Part shown: positions 1 to 64,000 of the stretch, piece after piece
How positions within the stretch are numbered: position 1 is the stretch's first letter
How the letters are laid out: the number at the start of each line of letters is the position of its first letter
Assembly: GCF_000760515.2 (NCBI RefSeq)
Contig: NW_013546289.1
Coordinates: 1 to 64,000 of the forward strand
Length of the DNA: 64,000 nt
Direction of reading: 5' to 3'
Source: Mitosporidium daphniae
Lineage: Eukaryota > Microsporidia
Position numbers and translations under genes: made by a program
The notes under the pieces: model-generated
What the model saw: only the letters and a program-made list of their open reading frames with translations
Told to the model about the DNA's origin: nothing
The model's database searches: none

Positions 1-2008
1 CAAAATAATGCTGCTCTCGCAAATAGGCCAAAGCCAGCTCAAGAATAAATGCCACAGAAATGTTTAAAGCCTGCTTGTTGCACGATTTGCTGCTAACTTG
101 TAAAACGGTGAACCTAAAGGCGCCATAGTTAAAGGACAATGGAGAGTAAAAAAGATGTTTGCGAAAAACATTAACCAAAAAACGGCATCTAGCAGTTCTT
201 TTAGCACAGAGCTCCTCCCAGTAACCTTGCATTGTGCTTTCTTTACCCCTGCAGAATTCTTTGAATAGACTGATGGTATCTGTAGTTAAAAATGGCCCCT
301 CCACGAGTTCGGTGCGATCTGATGCATGGTCGTATAAATTTAGTCCGCAAAAAGTTAATTGATCCAAAATAACGCGCTCCTTCATTGCGAAATCGACGCA
401 ATCAAGTGGGTTTGGGCTCCCGTCAAAAGCAGAAATCATCAATGGTTGCAAGTCGTCAGAAAATGAAATTTTTGAAAAAGGGGAACTGTCGGACCTTGAT
501 ATGCAAAAAGAAGGGCAAACGTTCATCGAAGACTCCAAATTCAGCCATATATTCAACAGTGCCTCAATTGACGGGCAACTCTTATTTTTTAAAAATTCGT
601 CCCTTAAATATTCCCAGGGGTCAAAAGATGGCTGTATCGTTGTCGCGGTTGAAACGTTCGGAAATTGTAGAGACTCCAGAATCGACATATCAATAGAGTC
701 GTCTACGTTTATTTTTTGATTGGTGATTAAAACACGACAATATAAGAGCGAGATTAGATATGCCCGCTGTAAATATCCGTACTCGGTAAGAAATCGATTT
801 ACAAAGTCGGAAATTTCAAAAAATAGACCCCTTAAATTGCCATTTTCTATCAAATTTTGCTCTTTTTCTTTAAACAGCGTCGAAAACAGCCCAAAAAGCG
901 TCGAAAAGCAAGAAAACGATATTTTCTTTTTACAAAAATTGAAAAATGGAAGGAGGAGAGAAGCTTTGGCATCTGCTTGAAGTTTGGTCGAGTTTTTCTT
1001 TCTGTGAGAAAATGAAATAAAGGAGACCCATGAGGTGAAAATCTCTTCGAAAGGATATATTTCGAATTCCGTAATAAACTCTAAATATCTCAAAATGATG
1101 TTCTCCTGCTCGCGGAAAGATTCTAAAGCATCTTTGAAAAAGCTTTTACACTTTGATGCGTATAAGTTTTTTATCTTATCCACTTCTGACAAAAAGGAAG
1201 ATGAAGTCAATCTCAGCTTAATAAGTTTACAAAGCTTGTTAAAATAGACGTTTTGCTCAAAAACAAAAAGATTTTCCCAGGATTCAGAAGTGCAATTGAA
1301 CGATCTACATTGCTTCAATAGTCTTGAGCTGGTAATATTGACATCTGTTTCTAAAGAGCCTTCATTTTCAATTTCAGGGGTCGATTCAATGGGATCAGAA
1401 GAAGAACAATCAAAAGAGATATGCTCCTGCAGGAAAATGTCATCTTTCACTTGATGGTGAGAAGAAATTTTTTCCCTAACCGCTGGTAAAGAAAAGCTTG
1501 CAGAAAAGAGATGTCCCCTTTTTAAGGCTGCATAAGACGTAGATTCGATCCTAGATAATCGAGATCGAGCATCCATTTGCACGTACAAGTCATAGGATAT
1601 GTTTCTGGGCACGTGTACTTTAATTTTCTTCCTCGGATAATGATATAATGGAATGTCACATTGGTAAAAGGATCCCAGAACGATGAAATTTTTGTCCGGC
1701 GCTTTATCCAATTTATAGGATTTGGGGCCAAGGCTGAATTCAAGCGTAGGCTTCTTTTCAACAATTTGAAGCTTTTGCATGCTGGCAGCTTTACATAAGA
1801 AATGGTCGTCTTCAAATTCAGGGATCAATTCGTAAGACGACATGTCCTTGTTGGGCAATGGAGGCTCAGGGGCATCAGGTGTGATTTTTAAAATTCTTTT
1901 AGATATGCTGGAAGACTTTAAGGCCAGAGAATTCAGCTACAATGATAGCTTAATATTCATCGATCCTACCTTCAACTTGGGCTTATCCGATGATGAAGCA
2001 GGCCTCAT
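1..2008 (-). CDS. NRDE2: NRDE2-like protein, 3' end off the window
   Basis: One long minus-strand frame is open from an ATG at 1843 to the window edge. An upstream exon (ATG 2008, 13 codons) joins it across a 33-nt intron (1937-1969, GTAGGA...TTGTAG) that holds the in-frame stop. Seen: a stretch reading SYKLDKAPDKNF, then LGSFYQCDIPLY, which fits the N-terminal signature of NRDE-2 proteins (D-K-P-D, then G-S-L-Y-R-x-D-x-P-x-Y). It is followed by helical sequence with W and F spaced as in HAT-type repeats. NRDE2 is known as a nuclear partner of the exosome-linked helicase MTR4 and of splicing factors. The C-terminal part is missing because it lies outside the window. The family call rests on one short signature, so it is moderate. 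The 150-bp gap to the neighbouring gene's stop holds the promoter. Confidence 0.55.
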
Positions 2009-2159
2009 TTGAGATCACTAAAAACAAACTTGAAAGAGTGCTTTAAAATGGGGTTGGGAAATTAAATTTTATTTTCTAATCTCGAGGGAGTAGCACATGC
2101 GTATGCACATATAAAGGATCATCATTCAACAGTTGGAGCTATGGGAATCAGGAAATGAA

Positions 2160-5100
2160 CTAAATGTCGCCAGAAATTTGTTTTTGAGCACTTTCCAGTA
2201 TCAGTGTATTGATTAGTGACCGCTCTGCCTCTTTGGCAGATATGTTTTCCAAGGTAGACACCACCAATGGCTCAGAAGACGGGATGTTGAGCGATTTCAA
2301 AACAGACTTTCCCGAGCTTGTACCCTTCTTTTTGGAGAGCACCGTAAATGAGACTTCATTTCTGTTACTAGAGGACGGAAGTTGTGTGGGTTTTGAAATT
2401 ATCACAGGGACAGCCAATTCCCGTAGCGATTGCTGTTGAGGAAATTTCGAATATGAGGATACACCCAACGAGCTTCCTCCGATGACAGCCATATTTACCT
2501 GCGGGCCCTCATTAGCTGAAGCCGAGCAAGAGATCATGTTCTGGTATTCAGCCTCAAAAGAATCTTCTTGGCCTTCATCAGACAAATCCTGCTTGGATTC
2601 GTCGACATCGAATGGAAGCTCATTGTCAATTAGTTTGTTCGTGTAGTTCTTAGAAGGCCTTTCAGATAAAGGGGGACTCATCAGCGATGGCTTTACAAAG
2701 ATCGATATATCTCTTCCAATGGAATGAAAATAGCTGTGCAGTTCTTCCAGCACCTCGATTTTTGTAAAATTCAGCTCGGGGTCATCAGAAACGGGATACT
2801 CCTATCAGGGAAATCAATGCCAAATTACCGATATTGCTAATATTGTCTTTTCAACGACCAAAAGTAGCGAAGAGTCCTTCTCAAAGCTGTAGCGTGGAAT
2901 CAGCTTCAATGGCCCCGACTCAACACACGACTTTAAAAGAGCACATGTGATGCGCTGAAGAAAGCCTGAAGTATTGGGGTTGATGTGCAATAAAAAGGCG
3001 AATGTTTCGCTTGAAATTAGGCAAGAGCGGAGCAACCACCCAACCAGCATCGCTTGAGAGAGGATGTTTTGATGCCTTGGGATGCAAACAAAATCGCCCT
3101 CAATACCACTCCGCAGCGTTTCGATAAGGGAGTCCAGTACGCTCTTAACGATTTGAGGCTGGTATTTGGAGAATCTTTGCAGCGTGCAGGCAACCATTGG
3201 AAGAGAATCAAAACAGAAAGAAGAGGTCTTGTGCACAATCAATTCGACAAAAAGCGTGCAAAACTATGGAGTTAATAAATCATTTGGACAAGTAAACAGA
3301 GGAAGGAATAAAAGGCGATTCATTCTTACCGCTGCATCAGACCATGGACACTTTCTAAGCTTTCCAATTACAAAGTCAACCACACAAGAAGGCTTCCTGT
3401 TTGCAATGGAAAGACACTTTGTGAAAAGATGCAATAGGAACAGGTTGATCGGATTTACCGGAGGCAAGGTTGGTGGATGGGGCCGTAGCTCCAAAGGAAT
3501 CGATTGGTAAACTGCAGACTCGATCAGAGGCAGCAATGGATGGTCCTTGGATACTTTTTTCTTGTATCCATCAAGAATGGTAACCAAATGCTGAAGACGA
3601 TCCCGAGTTTCAAGGGATCGGTAAAGAAACTGGCCGATATTTTCCAAAAAAGCACATGCTGCAGAAAGTCTAATATCAGAGAGGCCAGAAACATCTTCTG
3701 CCAACAGAACTCGCAAGCAAGAGATTGGAAGTGAAACTGGAGCCAAAGAAAATTTACAGAGCTCCGCAATGAGGCGTAAAAGGCCCATCCAGGCACCCAA
3801 TAGTCTTCGACGGCTAGCAGGGGTAGGACCTTGCCCGGAAACCAAGCTTTGCCTTCGAAGCGTCTTGAATTCCAACTCGATTGACGGGATCAAAGAAGTG
3901 GATACCAATCCAGGACAATAAGGATACATTCTGGCCAAGAGCCGACACAAATAAGAAAGGGAGTCTGGAGACTTTTTACAAGACTCCATTACTTCTTGGA
4001 TTAGTCGACGTCGAGCAGCCTTTGAATTTATTAGGCAAAAGTCGGCACAAAGCTTATCGGCCTCATTTAGAGAAGACACTCGGGATAGCTTTTCAAAAAA
4101 CGAAATATACTGGGCATGGGAATGCAACCCAGAATGGTTTGAATCCTCCAGAATTGATGAAATACCGGTCTCCGATACGATAATCGAATCGGAAAAGTCG
4201 GCTTTGGTGTCAGAAGTGTCATCCAATCTGTTTTCATCCATCTCGAAAATCGAGGGAAGCGGTGTTGAGGTTCCTGATTTGAGCAAGGAAAGATTGTACA
4301 ACACACCGGCAGGCACGTGCAACTTCAAATCTGGGATTTGCTTATAAAATTTCATTTCCTCTTCGCTCCCGTATGGAGAGTAAATGGAAACCGTTGAAGA
4401 TGCATCTATAAGAAGACTGCAATCCAATTCCGGAAGCGATTGAGGCGAAAGAAGCGGGACCAGCTGGCCCGTTTCAAGCCTTGTGGTCAATTGGGAGGAA
4501 TTTTCCTCCAGTGTCGGAACGATGATGGTGTTGAAAAGCTCTGAAAACGAGCAAAGGGAAGACATGATGCCAGCGAGCGCTGTACTGGTCCTGGAATGCT
4601 TTTCGAGCTGATAGTTTGACAGATCTCCTTTAGAGATAAAGTATTCATGCTGCGAGAGCTCCAATCTTTTCAAAAACGCATGTGTTTTGCACGCATAGTC
4701 GGAGAGGGCGGGAATGTATGATTTTGTGAGAATCTCGTACAATTCCCATTTCGAAGCCTCCGTGGTAAACGCTGTGAACCCAGAATCGCACGTAGACGAA
4801 GATGATGGCAAAACATTTCGTATCGGGTACAACACCAAAGGGTAGCTTTTAGAAAGATTTTCCACGACACACAAATAGGGAAAGTTGTACTTTCTTTGAG
4901 CTAAATCGAATCCAATCTAAAGATTAGAAAAATAACTTGCAATTGATTTGAAAAATGACAGGGCCAAATGCATGTCTGGAAACACTCCGGAAACTGCAAG
5001 CTCCAACGCAAATCGGGCAAACTGGCGTTGTACATAAATCTTCTTGGAAAGCTCTTCCTGATCAAGACCGCTATTTTTTTCAGGAAGAGCCAACATGGCA

Positions 5101-5492
5101 TCAAGTCCCTTGTGTAATTTTTCCGAAAAGCCGTGATATCTGCGATGCAGGTTGGAGCAAATCTAAAAATATCGTGAAAAACCTACCATTACGGCAGCCC
5201 TGACATCTTGGGAGCGTTTCCAGCGGTTTTCGAAAATCGAGATAATTATTTCATCAATAAACTTTGCAGACTTTAGCGACTCGGCCTCGCCAAGAATCGC
5301 AGGAAGCTGGTCTCTTGAAATAGACTTTAGCTTTTTGACGAACGATGAATTCCTTTTAAGCGACGAATCCCCGCCTGAAATTGACGAATGAAATTCTCTG
5401 TTTTTTTGGCTTGAAAATGGAATGTTTAGTTTGCGCTCCTCAAACAAAACATCAAGGCTCAGCGTAGGATGCGAGGAAGCAGGAGTTGTCAT
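2160..5492 (-). CDS. UPF2: UPF2/NMD2 nonsense-mediated decay factor
   Basis: Five exons give about 1063 residues, close to the family length. Introns: 5163-5186 (24 nt), 4917-4940 (24 nt, GC-AG), 3264-3329 (66 nt) and 2802-2828 (27 nt). The frame closes across all four. The middle segment carries ENIGQFLYRSLETRDRL, the hallmark of the second MIF4G domain of UPF2 (family: E-x-x-G-x-F-L-Y-R-x-P-E). KLRKCPWSD starts the third MIF4G part (family: R-K-L-P-W-x-D). The C-terminal 200 residues are acidic then Ser-rich, as expected for the UPF1-binding tail. UPF2 bridges UPF1 and UPF3 on mRNAs with premature stops, in the cytoplasm. The ATG at 5492 is used; an upstream in-frame TTG was ignored. A 36-nt GT-AG alternative exists for intron 2. 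Confidence 0.9.
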
Positions 5493-5505
5493 AGGCAAAA
5501 ATTAA

Positions 5506-5877
5506 TTAGTAAATTATTCCACATTTGAATTTACAATTAACATTCGGGCCATCCAAGCACACATTTCCGAGGGAGGCGCAGAGGCCCCCTCTCGGTGCCT
5601 GTTGTCGGAAAGCTTTTCGCTTTTGGACGGGGATTTTGAATCTCTAAAGGCGTCCATTCATGCCTGCAAAGCTAGCCTGAACTCGTTCATGTCAGAAAGG
5701 TTAAAAACCAAAAAGGAGCATCCCGAAATTTTTATTAGCAACAAGGCACCAAAATTGGGCATCGAACTTGACATGCCCCAGTCTACAGATCAATCTTGCA
5801 CGGCGCCCATTTTCACGCAGAATAGTAGCGAAGAAACCCGAGAAGCACGGCCGCACCAGATAGAAAAAAGCCTATAA
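5506..5877 (+). CDS. Unrecognised short open frame, start not found
   Basis: An uninterrupted plus-strand frame runs from just after a TAA at 5503 to TAA 5875-5877, about 120 codons. Its codon use and mixed hydrophilic composition look coding (for example the segment SLLDGDFESLKASIHACKAS). It lies in the 320-bp gap between UPF2 and the FMP32-like gene, and its last 65 bp overlap the 3' end of the latter on the other strand. No ATG precedes the main body: the first in-frame Met is internal, near 5690. A spliced 5' exon, or a chance open frame, are both possible. No domain is recognised. Confidence 0.3.
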   Translation, partial: LVNYSTFEFTINIRAIQAHISEGGAEAPSRCLLSESFSLLDGDFESLKASIHACKASLNSFMSERLKTKKEHPEIFISNKAPKLGIELDMPQSTDQSCTAPIFTQNSSEETREARPHQIEKSL

Positions 5878-6406
5878 CTCAATAAACAATCGATACCGGT
5901 GAGCGAATAGAAAAGTTCATGCCTTAGCTTCTCCGTTGCTGCAAAGCCGTTCGAAGTTTCGGTGTCAATCTTGGAGTGCACATCCTGATAGTTTAATTGC
6001 GCACCCAAAAAAGCATCCCGCATTCTGCCCTTTTCTAGTGTCATTTCAAGCCTGCCTTCGGAACGAAGAGATAAAAGCTTTTCCCGGATCTTTTGCTTGC
6101 CGCTGTTCAAGTCTTTAGAAAGCTGCTCCTGAGCAAGCAGAGCAGAAAAGGTTTCTCTTGCCTGGCTTTGTTGCACATCGGCCTTCAGCTGTGTAAGATC
6201 TATCCTATGAAGGAAGATGTACGACTCGTAATCTGCCTTTGTAATGGCACACGAGGTTTGGGAAGCGATTCTATCTCAATTAAAAGCAAGCGATACTTGT
6301 CATGTAAGATTTGGTTTAAAGTCGCTGCTATAGCCTTGCTTTGTGAGGGCTTGAGGCTAATCTTGTTCTGGAGCTCTTTACAAAATAGAAATGAATCAAA
6401 ATGCAT
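5813..6406 (-). CDS. FMP32/MCUR1 (DUF1640) mitochondrial coiled-coil protein
   Basis: Three exons, about 182 residues. A 20-nt intron (GTGTGC...GGCAG, near 6190-6225) and a 25-nt intron (GTATCG...TTATAG, just before the last exon) restore one frame. The N-terminus has FDSFLFCKELQ, then a short helical pair, matching the DUF1640 start (F-D-T-H-x-F-V-K-x-L-E). A long Gln/Glu/Lys-rich coiled coil follows. The C-terminus is a single membrane helix (GFFLSGAAVLLGFLRYY) after KIDTETSNGF, which is the family's layout. Members (yeast Fmp32, animal MCUR1/CCDC90B) are inner-membrane proteins linked to cytochrome oxidase assembly or calcium-uniporter scaffolding. The ATG at 6406 is the only one in frame. 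It lies 71 bp from the divergent gene if that starts at 6478. Confidence 0.7.
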
Positions 6407-6477
6407 CGAAAGCTCCGAATCAGGTTGAACAATTAATTTTGGGCAGCAAATTTTTAAATACACGCCCCAACATCCCA

Positions 6478-7207
6478 ATGAGTGATGAGGAGCTTTCAAG
6501 GTTAAAAGAGGTAGAAGAGGATGAGCAAAAGTACCCCCGACTTACCATTGATCTATGTACCATTTTAGGGCTTGGATGATATATGGCAAAAAGGTTGGCG
6601 AAATCGAGTCTTTGAACTCGTATAAATTGCACTTGGAAGTTCGCCTAAAGCGACTGGCCAAATATTTGAGCAGTCCCCCAACGGTGCTTTCAGATTATTT
6701 GTCAATCGCCGATCTCCTTAAAATTATCGATAAAAGCGCAAATCCGACAAAATATTGTGCCGAAATTTTGGGGTGCTTGATGCTTGCAACTTATTTATTG
6801 GCTAAAAAGGTCAATTTTACGTTTTCCAGGTCATCTTTGGCATTGATAACACGCTCAGATTTAAGCTGATGCCGATGGGAGGCCGTTCTCAAATCCACAA
6901 TCTGACCGAGTCCAAGAAATCCTTGAATTTATACCCGCATCCGGACTTTTTTGTGCAAAATGCTGAAAACACGGACAAAGAATTTCATTTAGCCGTTGTA
7001 GCATTTTTCGAATGCTTGGTAGAATTGACAAGCTTTATATCACCCAGAGGTAGCGTATTTCCCCATAAGATAGACAATGATGCTTGCATTTATCAGTGCA
7101 AAAATTACATGAGTGAAGTTCCGCCAGTTGAACAACGAACAGAATGGATGGGCTCGCTGTGCTTGTTGATGAAAAGGATTCTTCTATCCCTTGTAACAGA
7201 CAAATAG
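6478..7207 (+). CDS. Hypothetical protein, about 223 aa
   Basis: Not recognised. Three frames join through a 38-nt intron (GTACCC...TTTTAG, about 6531-6568) and an apparent 20-nt intron (GTCAAT...TCCAG) just before GTCATC. The spliced length is then a whole number of codons. The protein begins MSDEELSRLKEVEEDEQK, is largely helical and soluble, and has a middle segment reading DYLSIADLLKIIDKSANP. An upstream in-frame ATG at 6391 would overlap the start of the minus-strand FMP32-like gene, so 6478 is preferred. Its stop is 7 bp from the stop of the convergent exchanger gene. Confidence 0.55.
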
Positions 7208-7214
7208 CCAAGCG

Positions 7215-9017
7215 TTAAGAAAAGAAGACAGAGTTCAGAACCAAAAATGGCAGAAACAAGCCCAAATAGGTGAAAATCAGAAATTTTCCATATATCCTTC
7301 CAAAAGACGCCAGCGATTTATAAAAAAATAACGAAATAATGGTTGTCAATGCCAACAGTGCAAGGGAAATATAAATGGTGGTATCGAATTGTGGTCTCAA
7401 AAGCATTTGGAACTTATTGGTGAGCAGCATCTTAAAAATTGAAATTGACAGCGAAAGGAGGACATTCAACACGGGACCAGAAAAAACGCCCGTAATTCCT
7501 AATTCAAAATTTTCCGTCGATGACAGGGCGAGCCCAACCACCAAATCGCCAAAAGAATTGCCCCACGCCATAACGGTAAGGCCTAAAATTGATTGGGGGA
7601 AGCCAGGAATGATGGCTGGAATCGCAGTGAACAGGGAAATCACTTCTCTTGAAACGGCCCAACTCCAAAAGGTGGCCATGGCGAATGAGAGGCCAGCAAG
7701 GGTTGAAGAAATAACGGCAAACTTAATGGTATCCACATAGATGTTTTGAACAGATAAATATGCAATCGCAGACATTAGCACAGAGGCAACGACGTAAAGC
7801 AAAAGTGTTTTGGTATTCCACAACCTCAAGCAGGTCAAAATTAGACAAAGACTAAAAAAAGGGGAAAAAATGATGCGTATTTTTTGACTTCTCTTGAGCT
7901 GCTGATTGTTGTCCAGCTCAGAAGGCCTAATTATAGGTGGAATGCTGATGGACAAAAGAAAAGCAAATAAATAAACGAATATTTTGAACGGGTTTCGAAT
8001 CAGTTTAGATGAATAAGACTTTTCAAATTCTTTGGCCTGCTCTGCATTGGTTTCTTGAATATCAATAGCATGTGATGCTAGGCTAGATTCAGAGGCCAAG
8101 ATAGATTTTTGGCTATCCACTGATCCCAAAAACATTCCGGCCTTGTCAATAGAGTGGGGTTTCGAGGTAAGGGAGCGGATCGATTGGAGTGACATTGAGT
8201 TGCGATAAATGGACGGTGGGACTGGGGCTCCCGATGAAGAGGAGGATTTTTCAACCCAAAGAACAAAGAAAATATAGGCCGAATACAAGATAAACCCCAG
8301 CATGGGAACGATCAAAGTGATCTCTTTAGGAAATACAATCAGTGAGACCATGCAGATGGCACAGAAATACATTAAAATGTTCGTTCCAAACATCACAGGC
8401 TGCCTGATTTCGGGAGGAGAAGGCTTTGTTTTTGTCAAGATGATTCCGAAAACAAACACCGTAATGAAAAGCCCCGAACCAATAGCGCCGGAAATCACCA
8501 ATGGAATGCTTTCCATGTTTTCCACTCCAGCCAAACTGGTAAATAAATCTGGAGCCGCATTTCCTAATGCCAACAAGGTCACTCCGGCAACGGATGGAGA
8601 AAGGGACAGCTTGTCAGAAATAAAACTAAGCGTGGGTACAAGATGGTCGTTGGCACACAGAAAAAGAATTAAAAAGAAAAACAAGAGCAAAACAAATATC
8701 ACCAAAAGAAAGATGGCAATGTATACGTATTGCAACATATCGAGCTCCCACGACTTGAAAATCATGTTTGCTTCTTCAAATTTTGCCAGCCTTTTGACAA
8801 ATGGGATGATGGAGCAATGATAAAAGATTGTTGGATTGAGTATGATGGAATTTGTTGTAACACACCCCTGAGGATTTCCATTAGTCTCTGAAGATAGACA
8901 TTCCCTTTTTGAACAATCGATCGTGCTGTTTGAATATCTTGGCAATTCGCCAGTGTAAACAGACGATAAAAGAGTGAATAAATTAATAAATAAAACTAAT
9001 AAGATGCATCTTGCCAT
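7215..9017 (-). CDS. NCLX/CCX-type sodium(cation)/calcium exchanger
   Basis: An intronless 600-residue frame. It starts with a signal-peptide-like segment (MARCILLVLFINLFTLLSS) and a Cys-containing luminal stretch of about 70 residues. Two alpha repeats typical of the Na/Ca exchanger superfamily are clear: GVTLLALGNAAPDLFTSL near residue 150 and GLTVMAWGNSFGDLVVGL near residue 475. They are separated by a charged Ser-rich loop of about 100 residues and flanked by about ten membrane helices. The N-D and G-D pattern in the repeats is closest to SLC8B1/NCLX and plant CCX proteins (inference), which move Ca2+ out of mitochondria or organelles in exchange for Na+ or K+. Here the signal peptide suggests a secretory-pathway or plasma-membrane location. 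The ATG at 9017 is the first in frame. Confidence 0.85.
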   Translation of the reverse strand: MARCILLVLFINLFTLLSSVYTGELPRYSNSTIDCSKRECLSSETNGNPQGCVTTNSIILNPTIFYHCSIIPFVKRLAKFEEANMIFKSWELDMLQYVYIAIFLLVIFVLLLFFFLILFLCANDHLVPTLSFISDKLSLSPSVAGVTLLALGNAAPDLFTSLAGVENMESIPLVISGAIGSGLFITVFVFGIILTKTKPSPPEIRQPVMFGTNILMYFCAICMVSLIVFPKEITLIVPMLGFILYSAYIFFVLWVEKSSSSSGAPVPPSIYRNSMSLQSIRSLTSKPHSIDKAGMFLGSVDSQKSILASESSLASHAIDIQETNAEQAKEFEKSYSSKLIRNPFKIFVYLFAFLLSISIPPIIRPSELDNNQQLKRSQKIRIIFSPFFSLCLILTCLRLWNTKTLLLYVVASVLMSAIAYLSVQNIYVDTIKFAVISSTLAGLSFAMATFWSWAVSREVISLFTAIPAIIPGFPQSILGLTVMAWGNSFGDLVVGLALSSTENFELGITGVFSGPVLNVLLSLSISIFKMLLTNKFQMLLRPQFDTTIYISLALLALTTIISLFFYKSLASFGRIYGKFLIFTYLGLFLPFLVLNSVFFS

Positions 9018-9459
9018 AACGAGAAAATTATGCTCCTCAATCAGAAACAGTTTTTAGATATGAGGAGGTAAAATTATCCATCAAAAATAAACCAATTGCA
9101 TAAACATTCAAAGTTTTACCAACTAAATTTTACATGTCCGGTTTGGCTCGTAGCAAGTTTTAATCTAAAATTAGGGTAGGGCACAATACACAGCGAGGGC
9201 ACAATACACAGAGAGGGCATAATATATAAGGATTGCAATTTTGTGGCAGCTAAAGATGTCCCAAGAGGCCTGTTCTACAATGTTGTACCATTTTCAGTAA
9301 AGGTCTAAGTGTACCGAACCATAATCCGGAATAAGCAAAGAGAAGGCTAATCATGTAGCGCTCATATGTTCCGACATGTATCGATTATATATCAGCTCTT
9401 TGCCTCTAATTGCCATTTTTAAGCTCGGCATGGTTAGTTTTGGCTCATTCGAGGGGTTT
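9018..9459. promoter_or_regulatory. Upstream region of the exchanger gene
   Basis: About 440 bp without a credible gene. It contains a TTAGGGT element near 9171-9177, three direct copies of an 18-bp unit beginning GGGCACAATACACAG, and AT-rich sequence next to the exchanger's ATG. A 64-codon open frame overlapping it (from 9376) is antisense to the next gene and is not supported. Confidence 0.4.
9179..9226. repeat. 18-bp tandem repeat, 2 full copies plus a partial
   Basis: Copies at 9179-9196 and 9197-9214 differ at one base (CAGCGA versus CAGAGA). A third, partial copy starts at 9215. It is non-coding and lies about 160 bp upstream of the exchanger start. Confidence 0.85.
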
Positions 9460-10199
9460 TTAAAAGTCAGAAAGATCCGCTTTTACGGGAACAGAATGCA
9501 CTCTTGGTTGATCCGGTATAATTCGGGTATCACCAAATGTTGCCGTTTTAAACACACCAAAGCCAGATGAAAGGAGAGGCTGAAGAGAGTTAGGGTTATA
9601 CATTCCCATCAGTGTCAATAATAATATTATTATCGCATTGATTCTTGATAAGAATATAATTTGCAGATCCATACTGTTGTATGATTGAGGCACATATATT
9701 TTGGCCACATTGGGAATATTCGGAAACTTTTGCATCGAAATAAGCCATTTTAGAAAATAAAAACAAGGTTTTGCGGATCCAAAAGAGAATAATGCGGTGA
9801 AATGTGACGAAAAAACTGCCTTCAAAGTGTTTCTCAAAATGACCCCAAATTTGGGCTCTTCCAAATACATAATCGCTGGTTTAGGCGTAAAAAAATCATC
9901 CAAATCAAACTTTGCCGAAATTAAAATATCGCAAAAACACTGTGTAAGCTCTGATGGGCTAAAATCGGTAGTTTTTCGTAAATTGGATCCAAAATAGTTG
10001 GTTTCAAGAAAAAACTATGCTTAGACCTAGCCTGGCATTTATTACATGCACAGGATTGCCAATCTTGTTCAATTGAGTGCTTGTTTTTTAATACTCGAAA
10101 TGCCTCCAATGTGTCTATCAAAATTTCGATTTGTAGAAAAGAATTTTCAATAAAAGGGAAAACACGAAGCAAAGTAATCACAGTCAGAGACAATCTCAT
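9460..10199 (-). CDS. Putative membrane or secreted protein, lineage-specific
   Basis: Not recognised. The ATG at 10199 opens a hydrophobic N-terminus (MRLSLTVITLLRVFPF). A second frame ending at 9460 holds a strong membrane helix (INAIIILLLTLMG) about 60 residues from the C-terminus. The two frames must be spliced. The best fit is an intron of about 80 nt with donor GTATTA after ...EAFR and acceptor GCATAG. A 52-nt alternative using a later donor also restores the frame. The exon structure is therefore provisional. The region is AT-rich and the protein has no recognisable motif; it may be a rapidly evolving secretory-pathway protein. Confidence 0.45.
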
Positions 10200-10388
10200 G
10201 TTGCTTTACCACCACGGAACATGTGTGAAATATTCCCTTTCCCGTTTGATCATTTTGCTGCTATTCTTTCGCTCAAGACAAACCGGTCTTTCTTGATATA
10301 TTCTTTCAATGTATTCTGGATGCAAGACATTGAATTAAAATGTATTTGGCTTGGATTTAATATGAAATTGGCCTGAATTTAATAGGAA

Positions 10389-13062
10389 ATGAGTCTCCCA
10401 CTATCGTTTACCATTGGCGTTTGTGCCCTCGATAAAAAGTCCAGATCGGTTCCAATGAGAAACATTCTCGATAGATTAATTGGAAACTCTCCTAATAGTT
10501 TTTTTGAAACAATCATTTTCGGAGACAAAGTGATCTTGGAAGAGCCTATAGAGAGATGGCCTATTTGCGATTTTCTAATCGGATTTTACTCCACAGGATT
10601 TCCCTTGGCCAAGGCAATATCCTATATCCGCCTTAGAAAGCCCTTCTGCGTGAATGACCTTCAAATGCAATGGCTTTTGCTTGACAGAAGACTGGTGCTA
10701 TTGGCTTTGGATTTCATCGATATCTTGACTCCAAAGCGTCTTATTGTAAGCAGAGATGAGGGGCCAGAACTTCCAAATTCTATATCTCGAAAGGTTCTTA
10801 GGGCTTTCTGATTGCATAGATAGGCAGGGACTTTGGCATTGACTTTTTGGAGAGGCTCCATCGTCCATCCTATTGTGCCCATCTTTCCGATAGCGATACG
10901 CTACATGTCGGCATGGAGGAATTAAAAAAGCCATTTGTTGAAAAGCCTGTTTCGGGCGATGATCACAATATTTATATCTACTATTCCGGGGGTGGCGTCA
11001 GAAGGCTTTTTCGCAAAGTCGCAAACAAGTCAAGTGAATACGATCCGGCAGGATCAGAAATTCGCCTCAACGGCTCATACATTTACGAAGAGTTCTTAAC
11101 GGCCGATAAATTTGAGGACATCAAGGTGCATTTTTTGCTCATTTGGCCTAGGTTTACACTGTTGGTCCCTATTTTGCGTACGCAGAAACCAGAAAGTCGC
11201 CCACGGTCGATGGTGTCGTTCGTCGAAATGCGTCCGGAAAAGAATTGAGGGAAGAAACCACTCTAACCTCTACGGAGCAGGAAATTGCCCGGAGAATCTG
11301 CATGGCCTTTGGACAAACCATTTGTGGGTTTGACATGGTCCGAGTTGATGGGCGCTCATATGTGATCGATGTTAACGGGTGGTCATTTGTAAAGGGATCC
11401 TCTTATTATTATGATACATGCGCCTCAATATTAACACACACATTTATGAAGGCAGCAGCGGCCCTTCCCTTGAAATATCCATCAATTCATGAGCGTTCCT
11501 TGTCCAACCGTCCATCTTCTCCAATATCGAGGTCCTGGAGGCTAAAGACATACATCAGCTGCATCAGGCATGCCGATAGAACGCCCAAACAAAAACTGAA
11601 GTTTACCCTACCCGGAAATGATCTTTTCAAAACTTTTGAAAAAGCGAGATCAGAGCTGTACACTTATCAGCAGATAATTTTGCGAGAGCCTTCAGACCTA
11701 AAAAGACTGCATGTTTTCATTTCTGAAATGATTGTATCGATAACCAGTCAGGGCTCCCATGCACAACTCGAACCTCTTCTTTCTCAGCTTCGACCACTGC
11801 AAAGTCTAATAGAAGTCAGATCGGGGCACGCCGACACGAAAGTGCAGATTCGACTTCTTTCAGATTCGCTATCATTGCTGGTGGTTAAATGGGGCGGTGA
11901 ATTTACACATGCTGGTTGGCACCAGGCTCAAGAGTTTGGAGAATCTCTTCGAGCCGATCTGAAAATATTGAACAAGTCTCTTCTTGCCGATATTAGGATT
12001 TTTAGTTCTGAAGAACGTCGAGTCAAGGCCACGGCGACGATTACCGCAAAGGCGCTTTTACATCTTGCTAAATTGCCCTCTGGGCTTATAACTAACTCCC
12101 CAGACTTATTAGACGACAATTTGGAAGCAAAGGACGAAATGGAGTCCGTAAAGGCATCTATTAGTCAATATCTAAATGAAGCCTTCCAAAACGACCTTGA
12201 AACGACAAATTCATATGCCGGCGATCTGGCCAGGGACCCTTTGTCGTTTATTTCTCGATTAACCGCCCTTTTAAGCATTCATTATGTAAAATTCCTCGAC
12301 ACTTCGGTGACCGATTTCACTGGTCACAAATGGTGCTGTCTAGATTCGAGTATTTTGTGGAAGGAACGTTGGTTGAAAATATTTAAAGATGTGCTTCCGT
12401 TGAACTCTCCAAGCCTCCAGAATGTTCTTCCTCTCCAAAAAGAGCCTGGTCGAATTTGTGAGCTTTATGATTCTTTAAAATATGATGAAATTCACAATCG
12501 TGCCTTTTTAGATTATTTTTTTCTTGGTGCATCCCCAAGCTCTGGTTTGAAAGACTCCCTGCATGAGCTGTTTATTAGGACAAAAACGCTATACAATTGG
12601 GTCTCCATTTCTGAATATGGAATTTTACCCAGTGAAAAGCTATCTATTGGGAAAAAAATCATCAGAAAACTGTTGTTAAGGCTTGTTGAAGATTTGAGAG
12701 AAAGTACATCCCATTCAACGGCTCCCTCTTGCCGTCTATATTTTACCAAGGAATCACATATGTATCCCCTGTTAAATGTAATCCAATATGGTGGATTAAG
12801 CGCGTGGACTTCAAAGCCATATAATCAATGGGAATTGGACTACCTCTCTCAAATCACATTTGAGATCTATGAACGGTATCCCTCAGATGAGATATATGGG
12901 ATTCAAGCGGAACATTCTGTGAGAATAAGCTTAAGCCAAGGGGGATACAATCCGTCTATAATAGACGTCAATCTAGATGAAAAGCACTGCCTTAGTGTAG
13001 TTCCTCGTGAATGGATCACCGAGTATTTTCCCTTAGATAAGGCAATAGAAGCTCTTCAATAG
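10389..13062 (+). CDS. VIP1: VIP1/PPIP5K inositol hexakisphosphate and diphosphoinositol-pentakisphosphate kinase
   Basis: Three exons, about 873 residues. Two 26-nt introns (10794-10819 and 11126-11151) fall inside conserved sequence; the second splits DIK from VYTVGP exactly where the family has D-V-K-V-Y-T-V-G-P. The N-terminal ATP-grasp kinase domain shows IGVCALDKKSRSVPMRN, RKPFCVNDL, KPFVEKPVSGDDHN and SYVIDVNGWSFVK. The C-terminal phosphatase-like domain begins at ISCIRHADRTPKQKLK (RHxDRTPK motif). The enzyme makes the 1-pyrophosphate of inositol pyrophosphates (1-IP7, IP8) in the cytosol. These act in phosphate sensing, polarised growth and the cytoskeleton. The protein is shorter than animal enzymes and ends soon after the phosphatase domain. 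Confidence 0.95.
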
Positions 13063-13175
13063 AGCGACCAATAATCGACTGCATTTTAATTAAATAAATT
13101 TACTGCCGTTATGCAATTTACAAAAAAGGTCAATTTTTAAAATTAAAATACACCGGTTTTTTTTCAAAAATACTC

Positions 13176-13961
13176 ATGATCCTTTATTCATCCTTTGGGT
13201 TGCTAACAAAAATACCTGGTTTATTGTGGCTTTATTCATCCTTTGGGTTGCTAACAAAAATACCTGGTTTATTGTGGAAAACTCAAAACTCTATTGCAAT
13301 GGTTGTTAATGCAGTTTTATATGCTATTATATTTGTTACCAGTCTTCACTTGGCCACTTCTTTCGAATTTTTCGGCCAAATTTTTATTGACGCGATTAAA
13401 AGTGTTGCTGAAAAGATGGAAGCTATTAGCAAATGGATGCCAGAGCTTATCAGTACTCCTTTCAAGTTATTTGATGCCGTTCCAGAGAAAGGGATCGTTT
13501 ACAACATATTATATTCCATGGTGTATGTAATTTCTACGATCCCATTTGTCTTTCGTACATTCGCTACAGTGCTGATATCTTTGCATTTTTACTGGCTGAT
13601 TTACAATAGATTTTTAACAAATCTCTTTTACTTGTGTATGCTTGATCTAGCCTTTTCAATCGTCGGCCTAAGGCTCATCCTTTTTTACATTTATGATCCC
13701 GAGATTTCGTCTATGAAAAGTAATTTCAATTCAATGGTGCCAGATTCGATTAACACTATCCTTAGACGAAAAACTCAATATCCTGGTCAACAGAACGCAA
13801 CACATAGCGATAATAGGTCCGGCAATCCCAAAATAGGCCTTCAGTTAAATCGAGTCAATCCAGGGTATGATCCAGCAGCTCAAACTGGTCACAGCATCTT
13901 GTCCGCTGTTTTGCTTGAGTTTCTCAATATTATGATGACTAAGAAATATGAAAATAAATAA
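13176..13961 (+). CDS. Hypothetical multi-pass membrane protein
   Basis: A 261-residue intronless frame, not recognised. It has an amphipathic N-terminus made of two exact 16-residue copies (SFGLLTKIPGLLW core), then about four hydrophobic segments between residues 40 and 175 (for example NAVLYAIIFVTSLHLA and LDLAFSIVGLRLILFYIY). A polar tail of about 90 residues follows, rich in Asn, Gln and Pro. A second M at 13299 would exclude the duplicated part. Its stop lies 23 bp from the NDC80 stop. Base composition is AT-richer than in its neighbours. Function unknown; possibly lineage-specific. Confidence 0.5.
   Translation: MILYSSFGLLTKIPGLLWLYSSFGLLTKIPGLLWKTQNSIAMVVNAVLYAIIFVTSLHLATSFEFFGQIFIDAIKSVAEKMEAISKWMPELISTPFKLFDAVPEKGIVYNILYSMVYVISTIPFVFRTFATVLISLHFYWLIYNRFLTNLFYLCMLDLAFSIVGLRLILFYIYDPEISSMKSNFNSMVPDSINTILRRKTQYPGQQNATHSDNRSGNPKIGLQLNRVNPGYDPAAQTGHSILSAVLLEFLNIMMTKKYENK
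13182..13277 (+). repeat. Exact 48-bp tandem duplication
   Basis: Copies at 13182-13229 and 13230-13277 are identical base for base. They keep the reading frame of the surrounding membrane-protein ORF, adding 16 residues. Perfect identity implies a recent duplication or an assembly artefact. Confidence 0.9.
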
Positions 13962-13984
13962 CTCCTTTAATTGAATTTGATTTA

Positions 13985-16415
13985 TTATTTGATAGGATCA
14001 GTATTTTTTTGAGGTAGTTCTAACAACCACTTTTCAAAAGTAGAAAATACATTTTCAATGTGTGACTTTACATTAATACACTGTTCCAGCGTAGAAAAAA
14101 CCTCCCTTGCACAGTTTTCTTTTTCTTCAAGGCAAGATGCCACTAAATGGTCAAACTCAAGTGTGAATTTTTGAAGTAACTGTTGTGAGGCGAGGTATCC
14201 TCTGGCGGTTTCGCTTCTCATTTTGAGAAGCTCGCCCTCCAAATGGTCTATCTCAGCGGAAAGTGTGACGTTTTCATTGGAATACTGACTTTTTGAGTTG
14301 TTGTATTCCATTTCTGTTTTTCGAATTCTATCTTTTTAGAAATGTAAAAGCTACCTTTCCTCCATGCGCACCAGTTCATCTTGGCGGTCGGCTATGGTAT
14401 CTTTTAATGCAGAAATGGCCTCAGACTTTGTTGACAAGTGATTACTGATCGTTTGAAGCGAAGATAGCATTGAATCTTGAAGTGCGTATATAACAGGAAC
14501 TACCCCTTGTTTCAGATCCAAAGTGATGGGCGATTTGCTCAACATAGCCGCGGCCTTAGACCCACCTTCCAAGTGGTAATCTTTGCCATGGGCGTGCTTG
14601 GCATCTTTGGGAATAAGATGCAATCTCTCAGCTTTGCCATTATATTCGGATATAAGGAGATCTAGCCGTTAAAGTATCCCGCATACCAAGCTGATCAAGC
14701 CGGGAATTATTTTCCTTTTCTCTAAATGCCACTAGCCTAGTCCATTCGGACCTAGATGCCTTCAGTAAAGACAGCGTTTTTAATTGGTTTTCATTTTCGG
14801 CCTGCAATTTATCTGCTTCCGCTGGGGATATCTTTTGTGTTGAAACTAGGCGCTCCAGATTTGATTTGGACTCCAATGCAGCAATCTTTTCCGCCTCTAT
14901 TTTAAAACATAACGAGTGGTAACAAATACCTGTGCTTGATATTAGAGCCTGCACGTGAAGGATCCCAGAATGAAGCTTTTGTGCCTTTGAATCAAGATGC
15001 TTTTGAAACTTTCTAAATTTGTCGATGTCGTGTAATAGCATTGTGCGTTCTTTCTCAAGAACTACCAAGGCAGACTACAGATATTATAGGCAAATATCAT
15101 ACCTCTCGATCTTCCAACTGTTGAATTTCTCTTTCCAAACAAACAATTTCAGAGTGTAAAATTTCAGTCTCTTTATCCACGGAAGAAGTTTTCAGCAAAA
15201 AGTGGCTAGAGAGTTCAGTTTGCAACAACTCATAATTTTCATCTCCTGAAAGAAAAAGGCGATAGGCCGAAGAAAGATATGAAAAGTTGGATCCAATATT
15301 GATTTTGTTTCCGTTCAGCGAATCTATAGCCATATCTGCTACCAACATTGAGGGGTCGTTCGATTGAGCACCCGATACCTGCAGTTGGTCACAGCACAGG
15401 ATCAAATCTACGAGCCATTGTAGCATTGCGAGAAGGCTGGGCCATGCATGCATAGATCCGACTGCGTAAAGATGGCTTTTACTGATATCATTTGCGAAAG
15501 GATATCTAAAAAAAGTCAATTTCCTTACCTTAAGCTCTTCAATAAAACCGGGACTTCTTCTTCAAATTTCTTATCAGACGTCCAAATGAAAGTAGGGTCC
15601 AATTGAGCATATAAAAATTTAAATATCGAAGCAAAATCCTTTGCAGATGGAGAAGAAAGCAGCTTTGGAGACAGAGGTCGGTCATATCCGCACTCGGACA
15701 AAAATTTTATGAGAGATTTGATGCAGGAGAATTGAAAGTTTTTCTCCCTAAGGGGCCGCGGATCCTTACCTGGGGGAGGACCCATTAGTCCCGTTGACGA
15801 AACTTGCGATAAGCCAGTTGGAAGGGCTGCTGTTCCGCTTAGAGATACTCGATTTGATCCTTGTTGTCCAATAGCAACAGACGCTCTTCGCATCGAATGG
15901 CTCGAAGACATTAGTGGATTGGCATTTGAATTGGCAATAGAATTCGCAAGAGAGAGCCGTCCAATATTTGAGCCAACCGCGATAGAGGAAGCGGTCGCAT
16001 TTTTTCCATCGTTTTCTTTTCTTAGAGAAAGCTGACTTAAATCAGAAGCAACACAATCGGGGAAATGGTCTCGATAAGGAGACGAGGTGGATGATATCAG
16101 CTGCTGTGGTGATGGCGATCTAATCACATCAGATCGTCCAATGGGCGAAGGTGTTGGTCGAGTAGCAGCATTCCCCAAGCTGGGCCGTGAACGATCAGAA
16201 TAAAACTCATCCACGGTCCTATCGTTTTCATTGCTGGCGATTCGCAGCAAAGCACATGGCGTTGCTCGAAAAGCTTCTGGAGGCTGGATATTATGCATCT
16301 GCTTTGGTGTGAAAGTTGGGGAGGAGAGAAGAGGCGGGGGCCGCTTGCTACCAAGAGAAACGCCACCATCCGAAGAAAAGGGATTAGACGAGCACGCAGC
16401 CGACTTGGAATTCAT
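13985..16415 (-). CDS. NDC80: NDC80/HEC1 kinetochore protein
   Basis: Five exons, about 775 residues. Introns: 15506-15528 (23 nt), then about 28, 25 and 27 nt. The first lies inside the invariant SLRYPF motif, so the splice is certain. The N-terminal 220 residues are Ser/Pro/Arg-rich and disordered (the microtubule-binding, Aurora-regulated tail). They are followed by the calponin-homology head (RPLREKNFQFSCIKSLIKFL, GYDRPLSPKLLSSPSAKDF, FEEEVPVLLKSLR). Several hundred residues of coiled coil follow, including the LHLIPKDAKHAHGKDY stretch seen before the family's C-terminal coil. NDC80 pairs with NUF2 and binds spindle microtubules at the outer kinetochore. The start ATG is at 16415; the divergent VTI1 begins 72 bp away. 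Confidence 0.95.
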
Positions 16416-16487
16416 GAAGAGCTGTTAGTAAAATTGGCGGTAATTTTTCAATCCGAACCTTAAATTTTAATTCTCTTGTATCGGTAA

Positions 16488-17253
16488 ATGGATGTCTATG
16501 GCAGTTTGAGGGATGAACTTTCCAAACTTTTACTTTCGCTGGAAAAGACCTCATCCCCAAACTTGCAGGCTCTCAAAGAGGCAAAGAATATTGTATGCTT
16601 TCATTTTCCTAACGTAGCTCCAACAAATGCACGCTGAGGCCTCCTCCCTCACGTTTCCACAAGGCATTCGACTTCGTTGCCAGGACGAAATGTCGACTTT
16701 TCAAAACAGAATCCAGAATTTGGAAACGGTAGCAACTTTTTTCCTTTTCATCATATAGGGTCTCCTTAAGAATAACAAAAACCCATTTTTCTTGCAAGAA
16801 ATGGAGGAGGGCACTCTATATGGGTTTACAGATCAGATTTCGTCCTCGTCGGCACGGGACGCCTTGTTAAGTGGGGCAAGAGAGAAATATTCTCCCCATC
16901 CGCTGAGCTCTTCAGTGTTTGATGAGCATAGCGTTCGTCTTGAAGACTCCTGCAGGAAGGCTGGCGATATCGAAAGAATGGGACACTCCATATTGGACTC
17001 TCTGCGAAAGCAGCGAGAGCAACTGGAGCACATCAATTTTAGCGTAACCCATGTAGCAATACAATTTTTAGCTTGGAGCAGCAGAGATGCATGTGACTAC
17101 AAGTAAGAGGGTAGTTGGCCGAATGATCAGAAAGTACATTTTCGTACGTTCTTTCCATGTAGAATCAAAACAGACAAAGCCTTACGGCTTCTGCTGATAT
17201 CTGGCCTAGCGCTTTTGCTCATCGTTGTGGTGCTGATAAGGTTAAGGCACTGA
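16488..17253 (+). CDS. VTI1: VTI1-type Qb-SNARE
   Basis: Five exons, about 217 residues, with introns 16593-16617 (25 nt), 16729-16758 (30), 17044-17071 (28) and 17134-17162 (29). The N-terminal three-helix part has LKEAKNILQQMHAEASSL, like the Vti1 Habc domain. The SNARE helix reads ERMGHSILDSLRKQREQLEH. A C-terminal anchor follows (LLLISGLALLLIVVVLI). The zero-layer Gln expected for a Q-SNARE lies in RKQREQ. Vti1 works in Golgi-endosome and vacuole fusion. A Bos1/membrin assignment was considered because of RDALLSG, but the N-terminal domain and the KRVVGRMIRK junction fit Vti1 better. It shares a 72-bp divergent promoter with NDC80. Confidence 0.8.
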
Positions 17254-17304
17254 GGGGATTTATTATTATCGTCTTATAACATAAAAATTACAACGACCAT
17301 TCGC

Positions 17305-18356
17305 TCACTCTTCCTTTTGTCCCACAAGGTTCCTTTGCATCCAGGCCGTGACTTGGTCGTAGACCACAAGCAAAATGCCACCACCGGGGCCAAGACGCAA
17401 CACCTTTGGAGTGTAGCCTTTATAAAGGGCTGAGATTCCCTCTTCCGCGGCAACAGACCGCAATGCTGGAAGGGTCCATGAATACTTCGGATCGAGAGCT
17501 CCAGGCTTTTGGGCCTGTATACGCGACTTTATTACATCAAATGGGATGTTGATGGTGGTCGCAATAAAGCCCCCAATTGTTCCTGCGATCAAACTATTCA
17601 ATGTCGCTTGCTGATCGGTCTATGGCATCAGTAAAAATTTCACGTCAAACCTTTGCTTCGGGCATCGAATTTTTGAGCGTCGTAATCATCCCAAAATAAG
17701 CACCATTCCAAACGGAATGGCGCCATATTGTCGCTTCAATTCCTCGAAAGAACCCACGTGCACCTATTAACATCAACGCAAAAACAATAACCTAAGTAAA
17801 TTAAAACGAGCTATAAAAGGAACCCTCCACTGCAAATATCTTTTTCACGACATCAAAGGTGTTGCGATATAGACCGGCATTGGACTTGTCTTGCATCTGG
17901 ATCTTGACAAGCTCAAATGAGACAATCATGGTGGCCTCCAAAATTCCCGATGAAACACCAGTAGCAACAGAGAGCATTCGAGACTTTTCCCATCCAAAGG
18001 CATCCTTGTAGGCCCTGCCAAAAAACTCATTGGCCCCGAATTTAGTTGCTCGTTTTGGAGCTTCCACAAGAACAGGAGCGAGAATTCCTCGATATAAAGA
18101 TCCGAACCCTTCGTTGCGAATCATTTTTTTAAAGGTACCCAGAATCGAAGAGTAAGAATCGGGTCCGGCTGCACCGCTACCCACTTGCAATTGGAAGCGC
18201 GTCTTGACGACTATTATTAAATGGAAAATGAGTACCATCTAGCGGATACATTACCAGGATTTCGGTGACCCCAGCTATGCCTCCGGCAGCAAATTGTAGC
18301 GGGGCTGGGAGAGGCGGTAGCACCGCTCGCTGCTGGACATTGGCGGAGCTCGTCAT
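17305..18356 (-). CDS. ODC1: Mitochondrial 2-oxodicarboxylate carrier (SLC25A21/ODC type)
   Basis: Four exons, about 311 residues, the usual length of a mitochondrial carrier. Introns: 18211-18235 (25 nt), about 60 nt and 31 nt. The first splits the invariant PLDVVKTR signature, fixing the splice. Three carrier repeats are visible: EILVMYPLDVVKTRFQLQ, then SFELVKIQMQ, and INIPFDVIKSRIQAQ. The last repeat ends YKGYTPKVLRLGPGGGILL, which together with EAPKRATKFGANEFF is characteristic of the 2-oxoadipate/2-oxoglutarate subgroup. It exchanges 2-oxodicarboxylates across the inner mitochondrial membrane for lysine and tryptophan catabolism or lysine synthesis. Start ATG at 18356. Confidence 0.9.
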
Positions 18357-18631
18357 ATGGCAGTAAAATCTAAAAATTGCTAGTATTTCTGATTTTAATT
18401 ACCTGCTATGTAAGCGATTTTTAGGATTAGGGTTAGAAGATGCGGTGATTGTGAACATAAACTGGACGCTAACTTGGTGCATGTATGTGTGCAATCTGAC
18501 CTCGATTGGGCTTCGGAGTTGCACTGGAAATTGGTGTCTCAATGTGGCCGCTTGCAATTTTTGAATGCAATTGCTCATTATGTGATTTTTGGTCGTCTTT
18601 TTTACTGTTTTGCTTGGAATGTCATCAAAAG
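18357..18631. promoter_or_regulatory. ODC1 upstream region with telobox-like element
   Basis: A 275-bp gap between the ODC1 start and the GET3 stop. Near 18420-18436 it holds GGATTAGGGTTAG, the reverse complement of CTAACCCTAATCC, one of many AACCCTA-type elements in promoters of this window. No gene is seen in the rest. Confidence 0.4.
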
Positions 18632-19770
18632 TCACGACTGCACACTGGGATGCACAAGTCTTTCCGAAAATGCTTTTAGGGCAGCTGGACCGCGGACCTC
18701 AGAGTTAAGCAGGGGCAGCTGGACAATATGGAAATCCTCATAGAGCTCTATAATTTGGTCCAGATATTTTTTCTGGATCTTTCTGCGGGCCATGCACATG
18801 TCACAAGACGAGCTCGATGCTAAATCGGTCAAAAATGCAACAAACTACCATTGGAAGAAGTGGAGGGCGGTACCAGTTGATTTACGATTATGTTGTGTGT
18901 ATCGATTCCAAAAACGGCAAGTTCCTGCACCATTCTTTCTGTCTCGTAGAGAGACAGAAACTCGGCAATGCAGACGCACACAAATGTCGTTTTGGTGGCA
19001 TCTTTGAACTGAGCATTGACTTCATCGGTTATTGTTCGCAATTCTGCAATCTTTGAGAAAATCGTAGTTGGGTTAAATGATCCTGCTGCAGATGATCCCA
19101 GACCAAGTAGTCCCGACATCTGCTGGATCATTGGCCCAAAACGGGTGTGAAGATCGGATAACTTTGCAAAGGCTTTGGACATGATCGATGGGAAGGACAA
19201 GAAGCGGAGCGTGTGCCCCGTAGGCGCGGTATCAAACACAACTGTTGAATATTCCATTGATTTGACGAGCCTAAAAGTAAGAAAGAATCCATGAAACGGT
19301 ACTTCATGATCTCTGCAAATCCCATGGCCTCGTCAACTCCAGGGATTGATGTTCCGATTTCATTCATGATTCCCTTAAAAGACGGGAGCTCTTCTCGCTC
19401 ATCTTCGGCATTGCTGACGGACGATGAAAACTCTACAGAAAGCTCTTCAAATGTGGCAGCCGGGTCTATTTCCTTGGAAAAGTAAAAAAAGATAACCCAA
19501 CCATTGCAAACAGATTTTCAAACCCGGATATTGCTGTCGGGGTTCTTCCGAATTTCTGGCCAAACGCATCGGAAAGGTTGTGAGCGGGATCCGTAGATAT
19601 CAGCAACACGTTCTTTCTGAACTTGCTCAACTGGATAGCAAGAGAGCAGCTATTCAAAATTGAATTTTGCGCATGTACCTTGTGGTAGTTTTTCCCACGC
19701 CACCTTTGCCCCCCACGAAAATCCATTTCAGCGACTGCTGTTGAAGAATGTTATCCAAGGTCCCCTCCAT
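18632..19770 (-). CDS. GET3: GET3/ASNA1 tail-anchored protein targeting ATPase
   Basis: Five exons, about 339 residues, matching the family. Introns of 29 nt (19650-19678), 29, 32 and 29 nt are all confirmed by conserved flanks. The P-loop is [16 protein letters not shown], with the switch I region [14 protein letters not shown] and switch [15 protein letters not shown]. The zinc-binding CxxC of the homodimer is CDMC, followed by [22 protein letters not shown] near the end is also conserved. GET3 captures the C-terminal membrane anchors of newly made proteins (including SNAREs such as VTI1) and delivers them to GET1/GET2 at the ER. Start ATG at 19770. Confidence 0.95.
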
Positions 19771-20146
19771 CAAAGACAAATTAAGTTTAAAATTACAGCT
19801 GGGATTGCAATTTATTTAGCCACGCAAAAATTATTTGGGAGTACATTTGAAGTAACTTTGTCAAGGAGGCGATACAAACATTTCAAAAAAGAGCCACGCG
19901 CCACTGCCAGATAGCGCGAGACCATCAGAAAGCTTGGTAAATTGGTATTTTTGCGATGACCGCCTTTTGTGATGCGATATTTTCCAGCCCTGTAAAAAGT
20001 TTAAAAATGATCGTTCAAAAAAAGCAACCGAAATGAAAGAACAGCCCACTTATCGGAGTGATTTGTTTTTTGGATGATCTACTTTAGTGATTGATATCAA
20101 AATTTCCGTCAACATAGCATATATTGATTGGCACTGAAGAATTCTG

Positions 20147-20165
20147 CTCAGGTTTGAAACCTGAG
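20147..20165. repeat. Perfect 19-bp palindrome
   Basis: CTCAGGTTTGAAACCTGAG has 9-base arms around one central base. As RNA it would form only a very short-looped stem, so a protein-binding site or a chance palindrome are the alternatives. It lies in non-coding AT-rich sequence. Confidence 0.7.
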
Positions 20166-21066
20166 ACCCCTATAAAATGTTTAGAAGTGTATTTTCAGCT
20201 TGGGGAAAAGTATTTAATTTCCGATCTCGCTTGACAACACAAAAAACAAGAAATATGATCCGTATTATTGGAATGAAAAATATACATCACGCTGTGGTTG
20301 CAGAGTAAAGAAAGGTTTGCTTTGCAATTGAAATACTAAGCAAATAGCCTACTTGATAAAGCAAAAACGCCATTTGCTCAAGCAAATCTTCATATACAGA
20401 GTTTTTGCTTTCTTTTAGTCTAAATGATTGTGCTTCTCCATTATTTTCTTTACTTTCCATGATTTTCTGAAATTATATGGCTTGCTACTTTGGAAATTAA
20501 TTTGTCTTTAATAATAAATTTTGATCTTAAACTATCAAAAGAGTATCTTTCATCAATATCTAACACAATCTTGAAGACGGCAACACATGTTCATAGGATC
20601 GAGATCAAATAGGTAGTTAAGCTGACTATAGATTTGAAACCAGAAGCTTATCGACGTAGATTTCGGAGATTATACTTTTTTACTCTGATATCCGATGCTA
20701 AACACACTTGTGTTTGACCATAGGAATGGAATATTGTGCTCAAAATTGACTCAATCGTGCAAGCAATAAGCCGAAAAACTATTCTGCTAATCTTTATAGT
20801 GTTGTATTTCCGCTTGATTTTTAAAAATAGCCGCTAGAGATTATCTTGATAAACATCAAAATCATGGGATCAAGACGATTCCATTTCAAATAAACAGACC
20901 ATAATCATATTTTCCAACGAATATTTTGCCATAGGTCGACATCAATATGCAGCGGGTGTACAAATTACTAAAATCGCGAAAAATAGTACAATACAATTTG
21001 AGCTTTACATTATGATGTATCCCATAATTGCAAATGCTTCAGAAAGGCAGAAATGCAAAAATAAAT

Positions 21067-21135
21067 GAGACAATCGATCTTTGAAAGGAACGAGACAATC
21101 GATCTTTGAAAGGAACGAGACAATCGATCTTTGAG
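21067..21135. repeat. 25-bp tandem repeat, 2.8 copies
   Basis: The unit starts GAGACAATCGATCTTTG. Copies at 21067-21091 and 21092-21116 are identical; the third (21117-21135) is truncated. Non-coding. Confidence 0.9.
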
Positions 21136-21643
21136 CGTAAATTTGAGTTTCATATAAAAATTATAAGAACGAGATAATCAAAAGCATGAAAAATACAAGG
21201 ATATTACTTGAAAAGTAAGACTGTTGGAAGCTTTTTTGTTCAGACAGATTGGTAAATCTCTGAGCAGACAAAAAAGACATTTACAAAAATATAAGATTCA
21301 TACTCTAAAGGAGAAAACTTGTCAGATTACAGCAATTAGAGTCGCTTGAAAATAGACGGCTCACCATTAATAAATGACCGAAAGTCGCTCGGATCACATA
21401 TTATTTTAATATTATAACATGAAGATTGCGTTGAAACGAAAAGCATATCGAACTTGACAATTTCAAGGATCTGGCTCCGCATTCTCTATAAATTTGATAT
21501 CGATGTAGGTCTTGGAATATGGAGCGAGAGACGAAGATGATATGATTAATGCCGTTTACTGAAAAATCGCGAGTAAGGTTTATTAAATAATAATTTAAAT
21601 TTCATTCTAGTTTCATAATGATTTGTATAAATTTGATAATTAA

Positions 21644-22315
21644 ATGTTTTCAATGTTTTGTGTAAATCGCGATTTGCACCAATTATCTTGTGATTTAGTA
21701 TATGTACATGATGCATCTATCATGTCGAATTTTTACACCACTGATATGCAAGTGCCTTCTCCCCTCATCAAGGCTACATTAATATGTGTGCTTTTTCTTT
21801 TTGTTGGAAGCATTATTATGTATTTTGGCATTTTCAGGGACTCATCCATATCAACGGAATCAGGTGTTTTAGAAAACTCGCCTCAAAAAACCTCTTCGAT
21901 ATCTCCAGCACCCATACTTGTGCCAAACTTAAAAGGATTAACAGCGGAATCTGCAGAGCTCGCGCGAGATAATTTGACAGGAACAACTATCCCGATACTT
22001 ACTCCAGCATTTGACTTCTTGACCTCAAAAGTTGGGAAATACTGGTGTGAGATCGCGATCGCCTCAGCATCTGTGATTTTTGGAGCCGCAGTTGTTGCCT
22101 TTTATCAAAGTTTTAAAACGATAGCCTCCCCTCGCAATTTTTTTTCATTTGTGACCCATTTTTGTTTTTGTTTCGACTCCAAATACGTGCTCCTTTATAT
22201 CATAGTTTTCTTGCCAGTATTAATTTTCGTTTTTAAATTTTCTCTTACACTTTTCTCTTGGATTGAAAAAAGTATTATTGATTTTTTCAATTACGTTTTT
22301 GGTCCAACTAAGTAG
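21644..22315 (+). CDS. Hypothetical membrane protein
   Basis: A 223-codon frame from ATG 21644. A later ATG at 21722 (197 residues) gives a cleaner start, because the first 26 residues look non-coding. Not recognised. It has an N-terminal helix (LICVLFLFVGSIIMYF), a polar Ser/Thr/Pro middle, a helix around IAIASASVIFGAAVVAF, and a very hydrophobic C-terminus (LLYIIVFLPVLIFVFKF). It sits alone in the AT-rich block, with AT-rich codons. It resembles the 13.2-kb membrane ORF in size and style but shows no evident sequence match to it. Confidence 0.45.
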   Translation: MFSMFCVNRDLHQLSCDLVYVHDASIMSNFYTTDMQVPSPLIKATLICVLFLFVGSIIMYFGIFRDSSISTESGVLENSPQKTSSISPAPILVPNLKGLTAESAELARDNLTGTTIPILTPAFDFLTSKVGKYWCEIAIASASVIFGAAVVAFYQSFKTIASPRNFFSFVTHFCFCFDSKYVLLYIIVFLPVLIFVFKFSLTLFSWIEKSIIDFFNYVFGPTK

Positions 22316-23897
22316 GATAAAACCTTACCATCCATGACATCCTTGTTTTGAAAAGTAAAGCAGTTGAATTAAATTTGAATTTTTTAGCAACCTGTGCCTA
22401 TTTTAATTAGGCCTTTTGGACTTCAAAAATACCAGCATCGGCAAGATTTAACCCTTCGATCGTTTTTGTAGTGCTGATTGTATCGTTGGAGCAGTTTATT
22501 GGGCAGATTTTGAAAATCCCTAGGCTGAAATGTGCTGTAGGGCCTCTAGAACTTGTATTCCCTTGAAAAACTTGGGCCAGGCCAAGGTGGTGACCCATAA
22601 TGCATTAGATCTTGCCATACTTGCCATACTTGCCATTATAGCTTTATTAATATTCAATCTGTTTTAACGCCTAAATAAATCCACCATAAATACTGCCGAA
22701 TGATCAATAAAACCAATAAATTCAACCGTTCTAAGCTCCTTGGCGAATAGTCCTATAAGGATATTCTCCTATTTTGGAGTGACCAATTTAAGCGTATGCT
22801 GTTCATAGCAGGCATGCATTACTGGAATAGGATAACCATGTTGGTGCACCATATATTCCATGAATTTATTTGGATGGTTGTTAAATTTGGCCTTCCCACT
22901 GAACGATATTGAAAAGCTCTGAAAAACTACCGCCTCATAAATGTTGGCCAAAATTCAAAATACCTTGCACATTTATTCTCTAAATTTTTTTTTAAATTCA
23001 TCGATGCATTAATGAAGGCCATCAGAGTGTGTGTGAAGCTTACAATATTTATGGACGTTAAATCGGGACACAAATGGATATTCAATCGCAAACTGTACCA
23101 AAAAATCAGACCGTTTGTCTAATATAACCCTTTCGTCCAATCTTTTTTTTGACTGCCAATTGCTTCCGAGTTGAGCACAAATGCAGACTTATTGCTATTT
23201 CCCGTCTTTTTGAGGTTATATTGACCTTTGCACATATTTTGCATCGATATTTAAGCCTAAGATTTACAGAAAACCGGCTAACCGATGTTCGTCGGAAACA
23301 TTTATTGATATAAAATCTTCTCAGCATGCTTTTGCGCTTGGTTTTTTATTTGCTCCAAGAAACGTTCTCGGCATGAATTACCTTCCTTCAAGCCTTGGAT
23401 CTATCTGCAGCCTTCAAGCCTTGTTGAGGATTCTAGAAAAAGGCTCTTACATGTTTACTTAACACATCTATAGCCACCACAGTAACTATTTATGAGCTAC
23501 CCGCAGACACTCATCACAAAACAGAGTGATGATCAAAAAAATTAATAAAAGGGACAAAATGATCGTTTGAAGCGGACAGGTATCAGCTGTCAGCTCTTTG
23601 AACCACATGAGGATATAATTTTTGGCCCCTTTATACGAAAGGTTCACAAGCCCCTACATCACTCAATGAAAAGATTAGAAATTGATTAAAAGTAGCTTTA
23701 ATTTGGGGTGGTAGTTGAAATCTATTTTTAAACTCATGCTCTTGCCAAATCAAGATTAGCGAATAAATAGATCGCACGTAATTCGTAACAAATATTTCCG
23801 TTTACATATCAGTAATGATCCCACGCTGCGGGTTGCAGCGACCAACCCTAGAATTGAGTTTGAAATTCACAGGCCTTACTATTAAGCCTTCGAAAGT
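22316..23897. other. AT-rich stretch with only weak short frames
   Basis: About 1.6 kb. Two minus-strand short frames (22407-22636 and 22769-22951) are listed or rejected elsewhere. A small repeat of TTGCCATAC (three copies, about 22612-22637) is present. AACCCTAG occurs at 23843-23850, about 50 bp before the next gene's ATG and probably in its promoter. Nothing else is recognised. Confidence 0.5.
22407..22636 (-). CDS. Possible small spliced ORF, weak
   Basis: An ATG at 22636 opens a frame starting with a triplicated MAS-type unit. A 26-nt GT-AG intron (GTTTTT...GTTCTAG) would join it to a frame ending at 22407 that contains HFSLGIFKICPINCSND. The spliced peptide is about 67 residues. The intron length fits this genome and the Cys pair is suggestive, but no family is recognised and there is no signal peptide. 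It could be a gene remnant. Confidence 0.22.
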
Positions 23898-24794
23898 ATG
23901 AAAGTTTCTGAAAATCCCGATATGACTATTAGCAGCTCTGAGTATTCTTGGAATGCAGCTATCGAGGCGTTCGAATCAGAATGCGAACCAGACTTTTTAA
24001 ATGATCCTGTATTTATCTGTGAGTACGATCAGGAATTTATTGAGTTTGTTGAAAATTCCGAAAAAGGACGTTCGTTTGTCGTGATCAATGATCTAGCTAT
24101 TATTACGCACAACACCACCAAGGTGCATACATTTATACAGAAAGTGCTTGGCACGGAAATTTGTGGCGCTGCAACAAAAAACGCCAATCTTTCACCCATG
24201 GCTTTTCAATGCGATTATATCCTCTGCTGCAATGCCTATACTTGCGGATCCATTCAGCAAAAGTATTATGATGGCGGAGTCTATATCAAATATGATTGGA
24301 ATTTGAGCACAAAAAAGAATCCCGAAGTTGTATTTGAGGTGGCTTTTACACATGAGCCATTCGATGTGCTTTTCTATGAATGTTGCCACTTTCTGACTAG
24401 ATACGTCTCAGATACTATCTACTCTATTGGGATCTATATTCGCCCGTCTACTACTACTTTTGAAATGAGATTCTTCGTTCTTCAAAGAATTTGTCCTTAT
24501 AATGCGAGCGATGCTCTCTACATCGGTAATTTGTACATACGTCGCAAAAAGGATCCTAATCTGTGTTTATCTACTTGGATAAAAATCCCGAATCGTCTGA
24601 CGAGGCCATTTTGTGCCAAATTCTTTAACACAAATCTTTGCTACTCGCGACTTTTAACTCATGCCGATATCCTCAACGGAGCGTTCATTATATTTCGCTT
24701 AGATGACCTCGTATTAGATCAAAAAATAGAATTTTCGAATGAGATGCTTCTGGCATTGTATGGACTATGGGACGAATGGAGAGGAAACCAATAA
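23898..24794 (+). CDS. Hypothetical protein with possible PD-(D/E)XK nuclease-like core
   Basis: A 298-residue intronless frame. An acidic N-terminus of about 60 residues is followed by a central part: YYDGGVYIKYDW around residues 123-134, then NPEVVFEVAFTHEPFDVLF at 141-159. An Asp (about 125) followed 20 or so residues later by hydrophobic-E-V-A, then an aromatic-rich helix, resembles the fold signature of Uma2-like or restriction-endonuclease-like PD-(D/E)XK proteins that are expanded in some early-diverging fungi. This is inference from a pattern; the catalytic Lys is replaced by Ala, if the alignment is right. It stands alone in an AT-rich block with no housekeeping neighbour, and an AACCCTAG element lies about 50 bp upstream. 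Alternative: an unrelated lineage-specific protein. Confidence 0.55.
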   Translation: MKVSENPDMTISSSEYSWNAAIEAFESECEPDFLNDPVFICEYDQEFIEFVENSEKGRSFVVINDLAIITHNTTKVHTFIQKVLGTEICGAATKNANLSPMAFQCDYILCCNAYTCGSIQQKYYDGGVYIKYDWNLSTKKNPEVVFEVAFTHEPFDVLFYECCHFLTRYVSDTIYSIGIYIRPSTTTFEMRFFVLQRICPYNASDALYIGNLYIRRKKDPNLCLSTWIKIPNRLTRPFCAKFFNTNLCYSRLLTHADILNGAFIIFRLDDLVLDQKIEFSNEMLLALYGLWDEWRGNQ

Positions 24795-25731
24795 TTTACT
24801 AATAAATCTGGAATTTGTCATAAAAACATCGTTTAATATCATTTCAATGTGGGAGCTACAGACTCAAAAAACCCCGGTAATACGAATGCTTATTTACATA
24901 AACATACTTTAACCCGATTTGGGATCGGTTCAGTTGGACTCGTCGTAAGTTCTTCGACGATTGAGTGAATTATTCAAAAAGAAATATCATGATAAAATGA
25001 AAATATGACTCCAAGTGGAAAGTATGAAAATCATTTTTAACCTCAAAAAAGGATCCTTATCCAAAAGAGTATAAAAAGCAGTCGATTCGTTTTTTCAATT
25101 TTCACCAAGTAGAAATTATTCAAAAATCATCAAAATTAAACCCTGTAAAGGTAAAATCTACCCTATAAAATAAGCGTTTCAGTTTATGTTTTACAAGAAC
25201 CCAATAAACCATTTGGCTAAATAGCATTGACCGAAAGTATGCATTCGTTTTCAATAATATTAATGCGAATAAAAGAAACATCTATTTTTGATAACTGCAA
25301 TTCTATGAAAATTAAAAGGGTTACATGCCGAGGTCGGATAAATTTTACTTTTTCAGTACTAGATAGACTTTGCACAATTAATGATGCGGATTAGAAGGAG
25401 CAGGCAAAGAAATGTGTCGATTTTAAATACCATATATTCTCCATCCGAATATGCAAGAAAATGGAGTTTAACAGCCCTTAGCAAGATAATATTTCGTGGT
25501 TGTTCTCAAAATTCTTCAATTTTTCTTTTTAATACGATAATCATTAGCCCCTCTGAAAACAAAATCTGAGCTCTAAAGCGAATGATAAAATAATTTTTAT
25601 TAAAAATTTAGCTGGTGATTGCGCGATTTTCTGCGCTGATTGATGTATCTTTCTCTAAATTTGAATTAGCATTCGACGGGGCCTATATTTTATTAAAATA
25701 TAATTTAATTTTTAGTTGGAGAAACAGCAGC
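24795..25731. other. AT-rich spacer before the tRNA gene
   Basis: About 940 bp of low-complexity AT-rich sequence. One 62-codon frame (25381-25569) has no coding character. No repeat unit longer than about 10 bp is obvious by eye. Confidence 0.5.
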
Positions 25732-25804
25732 GCCCGGCTAGCTCAGTCGGTAGAGCGCGAGACTCTTAATCTCGCGGTCGTGGGTTCGAGCCCCACGTTG
25801 GGCG
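25732..25804 (+). tRNA. tRNA-Lys (anticodon CUU)
   Basis: A 73-base cloverleaf. The acceptor stem GCCCGGC pairs with GTTGGGC (two G-T pairs), followed by discriminator G. The D arm contains GCTCAGTCGGTAGAGC, and the T arm is GTGGG-TTCGAGC-CCCAC. The anticodon stem GCGAGA...TCTCGC encloses loop CTCTTAA, giving anticodon CTT. There is no intron and no encoded CCA. The internal A and B boxes (TAGCTCAGTCGG, GGTTCGAGCCC) are canonical for Pol III. RRP15 starts 43 bp downstream. Confidence 0.97.
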
Positions 25805-25847
25805 AAGTTTTTATTTTAAACCAGTGTGTAAATATTTTTATTTTTTG

Positions 25848-26197
25848 ATGGAAACGTTTACCTCCCTTGCTAGAGACATTTTGGGCCATCAGGCGCTGAA
25901 AAATGATAAAGTGCATATTTTAAAGAAAGCTGTAAAGTCCAAATATAAACAAAAATCTAAAGAAGAGAAAGCCAAATCCCTAAGGAAGCAAAAAAGGCTG
26001 TCAGCAGACCAAAAGAAAGCTCTTTTCAATCTTCCGCATAAATCAATTTCAGAATATGATTTAGAGGCAGAAAACCTTTTGAAAAAAAAAGCAACAATTG
26101 GAGGTATCATATGTATATCTAACTACTAGTTTTAAATCTATTTAATGCCATGAGTAGCCTCAAAAAAAGTGCATCAAGGGGCAAGATTGATGTATAG
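25848..26197 (+). CDS. RRP15: RRP15-like ribosomal RNA processing protein
   Basis: Two exons, about 107 residues, with a 26-nt intron (26104-26129). The intron lies just before VLNLFNAM; the joined end (EAENLLKKKATIGGVLNLFNAM is read across the splice) matches the RRP15 core (K-V-A-T-x-G-V-x-x-L-F-N-A-V). The N-terminal half is very Lys-rich and helical. RRP15 acts in the nucleolus on 27S pre-rRNA and the large subunit. The protein is shorter than yeast Rrp15 (about 250 residues), so this is a minimal version. The ATG at 25848 is chosen over an upstream in-frame GTG-type start, which overlaps the sequence behind the tRNA. Confidence 0.7.
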
Positions 26198-26245
26198 TAT
26201 GTCAAAATTCAAATAATAAACTTAAATTCATTTATTTAATCATCT

Positions 26246-27709
26246 ATGAAAGAGGTAATTATCTCCTTTGCCCCTGTAATATGCTCATTCCATCTCTGTG
26301 TTGGCGTAAATAACGTGTAGCTGGACTATTTGTTGGAGGAGGCATCCAGAAAGCAAAGTCTCAAGGAGGCTGAATTTTTTTATCGGAAATCCAAATTGGA
26401 TACTCTCAAGTCAGATCGCGATCAAAAATTGAGCCAACAACAGCAGCAGGCGCAACAGCCCAAGATGGAGCCGATAAACGTATCCATTTATATTTACATT
26501 TAAAGAAAACATTTGAAGAGATACCTTATCGCCGTGTGGAGGCGAACAGGGATAGCGTGACCGCACCCCCACCGCCATTTCTTAGTACCCCTTTCTTATA
26601 TGATGTTTTTTTAGAGTCAAAAAGTCGCCCTTCATTTATTAAGCCTACAAAAGAGTCCTATTATTCTGAAAAGGAGGTACTTTTCACCACATTGACGCAT
26701 TCAGGTAGCTGCCATTTCCGTTGTGCAGATGTGTGACGTCCCGACTTTTGGCCAAATTGGGAAGAAACCAAACCTTCAGATGACAATGGGGGACGGCAAC
26801 CTGCAGATGAAAACTGCCAAAGTGCTGCCTCATAAATCCGTTATCCTAAAAACGAAGCAGCCAAAGTCAAAAGACCTGATAGTTTTAAACCAGAAAAAAA
26901 GGGATTTGCGATCAATAGAGGAGATCCAATTAGAGCTCAGAAGGGGGCGGGAGATGCAATCAACATCAGGAGGCAGTGAAAAAAAGACTTTGGCAAATGT
27001 CAATGCTCCTACAGTATCGGCGGCTTTTCGGTCACAATCCCAAACGATTCCGATACCTGGCTCAACGGAACATGGAAAAAGGAATCAAAAATTGGCTACT
27101 TTGAAAAGGCTAGATTCTGTATTTATGAATGCCAATAGCAAAAATGTCAATGGCATCGCCGTAACAAACCATATAGAGAGCCCAGTGAAATCCACACAAA
27201 GGGACAATTCTGAGCGCTTGGAACGAAAAGATGACACGGTGGTACCAAAACGAAAAGATGACACGGTGGTACCAAAAAGAAAAGATTTCCTTGTTAATCC
27301 TTCTGGATACCCTGCGGTTAAGGTTGCACGCGCGGAGGATCCAGCTTTAAAGAAAAAGGCCCGGCATATTGGTCAATCGTCGGCCAAGCTTCGGATTGAA
27401 GACTCGGATTTTGATGATGTACTGAACGAAGATGCAGAAAAATTTTATGAAAAGAACTACTCATCGGTTATTGGAAAGCTTTTCAACTATGACAAGTTCA
27501 GGTGTATTCTTTCTACTGACAACATAGATTTTGCAACGAGGATCAAGGTGATCTTTCAGATATGGAGGTTGGATTTTCCGGGATTAGAAGAGAAGAAAAT
27601 AGAAGGTAAGCATGTGAGTGTCCCACATTGTAGCGCAAAAATCGCCATGTTCGAGGATCGAAGAGAGACCCTGCTGCTAAAAAAGCTACACTTGAAAAAT
27701 AAAAACTGA
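26246..27709 (+). CDS. SPT2: SPT2-family chromatin protein
   Basis: Four exons. MKE is encoded before a 66-nt intron (26255-26320), then a 26-nt intron, then either a 28-nt or a 52-nt intron from 26677 (both keep the frame and give about 440-447 residues). The N-terminus (LDYLLEEASRKQ) and the long basic, Ser-rich low-complexity middle fit SPT2. The C-terminal block reads DFDDVLNEDAEKFYEKNYSS followed by VIGKLFNYDKFR, the conserved SPT2 histone H3-H4-binding segment (family: Y-x-S-x-I-x-x-M-F-N-Y-D-R). SPT2 recycles H3-H4 during transcription. Residues RKDDTVVPK are duplicated in tandem (27-bp repeat). It ends 54 bp before the RAT1 ATG. Confidence 0.8.
27224..27277 (+). repeat. 27-bp in-frame duplication in SPT2
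   Basis: Identical units at 27224-27250 and 27251-27277, each coding for RKDDTVVPK. The following RKD begins a third, diverged copy. Confidence 0.9.
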
Positions 27710-27763
27710 AGGTGTATTGAGCCCGGAGTTTTTAATTTAATTTTTTCATTCCCATTGCCGCTG

Positions 27764-30700
27764 ATGGGAGTCCCCGCCCTCTTCAAGTGGCTCAACAACA
27801 AGTATCCAAGAATCATTTCCTCTGTAATCGAAGACGATGCTATTGATGAGAACGGGTCTTCAGCAGATGGTGGCAAATTGCCCGATCTTTTGCATCCAAA
27901 TCCAAATGGCTTCGAGGTTGACAACCTCTATTTGGACATGAATGGCATTATCCATCCATGCTGCCATCCTGAGGATGAAGACGCCCCTGCAGACGAAGAG
28001 GCCATGTTTAACGCGATATTTGCATATATTGAGCGCCTATTTGCCATGGCTCGACCGCGCCACTTGCTTTATATGGCCGTCGATGGAGTGGCACCTCGTG
28101 CCAAAATGAACCAGCAACGGTCACGCCGCTTCAGAGCTGCTCAGGAAGCCCAAGAACAATTGGAGGCTAGCAAAATATTCCGAAACGCGCTTCGTAGCAA
28201 CGGAGCCGAAGTAATCCCAGAGCCAGATGCCGATAAGGGTGATGGGCTACCTACACCGGGAAGCTTCGACTCCAACTGCATCACGCCTGGAACAGCTTTT
28301 ATGGCAAACCTTAGCACGGCTCTTCGCCGCTTTATCACAGAGAAAATCTCTACGCAAAGCAGCTGGTCTTGTATCCAGATTATCCTCTCAGACGCCTCCG
28401 TGCCTGGTGAGGGCGAACACAAGATCATGGATTTCATTCGCCAACAGCAGGCAGCACCGGGGTATCCTCCAAGTATGACTCATGCCATGTATGGCCTTGA
28501 TGCTGATCTCATCATGCTAGCCCTTGCTACGCACGAGCCCAACTTTTTTGTGTTGCGCGAAGATGTCTTTGGCGAGCAGTCAGACAAGCGTCGCAACAAC
28601 AATTGCTACAGATGCGGGGCCGCGGGACATCATGCATCTGGATGTACCTCTGCAGAGATTTCACTCAAACGGATGCGCACAACTTCTCCCCATCAGCGAA
28701 AACCATTTATATGGTTGAGCGTTGCCATTTTACGCGAGTACTTGCATTACGAGTTCACGTGGAAACGATCTCCCAGAGTTGGGGATTTCAATTTTGAAGC
28801 TCTTATAGATGACTGGATCTTTCTGATTTTCTTTGTCGGCAATGACTTTCTACCACATTTGCCTTCTCTCTCAATCCACGAAGGAGCCATCGATCTTCTA
28901 CTTGATCTCTATAAACAGACCATTCTTCCGGCATCGATGTCCAGCTCTCTGCAAAAACCAGTACCAACTTCCAGTCGTGGCCTTTTAGAGGATGACTCAA
29001 GCATTATGCTGACACATCGTGGGGAAGTCAATGTTGCCAGAGTAATTGAACTGCTAGCCCATCTTGGAAAATTAGAAGATAAGATTTTTGCTCTTAGAAA
29101 GGCACGTTATGAAAGGTTTGAGTCTCCCAAAAAGACGGATAGCTCGCTCCACAATGCCACTAGCACTGGAGGATCGGTAACAGACAAAAATCTCGCTACC
29201 CCAGAAGTGGGGCTAACTTCCCCAAATCCGGTTGTCACTCGTCGGTCCAGAATTGCTGGTTCCGTCTCTTTAGAGCCTACGGCACTCAAAGCGCAATTCT
29301 TTGATCCAAACAAACCTGTTGCAGCTCCTCAAAAGAGAAAGAATTTCGACGATAATAACATGTCCAATCCTGAGCCCACTCTAGAAGACAAATCCAAGAT
29401 CCCAAATTCCGAACATGCAGCAATAGATGTCGGTCCTCTTCAACACCCCACATGTGAACCGTTAAACCCGGATGCCGCGCAGAAAGCCCCAGATGAGATT
29501 CACCTTTGGGAGGCAGGCGCCAAAGAAAAATATTACTTTGACAAACTCGGGTTTGCTCCAGAAGACACAGAGTCTAGAGCTGCCATGGTACGCGCCTATG
29601 TTGAGGGTCTGGCCTGGGTAATGGCATACTATTATAAGGGGTGTGTTTCATGGACCTGGTTCTACCCTTTCCACTATGCTCCTTTTGCCTCGGACTTTCA
29701 TCTGTTGGCGCGAGACAACGCTTCTATCTCTTTTGCGAAAGGTTCTCCATTTCGCCCTTTTGAGCAGCTACTTGGTGTGCTTCCAGAGGCCAGCTCATCA
29801 CTGCTGCCCTTATCTTTTGCCAAGTTGATGAGAAATGTTGATTCACCGATAATTGACTTTTACCCGACGACGTTCAAAATTGACTTGAATGGGAAAAAGC
29901 ACAGCTGGAAAGGTGTAGCTTTGCTCCCATTTATCGACCAAAGCAGGCTTCTCACCGCAGCATGTTCCATTTCGGAAAATATGCTTTCTGAAGAAGAACA
30001 AAAGCGCAACCGTTTCGGCACCGATCTCTACTTTGTAGGTGGGAAGAGCCAGACTCATGAATATATCCGCCAAAACTTTGAATCGGCCATGTCACTTTCG
30101 TTGATGTTGAATCCTCAAGGCGTTGAGGGCAAGATATCGACGACTGGCGTTGAGGGCAAGATATCGACGACTGGCGTTGAGGGCAAGATATCGACGACTG
30201 GCGTTGTGCACGACGACAAGGCCTCAGTAGCCCTAGTCCCTCATGAATTCATCTTCGAAAACCCATATCCAGAGCGGCCCCTCTCATTTGCCCCTGCACT
30301 TCTTCCTGGGGCAGCTATTCCTCCACGCACGATATCGATTGATGATTTCCGTCGAGCCAAGTTTTCGCGGCAAACTCTTCGATCCACATATCCAGCCTCG
30401 CTATTGCACCATCACCACCACCATTCGATGCATCGAGAGTATGACGAAAAATTGGAAGCAAACAATGCCGCCGCTGTCTCGAATATCAAAGGCTTCAATG
30501 CAGAAAGCTGGCAGCAGACACACGGCCTGCCCCAAGTTCATCCCCAGTCTCAAGCATATCCACAGTACCAGTACGATCCGCAACGGCCCTCCTATCAACA
30601 GCATGCCTATCATCAGCAGGCCTATCATCAGCAATATGGCAGTCATAATTCCGGGCCTAGAGATGCCCGTTTTCAAAACCGCTCGCATCATCGCGATCAG

Positions 30701-31057
30701 CCACCTTCACAGGCCTATCATAGCCGAGATTCACCGCAGCAGTATGCCAATGCCAATAGCGGGGCCTACCCGTCATATGGGGCCCATCATTCCCAGTCAA
30801 TACCAGCTCAACGGCCTTGTGAGTATCCCATGTTTCCTCCTCAAAATCGGTATGCTCCAGCAGATCAAGATTCCCATCTATATGGTGAACGCTATTCCTA
30901 TCCGCAATATCCATCGCCCCATGGCCAAATCAATCCATATGTGCAGTACCTTAGTAACATGGCGAGTGGTCCCGCAGCGCCAGCAACTCATATCCCCTAT
31001 CCAGATTATGGAGCTACCCGGCAGAACCATGGCCATGGCAAGGAGAGGAAAATGTAA
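27764..31057 (+). CDS. RAT1: 5'-3' exoribonuclease RAT1/XRN2
   Basis: One intronless frame of 1097 residues. The catalytic half has MGVPALFKWLNNKYPRI, YLDMNGIIHPCCHP, AVDGVAPRAKMNQQRSRRFR, SDASVPGEGEHKIMDFIRQQ and GLDADLIMLALATHEPNF, all XRN signatures including the acidic metal ligands. A CCHC zinc knuckle (CYRCGAAGHHASGC) near residue 285 identifies the nuclear RAT1/XRN2 branch rather than XRN1. The second half of the core (FFVGNDFLPHLP) is also intact. An insertion before the C-terminal region carries three copies of a 9-residue unit. The last 200 residues are Tyr/Gln/His/Pro-rich and disordered. It degrades 5'-monophosphate RNA in the nucleus for transcription termination and rRNA processing. 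A TTG nine bases upstream is in frame; ATG at 27764 precedes the invariant GVP. Confidence 0.97.
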   Translation: MGVPALFKWLNNKYPRIISSVIEDDAIDENGSSADGGKLPDLLHPNPNGFEVDNLYLDMNGIIHPCCHPEDEDAPADEEAMFNAIFAYIERLFAMARPRHLLYMAVDGVAPRAKMNQQRSRRFRAAQEAQEQLEASKIFRNALRSNGAEVIPEPDADKGDGLPTPGSFDSNCITPGTAFMANLSTALRRFITEKISTQSSWSCIQIILSDASVPGEGEHKIMDFIRQQQAAPGYPPSMTHAMYGLDADLIMLALATHEPNFFVLREDVFGEQSDKRRNNNCYRCGAAGHHASGCTSAEISLKRMRTTSPHQRKPFIWLSVAILREYLHYEFTWKRSPRVGDFNFEALIDDWIFLIFFVGNDFLPHLPSLSIHEGAIDLLLDLYKQTILPASMSSSLQKPVPTSSRGLLEDDSSIMLTHRGEVNVARVIELLAHLGKLEDKIFALRKARYERFESPKKTDSSLHNATSTGGSVTDKNLATPEVGLTSPNPVVTRRSRIAGSVSLEPTALKAQFFDPNKPVAAPQKRKNFDDNNMSNPEPTLEDKSKIPNSEHAAIDVGPLQHPTCEPLNPDAAQKAPDEIHLWEAGAKEKYYFDKLGFAPEDTESRAAMVRAYVEGLAWVMAYYYKGCVSWTWFYPFHYAPFASDFHLLARDNASISFAKGSPFRPFEQLLGVLPEASSSLLPLSFAKLMRNVDSPIIDFYPTTFKIDLNGKKHSWKGVALLPFIDQSRLLTAACSISENMLSEEEQKRNRFGTDLYFVGGKSQTHEYIRQNFESAMSLSLMLNPQGVEGKISTTGVEGKISTTGVEGKISTTGVVHDDKASVALVPHEFIFENPYPERPLSFAPALLPGAAIPPRTISIDDFRRAKFSRQTLRSTYPASLLHHHHHHSMHREYDEKLEANNAAAVSNIKGFNAESWQQTHGLPQVHPQSQAYPQYQYDPQRPSYQQHAYHQQAYHQQYGSHNSGPRDARFQNRSHHRDQPPSQAYHSRDSPQQYANANSGAYPSYGAHHSQSIPAQRPCEYPMFPPQNRYAPADQDSHLYGERYSYPQYPSPHGQINPYVQYLSNMASGPAAPATHIPYPDYGATRQNHGHGKERKM
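30119..30199 (+). repeat. 27-bp tandem repeat x3 within RAT1
   Basis: Three identical units (30119-30145, 30146-30172, 30173-30199), each coding for GVEGKISTT, inserted in frame. Confidence 0.95.
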
Positions 31058-31191
31058 ATGGAAGTCAAAGGAGCCTCAGTGTTCACTAACTAACTAGTAA
31101 AGTGATCCCAGTAATTTCTATCTTGCAAAAGGAAATTATTTTTTTATGTTTAAGGTAGCTAGTTTTTATTCATGAATGATGGTATTTCGGG

Positions 31192-31866
31192 TTAAAAGAG
31201 CAATTTCTTATGTGAGTGCTCCGGGTGTACCAGGAAGCACTTGGCTTGAGGCTTCTCTGCCGTTGTCGAAGTTGAGACAGGAGTGGAGATGGACACGTAC
31301 GGCTCACATGAGGGGACAGTTACCGTTGATAGGCGGTTTTTCATGCAAGTTATCGTGTTAGTCAAAACAAATAAATCTGGCGTGGTGAGTGTAAAAGTGG
31401 TAATCGTGGGTTTGATTACAGTGCAGACCATGGTGGTGGGGATGCGCACAGAGACCGTGTCCAATTGGCTGGAGATTTTGGTAAACATACGCGTGCATAT
31501 GCTGTTCAGAGTCACCGTGTCTGCGCCTCTGGAGCTTGTCACCACAGAAACGACCGTTCTGCATGTTTCCTTTGTTTTTGTGACAACGAGAGGTGGGAGC
31601 TGTATCGACGACACTACCGGGGTTGCGACGGTCATGTAGCTGACAGAAAAATTGGTAAATGTCGAAACAGATGTCTCCGTAACGGTCGTGACGCTGGTGC
31701 TGATATCCTGAGCGGTTGTCGTTGGCAAGATGGAGGGTCGCGATAAATTGGAGATGGGGCAGCGGATAGCTTCGATGGTATCGTAATAGCAGACGCTTTG
31801 GGACAGAACAGCTCGCACTTCAAAGAATGCCAACACGAAAAGACATGTTCTAAAGTATGAGTTCAT
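31192..31866 (-). CDS. Secreted Thr/Ser/Val-rich protein
   Basis: A 224-residue intronless frame from ATG 31866. It has a clear signal peptide (MNSYFRTCLFVLAFFEVRAV, cleavage near LSQS). The mature part is rich in Thr, Ser and Val with little charge. It contains eight cysteines spaced through the chain, starting with VCYYDTIEAIRC. Runs such as TTVTETSVSTFTNFSVS suggest heavy O-glycosylation and beta structure. There is no GPI-like tail; the C-terminus is basic and polar. Not recognised. By analogy with other fungi it could be a cell or spore surface protein or an effector, but nothing in the sequence shows which. It ends 134 bp after the RAT1 stop on the opposite strand. Confidence 0.65.
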   Translation of the reverse strand: MNSYFRTCLFVLAFFEVRAVLSQSVCYYDTIEAIRCPISNLSRPSILPTTTAQDISTSVTTVTETSVSTFTNFSVSYMTVATPVVSSIQLPPLVVTKTKETCRTVVSVVTSSRGADTVTLNSICTRMFTKISSQLDTVSVRIPTTMVCTVIKPTITTFTLTTPDLFVLTNTITCMKNRLSTVTVPSCEPYVSISTPVSTSTTAEKPQAKCFLVHPEHSHKKLLF

Positions 31867-32050
31867 CGCTAACACAGCTGCATGGCACGGGGATTTTAAA
31901 GGGACCTCGCAACTGCTTCAGTTGGTCCAATTTTGACTGAAATTTTCACAATTTAATTTTTAAAATTTTCGCCGATGATTGGTCTTTGATTCTTGGGGAA
32001 CCATTCACATTGTTGCTCTTATTGATTTTGTTTGCTTATTTGTTTGCCAT

Positions 32051-32410
32051 ATGAAGTATGAACTTCCTGTTCCTGGATATATACACCTAAGATCGCCACC
32101 GGTTTCCTCTCTCAACCTGCCTTGCTCCTTTGAGGACGACGACGTTCCAGAATCCCCGCCAGTGTCGCCCTCGACGGATTACTTGTCTGCAATGGAGCTT
32201 TTGTACGAATCAAGGGCCAGAGGTGCAAAGTGGGACCACTCGATCATCATAAACGGGATTGTGTATAGGATCCGAAAATCCTGCGTGCCAAGCCCATGTG
32301 TGCTCAGGGCAAGAAAGAAAAAGCTTCCTTGTGGAAGAAAATATCCAACCGGGCTCGGTTGGCCGCAAAAGGCAGCATCGATTTTTGTTAGTCTCGATAT
32401 TTCGGAATAA
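32051..32410 (+). CDS. Hypothetical protein, about 119 aa
   Basis: Not recognised. The ATG at 32051 opens a frame with Pro/Ser/acidic sequence (DDDVPESPPVSPS), then ELLYESRARGAKWDHSIII and a basic stretch (RARKKKLPCGRK). The frame is open further upstream to a TTG at 31979, and an out-of-frame ATG at 31975 follows a strong AT-rich promoter-like element, so a missed 5' exon is possible. It converges on the TFDP gene with a 92-bp gap. Confidence 0.45.
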   Translation: MKYELPVPGYIHLRSPPVSSLNLPCSFEDDDVPESPPVSPSTDYLSAMELLYESRARGAKWDHSIIINGIVYRIRKSCVPSPCVLRARKKKLPCGRKYPTGLGWPQKAASIFVSLDISE

Positions 32411-32502
32411 AAACAAGTTGACGCGTTTGCTGCTGTTTGGTTTATTATTAACTCCTATTTTACAAAATGTCGATTGGAACGGCGCGCGATGGCGCTGACA
32501 AA

Positions 32503-33548
32503 TCAGCTTTTCTCTGAAGCCGACAAAAATTGCAGTCGAGATGACTTTGCGGTGGAGGCCAAAGTGACGTCATCCCACAACCCAAGAAGCGGAGAGGGGA
32601 GCGACGAGACCGGGTCAAGAATCGGTGTTTGATCGCCACATAGGCCCATCAGTTTGAGGAGCTCAAGATCCTCATGGATTGAAAATGGGGCATCAAAGTC
32701 AAAATAGTAATGCGTCCTAACCATAAAAGGCATCCCCAGCATACCTGTCCTCCAACATTTCGCAGTTTATGCGCGTGTCTTTTGGGGCATTGATCAATAT
32801 AAACGGAAGGTGCAAAATGTCTGATGAACAAGGAGAGCCGCTTGTATCTTCAGCAGATTTGTTCCTCAAAATGAGGTTCTTCATTGCAATATGCTAGGGG
32901 TGGGATATCTCGATGCTTACCCTTGAAATTAGATCCTGTACATGCTTTCTTTTTTGGAGAATCCGCTCTTCAATTGAAGAGCGCTCCAGCAAAAGAGATT
33001 CATAGTCATGAAGAAGGGTATTGGGCAAACCAACCCACGTAATTTCCTTCCTGTTCTTGTAAATTATGTTCATGGCCATCAAAACGTTCAGCGCATCATA
33101 GACTCTTCGGCGAATGTTTTTTTGGTCTCCCTACAGTAAAAAGGAATAAAATCGAAATCCAAATGCAAATCAACAAAAATATCAATGATGCATGAATGGC
33201 GGCCACATAGAAAGCACAATACCAAAAGTTCGCCGCCCAAATCAGCGACAAGCTCATCGGCAACCTAATCATAAATGCATGCCAGCAAAAGGGATACGCG
33301 CATTCGCAATGCAAAGGCATGAAAAGATGCAAAACAACGAAACGTACCTCATTATACGTGGTAACACCCTTTTCTTCCACTTTTTTACACACACACAGCG
33401 AAAAATGGCGGAGGCCTTTGGTGAGACATTGATTGCTACTTCCACGAAGGGGATGGGGGGTACTCCTAGCAGTCACTTTTCTGTGATCCGACGGCGAAGA
33501 AGCTGGAGTAAGCGTGGAGGAGTGGAGACCCGATGATTGTACAAACAT
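32503..33548 (-). CDS. TFDP: Transcription factor DP (E2F dimerisation partner)
   Basis: Five exons, about 271 residues. Introns: 33265-33347 (83 nt), 33131-33222 (92 nt), then 27 and 28 nt. The DNA-binding domain is complete: [33 protein letters not shown], and [20 protein letters not shown] with the [10 protein letters not shown] recognition motif. A coiled dimerisation helix follows ([20 protein letters not shown]). The marked-box region is [19 protein letters not shown] then [22 protein letters not shown] pairs with E2F to control G1/S genes. Dikarya lost E2F/DP while chytrid-grade fungi keep it, so its presence supports an early-diverging lineage. The first two introns are three times the local norm and fall inside the DNA-binding domain. 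Confidence 0.93.
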
Positions 33549-33793
33549 TGGTATATTTGCGAGGCACTGAGTGTAGCGAGTGTTGCAAAGATATGCCCTC
33601 TATGGTTCTTGAAAAAGATTGCACAAAAACCAGGGTGTGAAGTTGTAAGCCAAGCCTTTTTACCCTAGAAATCAATCGTAAAATCCCTTTAAATTCTAAA
33701 TTGTGCCCATTTGCAGCAATTCATTGCTAATACATTCTCAGCCTGGCAGATATGCCCATCTTGTGATTTGATTTAATTTAATTAAAAAATTAG
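33549..33793. promoter_or_regulatory. TFDP upstream region
   Basis: 245 bp between the TFDP start and the NAT10 stop. It ends in a TTTAATTTAATTAA tract next to the NAT10 stop. No gene is seen. Confidence 0.3.
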
Positions 33794-36700
33794 TCATTTC
33801 TCTGACTTTGACATGCACTTCAAAACGCGTCTTGATTCCTTCTTGGCCTCGATCTCTTGCAGGGTCTTAAGGTAGCCGCGACCGCTCTGCTTTTTCGACT
33901 CTTTTTGCACGGCCAAAGTCGACGATTTCGAAAGGTTCTTTTTCCCGTCCACGGCAGAACTCCATTGCTCATCGGCGATATCGATGGCATATTTCGATAT
34001 GTCCAGAGAATCGATCAATTCCTGCTGCTTTGAGCGAAAGGCAGAGTTGGCAGAAAGTGCAGAAATCCGAAGATCCTCATCTAAGCTTTGAGGCGTGGGA
34101 TCCCATGCCGCTTCGTCGGAAAGCGAGCGCTTTGATGTGTTGGGATTCGCTTGGCTTACACCAACATCCGATGTCGTTTGGAGAGACCTGGTAGCCCGAT
34201 TTTCCTCGTGACCTCTGAAAATATTAAAGAATTTCTTCAGTATCTTTGAAAGCATGGCCAACAGCTGCGAAGAGTTGAGGCCAAGAATATTTTCTAGATC
34301 GTCGATAGACTTCATCTGTCCTCCAATGGAGAGCAGAATTCCGCTTTGCACCGGAGTGAGAGAATCTGACGGCTTTAAAGAAAGCTTACCAAAGAAATAG
34401 GCCCTTGCAATGGTTGGGATCAGATCCAATATGACGTGGAAATCGGCGGTGTTGCTAAGATATGCCTCAAGGCGCCTTATGTCGAATTTCGAAAGCAATT
34501 CAATCACATTCGAGTCTTTGGCATCGGCAAATATGTTGTGTGTTTGCTGCTGCTGCTGCTGCATAAGCTCGAGAGCAAGGGCAATTGGCATGTCTCGAAA
34601 GGCCATCGGAAGCAGGTTGTAAAACCTGCAATAAAAGTCGTCAAAAAATAGCTTAAGCCAATCGGAGGGATTTTCGACAACAAAGTTCTTCAACATGATG
34701 ACGGTGTTTTCACCCGTAAGATCGTTCTTAGTTTGCCTGACATAAACAGGGAGAAACCCAAGGCGTTTCCAAAATTTTGCCAAGCTTTGAGTGAGACCAA
34801 ATGAGACGCCCACCCAATCCAGCCGCTCTGGAGCCCGCTCGTCCAGCCTGTAAAGCAACGGCGGTAAATTAGCACGAGGGCATAATGACTCCAAGTCCGT
34901 CTCTTCGCTCATATTAGAGTGTGCAGGACTATCCTGCTTTGGGTCTGCAAGTCTTTCATCAGAAAACATTTCGCCTCGATAGTATTGCTCAAGTAGGGTG
35001 ATTGCGCGAGTTCCATAGCCCATTTTCTGGAGCTCTGGGTGGGTAGCGATTCGGATAATTCTAGCACCAGAAAGACTGGCAAACTCGGTGTCCTGAAACT
35101 GGGTGGAAATTGTCCAAGGGATCAAATCGCCTCCTCCTCTTTGGCCTCTAGAAATAGATTTCAGGATGCTTTCCCTGGAAAGGGATCCCTCAATACAAAC
35201 TTGGAGTACACAAAGAATTTCAGGTATGCAATCTTCGTCAGCTCCAGAGGCTGGACCCAACAACACAAACAAATGGTGGGCAGGTGCATCGCTCATCAAC
35301 TGCAGATCGTTTGGTGTGTTTTTGTAGTGCGACGAGACATACAAAAACATCATTTTCTGAAGAAAGGTCTCAGAGGCTTCATGAAAAGAAAATAAAGTGT
35401 CTCGATTTACATAAAACAGCTGGCAATCTTTAGGATGCGGGCAAGAGGGAGAAGTGCTCTTTTTTACTTCGCCAACAGCATCAAAGCAAAGGAGTTTGTT
35501 GAGCCACTCTTCGATAAGGTCTTTTCTGGCATACCGGATCGGTGCTTCAAGCTTTATCTCTTTTAAGAAGCGTCCAGAGGATCCCCCCTGCTGTTCTCGC
35601 AACTGCTGAATGAGTTTCAGAGATAACGAGCGACCGGTGCCTTCATAACCATGGATTGTAGATGATAGCAATACCAAATACGGGCCAAGAAGCGATTTGA
35701 CCAAAGGCAATGGGATGGCCGCTGCCTCGTCGATAACAACAAGCTCTGCTTGGCCCAGTACTCGAAAATCTTCAGGAGCTATGTACTGGATGGTTTGGCG
35801 ATGCGTCTTGAAAATATTGACGCGAACCGTAATGCCCGAAAGCTCCTCAGAAGTGGCTTGTATGGCATCATAGTGGGTATGCTCATTATAGCCCAATGCT
35901 TCGAGGCCCTTGAACAGAAAGGAAAATAAAGTCCCCAAATTGGAAGGCGAAGGAGAAGTCACAAAAATGTTGGAGAAACCTTGTGACACGGCAACTGCCA
36001 TTGCAAGTCCAAGCGCGGCAGATTTTCCTCTACCTCGAGAGGCCGTTAAAGAGAGCGTAAATCGAAGGGACTTTGCAGATATGGCTTCGGCGATTGAAAT
36101 CAATGCGCGTGTTTGGTCGACAGTCTTGCAAAGATTGCCTATAGTACGAACCACGCCGTCAACCTCAGGTAGCTTGTCCAACATATCTTTGATCCGGGAA
36201 TTTTCCTGCTCTTGCAACGTAGAAGGATCCTTTTCAACCCCATCTTCGGTTGAAGAAAGCATGTTTCTGCTAAAGCTCGTAATCGGCAACACATTCAAGG
36301 AATCGTCGATAAACAAGCAGCTATCGCATCGAGAAAGGGAAAGAAGAAATCTTTCGTTGAACCTCCCGACGATATCTTGATCTTTAGTGCCTTCTGTTCT
36401 GTATCTGGAGTGTACGTCCATCGTCATAGTGTAAAGCTGGCGCAGTGAATTGATGTTATTCAAAAGCAAGACTATCATGCCACCGCCTCGAACGGTCTCG
36501 ATAGTTCGGGCCAGTAAGTTTGGAGTGAGCGCCTCAAAATCCTATAAGGAAAGGATTTACGAACACAATACCTGAAGCACACACATGCCGAATGTATTTC
36601 CGAGGATCTTTTCGCTCTCCTTATAATAGCAGTAGCGGATGTCGGTGGTCGACAAAAACCTGTCAAATAAATTATCTTCATTGGCAACGTCGTTTAAAGA

Positions 36701-36952
36701 AATTCCCTTTTTTTTCTTGTCCTCAAGCATTCTCATGCGCTTCTTTTTGTTTGAGGAAAACCCAAGCTCCTTTTTGTAGCACCATAAAACAGACGGACGC
36801 GCACAAACTTGTGCCTTTGAGAGCATGTAATGAAGGTGGATAATTTGATCCCTTCCATGGTCTCCTATCATTACAAAAAGAGACCGATGGTGATTGGACA
36901 CATTGAGCTCGATGAGCGTTTTAATGCGAGGGTCGATTTTCTTGCGGGCCAT
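33794..36952 (-). CDS. KRE33: RNA cytidine acetyltransferase KRE33/NAT10
   Basis: Two exons, about 1042 residues, full family length. One 30-nt intron lies between GMCVLQ and DFEALTPNLL, a contiguous invariant stretch in the family. The N-terminal DUF1726 part starts MARKKIDPRIKTLIE. The helicase-like ATPase has the Walker A motif ASRGRGKSAALG and the Walker B motif LVVIDEAAAIPLPLVKSLL. The GNAT acetyltransferase core follows with RIIRIATHPELQKMGYGTRAI. VSFGLTQSLAKFWKRLGFLPVYV is also conserved. The enzyme makes N4-acetylcytidine on 18S rRNA and some tRNAs in the nucleolus and is needed for small-subunit assembly. The C-terminus is Lys/Ser-rich. A divergent PMP3 gene starts 162 bp upstream. 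Confidence 0.96.
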
Positions 36953-37114
36953 TAAAAAAAATAAAATTTATAAATTTCATTAGGGTTGCTCCATATGCAC
37001 GCGGCAATGCAAGAAAGGTTTATCTGCATGTGTGTTGATTTGCTGATGCAATGGCACATGTTTATCTGCACTTTATCAAGAACGTCATACTGATGGCCGA
37101 AATACTTCTTTCCA
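36953..37114. promoter_or_regulatory. Divergent promoter KRE33/PMP3
   Basis: 162 bp. It contains ATTAGGGTTG (36980-36989), AT-rich ATTTATAAATTT and a poly-T/A tract next to the KRE33 ATG. Confidence 0.4.
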
Positions 37115-37336
37115 ATGTGTTCATGCTGTTGTGAAAGCTGCTACTGCGTTTTGAATGGCATTCTCGCCATTTTCATTCCGCCGCTAACCGTATTGATCGA
37201 TCGAGGCTGTACTAGCGACTTGCTGCTTAACATTCTTTTAACGCTGCTTGGCTGGATCCCCGGTACCATCCATGCCTGGTTTCTACTTTGCGAAAGCAGG
37301 GAATACCGAAGAGCCATGCACGAGTGTCCAAGATGA
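37115..37336 (+). CDS. PMP3: PMP3/UPF0057 small membrane protein, copy 1
   Basis: 73 residues. A Cys-rich start (MCSCCCESCYC) is followed by the UPF0057 core ILAIFIPPLTVLIDRGC, a hydrophilic turn, and the second helix LLTLLGWIPGTIHAWFLL. The core order P-P-L-x-V-x-x-x-x-G-C and the W-I-P-G-x-I-H-A motif are diagnostic. PMP3 proteins are two-helix plasma-membrane proteolipids that affect membrane potential and salt tolerance. The Cys-rich head may be palmitoylated (inference). The ATG at 37115 is the first before the core. Confidence 0.93.
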   Translation: MCSCCCESCYCVLNGILAIFIPPLTVLIDRGCTSDLLLNILLTLLGWIPGTIHAWFLLCESREYRRAMHECPR

Positions 37337-37363
37337 CCCAATAAAGTTTAATTTTAAACAAAA

Positions 37364-37492
37364 ATGTTCCAATCTCAGCCGTCGCCCCAAGAGATAGCCT
37401 TCAATCGCTACCAGGTCAAACTGGTGTGGTATCAAATTGGTGTCGTTGCAGCGCTTATTTTTATAGGTTTGCATGTGCAGATTTATTTTTAG
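37364..37492 (+). CDS. Candidate 42-aa single-helix membrane protein
   Basis: A short frame between the two PMP3 genes. It starts MFQSQPSPQEIAFNRYQ and continues into a membrane helix (IGVVAALIFIGLHV), ending TAG 37490-37492. It is preceded 28 bp after the PMP3 stop by TTTAATTTTAAA, the usual AT element. The layout (QPSPxE, then a tail anchor) recalls TOM5 of the mitochondrial import pore, but the match is too short to name. It could also be a chance frame. Confidence 0.4.
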   Translation: MFQSQPSPQEIAFNRYQVKLVWYQIGVVAALIFIGLHVQIYF

Positions 37493-37667
37493 CTCCCTTT
37501 TCTGTCGCCCGATACTTGAGGGCTTCAACCCAACCCTAACCCAGTCTTAATAAAGGCATTGCAACCTCTCGATCGCAGAAAACCACCAAATAAAAATAAA
37601 AATGCCACGAAATAAATAGCGCGTGGAATATTTGCCGCATCAATGATACCATCAATTTGTGCATCAA

Positions 37668-37868
37668 ATGTTCTGTGGAGAGTGCAGGCTATGCTTTGTT
37701 CTGAAAGTCACATTGGCCTTTCTGTGTCCCCAGCTTGTTGTCTTTATGGATCGGGGATTTAGTGTGCATCTATTTATTAATATCATTTTGAGCATGTTCC
37801 TTTGGATCCCCGGGGTCATACATGCTTTGATGGTGACGCTCAAGCCTAACTCTAAAACACCTAATTAA
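37668..37868 (+). CDS. PMP3: PMP3/UPF0057 small membrane protein, copy 2
   Basis: About 66 residues from ATG 37668 (an in-frame GTG lies nine bases upstream). The first helix is VTLAFLCPQLVVFMDRGF, with the G-C of copy 1 replaced by G-F and P-P by C-P. The second is LSMFLWIPGVIHALMVTL, with the W-I-P-G-x-I-H-A motif intact. It has diverged more than copy 1, so the pair is not a recent duplication. A CCAACCCTAACCC element lies about 125 bp upstream (37535-37548). Its stop is 31 bp from the convergent IES6 stop. Confidence 0.88.
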   Translation: MFCGECRLCFVLKVTLAFLCPQLVVFMDRGFSVHLFINIILSMFLWIPGVIHALMVTLKPNSKTPN

Positions 37869-37898
37869 GAAATTTAATAAACAATAAAAGCGAGCACG

Positions 37899-38306
37899 TC
37901 ATTTCATTACAAAGCTTGCATTTCGAAGTGCCAGGTAGTCTTGTATTTGGCTTTGGGAAAGTTTTTTGATCACTTGATAGGCATCGACGGACGAATATCT
38001 CAGTGTGGATCGAGGATCGACATATGCCATTTCCAGACCCGTAATGTCACAGTACTTTAGCTGCGGAAGTAGGGAGGGTAAAACATCCATTGAGCCCCAA
38101 GGGGAGCACAAAGGGTCAGAGGTCGATGTAGACGAAAGGCTTTTAATGCTTTTCCATTTTCGCTTTGATCCGATAAAAGAATTCCACTGTGGATTCTTGA
38201 AAGGCTTGGTGTTATGAGCGTCAAAGAGTCCATTTTGAAGGAGGGGGGCCTGCTGCGCGGCATTTTTGGGATTGGAAGACGACCCCCTTTTGGAGAGGAT
38301 AACCAT
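37899..38306 (-). CDS. IES6: INO80 complex subunit IES6/INO80C (YL1-C domain)
   Basis: 135 residues, intronless. After a Ser/Gln-rich start comes PFKNPQWNSFIGSKRKW, then the YL1 C-terminal domain: KYCDITGLEMAYVDPRSTLR and YLALRNASFVMK at the end. This order (F-K-N-P-x-W, then C-D-I-T-G-L-x-x-x-Y-x-D-P) is that of Ies6/INO80C rather than of VPS72, which is much longer. With ARP5 it forms the module that couples ATP hydrolysis to nucleosome sliding. The ATG at 38306 precedes MVILSKRGSSS; an upstream frame to 38369 starts with a non-ATG codon. Confidence 0.88.
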   Translation of the reverse strand: MVILSKRGSSSNPKNAAQQAPLLQNGLFDAHNTKPFKNPQWNSFIGSKRKWKSIKSLSSTSTSDPLCSPWGSMDVLPSLLPQLKYCDITGLEMAYVDPRSTLRYSSVDAYQVIKKLSQSQIQDYLALRNASFVMK

Positions 38307-38786
38307 ACTGCGGCTAAAAAAGCAGTCTATAAATTTTAACGACCCAACAATGAACAAACATTGGCCCAAATTGGGCTGTTAACCCTGGCATTGAGAACCC
38401 TAAATTTTGGGGATATCCACTGAAATCGCGATTGAAACCAAGGCTGGCTCCGTGTATTTGGGCCCCTAACCCTAAATGACCTTCGTGCTATGGCGGGTTA
38501 AGATTCCAGCTTCCAAATACGAGGAACACTCCAGAAACAATTGGCATGCAATATATGTATCTGGCATAAAAGTCGAGATTTATGTGTTCTAAATTGATCC
38601 GAAATACAGACACATGTTCTTATAATGCTTACGGATCGTTCTTGATGGATATCAGACTAACTTTGAACTTAATGCCCCGTGCCCGGCTTGAACCAGATTG
38701 AACTGCAAACCGACATCGATGTTGGCACTAAAATTAAACACTTCCAGTACATTTCGTAACATTGCGCCGTGGCATTTGTATATTTT
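38307..38786. promoter_or_regulatory. Divergent promoter IES6/COX6 with telobox elements
   Basis: 480 bp. Contains GAACCCTAAATTTTGGGG at about 38394-38411 and CCCTAACCCTAAATGA at about 38463-38478. The rest shows no gene. These are the clearest copies of the AACCCTA(AATTTTGG) element. Confidence 0.5.
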
Positions 38787-39218
38787 ATGATTTCCAATTT
38801 AAAATCGCTGCTCAAAATCAACCCACCACGGCAGTTTTTGTTTGCCGAACGCATTTTGAAAAAGAGCCTTGCTCCCCCTTTTGCATGTTCAAATTCGTAT
38901 TCATCATCGCGTGAACTGGATACTGTCGAGGCTTACGAGCGTGAATGGGTGGACTTTTTTAAAACGGCTCCCGACCAATTCGAGCTGTATCGTGGGCTCA
39001 ACAATGCCTTCTCTTATGACATTGTGCCGACGGTACCTATTGTGCGCGAGGTGTTACTTGCATGCCGTCGTCTGAATCATCTCCCCACTGCAATTCGTCT
39101 TCTCGCCGCCCTAAGAGCAAAGGTCGACACTGTGGACCAGTACAAGCTTTACCTTACGGCGATTGAAGACTTGCGTTTGGAGTTGGGAGTTCCTGCCCCC
39201 GAAGAAATTGGCGTATAG
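38787..39218 (+). CDS. COX6: Cytochrome c oxidase subunit COX6 (COX5A family)
   Basis: 143 residues, one exon. A basic, Ser-rich N-terminal extension (MISNLKSLLKINPPRQFLFA) looks like a mitochondrial targeting peptide. The mature core reads YEREWVDFFKTAPDQFELYR, GLNNAFSYDIVPTVPIVREV, LLACRRLNHLPTAIRLLAAL, and ends DLRLELGVPAPEEIGV. All are hallmarks of COX5A/Cox6. It is a matrix-side nuclear subunit of complex IV, so the organism has a working respiratory chain, unlike canonical microsporidia with mitosomes. The ATG at 38787 is used; an upstream GTG is ignored. RAD23 converges 46 bp after the stop. Confidence 0.94.
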   Translation: MISNLKSLLKINPPRQFLFAERILKKSLAPPFACSNSYSSSRELDTVEAYEREWVDFFKTAPDQFELYRGLNNAFSYDIVPTVPIVREVLLACRRLNHLPTAIRLLAALRAKVDTVDQYKLYLTAIEDLRLELGVPAPEEIGV

Positions 39219-39264
39219 AAAGAAATAAATTTACTGGTTAGTACTGATCGTTGGTGCTAGGATT

Positions 39265-40417
39265 TCAATCGTTAATTGCATCTTCGCGATTGATGCCAGT
39301 GTCATCGTCGTTGGGGGTATCGAAGAGATAATTTGCCGCCAGGGATTCGTCCTTGTCGCAGGCAAAAAATGCTTCTATTGCTCTTTGGCGAGGGAATCCC
39401 AAATCAACCAGTCGGTCTATTGCCTCCTTTTCTTGTGAAGATACTTGAATGTATTGGGTATGTGGAATGGCAGTTGCGCTTTCAATAGGCATGCCAGAGC
39501 TCTCGAGCACTGCATTTTGGCCCAATATTTGATCCGGAACATCGATGTCTTCATTTATTTCTTCAGACACTTCCTCATCAAATACTTCTTGCTCGGAATC
39601 ATTATTGTCTGTGGCACCTTGTCCCTCCTCTTCATCGTCTTCTTCCAGAAGGGCCAGAAATTCGGTCTGGTTTTCATTGATTAGCTATGGTAAGGATTAT
39701 CATGGGATACTTGAAGAAGCCGTGGATTTACGCTGCCGATTTGCTGAAGAAGCGGCTGCAATAAGTGAGGTTGTCGGTTCAGCAAAGCCCTTAACTGCTG
39801 GAACTGGGGATCGGTTTTAAGGAACGATAACGATTGCAGGCCACCGTTTCCGGCAGAGAGCCCATATGTGTCGTTATCGGATGGCTCTGGAATGTTCCCT
39901 GAAAAATGTGTCAAAGAGCTAGCTTACCTGAGAATAAATATTCGGCCGCCCTATCTGGATCGTTAAATGCTGCCTTCATGGCCTTTACGACGATATCCCT
40001 ATCAAAGCCGCCCATTTCCATTAATGTAAGGATTTCTATCTCATGTTCCGATGTATTTTCTGTATCGGCAGCTCCATTGGCGGGAGGCGCTTCTTTAGCA
40101 ACTTCCGGCAATTTCTTTGTTTCGCTTTGGATAGCGGATACTGGCGGTACTGGAGATGTTGCCGAAACTTTCTTCTTAATCATCATCACCAGAAAGTCTT
40201 TGTCCTTGACATTGCAGCTAGATATGGTCGAAGAGTCACCGAGAACTTTGCCTACAAATAAAAAGCCAGAATTACCTTGGAAAATTATTATTTGCGAAGC
40301 AAAACCAAACCCTTCCTGAGCTTCGATGGTCTGCTTTACAGTCTGGATGGAGGCCCCATCGTCAACCTCGATGGAAAAGGTCTTTTGTTGAAGGGTTTTT
40401 ATGGTAAGTTTAATCAT
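39265..40417 (-). CDS. RAD23: RAD23 ubiquitin-receptor / DNA repair protein
   Basis: Four exons, about 357 residues. Introns of 24 nt (40252-40275), 29 and 26 nt. The 24-nt one lies in the ubiquitin-like domain (IIIFQG then KVLGDSSTIS) and has no stop, so retention would insert eight residues in frame. The UBL is residues 1-75 (MIKLTIKTLQQKTFSIEVDD). UBA1 is EIEILTLMEMGGFDRDIVVK. The XPC-binding domain has DPQFQQLRALLNRQPHLLQP and LINENQTEFLALLEE. UBA2 is DRLVDLGFPRQRAIEAFFAC. RAD23 carries ubiquitylated proteins to the proteasome and stabilises RAD4/XPC. The neighbouring GPN3 gene ends 30 bp upstream of its ATG on the same strand. Confidence 0.95.
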
Positions 40418-40447
40418 TAAAAATTAATAACCAAATTTTCAATTTAA

Positions 40448-41473
40448 TTAATTAACACAATCCTCGTCATCGCCCCTCCCTTGGTGGCGGTCGAACTCAT
40501 CGAGTTCAGATTCGATTTCCTAGTATAAAAGAAGCACGCATACTCTGGGCTCCCGTGGCTCCTGATGTTCGGAATACTGGATTGCATTGTCAATGTGGGA
40601 TAAGATGTCGCCAATGGAATCCTCGTCTCGGATATTGAACGGCAAAAACTGCACCATATTGAATTCCTCGATCTAAGGGAACGCGTTAATAAATGGCCGC
40701 ATTACCAGGCCAACAATAGCCTCATTCAGTTTCCTAAACTTTGGGTTCATCCCAAGATGCTCGGAACAAGATTTTTCATCGGTTCTGAGCCAATCCAAAA
40801 GTAGGCTTGGGTCTGAATTAAAAAACCTAACAATAAACCACATCGAGCAAACCGTGATATTTGCTCTGATTCAAGAGTGGCGTCATCCACAAGGTCCAGC
40901 TTTGTAATGACGTTGATGTGCGGAATTTCAAGCTGCACCATGGCGCTCATCGCACTTAGCACTCCAGAAAAGAACTTTGACACGTCTTGTAGAAACACAG
41001 ATTCGAGCAAATATACACAACACACTTGATATCCCATGCGCTGGAACACAGAAATGATGTTTTTGAAAATCGAAAAATGAGTGTAAAGCTCCAACTGTCC
41101 GGGACAGTCAACCAGCAGAAACTCGTTGTCATATTGGCCTAAATCGTCCTCCAGCCAATCGATATTTTCCAACAGATATCTACAAATATGCGGGAAATCG
41201 GTACTCCATGGAATAAATGAGACCTCCATTTGGGCCCAGTGCTAACTCCTCCATAACTTCGTCTACGGTGATGAGGTCTTTGATGTCCTTTGAAACCGGG
41301 GCGGGGAAGTGGTCCGCCGCGGGATCCAAATTGAGTAGATGGATTGCCCGCTTCGTACACGATCCATATGTGACCAGATGATTACAAAATGTGCTCTACA
41401 CGCATAAACGGCCACGCTCCGATACCTTTCCAACGCCGGCGGGGCCAACAACAAAAACGGCAAAGTTGACCAT
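40448..41473 (-). CDS. GPN3: GPN-loop GTPase 3
   Basis: Six exons, about 295 residues, with introns of 30, 25, 26, 33 and 24 nt. The P-loop is FAVFVVGPAGVGKSTFCN. The GPN loop sits in MEELALGPNGGLIYSME, and G3 is LLVDCPGQLELYTHF. NVITKLDLVDD gives the TKxD motif. The C-terminal part (NMVQFLPFNIRDEDSI, HIDNAIQYSE) matches GPN3 rather than GPN2. GPN3 works with GPN1 in assembly and nuclear import of RNA polymerase II. The tail ends in an acidic Asp/Glu-rich stretch. The start ATG at 41473 is 46 bp from the divergent aminopeptidase ATG. Confidence 0.93.
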
Positions 41474-41519
41474 TAAAGTGGGCCGATTTAAAATTTTGCC
41501 AAATAAATTTTGGCAATTT
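41474..41519. promoter_or_regulatory. 46-bp divergent promoter GPN3/aminopeptidase P
   Basis: The whole spacer between two divergent start codons. It holds GATTTAAAATTTTG and AAATTTTGGC, copies of the AT element found just upstream of many starts here. Confidence 0.45.
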
Positions 41520-43595
41520 ATGCAATTTTTACGATCAATGCAGCTCAAAACACCGCTTTCGGCCACTGCCCGATTGGAGGCGCTCCGGGCGCAAATGAAG
41601 CTTCATTCAATACACGCATACTATGTGCCGGGCGAAGATGCACATCAGGTAGATTTTTTGCAAGCCTATTTTGCAGAGTGAATATATATCTGCCTGCGAT
41701 TCCAGAAGGGCATATATTTCCGGGTTTACCGGCTCGGCAGGAGCCGCGATCATCACCATGAAGGAGGCCGCGCTTTGGACAGATGGCAGATACTTTCTGC
41801 AGGCGGAGCAACAGCTGGATCCCAAGGCCTGGATATTAATGAAGAGCGGGCTGCCCGGCACTCCCCAAAAGGAAGAATGGATTATGGAGAAATTAAAGGC
41901 TCCAAACTCGACGCTTGGATTTGACCCAACCCTAGTCCCCTTTGATTTGATCCAAAAATGGAAGGGCTACTGGAGCGCTCAAAATGCACCCATAGAAATA
42001 TGTCCGATTGACCAAAACCTGGTCGATCTGGCGTGGAGCTGTAGGCCCGCTCGTCCTTGCAATGCAGTTTCCGAGCTTGCCCTTTCATTTTGCGGAAAAT
42101 CATTTGAGGACAAGCTCAAAGACCTTCGCTCGAAAATCGAGGCCGAAAAATGTGCCGGCCTGCTTGTGTCGTCTCTGGATGAAATAGCATGGATTTTGAA
42201 CTGGAGAGGCTCCGATATCGATTTCAACCCGGTCTTTTATTCATATTTGTGGATTGCAAAAGACTGTGTTTACCTGTATATCGATGCTAGGGTTAGCTTT
42301 AGTCCTACAACTATTCCAACTAGAATGGAGCAATCAACTGTCTTGCCAAAAACCTAACGCCGCCCGTTGTCATCAGAGACTACAATGCGCTTTTTTCCGA
42401 TCTCAAGTGCTGGAAGGAGCTCTCAAATACGTTTGACCGCGTTTTGATGGCCAAAGGCGTGTCTTCGGTAGATCTTGTCGAATCTGCAGGCGGCGAGGTA
42501 AGATATTTTGTATTTAGGGGTAGGAAAAAGTGAAGCTTCTGCCCTCAATCGTTTCTCCCTTGAAGGCAGTGAAAACTAGAGTTGAGATTGACGGATTTCG
42601 CAAGGCACACGTACAAGACGGAGTTGCATTGGTATTTACAGTTTGGCTTAGCCGTAGGTGAGATTCTTTTGTTGGCTTGAATCTGCTCTCACATCAAACC
42701 AGGCTGTAAGTGAATCCACAGCGGCAAACAAACTCAAGGAATTCAGAAGTCAAGGGAAAAACTATGTCGGCCTCAGCTTTGACACCATCTCGGCTTCTGG
42801 CCCCAATGCCGCCATCATCCATTACAAGCCTTCCGCAGAGCTCTCTAGATCGCTTTCGCTTGATGAAATTTATCTGTGTGATTCTGGCGCGCAATATTTG
42901 TATGTGCCCTTTGCTGGCTTAGTTTAGGAACGGGACAACGGACGTTACTCGGACGCTGCATTTTGGAACGCCTTCTTTGGAAGAGAAGATGGATTTCACG
43001 CGGGTTTTGAAGGGCAACCTTGCGCTTGGAAGCATTGTGTTCCCCGAAAAGACCTCCGGCTTTCATCTCGATGTTCTGGCAAGACAGTTTTTATGGGAAA
43101 GCGGCAAGGATTATAGGCATGGCACTGGCCATGGCGTCGGCCATTATCTTAATGTGCACGAAGGTCCGCATGGCATTGGATTTCGCGAAGAATATCTCAA
43201 AAATACGCTTGTTGACGGCATGGTGGTCACCAATGGTATTGCTGCATTGTTGCTGTTTTCATTAGAGCCTGGATTTTACAAAGACAGTGCCTTCGGTATC
43301 AGAATCGAGGACATTATGATTGTGCGAAGCAAGACTGATTTTCCGGAACCCGCTTTTGGGGGCGTTGCCTTTTACGAATTTGAAAAGGTTACAATGGTAT
43401 TTTTGACCCTTTGTTAACCAACCCTAGTGTCCGTATCAGAAAAAACTCGTGCAAATTTCAATGCTTACACCGAAGGAAATTAACCTAATCGACCAGTATC
43501 ATAGTCAAGTTTATGTTACTTTGGCACCGCTTTTGAAGGAGCTTGATGCCAAAGCATTAGATTGGCTAAAGAGAGAAACCAGCCCCATCTGCTAA
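41520..43595 (+). CDS. Cytosolic Xaa-Pro aminopeptidase (aminopeptidase P, XPNPEP1 type)
   Basis: Eight exons, about 610 residues. Introns of 28 (41649-41676), 32, 68, 26, 28, 30 and 31 nt are all placed in conserved sequence. The N-terminal creatinase-like domain shows EDAHQSEYI, ISGFTGSAGAAIITMKEAAL, WTDGRYFLQAEQQ and LDEIAWILNWRGSDI. The catalytic pita-bread domain has metal ligands in [21 protein letters not shown] (two Asp), GTGHGVGHYLNVHEGP (His), NEPGFYKD and IRIEDIMIV (two Glu). It ends WLKRETSPIC like the family. The enzyme removes N-terminal residues before proline, using Mn2+. The ATG at 41520 or 41538 could be used. The last intron ends ACCAACCCTAG. Confidence 0.94.
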
Positions 43596-43740
43596 TGTAA
43601 TTGAAACAATAAAATTTATGTCCCAAGTTTAGGGTTAGCAAACGCGCTTTAGGGTTTTCGGGATTTTGGCGGCCTTGTGCACTCAAAATGCACACCTTGG
43701 AGTTGGTTTTAAATTTTGGCTTCATTTTACCCTTTTCAAA
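43596..43740. promoter_or_regulatory. Upstream region of the PUF60-like gene
   Basis: 145 bp with TTTAGGGTTAG (43628-43638), TTTAGGGTTTTC (about 43649-43660) and GGTTTTAAATTTTGGC (about 43703-43718). Confidence 0.45.
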
Positions 43741-44781
43741 ATGCAAGAAAATAAAAGCCCCTTGCCTTGTGCAGCCGCACCATTAAGAAGAGTCACACAG
43801 GAAATGATTACAGTCATAGCCAAGGCTAGAGAAGCCGCCGTCAAGATACAGACGGGGTTTTCCGCCCTATCCAAACGCCTTAAAGAGTTGGAGGCTACTC
43901 AGGACTTTTCAACAATAGACCATCCATTTCCTCTTGCATCATATTCGAAAACACCAAAGCTTATTGACGCTTATTTTGCCTGTCTGCGGAAAAAAAAGGC
44001 CTTAAATGGAAAGGTTAAAGGCGCCGCAGGTGGCGGCGCTCATTTCAACCCCCCACCGACGTCCCAGCTCTATCATAACTTGAATATCCTGTCTCGTTTG
44101 TATGTAGGCTCCATTAACTTTGATCTTTCAGATGCAGACTTGAAATCGGCATTTTCCATTTTCGGTCCGGTCAAAAACATCTCGATGACCATCGATCCAG
44201 ACACTCTCAATCACAAGGGCTTTTGTTTTGTTGAGTTTGAGACTCCAGATGGTGCAGCACTTGCACTCGATACCATGAACGGCGGCGATCTTCGAGGCAG
44301 GTCGCTGAAGGTCGGCCGTCCAATGAATTTCCCACCAGACCTGCCACCAGGCGTTCCAAGGCCACTTGCAAACCGTCTGTACATCGCCAGTGTGTGCGAC
44401 TCCATTTCCGAGGCCGACTTGCGCGAAGTTTTTTCTGCTTTTGGTGTGGTGACGGCCCTTTCGCTGATTCCGGATGCCCACGATCGGCTGCGCCATAGAG
44501 GATATGGATATGTCGAGTATTCAGATGCATTGAGCGCCCGAACGGCCACAAGCGCCCTGAAAGGATTTCAATTGGGGGGCCTTGAGCTGCGTGTTGGAAA
44601 AACTACAGTCGGTGGCCCCATGCCTGGAGGCATGGCTTCGGCCGAGTCCTGCCCGCCTGCCCTGATGCCCCATTGTTCCAAGCCATCGAAACAGACCGAA
44701 AAGGGCAGGCCAGGAAAAGCGCTTCCGCCAGCTGTGCGAGAGGCCTTGAAGAGCATCGAGGCTGCCTTGGCAAAGAAATAG
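43741..44781 (+). CDS. PUF60: PUF60/poly(U)-binding splicing factor-like, two RRMs
   Basis: 346 residues, one exon. A helical N-terminal region (residues 1-110) leads into RRM1: LYVGSINFDLSDADLKSAF (RNP2) and HKGFCFVEFETPD (RNP1), then SLKVGRPMNFPPDLPPG. RRM2 has LYIASVCDSISEADLREVF and HRGYGYVEYSDA. The linker and the phrase ASV-x-D-x-S-E-x-D are typical of PUF60 (FIR/Half-pint), which binds pyrimidine tracts with U2AF in 3' splice-site choice. The family's third, C-terminal U2AF-homology motif domain is absent: the protein ends after about 70 residues of low-complexity tail. It is shorter than animal PUF60 (about 560 residues). The ATG at 43741 is preferred to an upstream non-ATG start. Confidence 0.85.
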   Translation: MQENKSPLPCAAAPLRRVTQEMITVIAKAREAAVKIQTGFSALSKRLKELEATQDFSTIDHPFPLASYSKTPKLIDAYFACLRKKKALNGKVKGAAGGGAHFNPPPTSQLYHNLNILSRLYVGSINFDLSDADLKSAFSIFGPVKNISMTIDPDTLNHKGFCFVEFETPDGAALALDTMNGGDLRGRSLKVGRPMNFPPDLPPGVPRPLANRLYIASVCDSISEADLREVFSAFGVVTALSLIPDAHDRLRHRGYGYVEYSDALSARTATSALKGFQLGGLELRVGKTTVGGPMPGGMASAESCPPALMPHCSKPSKQTEKGRPGKALPPAVREALKSIEAALAKK

Positions 44782-45076
44782 AAGGGCCACAAGTTTGGTG
44801 CCGTTTAAAATTGACCCACCACTAAATATTGCATGCAATACGGTAAGGAAACCCATCATTTTTGACCTGCAGCTGCTCACTAAAAGTAGAGCCCGTAAAC
44901 ATTAAATACAATGCCCATTGATTAGTTGATCAGTCTTTTCAAAGTCAATACGCCAAAACTCGAGCCCATTGCAGGCCAAATCAACTGCAACCCGAATCGA
45001 TTGCAGCCCAAATGCATTACAACTCGAATCCATTATCACTCCGGTGCACTAAAAGTTGCGTATGTTACAATAAGCT
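44782..45076. other. Spacer with imperfect CAACCCGAATC-type repeats
   Basis: About 295 bp between two convergent genes. Imperfect repeats such as TGCAACCCGAATCGATTGCAGCCCAAATGCATTACAACTCG (about 44988-45028, shown here only as a pattern of CAACCC/CAGCCC/CAACTC + GAATC) are present. No gene is seen. Confidence 0.35.
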
Positions 45077-46375
45077 TTAGTAAGAATGGGCAGATGCATC
45101 GTTCTGGTGGGAAATCCGTAGGAACGTGATGGCAGCCAGTAGCTCTGATCGGCATAAGGCATCAACAGTGTCTTTTTCTTGCAACGGCAAGGCACTTATA
45201 GCATGCGAGAGAATATCAACTCCGTCTTGCTTTGCATCCTACCAAACATCAAAAATAGGACATTGTCAACCTGAATTGAGAGAACAGATCCCCGTTTGTC
45301 AAACGTCACAAAAAAGTTCCTATCTCCAAGGATGGCGTCATTGCGCAGATGGATGCAAAGACGATACGGGTACTCGTGTTCCATAAAACAAGACGCCCCA
45401 AATGCCTCCTGAATAATCCTTGTCATTCCGTCGTACCTAAGGATAAGATTCAAAGCCCACATATGGTATAGCTCCTCTACAGTGGCATCTCGTTGGATCA
45501 CATGGGCCTTTTTGGTGTTTACACTCTCGTCCATCCGATCGCACTCTGCTGCAAGTTCTTTATACAAAAGATCCTCTCGATCGAGACGCAGTTTCGCCTC
45601 TTGGATCAGCTTGCTCACATCGTGGATCGAGGTTTTGAGATCGGACATTTGCAATTTCTATACTGAGTACGCTTTGAGGAACCTTTTTTTCCAAAGCGGC
45701 CTCTCCCTCTTCAATGGTCATGGTGGAAGTCAAATTCTAGCCGCAAGAAGACTGTTCTCTTACCTTTGTGGAGAGAATCTTTTCAATACGCTCTGCCAAA
45801 GATGCAGCTTGCTGTTCGAGCTCCAATATTTCCTCCGAAAGCAGTCTATTGCCCTTTACGCAAAGGGACGCCGATTTTTGTTCTAAAATAAGGACTTCAA
45901 TTACTGTTGAGGATCAGGTCGCACTGGTCCGCAATGGAGCCTTTGAGCTTCTCCAATTCATCCTTGAGCTTTTTTAGCGCAGCCTTAGACTCATCTATGC
46001 AATCATCGTATATTCTTTACCTTTGGCCACAAGAATGTGCTTGTCAACGGATTCTCCACAACATCCATCTTCTCCCATCTCTTCGTATAGTGTCGTCAGA
46101 AATAGGAGCTTCGATTGGAGTTCGATGGCTGTAAATTTGAGTCGTGAAAATAGTTCCTAATCAAATAAGCACCGCCACACTTGCCTTTGATTGCCGGAAG
46201 GACAGATCCTCTCCACCTATGGACTGGAGCAGCGCATGCTTTGGCGCAAACATATCCTCATCAGAGGAGAGCGTAAAAAATTCTGAAAGAAAAAGTCCAT
46301 CCACAGATGGAATGGCTACGTTCGGTTTTCTGTCACATAAAAACAAGCAATGCCGTACTGCTCACTTGTCGACAT
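45077..46375 (-). CDS. Coiled-coil protein, function unknown
   Basis: Eight exons, about 369 residues. Introns of 29, 28 (46157-46184, GC-AG), 26, 22, 27, 25 and 32 nt close to a whole number of codons. The N-terminus includes DGLFLSEFFTLSSDEDMF. The middle 200 residues are a long coiled coil (DESKAALKKLKDELEKLKGS; EILELEQQAASLAERIEKI; LIQEAKLRLDREDLLYKELA). The C-terminal 110 residues form a small folded part (RLCIHLRNDAILGDRNFFVT). A coil followed by a compact C-terminal domain recalls kinetochore proteins such as Spc7/KNL1 or Spc24/25, but no motif proves it. It shares a 101-bp divergent promoter with PIS1. Confidence 0.6.
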
Positions 46376-46476
46376 CAAGCTCAACACCAAAATTTAGGGT
46401 TGGAATTTACTTTAATGTGTGCAAGGTACATTTTCAGGCCAACCTGACGGAGATTTAATCATTTCAATTGATCGTT
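46376..46476. promoter_or_regulatory. Divergent promoter of the coiled-coil gene and PIS1
   Basis: 101 bp containing CCAAAATTTAGGGTTGG (46388-46404), an excellent copy (on the minus strand CCAACCCTAAATTTTGG) of the shared element. Confidence 0.55.
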
Positions 46477-47216
46477 ATGGACAATATCGACTTCACTGCA
46501 AAGGACTTGTCCGAAAAAAAGAAAGCCCCCGTGACGATGAAGTCTATACTCTTGTACATTCCCAACATCATTGGTATCTACATCTGACTCACATCTAGGG
46601 CTGCTGCGCGTCGTATTTGCTCTGTTCTCAATCCTGCTGATGGCCACTGGCCAACATTGCGGCGCAATGATTCTGTACTTTATTTCCGCAATACTCGATG
46701 CATTTGATGGCATGACTGCACGTTATTTCAACCAATGCTCACAGTTTGGTGCTGCCCTGGATATGGTGACAGACCGGTCTGCGACAATGATGCTGCTTTG
46801 CGCACTTTGCCGTCTCTATCCCGCAATGATGATGCCCATCTTCCAGTTTATTCTTTCGCTGGACCTTTCCTCGCACTATGTTCATATGCTTAGGTAAAGA
46901 GTGTGTTTACAGCTTTAGTTCTACCAAGAGCGGCTCGGCATCGCACAAGACCGTAGCCGAGAATAGCCCTATACTCCTGAGAGTATACTACACTAAAAGG
47001 TGGGTTTTATTTATCGTCTGCGCTATGAACGAGCTTTTCCTTGCATCACTTTATGTGTGGGCAGTATATCCGCATTCATGGGTCCCCAAAGTGGCGCTCG
47101 CCCTCAGCAGTCCCGTCTTTCTTTTCAAGCAAATTGTGCACGTCATCCAGCTAGTAGAGGCGTTCCAAGTTCTTCTGCACTTTGACGTCGCAGATGCTAC
47201 CAAAGCAAATAAATAA
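46477..47216 (+). CDS. PIS1: Phosphatidylinositol synthase
   Basis: Three exons, about 229 residues. Introns: 25 nt near 46575-46599, and 46894-46918 (25 nt; a 19-nt version ending at CAG 46912 also keeps the frame). The CDP-alcohol phosphotransferase motif is intact: DGMTARYFNQCSQFGAALDM followed by VTDR, giving D-G-x2-A-R-x8-G-x3-D-x3-D. Four to five membrane helices follow, with the conserved DLSSHYVHML segment. The enzyme makes phosphatidylinositol from CDP-diacylglycerol and inositol at the ER; this lipid feeds the inositol-phosphate pathway of which VIP1 is a late step. Start ATG at 46477. Confidence 0.94.
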
Positions 47217-47324
47217 ACCACCAACGGCAATCAACCCAATTGCGCCCATCAATCCGCGTCAAGTTGCGTGTGCAAGCGAAAGCTGAGCTGACTCTACATT
47301 TATTGGGCGATCATATATAGCCAT

Positions 47325-48253
47325 TCAACTGCGATAAGAAGACGACGGCTTTCGACTGCTGTTGGAGGAAGATGACGACGAAAATGTGCGTGAAAAGTTT
47401 GAGCGCGAATATGACGACGATGCGGAGCTGGCCTTGTCACCAGCCCTGTGGTCTGGACGATCCTTTGATTCGTGGTCTGAGCGGCGGGTTTCAGACCTGC
47501 GCTCTGTCTTTCTAGAGTCACCTCGTGACCGCGATCGCGATCGATGCCTCCTGGTTGACTGTGGGCTTTTGCTCTCCTCTCCAAAGTAATACTCCGCAGA
47601 TGGGGGGCTGATTGTGCTCGGCGCAGGTATCCTATGAGAGGCCGACAATTTCGGTCTACATGATCTACAAATAAAAAGACAACAATGACGATGAACTGGC
47701 GCTACTGCCGTCAAACACGCCAATACGCCGCGATTGGTGTGCCTCTTCGCGTTGCGACTTTTGCCGCAGACAATAGAGCCTCCAGGTTTGTTCGTCAAAC
47801 CCATAGTTGAAATAGTCGGTAATATCCGACCCAGGCTGTCTCCAAGGCTTGTCCTCAATGGAATCAAGCTCGATATTATATATGGACGAGGCCATGGGCG
47901 CAGATGGAAGCCCATCGGAAAGCACCGTTGTAAGCTGGGCAGAGAGCATCTCTGAGGGTGCAAAGGTTGGTGCTGCATCCACATTGGTGGTGGAGCCAGG
48001 GGCACCTGCTCCGCCACATGTTGGACATGTGGCTGAAGATGCGTTCGGGCCTATTGATGGTAAAAAAGACGATCTCAAACCGGTGCCAGCTGCAGGTATT
48101 CCCGTTGCAACGGAGAGGGGCTTCTGGAACCTAGCAGGAAATCTCGAGGGAACCATACCCTAGACCATCCTCATCCTGGTCATAGTCATTCATGACGATT
48201 TCGACATCCTCCTCTTCATCCTGGAAGTCGGCCATGGGGGCAGGAAGCGACAT
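47325..48253 (-). CDS. FIP1: FIP1 polyadenylation factor
   Basis: Three exons, about 291 residues, with a 28-nt intron after the acidic N-terminus and a 25-nt intron after [10 protein letters not shown]. The N-terminus is Asp/Glu-rich ([20 protein letters not shown]). The Fip1 motif is clear: [20 protein letters not shown] then [14 protein letters not shown]. The C-terminus is an RS/RD/Ser-rich tail ([15 protein letters not shown]), as in animal FIP1L1 rather than the short yeast protein. FIP1 links poly(A) polymerase to the cleavage and polyadenylation complex. The ATG at 48253 follows AATTTTAAAAATTA, the local AT element. Confidence 0.92.
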
Positions 48254-48401
48254 TAATTTTTAAAATTCGGGGACAGAAGTTTTAAAATCTCACGTTGCAA
48301 GTTTAAGGGAACACAATCAGCCATCATCACCATCAAGTGCGACAAAAGTCAACCGGAATAAATAACATTTTATCAAAATACTTAATATGCATTGCACTCC
48401 C

Positions 48402-49427
48402 CTACATGTGTCGCCCCTCTTCGGTGCTCAACGAACTTGTCATGTATGACTCTATTGACAGGCGAGAATGTGCGATGATGCGTCCAAACTCCTTTCTCAG
48501 GCTTTTGACATGCTGCTGGTTGTCTTTGAATTCGTTGAGATGATGACACAGCCAATTCATATTATCTATAAACGCCATGTTGTTCATCCGCAACATCTCG
48601 TCATCCTCCACTTCCATGCTCCTGGACGTATGCTTGGATTCCTCAGAGAGGTGCTCTTCGCCCGGGAGGTCGACCTGGCCCTCTTTCTTCTTCAGATACT
48701 TTCTTCCATAAGAGCGGCAGGAAGAGCATGTCTTGCGCTTCCTATTTCCATCCATGAAAGAGGTGACGTCCTTAGTGTATCGACATCGGGAGCAGTAGAA
48801 AGGTGTCTCTGGAATGCCTTCCATTTTTGAGGCCAAAGATTGCGGAGACGGTGGAAGGTTGTGCGACTGTTGTTGAATCGGGGATGGGATCTGCCGCTGA
48901 TGGTGCATGAGCGATGGATGTTGATGGTGATGAAGGTGATGTGAGGAAGACATCAAATGAGACGGATGGTGCTGATGATTGGAGGCCCCCATTGCTGCTG
49001 CAAGGTGATGTGGGTGGGAGTGGCCTAGCCGTCCATCGGAAGCGAGCATTGGCCTTTGTGGGGCAGGCCCACATACACCAACCCCGCCATTAGATGGAGA
49101 TCCGTTTAAGTGTTGGTGTGGGTGCATAGAGTGGTGAGGATGATGGTGCTGCGGATGCATCAAAGGCGATCCATGCTGTTGTGACTGCAGTATGCCAGTC
49201 GTGGCATATGGATGATGGGAATTTCCGAGAGATTGATGATGCGGTCCGCCCGGACTCATTAATGCCGCTTGTTCTAATAATGCAGCTGTAGAGTGATGCA
49301 CGGGTATGTGGAAATCCAGATGATCCTCATCCTGCAAAAGATGGCCCAATTCGTTTGACTCTGGCGCCTCGTCATTGGACGCCTCGGGGTCAGAGACCCC
49401 TTGTAACATCCAGCTGGTGTTCATCAT
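48402..49427 (-). CDS. His-rich protein with CxxC-x18-CxxC zinc-binding motif
   Basis: 341 residues, intronless, unrecognised. Residues 60-185 are an extreme His/Ser/Pro/Gln run (for example HPQHHHPHHSMHPHQHLNGS). Residues 212-237 form a four-cysteine cluster (C212, C215, C234, C237) with YCSRCRYTKD and RKTCSSCRSYGRKYL, a treble-clef-like or Stc1-like C4 pattern that binds zinc and often RNA, DNA or protein (inference). The C-terminus is acidic then helical (LCHHLNEFKDNQQHVKSLRK). The His-rich segment may bind metals or form condensates. Two ATGs are adjacent (49427, 49424). A regulatory protein is likely, but no family is named. Confidence 0.65.
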   Translation of the reverse strand: MMNTSWMLQGVSDPEASNDEAPESNELGHLLQDEDHLDFHIPVHHSTAALLEQAALMSPGGPHHQSLGNSHHPYATTGILQSQQHGSPLMHPQHHHPHHSMHPHQHLNGSPSNGGVGVCGPAPQRPMLASDGRLGHSHPHHLAAAMGASNHQHHPSHLMSSSHHLHHHQHPSLMHHQRQIPSPIQQQSHNLPPSPQSLASKMEGIPETPFYCSRCRYTKDVTSFMDGNRKRKTCSSCRSYGRKYLKKKEGQVDLPGEEHLSEESKHTSRSMEVEDDEMLRMNNMAFIDNMNWLCHHLNEFKDNQQHVKSLRKEFGRIIAHSRLSIESYMTSSLSTEEGRHM

Positions 49428-49473
49428 TTATCTGCAATTGGGGAAGTAACGTGCGAGCTGCGGTGCAAATGCT

Positions 49474-49528
49474 GTTGCGAAGGTAAGGGCAGTGCAAACG
49501 TTGTTGCGAAGGTAAGAGCAGTGCAAAG
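49474..49528. repeat. 29-bp direct repeat upstream of the His-rich gene
   Basis: GTTGCGAAGGTAAGGGCAGT at 49474 and GTTGCGAAGGTAAGAGCAGT at 49503 (one mismatch), extending on as GCAAA. They lie 50-100 bp upstream of the ATG at 49427. Each copy contains AGGTAAG, a donor-like hexamer on the plus strand. Confidence 0.8.
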
Positions 49529-49718
49529 AAAAAGGCCATGCTTGAACGATTTAGCCTTTGATGCTTTGATTTGATTGGTGCGTTTTGTAACATATATTTT
49601 AATTTTAATCCTGACCAACCACACCCTCGAACGTTAAGGCGACATCTTCACCCCCTGATTTGTGCACCGAAATTTATTGCATCGGAGCATGTGCCTATTT
49701 AAAAAATTTGACATTCGT

Positions 49719-51308
49719 TTAATTTCTGTTTTTGCGCGAGCCTTTTTTTGAGGCGATTTTCAAAACCTCGGAGTTTAGTCCGCCTCCGAACATCGTGGCA
49801 ATGGCAGACGCACTCAACTTGGCAACCGCTTTGGACTCCTTTTCGTTCTTAGCTCGCTCTTTTTCCAAGACTTCAAGTTTACTTTTAACGGTGTCCACAT
49901 CATTCATAATTGAAAAGAGCTCGTCTTTGACCTCTTGTTCGCGTTTATGCAGAGCCTGAATCTCTTTTTCAAATCTAACATTGATGGCATTTTTGAAAAG
50001 CGAGGCGTTCTTCATTTGGTCTATTTTAAGCTTTTCCTCGAGCTTTGAGCTTCGCTCGGATAGCTCTTCATTCTGCTTTCTCAGCTTCATTAGATCTCCC
50101 CTATGAGATAGTGATAGGTCTAATATTGTACTTTTTGGGCGGGCTGGTAGGCTTCTTTGAAAGGATGTCGGCGCGATATATTTCATAAAGGATGGTGGCT
50201 TTTCTTCTGAGCTCTTCGCTATGATCCGAAATAAGAACTTGCTTGAATTTCAGGAAGTCATAGTACTCATCAGACTCGATATTGATTTTCCCCCACGGAT
50301 ATTCCCTGCACTTCAAAGGCGCAGATTGGGGCGACCCATTGTTGTGCTGCAGAAGTGCTCCAATAACGGCAAATGGAATTGAGCTCTACGCATCATTTAG
50401 GATTGGCTTGTTCATTACCTTTAATCGCTTCACCTCTTCTTGCACAAAATCTTCATCTCTGTCGTCGACAGTTGGATAGAAAAGCTGAATTCCAAATCTA
50501 GAAATGTCCTTCAATATCTTTCAATTATGCCATCAAGTGCTTACCCTTCCTTTTAAAAGAGACAGCTCGCGCAATGTAAGGATTTCTGCTCGGCCAATGA
50601 CTGGAATTAAATTTATCACTTTGTCCAGCTTTGACATTGCCAGGATGTCGATTTTCCTCAGACTTTCAAGTAAACGTTGCCGTGGGTTACCTTGTCCTCC
50701 ATGGTGGGAGAAGATAGATGCACGCGTGATATCTGCTATCCACAATCTCACCTCGGAAGCGGCGGAAAATGTCGCTTTCTGCACTGCAATATTCCTCTAA
50801 TCCTTTGTGGACTCTTTGGATTATCCTTGGCAGCCTAGAAATAACGAAAAAGTCCGTACATATCTACATTGTCCACTTGATCCCCGAAGCCATCAACCAC
50901 AGTGATGTTCATGGTCATGGAGAGCTCAAACTCCTCAATACCTTCATTAAAAAAATTCAAGTACTTTTTGAATATTCCGTAAATTTCAAGCAAGCGGCTC
51001 GCTCTTCTTCGTGGCACCCGATAGCCTCTTTTTGATGTTCAGAGGGCTCGTGTGCTATTTTCGTGTTGACATCTGCTTCTGATAGCGAAAAAAGAGATTT
51101 CAACAGTGTGACCTTTCCAACACCAGCCTCACCTTATCAATAAGAAAAAAATTCTCCTACCAACCACTAGGATGTTCAGGACAAAGCCGGAGAGCGAGTA
51201 TTGGCGATGAAGCTGATTTGCATAGGAGGAAAACCCGACCCAAGATGAAGAGTCTCCAAGAATGGTCTTTGATGTAAGAAAATAATCCCCCACCTCCTCA
51301 TTAGACAT
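49719..51308 (-). CDS. Septin with degenerate GTP-binding motifs
   Basis: Multi-exon. Septin landmarks: WVGFSSYANQLHRQYSLSGF (polybasic/N-terminal), the P-loop GEAGVGKVTLLKSL, IDILAMSKLDKVINLIPVIG, and YPWGKINIESDEYYDFLKFK then LRRKATILYEIYR (septin unique element). A C-terminal coiled coil of about 110 residues follows (KLRKQNEELSERSSKLEEKL). Introns are 23-31 nt where resolved; one uses an AAG acceptor. The P-loop Ser/Thr is Val (GKV), the G3 DTPGFGD is reduced to VDGFGD, and the G4 A-K-A-D is G-R-A-E, so GTP binding is probably lost or altered. Septins form membrane-associated filaments. The start ATG at 51308 (MSNEEVGDYFL) is likely, but extra 5' exons are possible. Confidence 0.85.
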
Positions 51309-51706
51309 GCTTGTTGGCTTTCCAATCTTCTTACTTGAAAAAAATGATACCGCAGGCGCTTCATCTCTAATAATCGATTGTGTTTGCAGGCATTCCGGAG
51401 ATGGCGGCAAAAAAGTCTCGCCATTCTGTTGGGACGAGTTGATCAAAACTACTGTCAATAGGACCATACGGCCAAACCTGATGGAGGCATATATCAAAAT
51501 AGGATGGTTTTTCGATCGTAAATATCATTTTCAATCTCAATTTCACATCCCTAAACAATGGCTAGCAACAAAGCCCCTTTTCTGATTGGCCCGAGTGAGC
51601 AAATTAAAATCGTACAAATTGTAATTTAATGAGGTACATGGCGGCAGCATGTGATGGCATCATGCGCATGCATGCATGCCAAGTGCATAATGTAACTTTA
51701 ATTAAT
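51309..51706. other. Spacer between septin and ABC transporter
   Basis: About 400 bp. On the minus strand, frames upstream of the septin ATG (for example KPSYFDICLHQVWPYGP) are open and could be 5' septin exons. On the plus strand a 23-codon frame starts ATGGCTAGC at 51559. GCATGCATGCATGCC (about 51666-51680) is a short alternating purine-pyrimidine tract. Nothing firm. Confidence 0.35.
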
Positions 51707-54700
51707 TTAATTAACTCCTTTGTCTTCATGTGCTTGACGCGATTCTTTCTTGTAGAGCTTATAATATAGACCCCTTTTGGAAAGTAACGAGGAGTGGTCG
51801 CCCATTTCAACAACCTTTCCCTTGTCCATGACATAAATTAAATCAAAATCTCGAATGGTGCTAAGACGATGCGCAATGACAATAAACGTCCTTGGTCTCT
51901 CGCTTGAAGCAAAATCTTTCATCAAAGCTGCTTGGATTTTTTCCTCAGATTGGGCATCCAAGGCACAGGTGGCTTCATCAAATAGCAAGATTGGCGGATT
52001 TTTTAAAAGGACACGGGCAATTGCAATGCGCTGCTTTTGGTCCCCAGAGAGCTGTGATCCAAATTCACCAAGCTGTGTTTCATATCCGCAAGAAAGGGAT
52101 ATAATGTCCGAATGGATACCGGCCAGAATTGAAGCATTTTCAACATCAACTTGAGGAATCGATGGCGCTTCCTCCTCCTCCTTCTCCTTAAGCAGCTGTC
52201 TGCCTAGACAGATATTTTCCCAAATAGATCGAGAAAAAAGTACCGGCTCTTTGCTTGCCAATCCAAAGGTCTCTCTAACTACAGAGAGCGGAATCGTGGA
52301 AATATCCTTTCCATCAAACAGTATTGAGCCGGTTTGTGGCTCGTAGAAGCGTTCAAAAAGCCCAAAAATGGAGCTCTTTCCAGACCCTGAAGGTCCAACG
52401 ATCGCAATTCTCTTTCCAGCTTCAAAAGTTAAATTTAAATCATCAAGAACTCGAGTTTCGGGCCTCGAAGGGTATGAAAAGCGTACATTTTCAAGCCTGA
52501 TCTGTGGAGGAACATTGCTGGCAATGGCTTGATCCTTGCGGTACTCATCCAAAGATGCGTTTGCATTGCCACCGTCGCCATAGGAGAGGAGCTCAAATAT
52601 AGATTGAGCTGCAAGGCGTCCAGAGGGAACATCTGGCAAGCAAGCGATTGTTTTTCCTGCTGCCATGGCGCAAAATATAATTGAATAAAGGACCCTGTTC
52701 ATGGCGGCATAATCGAGCTCGCCAGAAAGGACCAATTTGGCCCCAAAATAAAACGAAATAGCATAGATCCAACACAGCATGGCTTGCGAAAGCCCAAATC
52801 CAATAGCTCCAACAAATGCACTGATCACGCTAAGGCGATGAGGAGCATCCAATTGCTTGCAATATTGCTCCAAGAACCAGGATTCGCGGCAAAGGCCAGA
52901 AACAGTACGTCGATAGTGAAGGGCCTCACCCATGCGCGCCTGAGCAAGCTCAGAGGAACGTTCGATATTGCTGCCAAAGTATGTTCTTGTATTCCTTTCA
53001 AAGAAGCTAGCAATTGCCATTAAAGGCATGCATAGCACGAGAATAATGGCCAATTTGTATCCGGAATAAAAAGCAACAAATAGACCAAGTCCAACGGTCA
53101 CTAAAGCCTGTATTAGGGTACCAAAAAGAGGACCCGTGAGTTTTTTCAAACTATCTACCTCTGACGATAAGCGTGCAATTAGACGAGAAGGTGCATTTTG
53201 AGGTGTATCGAAATACGCCATCTTTAAAGGATGATTTTGGTCCATCGAAACTAGCGATTTGAAGCAAGAGGCTCGAAGGCGACTGGCAAGACGCTCTCCG
53301 GCTATGCCAAAAAAAGCGGTTTGCCCAAGTTGGGAAACTCCGGAGATCAAGCCTTGAATAAAGAACCAAAAACAGTAAAACTTGACGCCTTTGATTAGAA
53401 CCGCAATTGAGGGTTCTGCAAATACACTTTGAAGGTCGGCAAAAAGGAAGGATAGTATTGGCATTGTGGAGCCGTTTACAATCGCACAAAGAAGGCCGAA
53501 CAGCATAAAGGCATATTCGGGACCTTGCATCCTCAGGATACGGTGGACGATTTTCGAAAGTGGCAATGTACATTTTCTTCCTCTAGCTGTGTCGGAAAGA
53601 CGAAGGATTGAAGGTGATGCTGCGATTGCATCGTAATCAATACCGTCACATGTATCGGGAGTCTCCAAGTATCTGTCATCCACGGGAGTACTGTCATTAT
53701 CAAGAAATACAGCGGTGTCTCCTTTTTGTGGATGGACTAGTTCGAAATATGGACCTTCAGTGTGAGAAATTAGTTCAGAATGTGATCCCTGCTGCAGAAT
53801 TTTTCCTTCTTGAAGAAGGATAATTTTGTCAGCAGAAATTACACTTGAAAGCTTATGGGCGATAACTAGAGTTGTACGGCCTTTAGAAGCCATTTCAAGG
53901 GCATCCTGAACAGCAGCCTCTGAAGCAGAATTCAGGGAGGACGTAGCTTCGTCCAAAATCAACAAAGATGGGTCTCGCATCAACGATCTAGCAATTGCGA
54001 TGCGTTGCCGCTGGCCATCAGAGAGCATAGAACCACCAGGGCCTACCCTAGTAGAGTATCCTTGAGGCAAGCCCAAAATAAACGTGTGAGCATTTGCGAT
54101 ACGGCAGGCATTTGCCACATCCTCCATGGTTACAGAAGCCCGATTTATAGCTCCAAGAGCCACATTTATAAAAACACTCTCGTCAAAAAGAATAGGCTCT
54201 TGAGACACAATTCCGATGGAAGATCGCATAGCCAAAGGGCTAATGTTATGGTCTTCCTCGTCCCCAATCAGGATCCTCCCACTCTGTGGACGATAGAATC
54301 GTTGAAGCAGGTCAACAATGGTGGACTTTCCTGATCCAGATTTGCCTACAAGGGCTGTCTTCTTCCCTGGCTCCAATACTAGAGATATATTAGAAATTTC
54401 AGAGCCGGCATCTGATGGAGAATTATATCTAAAAGTTAGAAACAAAATGTCAAAGCATACCGAAAGGAGACATTTTCAAGAGTAATTCCACCTTTCTCAA
54501 TAAGCCCGCGAACACGAAGGTGTTCCTCATCGTCAACACCTTTTTTGGATATATTTAATGATTGATCTTCGTCTTTTTTGATGATATTGGAGAGTGTTGA
54601 AGCTGCAAGAATTCCCCGGCTTACGATTTCAAAATTTTGGAAAATGTGTCTCACAGAAACGGCACCAGAGATCACGCAAAAAAAGACACTTAAAATTACA

Positions 54701-55806
54701 CCGCGTTTGAGAATAACTCCAGACTCAATAAGCTTGGCACCGCTCCAAAAGGCAAGTGAATATGAAAAAAAGGCTAACATGCAAATAATACCCATTGAGG
54801 CTCCGGAAATAAGGAAAGAGGGCTCGTTTTTCTTTGCTGCCTCTTGCGCCAGGTCACTATAACTCTCGCATTCCGAAGATTGAGCACCAAATGACACTAC
54901 GGTACGGATTCCTGCAATAACTTCTCCTGCATATGCGCTTGCTCGAGCGTAGCGAGGTTGGGCCTTCTCAGAAAATCGAGAAGAGACGCGGGAAAAGAGC
55001 GCATTAGATGCACTTATAATTGGAAAAATCATGCATACGACAAGAGTTAATTGCCAGCAGCGAAAAAAGGCCACAGAAAAGCAAGAAATAAATGTAGCTG
55101 CATACAATGCTGTCAATCCCATTTTCCCGGAAAGTCCTTCTTGAACTAGGAAAATGTCTGCAGCAGAGCGGTTGATAAGTTCACCAGTAGAATTTCCATC
55201 AAAAAAAGAAATTTCCTTTTCCAGAAGAGAAGCAAAAAGAGTGGTTTTAAGACGATAGCACTGGCGAGCTGCGGACCAATTAAGTAAAGCCAACATCCAA
55301 TATCCTGTCTGGAATATTACCACTCCCAAAATGGAAAGAAATGTTAAAGAATATGTCATTTCTGTCCAAAAGAGTTTTTCTTGGAGTAAAACAGACGAGG
55401 GGTCCACATTTTTTGCGATGAGAAAATCGATGAACAAGTTGATGATATCTCCAAGCAAGTAATTCATTAATGAAACCGAAAGGCCGGCCACGAGGCCACA
55501 AACCAAACCAGTTCCAATTAAAAAATAATCGAAAGAGTTGGCCCATGAGAAGAGTATCGCAAACTTTGATGCTGTTCCAGCAGGTGAAGTTACATGAACG
55601 ATGTCTTTTTCGGATAAAAGTGCGTTTGAAGATTGATCTTTTGAGGTTGCGTTTGAGGATTCATCTTTTGAAATTTCGTTTGAGGATTCATCTTTTGAAA
55701 TTTCGTTTGAGGATTCATCTTTTGAAATTTCGTTTGAGGATTGATCTTTTGAAGTCATATCTGAAGAGAAGCTTTCAGACATCACCTTTTCAGAAAACTG
55801 TGACAT
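51707..55806 (-). CDS. Full-length ABCB/MDR-type ABC exporter
   Basis: Two exons, about 1355 residues, joined by a 32-nt intron inside FRY-NSPSDAG at the start of NBD1. Order: Ser/Asp/Glu-rich N-terminus with repeated SSNEISKDE-type units, TMD1 (about six helices), NBD1, TMD2, NBD2. NBD1: ALVGKSGSGKSTIVDLLQRF, signature MLSDGQRQRIAIARSL, LLILDEATSSLNSASE, LVIAHKLSSV. NBD2: AIVGPSGSGKSSIFGLFERF, signature QLSGDQKQRIAIARVL, LLFDEATCALDAQSEE, IVIAHRLSTI. Both signatures have one Gly replaced by Asp (LSDGQ, LSGDQ instead of LSGGQ). The layout is that of MDR1-type exporters of lipids, peptides or drugs; the substrate is unknown. The ATG at 55806 starts MSQFSEK; an upstream TTG start was ignored. 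Confidence 0.92.
55622..55756 (-). repeat. 27-bp repeat array in the ABC N-terminus
   Basis: About five units of 27 bp, the central three identical or nearly so (core TCATCTTTTGAAATTTCGTT on the plus strand). They code for SSNEISKDE-like nonapeptides in frame. Confidence 0.88.
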
Positions 55807-55986
55807 GCTGATTTCAAGATAATTAAAGACTTCTATTGGTGTAATAGCTATAAGGTGCAAAATAAAAATTGCATTAACCACCAATCATCGCCTGCTGGCT
55901 TCTAAAAAAATATTCGGAAAAAATCTGTTTACAAATTTATTCTAGAATGTGAAGAGGAGGATATTTGTATTCTATGCCGGCCAGGT

Positions 55987-57168
55987 TTATTTTTTGTTGC
56001 GTACAAAGAGGCATGACCTTTCAAAAAAGAAATCAAAATCTGGATATATTGCAGTTAAATTCAAAATGATAAAGCCCAGCGCAATACACACGCCCGCAAG
56101 ATATCTGAACTGGAAAATACTATTTCCATTAATGAGCAGATCAAAAAGAATCGTCATTGGAATGGAAAAGGCGAGCCCAATAGACACTATAAGAGGGGAA
56201 GTATGAAGAAGCGCATAAATCCAGAAATAGTTGGCTGCAAGACCGCCGAAAATATTATTAGCAAATAGTAGAACCAAGCTAAAGAGCGTTGGAACTTCAA
56301 GGACTTCTAATTTTGTGATGTGCAAGATAAAAAAAATCGGCCAAAGCAATATAGTAGACAATAAGCCGACGCAACCGAAAAAAAAAGGCATATTTATCCT
56401 TGACTCGTCGATGGTTTTTTTCTTTAAAATTACCGAGTAGAGCCCATATAAACTTGCAGAACCAACTGCAAAAATATTTCCTAGGGCTATGTTTATTGGC
56501 GGATTAGTTTGGGTTGTTTTCTCATCATAGAAATATGAAAGACCCCCAACGATGCAAAGTCCACCGGCACAAATTAACACGGATAGGCCCTTCATTAGGC
56601 TAAATTTTTCAACACCAGCTATGATGCTAAATATAAGCGTAAAGAAGCAAGAGGTTGAAAGCAAAAGTGCAGCCGATACAACATCTGTATATTCAAATGA
56701 AAGATTGGCCAGATAACAGGAGATAAAATAGATGGAGAAAAATAAAACAGAATGCTCAAGCATTTCTCTTTTTGTCAGCTTTTTAGATGCTGGCGCCGCT
56801 AACGATGAGGGGGATTTAGGGATAGCACTAGATTCCTCCGCTTCCCGAGGCTTTTTCTTGAACAGAGAGTTGAGATATAAAATTGGGAAATAAAGCTGAA
56901 AGGTTGCCGTTGACATGTAGGTAGAAAAGAAGGCCTTTGGATATATACGCAGCAATAAGGACATTACAAATGATGAGGAGACCCATAGAAACACGACTAG
57001 GGCTAATGATACAAGGCCAAGAAAGTACCTATTATTCTTTGGAGCTCCCTTCAAGTCAGCAAGCGACTGTTGAGCTGAAGGGGTAGCGGAATGTATTGTG
57101 TTTTGGGGCTTCTCTTCCAAGTTTTGAATGGCCGTCTTGGAGGAATTAATTTTAGAATCTTGGGGCAT
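55987..57168 (-). CDS. SLC35F-type (EamA/DMT) membrane transporter
   Basis: 393 residues, intronless, ten membrane helices. Landmarks: an N-terminal Ser/Gln-rich cytosolic part, then LGLVSLALVVFLWVSSSFVM, FFSTYMSTATFQLYFPILYL, ANLSFEYTDVVSAALLLSTS, FTLIFSIIAGVEKFSLMKGL, IFAVGSASLYGLYSVILKKK and YFWIYALLHTSPLIVSIGLA. The order and the STSCFFTLIF and SAxLYG motifs match SLC35F5 and yeast YML018C, members of the drug/metabolite superfamily with unsettled substrates (nucleotide sugars or thiamine proposed for relatives). Location is probably vacuolar or Golgi (inference). The ATG at 57168 (MPQDSK) is used; a TTG 69 bp upstream is ignored. Confidence 0.85.
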   Translation of the reverse strand: MPQDSKINSSKTAIQNLEEKPQNTIHSATPSAQQSLADLKGAPKNNRYFLGLVSLALVVFLWVSSSFVMSLLLRIYPKAFFSTYMSTATFQLYFPILYLNSLFKKKPREAEESSAIPKSPSSLAAPASKKLTKREMLEHSVLFFSIYFISCYLANLSFEYTDVVSAALLLSTSCFFTLIFSIIAGVEKFSLMKGLSVLICAGGLCIVGGLSYFYDEKTTQTNPPINIALGNIFAVGSASLYGLYSVILKKKTIDESRINMPFFFGCVGLLSTILLWPIFFILHITKLEVLEVPTLFSLVLLFANNIFGGLAANYFWIYALLHTSPLIVSIGLAFSIPMTILFDLLINGNSIFQFRYLAGVCIALGFIILNLTAIYPDFDFFFERSCLFVRNKK

Positions 57169-57378
57169 AACTTGGAAAAATAAATATGCCCCAAAACAGA
57201 ATGTGATTTGCCACAAAATTTGCGAGTCGCTTTTCAAATTTATATGGCAAGTTACAAGTTAAAACCAACCCGACCCGACCCAACGCAACGCAACCCTAAA
57301 CTAAACTAAACTAAACTAAACTTCAACGTTGCTAAGTTTTTACAATTTGACATCAATCCGAGGCCTCTTTTGTCAAAC
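57169..57378. promoter_or_regulatory. Divergent promoter SLC35F/CHC1
   Basis: 210 bp. It contains CCCGACCCAACGCAACGCAA, then CAACCCTAAACTAAACTAAA (about 57291-57310), a run of CTAAA units, and a short gap to the CHC1 ATG. Confidence 0.5.
57296..57322. repeat. CTAAA microsatellite
   Basis: Five to six perfect CTAAA pentamers following ACCCTAAA in the divergent promoter. Confidence 0.9.
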
Positions 57379-60300
57379 ATGCAAACCAGCAACAAGTATC
57401 CACTTCCGATTCACTTCCAAGAGCATGTCAATGTATAGCCGATTTTCTCATTTTAGCTGCAATCGCTAGGATTTCTGCCCACGGACATTGGCTTTAGCAC
57501 ACTGACAATGGAGTCAGAAAAGTATCTTTGCATTAGAGATCCTTCCGGAACATCTCTATCGATCATAGAAATCGCAAATCCAAATAATATCTTGAAGCAC
57601 GCCATCACCGCAGACTCTGCCATCATGCACCCCATAGAGCTGATCATAGCGTTGAAATGTATTTTTGGATTTTAATATTCCGGCATAGCTGGCCGACAGC
57701 TCCAGATTTTCAACCTTGAATTCAAGGTCAAAATTAAGGCATACGTTATGGATGAAGACATCATATTCTGGAAATGGGTGAACCCGTCTTACATCGGCAT
57801 TATTACCGCCAAATGTGTATACCATTGGCATATTGAAGGGACTGGCGGGCCAAAGAAGATCTTTGATAGACATTCTTCGCTGGAAAACTGTCAAATTATC
57901 AACTATAAGTGTAATTCCGATCTTTCTTGGTGTTTTCTGGTCGGCATTTACGCCAAAGATCAAGGCGTTGGCGGAACCATTCAACTATTTTCGCAATCAA
58001 AGTCGGCCAGCCAAATTATCGATGGGCATGCGGCAGCCTTTGCCGATTTGCTGATGAAATCGGAGTATTCAACGTACACGGTAAAGCTGTTTTGCTTTGC
58101 ATCGAGGGCTTCGACGTCCCTTTCCAAGGTAATGACTGCAGCTCCAATATCTCTAGCTACACATTGTGCAAATAGACCATACAGACGCATATCCTGCATT
58201 CCAAAAGGTTTCGTCCGACATTTTCTTCCCAACCGATGCTCCTGGTGATTTTCCAGTTGCGCTACAAATTGGGCATCGGTTTGACATCATCTACATGATC
58301 ACCAAGCTGGGCTTTATTCATCTGTATGATCTGCAATCTGGCGCTTGCATTTTTATGAATCGAGTGTCAACGGATACCATTTTTGTGACCACCGAGTATA
58401 CCCCGGACTCGGGCATTATAGGAGTTAATAGATCGGGACAGGTAATTGGCCGATCAGTTGATCTGTTAACATTAGGTCTTGTCGGTGTCAATATCGGAGG
58501 AAAACATCATCCAACATCTTGTCGAGGTGGTGCAAAATCCCAAGCTTGCCATTAAGCTTGCTTTGAAGGGCAATTTCCCCGGTGCTGAACAGCTCATTTT
58601 TACCGAATTCCATGCGCTCGTTGAAAAGGGCAAAATGTTGGAGGCAGTCACGCTTGCAGCCCGCTCGCCCAATGTATTTTGACCGTGTTTAATGGGTAGC
58701 AAATGCTTAGAACCCCGCAAACAGTAGAGCTATTGAAGGGCTATTTTGCGCCTGCTGGGCAGTTGGCGCCGTTGCTGCAGTATTTTGCGATTATTTTGGA
58801 AAATGATCGCCTAACGGAGTATGAAACCATTGAGCTCTCAACTTTGCTGATTTCGCAAAGCAAAAACGAATTGCTCAAAAAATGGTTTGAAGAGGACAAG
58901 CTTACTTGCTCCCAGGAGTTTGGGGACATCCTGCAGCCGATATATCCTCGATTTGCGGCAGAAGTGTACAAAAAAAGCAGATGCCATTCCAAGGTGCTCG
59001 AATCGTACATGATCATTGGCCTATATGCGGATGCCATTGAGTATGCAAAGCTCCACAAGCTCAAGCCAGACTATGAATATTTGCTAAACATTGCCATCAA
59101 AAGCAATGCGCCTGAAAGCACGTCGCTTTCCAAAATGCTGCTGTCAAGCAACCCGCCTCTGCTGACGATCGGAACTGTTTTTGCTTGCTATTGTGAAGGT
59201 GGATATATTGACGAGCTCTATGTGGCGATGAGGGAAATTCTGCAAACCAACACACCGGAATGCGGGGCCCATCAAACTAGGCTTCTTGAAATCCTTTTTG
59301 ACTACAACGTAAATATTGCTGCAGATGTGCTTTCAAAGCACATTTTTACCGCTTACGACAAGGATCGAGTGGCTCAGCTGTGTGAAAACAATCACATGAT
59401 CATGCTTGCTTTGGAAAATTATACCTCCATAGAGGACATCAAACGGCTGATAGTGCGAACAGACGTTTTGGATTTCAAGTTCATCAGCTTTTTCTTTTCA
59501 AAGCTTTCCGTATCGAAGGCTTTGGAGTGTCTTGCTGCTTTGTTGAAAAGCGACATTTCAAAAAATCTGCGCATCTGCATCGAGGTAGCTAGCAATCGCA
59601 TCGCTGATATCAAGCCGTCCTCTTTTGTTCTGATTCTTGAATCGTTTGATTGCGACGAAGGTTTGTTTGTTTGTTTGGTTGACTGCATCTATTTTAGGCA
59701 TATTTCTGTATTTGCAGCGCGTGATCAACGGCATCAGCGATCCTGAAATCCATGCTCTATATTTTAAACTGCTGATAAGATATGCTTCTGTGGATGATAT
59801 TGCATCGTTTGCCAATGTGGTAAATGTGGCAAACCCGATTGTTTATTGCCAACAAATGGCGGAAAAATTTACGCAATATCAAGAGCAGCAACCACTGCTG
59901 ATCATATGCAGCAAATATGGATTGGAAGAGTTCTTTTTTGACTTCATCCTAAAGATGGGGTATCACGACCTTTCTGTTGAATATGTAAAATACAATCCGC
60001 ATACGCTGCCTTCCGTGATTGCCTTCATTTTGGACCGGTATGAGGGCGATCAAGATACCCTCGTCGGTGTTCTGTTGAGCGACTTTACCTCTTTTTTGAG
60101 CAACGATGAAGTCTTTGAGCTTGTGGAGCTTTTGCAAAAGCACGACAAACTATATCTGCTGATCCCCTGGATTCAGTCAACATTGATGGACAATTCGCAC
60201 AAATACGACAAAACACTGCTGGCAAATGCCGTTGCCAAGTCGCTTCCGATGTCGTCCGATGAGCTGGTTGCTTTTCTGAAGCAAAACCCGTATTATGACA

Positions 60301-62622
60301 GGAGATTGGTTGGCAAGTTTTTCCAGGCAAAAAACAACCCCCGCTTGGCCTCCATCTGCTACTCTACGGCAGAGCTAGCCGATGAGCTGATGGAGCTGTC
60401 GCTGGAAACTCTTCAGTACGGCGAATTGATCCCTTTTCTGCTGAAAATGAAAGATGCCACAAAGTGGGGCCATTTTTTATCAAATGCATCCTTCAATAAG
60501 GAGGAGTTCTTGGCCAAGGTTTGCACTTTTGCTTTTACCTTCAGATCAAGCTGTGTGCAAAGACTTCCAAAGATGCCGATTCATTTGCCATTCTCATCAA
60601 GGTGTTGATCATCTCCAAAAAGACCTCCATCCTTCTTCCTGTGTTGGAAGTACTGGTGCTGGAAAACGAGCATTTTTCGAAGAACAAAAATTTGCAAACC
60701 CTTTTCATGGTCACTTTGGCAAAGGTTTTGCATTTTCCTCTTTCTCCCTCCATCGTAGGTCAATGATGCTCGCTTTGACGATTTTATTAAGAAATTGAAG
60801 GCGTACGACTCCAAAGAGGTTGCCGATGCTGCAATCAAGGAGGGCCTGTATGAGCAGGCATACCTTATCCACAAGGCCGCAGGAAACTTGAAAGAGGCTG
60901 CAGAAATTCTAATCAAAAACATGAATGACCTCGACAAGGCCACCGAGTTTGCAGATAAGTACCGTGTTCCTTTTATTTACCAACTTTTGGCCAATGAACA
61001 ATTTTCTAACCACCTTATAAAAGAAAGTATTAGCAGCTTTATAAAGGCCGACGACTTTTCCAAATATGCCCAAGTCGTTCCCAAGGCCAAAGAGGCTGGA
61101 TGCCTTGAAAGCCTGGTTTCTTACATCGAGCTGGCCAGGGTCAAATACAAGGAGCAATTTCTGGATACCGAGCTTTTGTATTGCCTTGCGTTTTTGGAAA
61201 AGTTTTCAAAGCTTCAGGCTTTTCTGTCTGCTCCCCACAAAGCACGCGTAAGTTTCGGTGGTGATGGGCCCTAACCCTTAGACGGAACACATTGGAGCGC
61301 TTTGTTTGCAAAGCAATTTGTTCAAATCGGCCGCGTACATTTTCACGTCAACGTCTGACGTGGAAAATCTGTCGCTGGCATTGTTTCTGGATCAAGATTA
61401 TGCCGGCTGTTTGAAGGCGCTTTCAACGTCCACAACAAACAAAAGCCACGCAAAAATCTTTTCAATGGCCCTCGACAAAGGGTTGTTTGATTTCTCGTGT
61501 GATCTTGTTTGCATAGTGGTGTTGAAATCGCCGCACTCGCTCCAATCGGTTGAAGCCCTGTGCCAGGAGTATGAGAAAAGAGGCCTTGTCACGGAACTGG
61601 TGTCGATGCTTGAAAAACTGCTCGCTTCGGCTGCTCAACACTCGGCAAAGAAAACGCTAACCTCGATGTTGTGTCTTGTCAAGCTCAAATATTACCCAGA
61701 CACGTTCTTGGATTGTTTGCAAAGCTCCAGTTCGGCATGCGTTGACTTTTCTTGGCTCACCGAGAAGATTGTGGCTGTTTTCCCGGATGCCGTTTGTGTT
61801 TATCAGAAAATCGGCCTGTTTTTCTGGTCCAACACCCCTTCCAAGGCGTTGGAGTATGTGTTCAAGTATCCCGCTGTGCTGTCCATACATGATGACCTGC
61901 TTAAAACAACATATCCAAGGTGTGTGCGCCAGCTCGCTTCTGACGACGACATGATGGAAAGAACGTTTTTGTTGCATCTTTCGCTTTTTCCGCGAGACGT
62001 GTTTCGCTTTTTCAAGGAAATCCCGCTCTCCCAAAACAGCATTCAGAAGATCTTTGCAAAGATAAATTCGTCCAACCAGCTATCGATGGCACCGTGCTTT
62101 GAGCTCGTTCAGCACTATCATGAGCGCTATGATGTTGAATCGATTAACAGCATATTCCACGACATGTGTCTCAAAAGGTGCGACTACAAGTCCATTGAAA
62201 GCTCCATCAACTCAAAGTCAAACTTCAACAAACAAGCCTTGCTCGACACACTCGCCAGCATTTCTACCACGGAGTGCACGTTTTTGTCCGGGTGTCTTTA
62301 CCTTAAAATGGGGCTGCATGCCAAGGCTTTTGAAACCTTTGATCACATCCACTGCACTTCTGCCATCCTTTTATCGCTCAAGGCTTCCAGGTGCACCGAG
62401 CTTGTGCTTCAAGCGCTCGAGGTTTTCCATAAAAGAAATCACATCTCGACTTTTACTTTAACTCTGTTCCATTGCTTTGATTTCACTCCCTTCCATTCGC
62501 TGCTATCTCTGATCTGGCTGAACGCATCGTACTCTCAAGCCTTTCTTGATGCCTCTTTCCCGCTGATCATTGCGAAAACACATGAACTGGAGTGCCATTT
62601 AAATAAACAAAGTACTAACTAG
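57379..62622 (+). CDS. CHC1: Clathrin heavy chain
   Basis: Ten exons, about 1656 residues, nine introns (24 nt at 57433-57456, then 30, 28, 34, 26, about 37, 26, 34 and 34 nt) leaving a whole number of codons. The N-terminal propeller shows PIHFQEHVN-LQSLGFLPTDI, IGFSTLTMESEKYLCIR, FWKWVNPSYIGIIT and FDRHSSLENCQIINY. The linker and leg have GFIHLYDLQSGACIFMNRVS, GIIGVNRSGQ and SEENIIQHLVEVVQNPKLAI. The repeats include LAARSPN, then MLRTPQTVELLKGYFA, and later FIKADDFSKYAQVVPKAKEA. The chain forms triskelions that coat vesicles at the plasma membrane and Golgi. The intron ending ...CCCTAACCCTTAG near 61278 carries a telobox. Start ATG 57379, stop 62622. Confidence 0.97.
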
Positions 62623-62671
62623 CTGATTTGAACATTTATCGTTTGTGTACATAAATAAAATCCCAGTCGCA

Positions 62672-64000
62672 TCAAGTCTGGCTGTCCAATTCGCCATCTT
62701 CGTCGTCATCTTCAGATGCGCAGTGGCCGGGCCAGTCGATAAATAGCGATTCTGGTATAAAAATTTTCGAGCTTGGCAATTTGAACGGATCAAATGGGAA
62801 AAAGTTTTCAAGAGACTCCAGGGCTTTCAGCTGGGCAGAAATTGTGACCGTGTCCTCCGTTAAAAAAAAGTCCATCATCAATGGCGAGGAGCAACAGGGT
62901 GCCGTTGCGCTCGGCATCGGAGAATTGGGCCTTGAATTTGCGGGTGTCAAAATGGCGGCTTTCAATCCGCTTTGGTCGCTCGGAGAGAGCTCCGGATACC
63001 AGGCCTCAACGATTTGCAAAAATTCCGCCGAAATGGTGGACAAGATCGAAGCCAAAGGGCTTAAACAACCATTACACATCAGCTTTGCCAAGTGTGGCTT
63101 CAGATCACGGCATGAGATGTCTTGCATTGCATCTTCCAAAAGGGCCTCTTCGTGGCGAAAGCAAAGGATGTAAAAAATGGCTTGCGATACGGAAAAAAAA
63201 ATCGAATGCTTATATGCGAATTGGGCCTTTGAAGTTGCCCCGATCGGCTCTTTGCATGCATATCCTTGTCTGCAATCTGGGCATCCATGGTTTCGAATGT
63301 ACTTTCCTGCCCAGCATAAAAGGTATAGCAAACATTTTCTAACGGTCTTTTTTGGGATAAACTTGGCCCGGGCAACGTACCCGCTGATGTAGCATGCAGA
63401 GGATAGCCTCAACGCATCGAAGGAGCCCGACTTCAAGCACTCTTTGGAAGGCCTACAGCCGGCTCCAGAGGAAAGCTTCAACGTATCAATCCAAGAAGCT
63501 GTGGAGTCGCAAAAATACTGGCCCCCAGCCCCCTTGAAAGACGAAATAAGGGTGGATGATGAATTGGAAAGCGATGAGCTAGAAAGGCGATTGATCAACA
63601 CGCCCAAGAAATAATCGGGGAACCGCTCATCAAGACTTGTGATGTAGAAGAGAATAAATTGCGTATATCTCGACCTCATTGTGGGCAGCACCACCTTTTC
63701 AAAAATCACAAGCAAAGAAATAAAGAGATTTGCAAACGACACCTCAGTGTCTTCCGATTTGATTCTTTCAATGAAACTGAATACCAAAAGAAGACACGAA
63801 TCAAGCCGAGCAATCAGCGCTTTAATGGTCGCTATCGAATCAAACGAGTTTAAAGCCACCGGGGAACAATCTTCATCTACATCTTCGCTGGGTCGTTTTC
63901 GGTGCATAAGATCGCCATCGTACTGTTCAGCGTCATCGCTTGAATGGGAGGCATTCTGTTCGGCTTCAGAGCCCTCAAGAATGTTGCTTTCCAAGTGCTC
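62672..64000 (-). CDS. RRN3: RRN3/TIF-IA RNA polymerase I initiation factor, 5' end off the window
   Basis: An intronless minus-strand frame runs from the stop at 62672 to the window edge, about 440 residues of the C-terminal two thirds. RRN3 marks: SACYISGYVARAKFIPKKTV (family: S-A-S-Y-I-x-S-F-L-A-R-A-K-F-I), KYIRNHGCPDCR, and near the C-terminus FFPFDPFKLPSSKIFIPESL (family: F-P-F-D-P-Y-x-L-x-x-S). An acidic Ser-rich insertion lies near the N-terminal side (SEAEQNASHSSDDAEQ). RRN3 binds Pol I and recruits it to the rDNA promoter. The real start is outside the window; the ATG at 63994 is internal or alternative. Confidence 0.9.
   Translation of the reverse strand, partial: EHLESNILEGSEAEQNASHSSDDAEQYDGDLMHRKRPSEDVDEDCSPVALNSFDSIATIKALIARLDSCLLLVFSFIERIKSEDTEVSFANLFISLLVIFEKVVLPTMRSRYTQFILFYITSLDERFPDYFLGVLINRLSSSSLSNSSSTLISSFKGAGGQYFCDSTASWIDTLKLSSGAGCRPSKECLKSGSFDALRLSSACYISGYVARAKFIPKKTVRKCLLYLLCWAGKYIRNHGCPDCRQGYACKEPIGATSKAQFAYKHSIFFSVSQAIFYILCFRHEEALLEDAMQDISCRDLKPHLAKLMCNGCLSPLASILSTISAEFLQIVEAWYPELSPSDQSGLKAAILTPANSRPNSPMPSATAPCCSSPLMMDFFLTEDTVTISAQLKALESLENFFPFDPFKLPSSKIFIPESLFIDWPGHCASEDDDEDGELDSQT

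Follow-up and report, generated by a model that had tools for sequence, protein, structure and literature searches.

Introns and junctions in the 64-kb window

The window analyzed here, the first 64,000 nucleotides of contig NW_013546289.1 of Mitosporidium daphniae, a small fungal parasite of water fleas and an early-branching microsporidian, contained the genes for clathrin heavy chain (CHC1), GET3, NDC80, an ODC1-like mitochondrial carrier, RAD23, VIP1/PPIP5K, GPN3, an Xaa-Pro aminopeptidase, a septin, an E2F/DP transcription factor, PIS1, a CCDC90-like protein, ATG6, a v-SNARE, and NAT10/KRE33, all of them interrupted by introns (Table 1). The mean GC content of sixteen bins was 0.43, and the cited excerpt on the published genome gives 43% (PMC5701793). 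A de novo gene finder that started with a flat intron-length prior of 15 to 160 nt called 97 introns with GT-AG ends in the window; 90 of these were 22 to 38 nt long. The original prediction had claimed more than 70 introns, mostly of 23 to 34 nt; between positions 2802 and 62622, the gene model contained 88 short introns, 84 of them in that range. Its five named examples, in NDC80, ODC1, RAD23, CHC1, and VIP1, were recovered base for base as GT..AG segments in the coding direction by this naive model, to which their coordinates had not been supplied, and its longest class, put at about 92 nt, was matched by a 92-nt intron in the E2F/DP gene. At the level of sequence, the observation of ultrashort introns is confirmed. 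Mock dinucleotide pairs, on the other hand, skipped 95 to 140 segments in the window, near the GT-AG number, so the window count alone proves little and was rejected as proof.

Table 1. Introns in the window, with the evidence for each placement
Feature	Length (nt)	Position	Strand	Evidence
Span of all 90 model introns of 22-38 nt		280..61281		gene model alone for the 45 outside homology tests; 42041-42067 false
CCDC90-like	26	6271..6296	-	3-177 vs profile 1-174
CCDC90-like	25	5872..5896	-	same domain match
ATG6	29	6830..6858	+	APG6 85-204 spans residue 105
VIP1/PPIP5K	26	11126..11151	+	RimK 218-323 spans residue 238
NDC80	23	15506..15528	-	Pfam Ndc80_HEC 216-336 spans residue 296
v-SNARE	28	17044..17071	+	V-SNARE_C 129-188 = profile 6-65, equal spans
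ODC1	60	17764..17823	-	join reads carrier-like, uninterrupted; motif match judged by eye
ODC1-like mitochondrial carrier	25	18211..18235	-	Mito_carr 80-172 spans residue 104
GET3, P-loop	29	19650..19678	-	homologue alignment; profile placement
GET3	29	19473..19501	-	homologue alignment; profile placement
GET3	32	19271..19302	-	homologue alignment; profile placement
GET3	29	18820..18848	-	profile placement; finder had 18845-18873
E2F/DP gene	92	33131..33222	-	E2F_TDP residues 3-50 (profile 29-65) span residue 17; ends less sure
DP transcription factor	27	32894..32920	-	DP 58-164 = profile 2-108, equal spans
DP transcription factor	28	32717..32744	-	domain match
NAT10/KRE33	30	36542..36571	-	TmcA_N 9-206 (178 profile positions) spans residue 128; ends less sure
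RAD23, ubiquitin-like domain, stopless	24	40252..40275	-	UBL 4-74 = profile 1-71, equal spans; gapless vs ubiquitin
RAD23, XPC-binding domain	26	39685..39710	-	179-234 = profile 1-56, equal spans
GPN3	30	41396..41425	-	homologue alignment
GPN3	25	41180..41204	-	homologue alignment
GPN3	26	40827..40852	-	homologue alignment
GPN3	33	40673..40705	-	homologue alignment
GPN3	24	40520..40543	-	homologue alignment
Xaa-Pro aminopeptidase	28	41649..41676	+	XPNPEP1 alignment
Xaa-Pro aminopeptidase	32	42292..42323	+	XPNPEP1 alignment; adjoins alignment gap, exact ends less sure
Xaa-Pro aminopeptidase	26	42498..42523	+	XPNPEP1 alignment
Xaa-Pro aminopeptidase	26	42632..42657	+	XPNPEP1 alignment
Xaa-Pro aminopeptidase	28	42900..42927	+	XPNPEP1 alignment
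Xaa-Pro aminopeptidase, stopless	30	43236..43265	+	finder read through; GT..TAG ends
Xaa-Pro aminopeptidase	31	43397..43427	+	XPNPEP1 alignment; Peptidase_M24_C 556-618 spans residue 565
PIS1	25	46574..46598	+	CDP-OH_P_transf 27-136 spans residue 33
PIS1	25	46894..46918	+	CDP-OH_P_transf 27-136 spans residue 131
Septin	28	51133..51160	-	homologue alignment
Septin	23	50942..50964	-	homologue alignment
Septin	25	50835..50859	-	homologue alignment
Septin	28	50663..50690	-	homologue alignment
Septin	27	50518..50544	-	homologue alignment
Septin	33	50386..50418	-	homologue alignment
Clathrin heavy chain (CHC1)	24	57433..57456	+	blind profile placement; clathrin alignment 9-1627
Clathrin heavy chain	30	57659..57688	+	blind profile placement; clathrin alignment
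Clathrin heavy chain	28	58129..58156	+	blind profile placement; clathrin alignment
Clathrin heavy chain	34	58442..58475	+	blind profile placement; clathrin alignment
Clathrin heavy chain	26	58674..58699	+	blind profile placement; clathrin alignment
Clathrin heavy chain	37	59661..59697	+	profile placement; finder had 59673-59697, 25 nt
Clathrin heavy chain	26	60519..60544	+	gene model; clathrin-middle profile test
Clathrin heavy chain	34	60725..60758	+	gene model; clathrin-middle profile test
Clathrin heavy chain	34	61248..61281	+	gene model; clathrin-middle profile test

Forty-five of the 90 short introns lay within alignments to independent homologues; 44 were supported, two of them after their ends had been shifted, and 1 was contradicted. 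The shifted ends gave mean phmmer scores of 968.0 for 59661-59697 versus 961.1 for the finder's choice (seven homologues) and mean scores of 438.1 for 18820-18848 versus 434.3 (eleven homologues). The contradicted model intron, 42041-42067, was rejected because it encodes residues matching human XPNPEP1, and alignment to homologues revealed one additional intron that the finder had missed (43236-43265); when retained, this segment formed a 10-residue insertion relative to XPNPEP1, and the alignment closed on its removal. With the former restored and the latter removed, the XPNPEP1 match rose from 480 to 525 bits. Two longer introns, of 60 nt (ODC1) and 92 nt (E2F/DP), also had homology support; the E2F_TDP match across the 92-nt junction was 11 residues longer than the profile, and the 60-nt intron might, speculatively, be a tandem pair of 32 and 28 nt with an internal AG/GT. 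Several other long introns in the models look like modelling artefacts.

In a blind test, intron ends were left open and homologue profiles were used to score all 256 dinucleotide pairs. GT-AG ranked first for GET3 and for the N-terminal half of clathrin and fifth for the diverged middle of clathrin (642.2, versus 649.9 for TT-AA), and it was first in the summed tests, with 3091 versus 2980 for the runner-up.

These results bear on the idea that the segments stay in the mRNA as translated inserts or are crossed by programmed frameshifts or ribosomal bypassing. Five of the 90 window introns were stopless multiples of three, and one of these, 42041-42067, is truly coding, which favors the idea. 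In the gene model, the other 85 would, if retained, shift the reading frame or introduce a stop codon, the 24-nt RAD23 segment would insert eight residues into a ubiquitin fold that aligns without gaps, the XPNPEP1 alignment required the removal of 43236-43265, and both splicing signals and the complete set of snRNAs were found (see below), all of which makes retention very improbable.

Intron lengths and splice signals across the genome

Intron lengths beyond the window were tallied on 200 kb from 20 other contigs. The trained model placed 290 GT-AG introns in 145 gene models there, about two per model, and 255 of them (251 of 269 when the 21 containing N were left out) were 22 to 38 nt long. 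With 11 mock pairs on the same 200 kb, only 40 to 154 of 182 to 251 segments fell in this range, and the model score was at most 6394 versus 6866 for GT-AG. Short introns were present in all 20 sampled contigs, with 1 to 27 in each, and the Mago, Y14, LSM8-like, and proteasome beta-like genes elsewhere carried model introns of 22 to 37 nt. No observation favored a restriction of ultrashort introns to the window, and given these lengths and this spread, there is next to no chance of it. Introns with a length divisible by three numbered 90 of 303, a ratio skewed by the finder's bias against stopless introns of this kind, and a ciliate-type deficit was not taken as a sign of surveillance for that reason.

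Information at the splice sites amounted to about 1.0 bit at +3 to +6 on the 5' side and 0.94 bit at -3 on the 3' side. The introns were 63% A+T with a T-rich interior, and CTAAC was found in 9 of 345. The earlier question of which branch-point motif remains was answered by expectation-maximization, which blindly recovered a yUnAy(U) motif at a near-fixed spacing, the best run being one from a random start; its log-likelihood gain was 172.4, versus 21.4 to 30.1 for three interior-shuffled sets, and about 60% of the weight fell on a putative branch A 6 to 7 nt before the end of the intron. Site scores separated introns from decoys with an AUC of 0.961, the introns themselves having been picked with similar models. 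Assembly or sequencing frameshift errors could mimic introns, and the assembly does contain some ambiguous bases (9 N in the 200 kb). Such errors, however, would be one- or two-base indels rather than GT-AG segments of 22 to 38 nt, and the segments were T-rich, carried a branch motif, and occurred in 20 of 20 contigs; errors are an extremely improbable source of the pattern.

Spliceosomal parts and proposed recognition

The original prediction had also asked which spliceosomal parts remain. The U1, U2, U4, U5, and U6 snRNAs all scored above the Rfam cutoff in the genome, and PRP8 (739 bits), Y14 (E=2e-29 to human RBM8A), and Mago (matched by two exons, at 122.6 and 62.4 bits, that an intron separates) were present; SF1 and U2AF65 had no confirmed gene. 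The SF1-HH search (PF16275), run with no positive control, gave no match in the genome or in any other searched sequence, and the BBP KH family PF22675 was rejected as a source of SF1, since its best match reads KHDC4-like and its second as a multi-KH protein (both named by eye). The U2AF large-subunit model gave only matches below the cutoff in the genome, and one U2AF65 candidate, on contig C78, was rejected because it reads, again by eye, like RBM39. A U12 snRNA search gave no match in this genome and none in the control genomes. The U1 5' end, ACUUACCUG, is canonical, as is the GUAGUA kept by U2, so pairing is probably ordinary.

It is highly likely that the segments are major-class (U2-type) spliceosomal introns near minimum size, handled by a canonical major spliceosome that is helped by their size. 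The earlier reading, spliceosomal introns close to the smallest known size, is the one best supported by the homologues (44 of 45), the blind ranking of GT-AG, the branch motif, and the presence of the snRNAs and PRP8. A typical 26-nt intron would consist of a weak 5' site, GTA, followed by almost no consensus and a short U-rich spacer, and then a degenerate yUnAy branch site, with the branch A at about base 19 to 20, and 4 to 5 nt ending in TAG. Because the sequence signals are weak, intron size and the tight branch-to-AG spacing most likely complete recognition (intron definition). Both actual splicing and use of the exon-junction complex are inferred. A mechanism guided only by size and the splice-site ends, in which the branch site is not truly recognized, or one using a strongly altered spliceosome would fit the low information at both splice sites and the outcome of the searches made for SF1 and U2AF65, in which neither gene was identified; the blind recovery of yUnAy at near-fixed spacing and the GUAGUA of U2 speak against such a mechanism, which we consider unlikely.

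Comparison with known intron systems

A GET3 tree placed the M. daphniae gene near Paramicrosporidium. A clathrin tree, in which the window branch length reached 10, was useless for placement, and the PRP8 homologue list, obtained with a partial query and excluding relatives above 2,296 aa, says little on kinship. The organism being Mitosporidium daphniae, introns had already become tiny in an early-branching microsporidian whose genes still hold about two each.

Core microsporidia are described in one abstract as having lost over fifty core spliceosomal components. In the cited excerpts, Encephalitozoon cuniculi has 37 GT-AG introns of 22 to 76 nt with strict 5' and branch motifs (PMC3629993), and the search pattern for Trachipleistophora hominis, as we interpret it, puts the branch A 4 to 8 nt from the end (PMC3486916), overlapping the 6 to 7 nt of Mitosporidium. 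Common to both sides are the phylum, lengths within 22 to 76 nt, and a branch A close to AG; Mitosporidium differs in its degenerate motifs, in averaging about two introns per model, and in having the full set of five snRNAs. The original description of such introns as rare in fungi needs a qualifier, because the organism is a microsporidian and E. cuniculi already has introns of this size; size itself is not distinctive, but abundance and degenerate motifs are.

Strong motifs usually accompany few introns and weak motifs many, according to the cited excerpt (PMC2483917). In the compact genome of Mitosporidium, introns are at once numerous, weak in their motifs, and close to the minimal length, and the way in which a spliceosome finds a 25-nt intron is directly testable here in an opisthokont. 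A gene finder whose minimum intron length is set higher would break most of the intron-bearing genes of this genome. The case is also relevant to which came first in Microsporidia, the shrinkage of introns or their loss. We see an even chance that introns shrank first, to 25 to 30 nt with a tight branch-to-AG spacing, at about two per gene, with degenerate signals and an essentially complete spliceosome, and that core microsporidia later lost most of them and hardened the motifs. If so, Mitosporidium would represent the missing intermediate, with introns becoming short before the spliceosome was reduced rather than afterward.

Ultrashort introns as such are already known from other lineages. 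The nucleomorph of Bigelowiella, the relict nucleus of an alga, belongs to a different lineage from Mitosporidium. In the excerpts cited here and below, the lower limits are 18 nt for this nucleomorph and 23 nt for the type B introns of Trichomonas vaginalis, which, unlike Mitosporidium, is intron-poor, with 24 type B introns (PMC12316389). Ciliate introns, of about 25 nt in Paramecium and Nyctotherus and 15 to 16 nt in Stentor, are likewise abundant, of a narrow length class, and weak in branch consensus with a near-fixed A, and Stentor shares the canonical U1 and U2 motifs (PMC5014332, PMC9505925). Ciliates are, however, an unrelated lineage, and the introns of Mitosporidium are more widely spread in length (22 to 38 nt) and less AT-rich (63% A+T, versus 75.6% in Stentor; PMC5014332, PMC9505925). 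Cryptococcus neoformans is rich in short introns, with a mean of 56 nt, and those below 40 nt form a small, poorly spliced group there, whereas in Mitosporidium they are the norm (PMC11913375).

Short introns in the window and support from homologues

The gene finder was a semi-Markov model trained on long open frames, with intron ends fixed as GT and AG and a mild starting preference at two flanking positions. Its prior on intron length was flat from 15 to 160 nt, and the introns that it arrived at were short and tightly grouped in length. In a second setting, with cheaper gene starts and an intron limit of 110 nt, 45 gene models and 97 introns were obtained in the window, 90 of the introns being 22-38 nt long with a mode at 25-26 nt. 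The original prediction was of pervasive introns, mostly 23-34 nt, between 2802 and 62622; the gene model placed 88 short introns there, including 84 of 23-34 nt. Furthermore, it matched exactly the coordinates of all five introns that had been singled out (NDC80, ODC1, RAD23, CHC1, and VIP1), each of which starts with GT and ends with AG in the coding direction.

Solved structures and Pfam served as references for the spliced models. In addition to the alignments of five proteins listed in the table, Pfam domains crossed 14 further junctions, one each in NDC80, VIP1, ODC1, ATG6, a v-SNARE, and NAT10 and two each in RAD23, PIS1, a DP factor, and a CCDC90-like protein. Protein and Pfam profile had equal spans across the introns of the RAD23 ubiquitin-like and XPC-binding domains, DP, and the SNARE domain, and the ubiquitin alignment was gapless across the 24-nt RAD23 intron. 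In total, 45 of the 90 short window introns were testable by homology, and 44 of these junctions were supported; one real intron was missed by the finder, and the gene model alone placed the other 45. When one rejected 27-nt model intron was restored and the missed 30-nt intron was removed, the XPNPEP1 match rose from 480 to 525 bits and its alignment closed. Five candidates were stopless with lengths divisible by three and, if retained, would silently add residues.

Features in the window and at two other M. daphniae loci
Feature	Position	Observation
GET3, spliced		4 model junctions aligned, E=2e-121
GPN3, spliced		5 model junctions aligned, E=1.5e-76
Xaa-Pro aminopeptidase 1, spliced		7 model junctions aligned, E=1e-142
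Septin, spliced		6 model junctions aligned, E=2.6e-46
Clathrin heavy chain, spliced		9 model junctions in matched range, E=3e-282; alignment detail to about residue 1010, last two junctions known only as within the range
VIP1 intron	11126-11151	
NDC80 intron	15506-15528	
ODC1 intron	18211-18235	
CHC1 intron	57433-57456	
RAD23 intron	40252-40275	stopless; homology support
Xaa-Pro aminopeptidase intron, 30 nt	43236-43265	stopless, read through by finder; homology support
Stopless candidate	14897-14929	gene model alone
Stopless candidate	26585-26614	gene model alone
Stopless candidate	30012-30038	gene model alone
Rejected model intron, 27 nt	42041-42067	sixth stopless candidate; codes for residues matching human XPNPEP1
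GET3 intron	18820-18848	ends improved over finder's
Clathrin intron	59661-59697	ends improved over finder's
GET3 extra intron	19389-19418	doubtful; proposed by profile placement
ODC1 intron, 60 nt	17764-17823	32-nt and 28-nt introns back to back, AG|GT at seam; may be spliced stepwise
Transporter model	51707-57168	single model, probably two genes, presumably (our sequence reading) EamA-type and ABC transporters; linked by ISKDESSNE repeat run
Tandem duplication, 48 bases	13182-13277	start of small gene that we read as membrane protein-like
Low-GC bin	20001-24000	lowest GC (0.351) of sixteen 4-kb window bins; gene models few and short
298-residue model	23898-24794	no Pfam match
XRN1-like protein (our reading)	27764-31057	three tandem copies of nine-residue unit VEGKISTTG
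PRP8 (locus L014)	G000:C59:75127-76359	uninterrupted open frame, 2,419 codons, though 100 of 145 survey models have introns
Gene adjoining Mago, presumably LSM8-like (our reading)	L046 80-353	22-37 nt model introns
Gene adjoining Mago, presumably proteasome beta-like (our reading)	L046 399-1409	22-37 nt model introns

Controls for chance and blind placement of intron ends

The segment count in the window was no proof of introns, as 95-140 segments were skipped by the same finder when other dinucleotide pairs were imposed, since a true intron has to be bridged whichever ends are allowed; there, GT-AG was favored only by score (2240 versus 2019-2088 for the mock pairs) and by the length peak. 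A wider survey covered 200 kb from 20 other contigs, with a starting model that held no preference beyond GT and AG. Trained GT-AG yielded 290 segments and a score of 6866, and 255 of the segments fell within 22-38 nt. Eleven mock pairs gave 182-251 segments, with 40-154 in this length range, and scores of 6086-6394; the highest mock count (154) belonged to CT-AC, the reverse complement of GT-AG. N was contained in 21 of the 290 segments, 12 of which crossed inserted spacers, and 251 of the 269 N-free introns were 22-38 nt long. Short introns were found in all 20 surveyed loci, with 1-27 per locus.

In blind placement, DNA was aligned with homologue profiles, gaps of 15-120 nt (15-90 nt for clathrin) being allowed in any phase at a constant penalty, and all 256 end-dinucleotide pairs were scored. 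GT-AG ranked first for GET3 (944.6; next, 927.3; median, 845; 114 of the 120 homologues listed) and for the N half of clathrin (1504.2; next, 1477.2; median, 1336; 50 of 115 homologues of suitable length). In the poorly conserved middle of clathrin it ranked fifth (642.2), and TT-AA was at the top (649.9). Summed over the three tests, GT-AG reached 3091, the next pair 2980, and the median 2767.

Intron anatomy and splicing machinery

Among 345 introns of 22-38 nt, position +3 was A in 70%, -3 was T in 78%, and -8 was A in 44%, and donor positions after +3 were nearly free. In 324 introns, T content was 39% versus 28% in exons, and information amounted to 0.74, 0.17, 0.08, and 0.05 bit at +3 to +6 and 0.94 bit at -3. 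Expectation-maximization on 341 introns (eight runs, the best started from a random matrix) recovered a branch-site-like motif, y-U-n-A-y-U. For 60% of the weight, 4 or 5 nt separated this motif from the end of the intron, so that the A was followed by 6-7 nt. The motif's gain over background was 172.4 after 60 rounds, versus 28.7, 30.1, and 21.4 after 40 rounds for three shuffled-interior sets. No separate polypyrimidine tract was visible between branch site and AG. Exonic GT..AG decoys in the same length range numbered 18.8 per intron (303 introns), and the sites alone, at 90% sensitivity, left 1.75, figures that flatter the splice sites because the introns had themselves been selected by a comparable model.

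These parts are present in the introns, and one of 26 nt comprises a six-base donor, a U-rich spacer, the branch site, a few bases, and AG. U1 or U6 could pair near one end and U2 near the other, which leaves space for virtually nothing more. Such introns would presumably be recognized and spliced by intron definition, with size forming part of the signal; size-assisted recognition has been proposed for nucleomorph introns, as quoted in an excerpt of PMC5014332.

The genome searched comprised 4.66 Mb in 147 contigs, those encountered all being >10 kb; the published assembly, according to the accessible text of PMC5701793, has 5.64 Mb in 612 scaffolds at 43% GC, and the copy searched seems to lack the shorter scaffolds. 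U1, U2, U4, U5, and U6 each had one match above the Rfam cut-off in the 4.66 Mb, with ACUUACCUG in U1, GUAGUA in U2, and ACAGAGA in U6. The exon-junction pair is present: Y14 (RBM8A, E=2e-29) has three introns of 31, 27, and 26 nt, and one Mago domain is split by an intron into two exons that score 122.6 and 62.4 bits. No gene was confirmed for SF1 or U2AF65: the SF1-HH profile matched nothing in any genome scanned, the U2AF large-subunit model matched only below its cut-off, and the candidates inspected looked, by our sequence reading, like other proteins.

Placement of the organism and known short-intron systems

Mitosporidium daphniae belongs to Microsporidia in the NCBI taxonomy. In the GET3 tree, the window protein stood beside one database protein (82/79) and in a group of ten including Paramicrosporidium (85/95); its branch was long, and no fork holding it passed both support marks. 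Mitosporidium was absent from the named entries of the 120 GET3 and 120 clathrin matches listed; should that database contain its proteins, the published models for GET3 and clathrin may be broken at ultrashort introns.

No description of Mitosporidium intron lengths was found in the literature searched, outside which lay the 2014 genome and 2019 microsporidian-intron papers, and an earlier description may exist; one of the papers searched reports a single M. daphniae gene as intronless, and further papers on the group make no mention of introns. Ultrashort introns have already been reported, in the sections available, for ciliates, chlorarachniophyte nucleomorphs, Trichomonas, and core microsporidia (PMC5014332, PMC9505925, PMC12316389, PMC3629993). 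Core microsporidia are described in part of PMC3629993 as having few introns with strict motifs, with 37 in E. cuniculi, and an extract of PMC3486916 gives putative introns in 78 ORFs and a few ribosomal protein genes of T. hominis. In contrast, Mitosporidium had about 2 introns per gene model (290 in 145 models; 269 without N), with at least one in 100 of the 145, which would extrapolate to roughly 6,000 in 4.66 Mb. A rule linking intron number to signal strength is attributed to Irimia and Roy. As worded in the passage available, few introns go with strong signals and many introns with weak ones (PMC2483917), and by this rule Mitosporidium behaves as intron-rich, its tiny introns notwithstanding.
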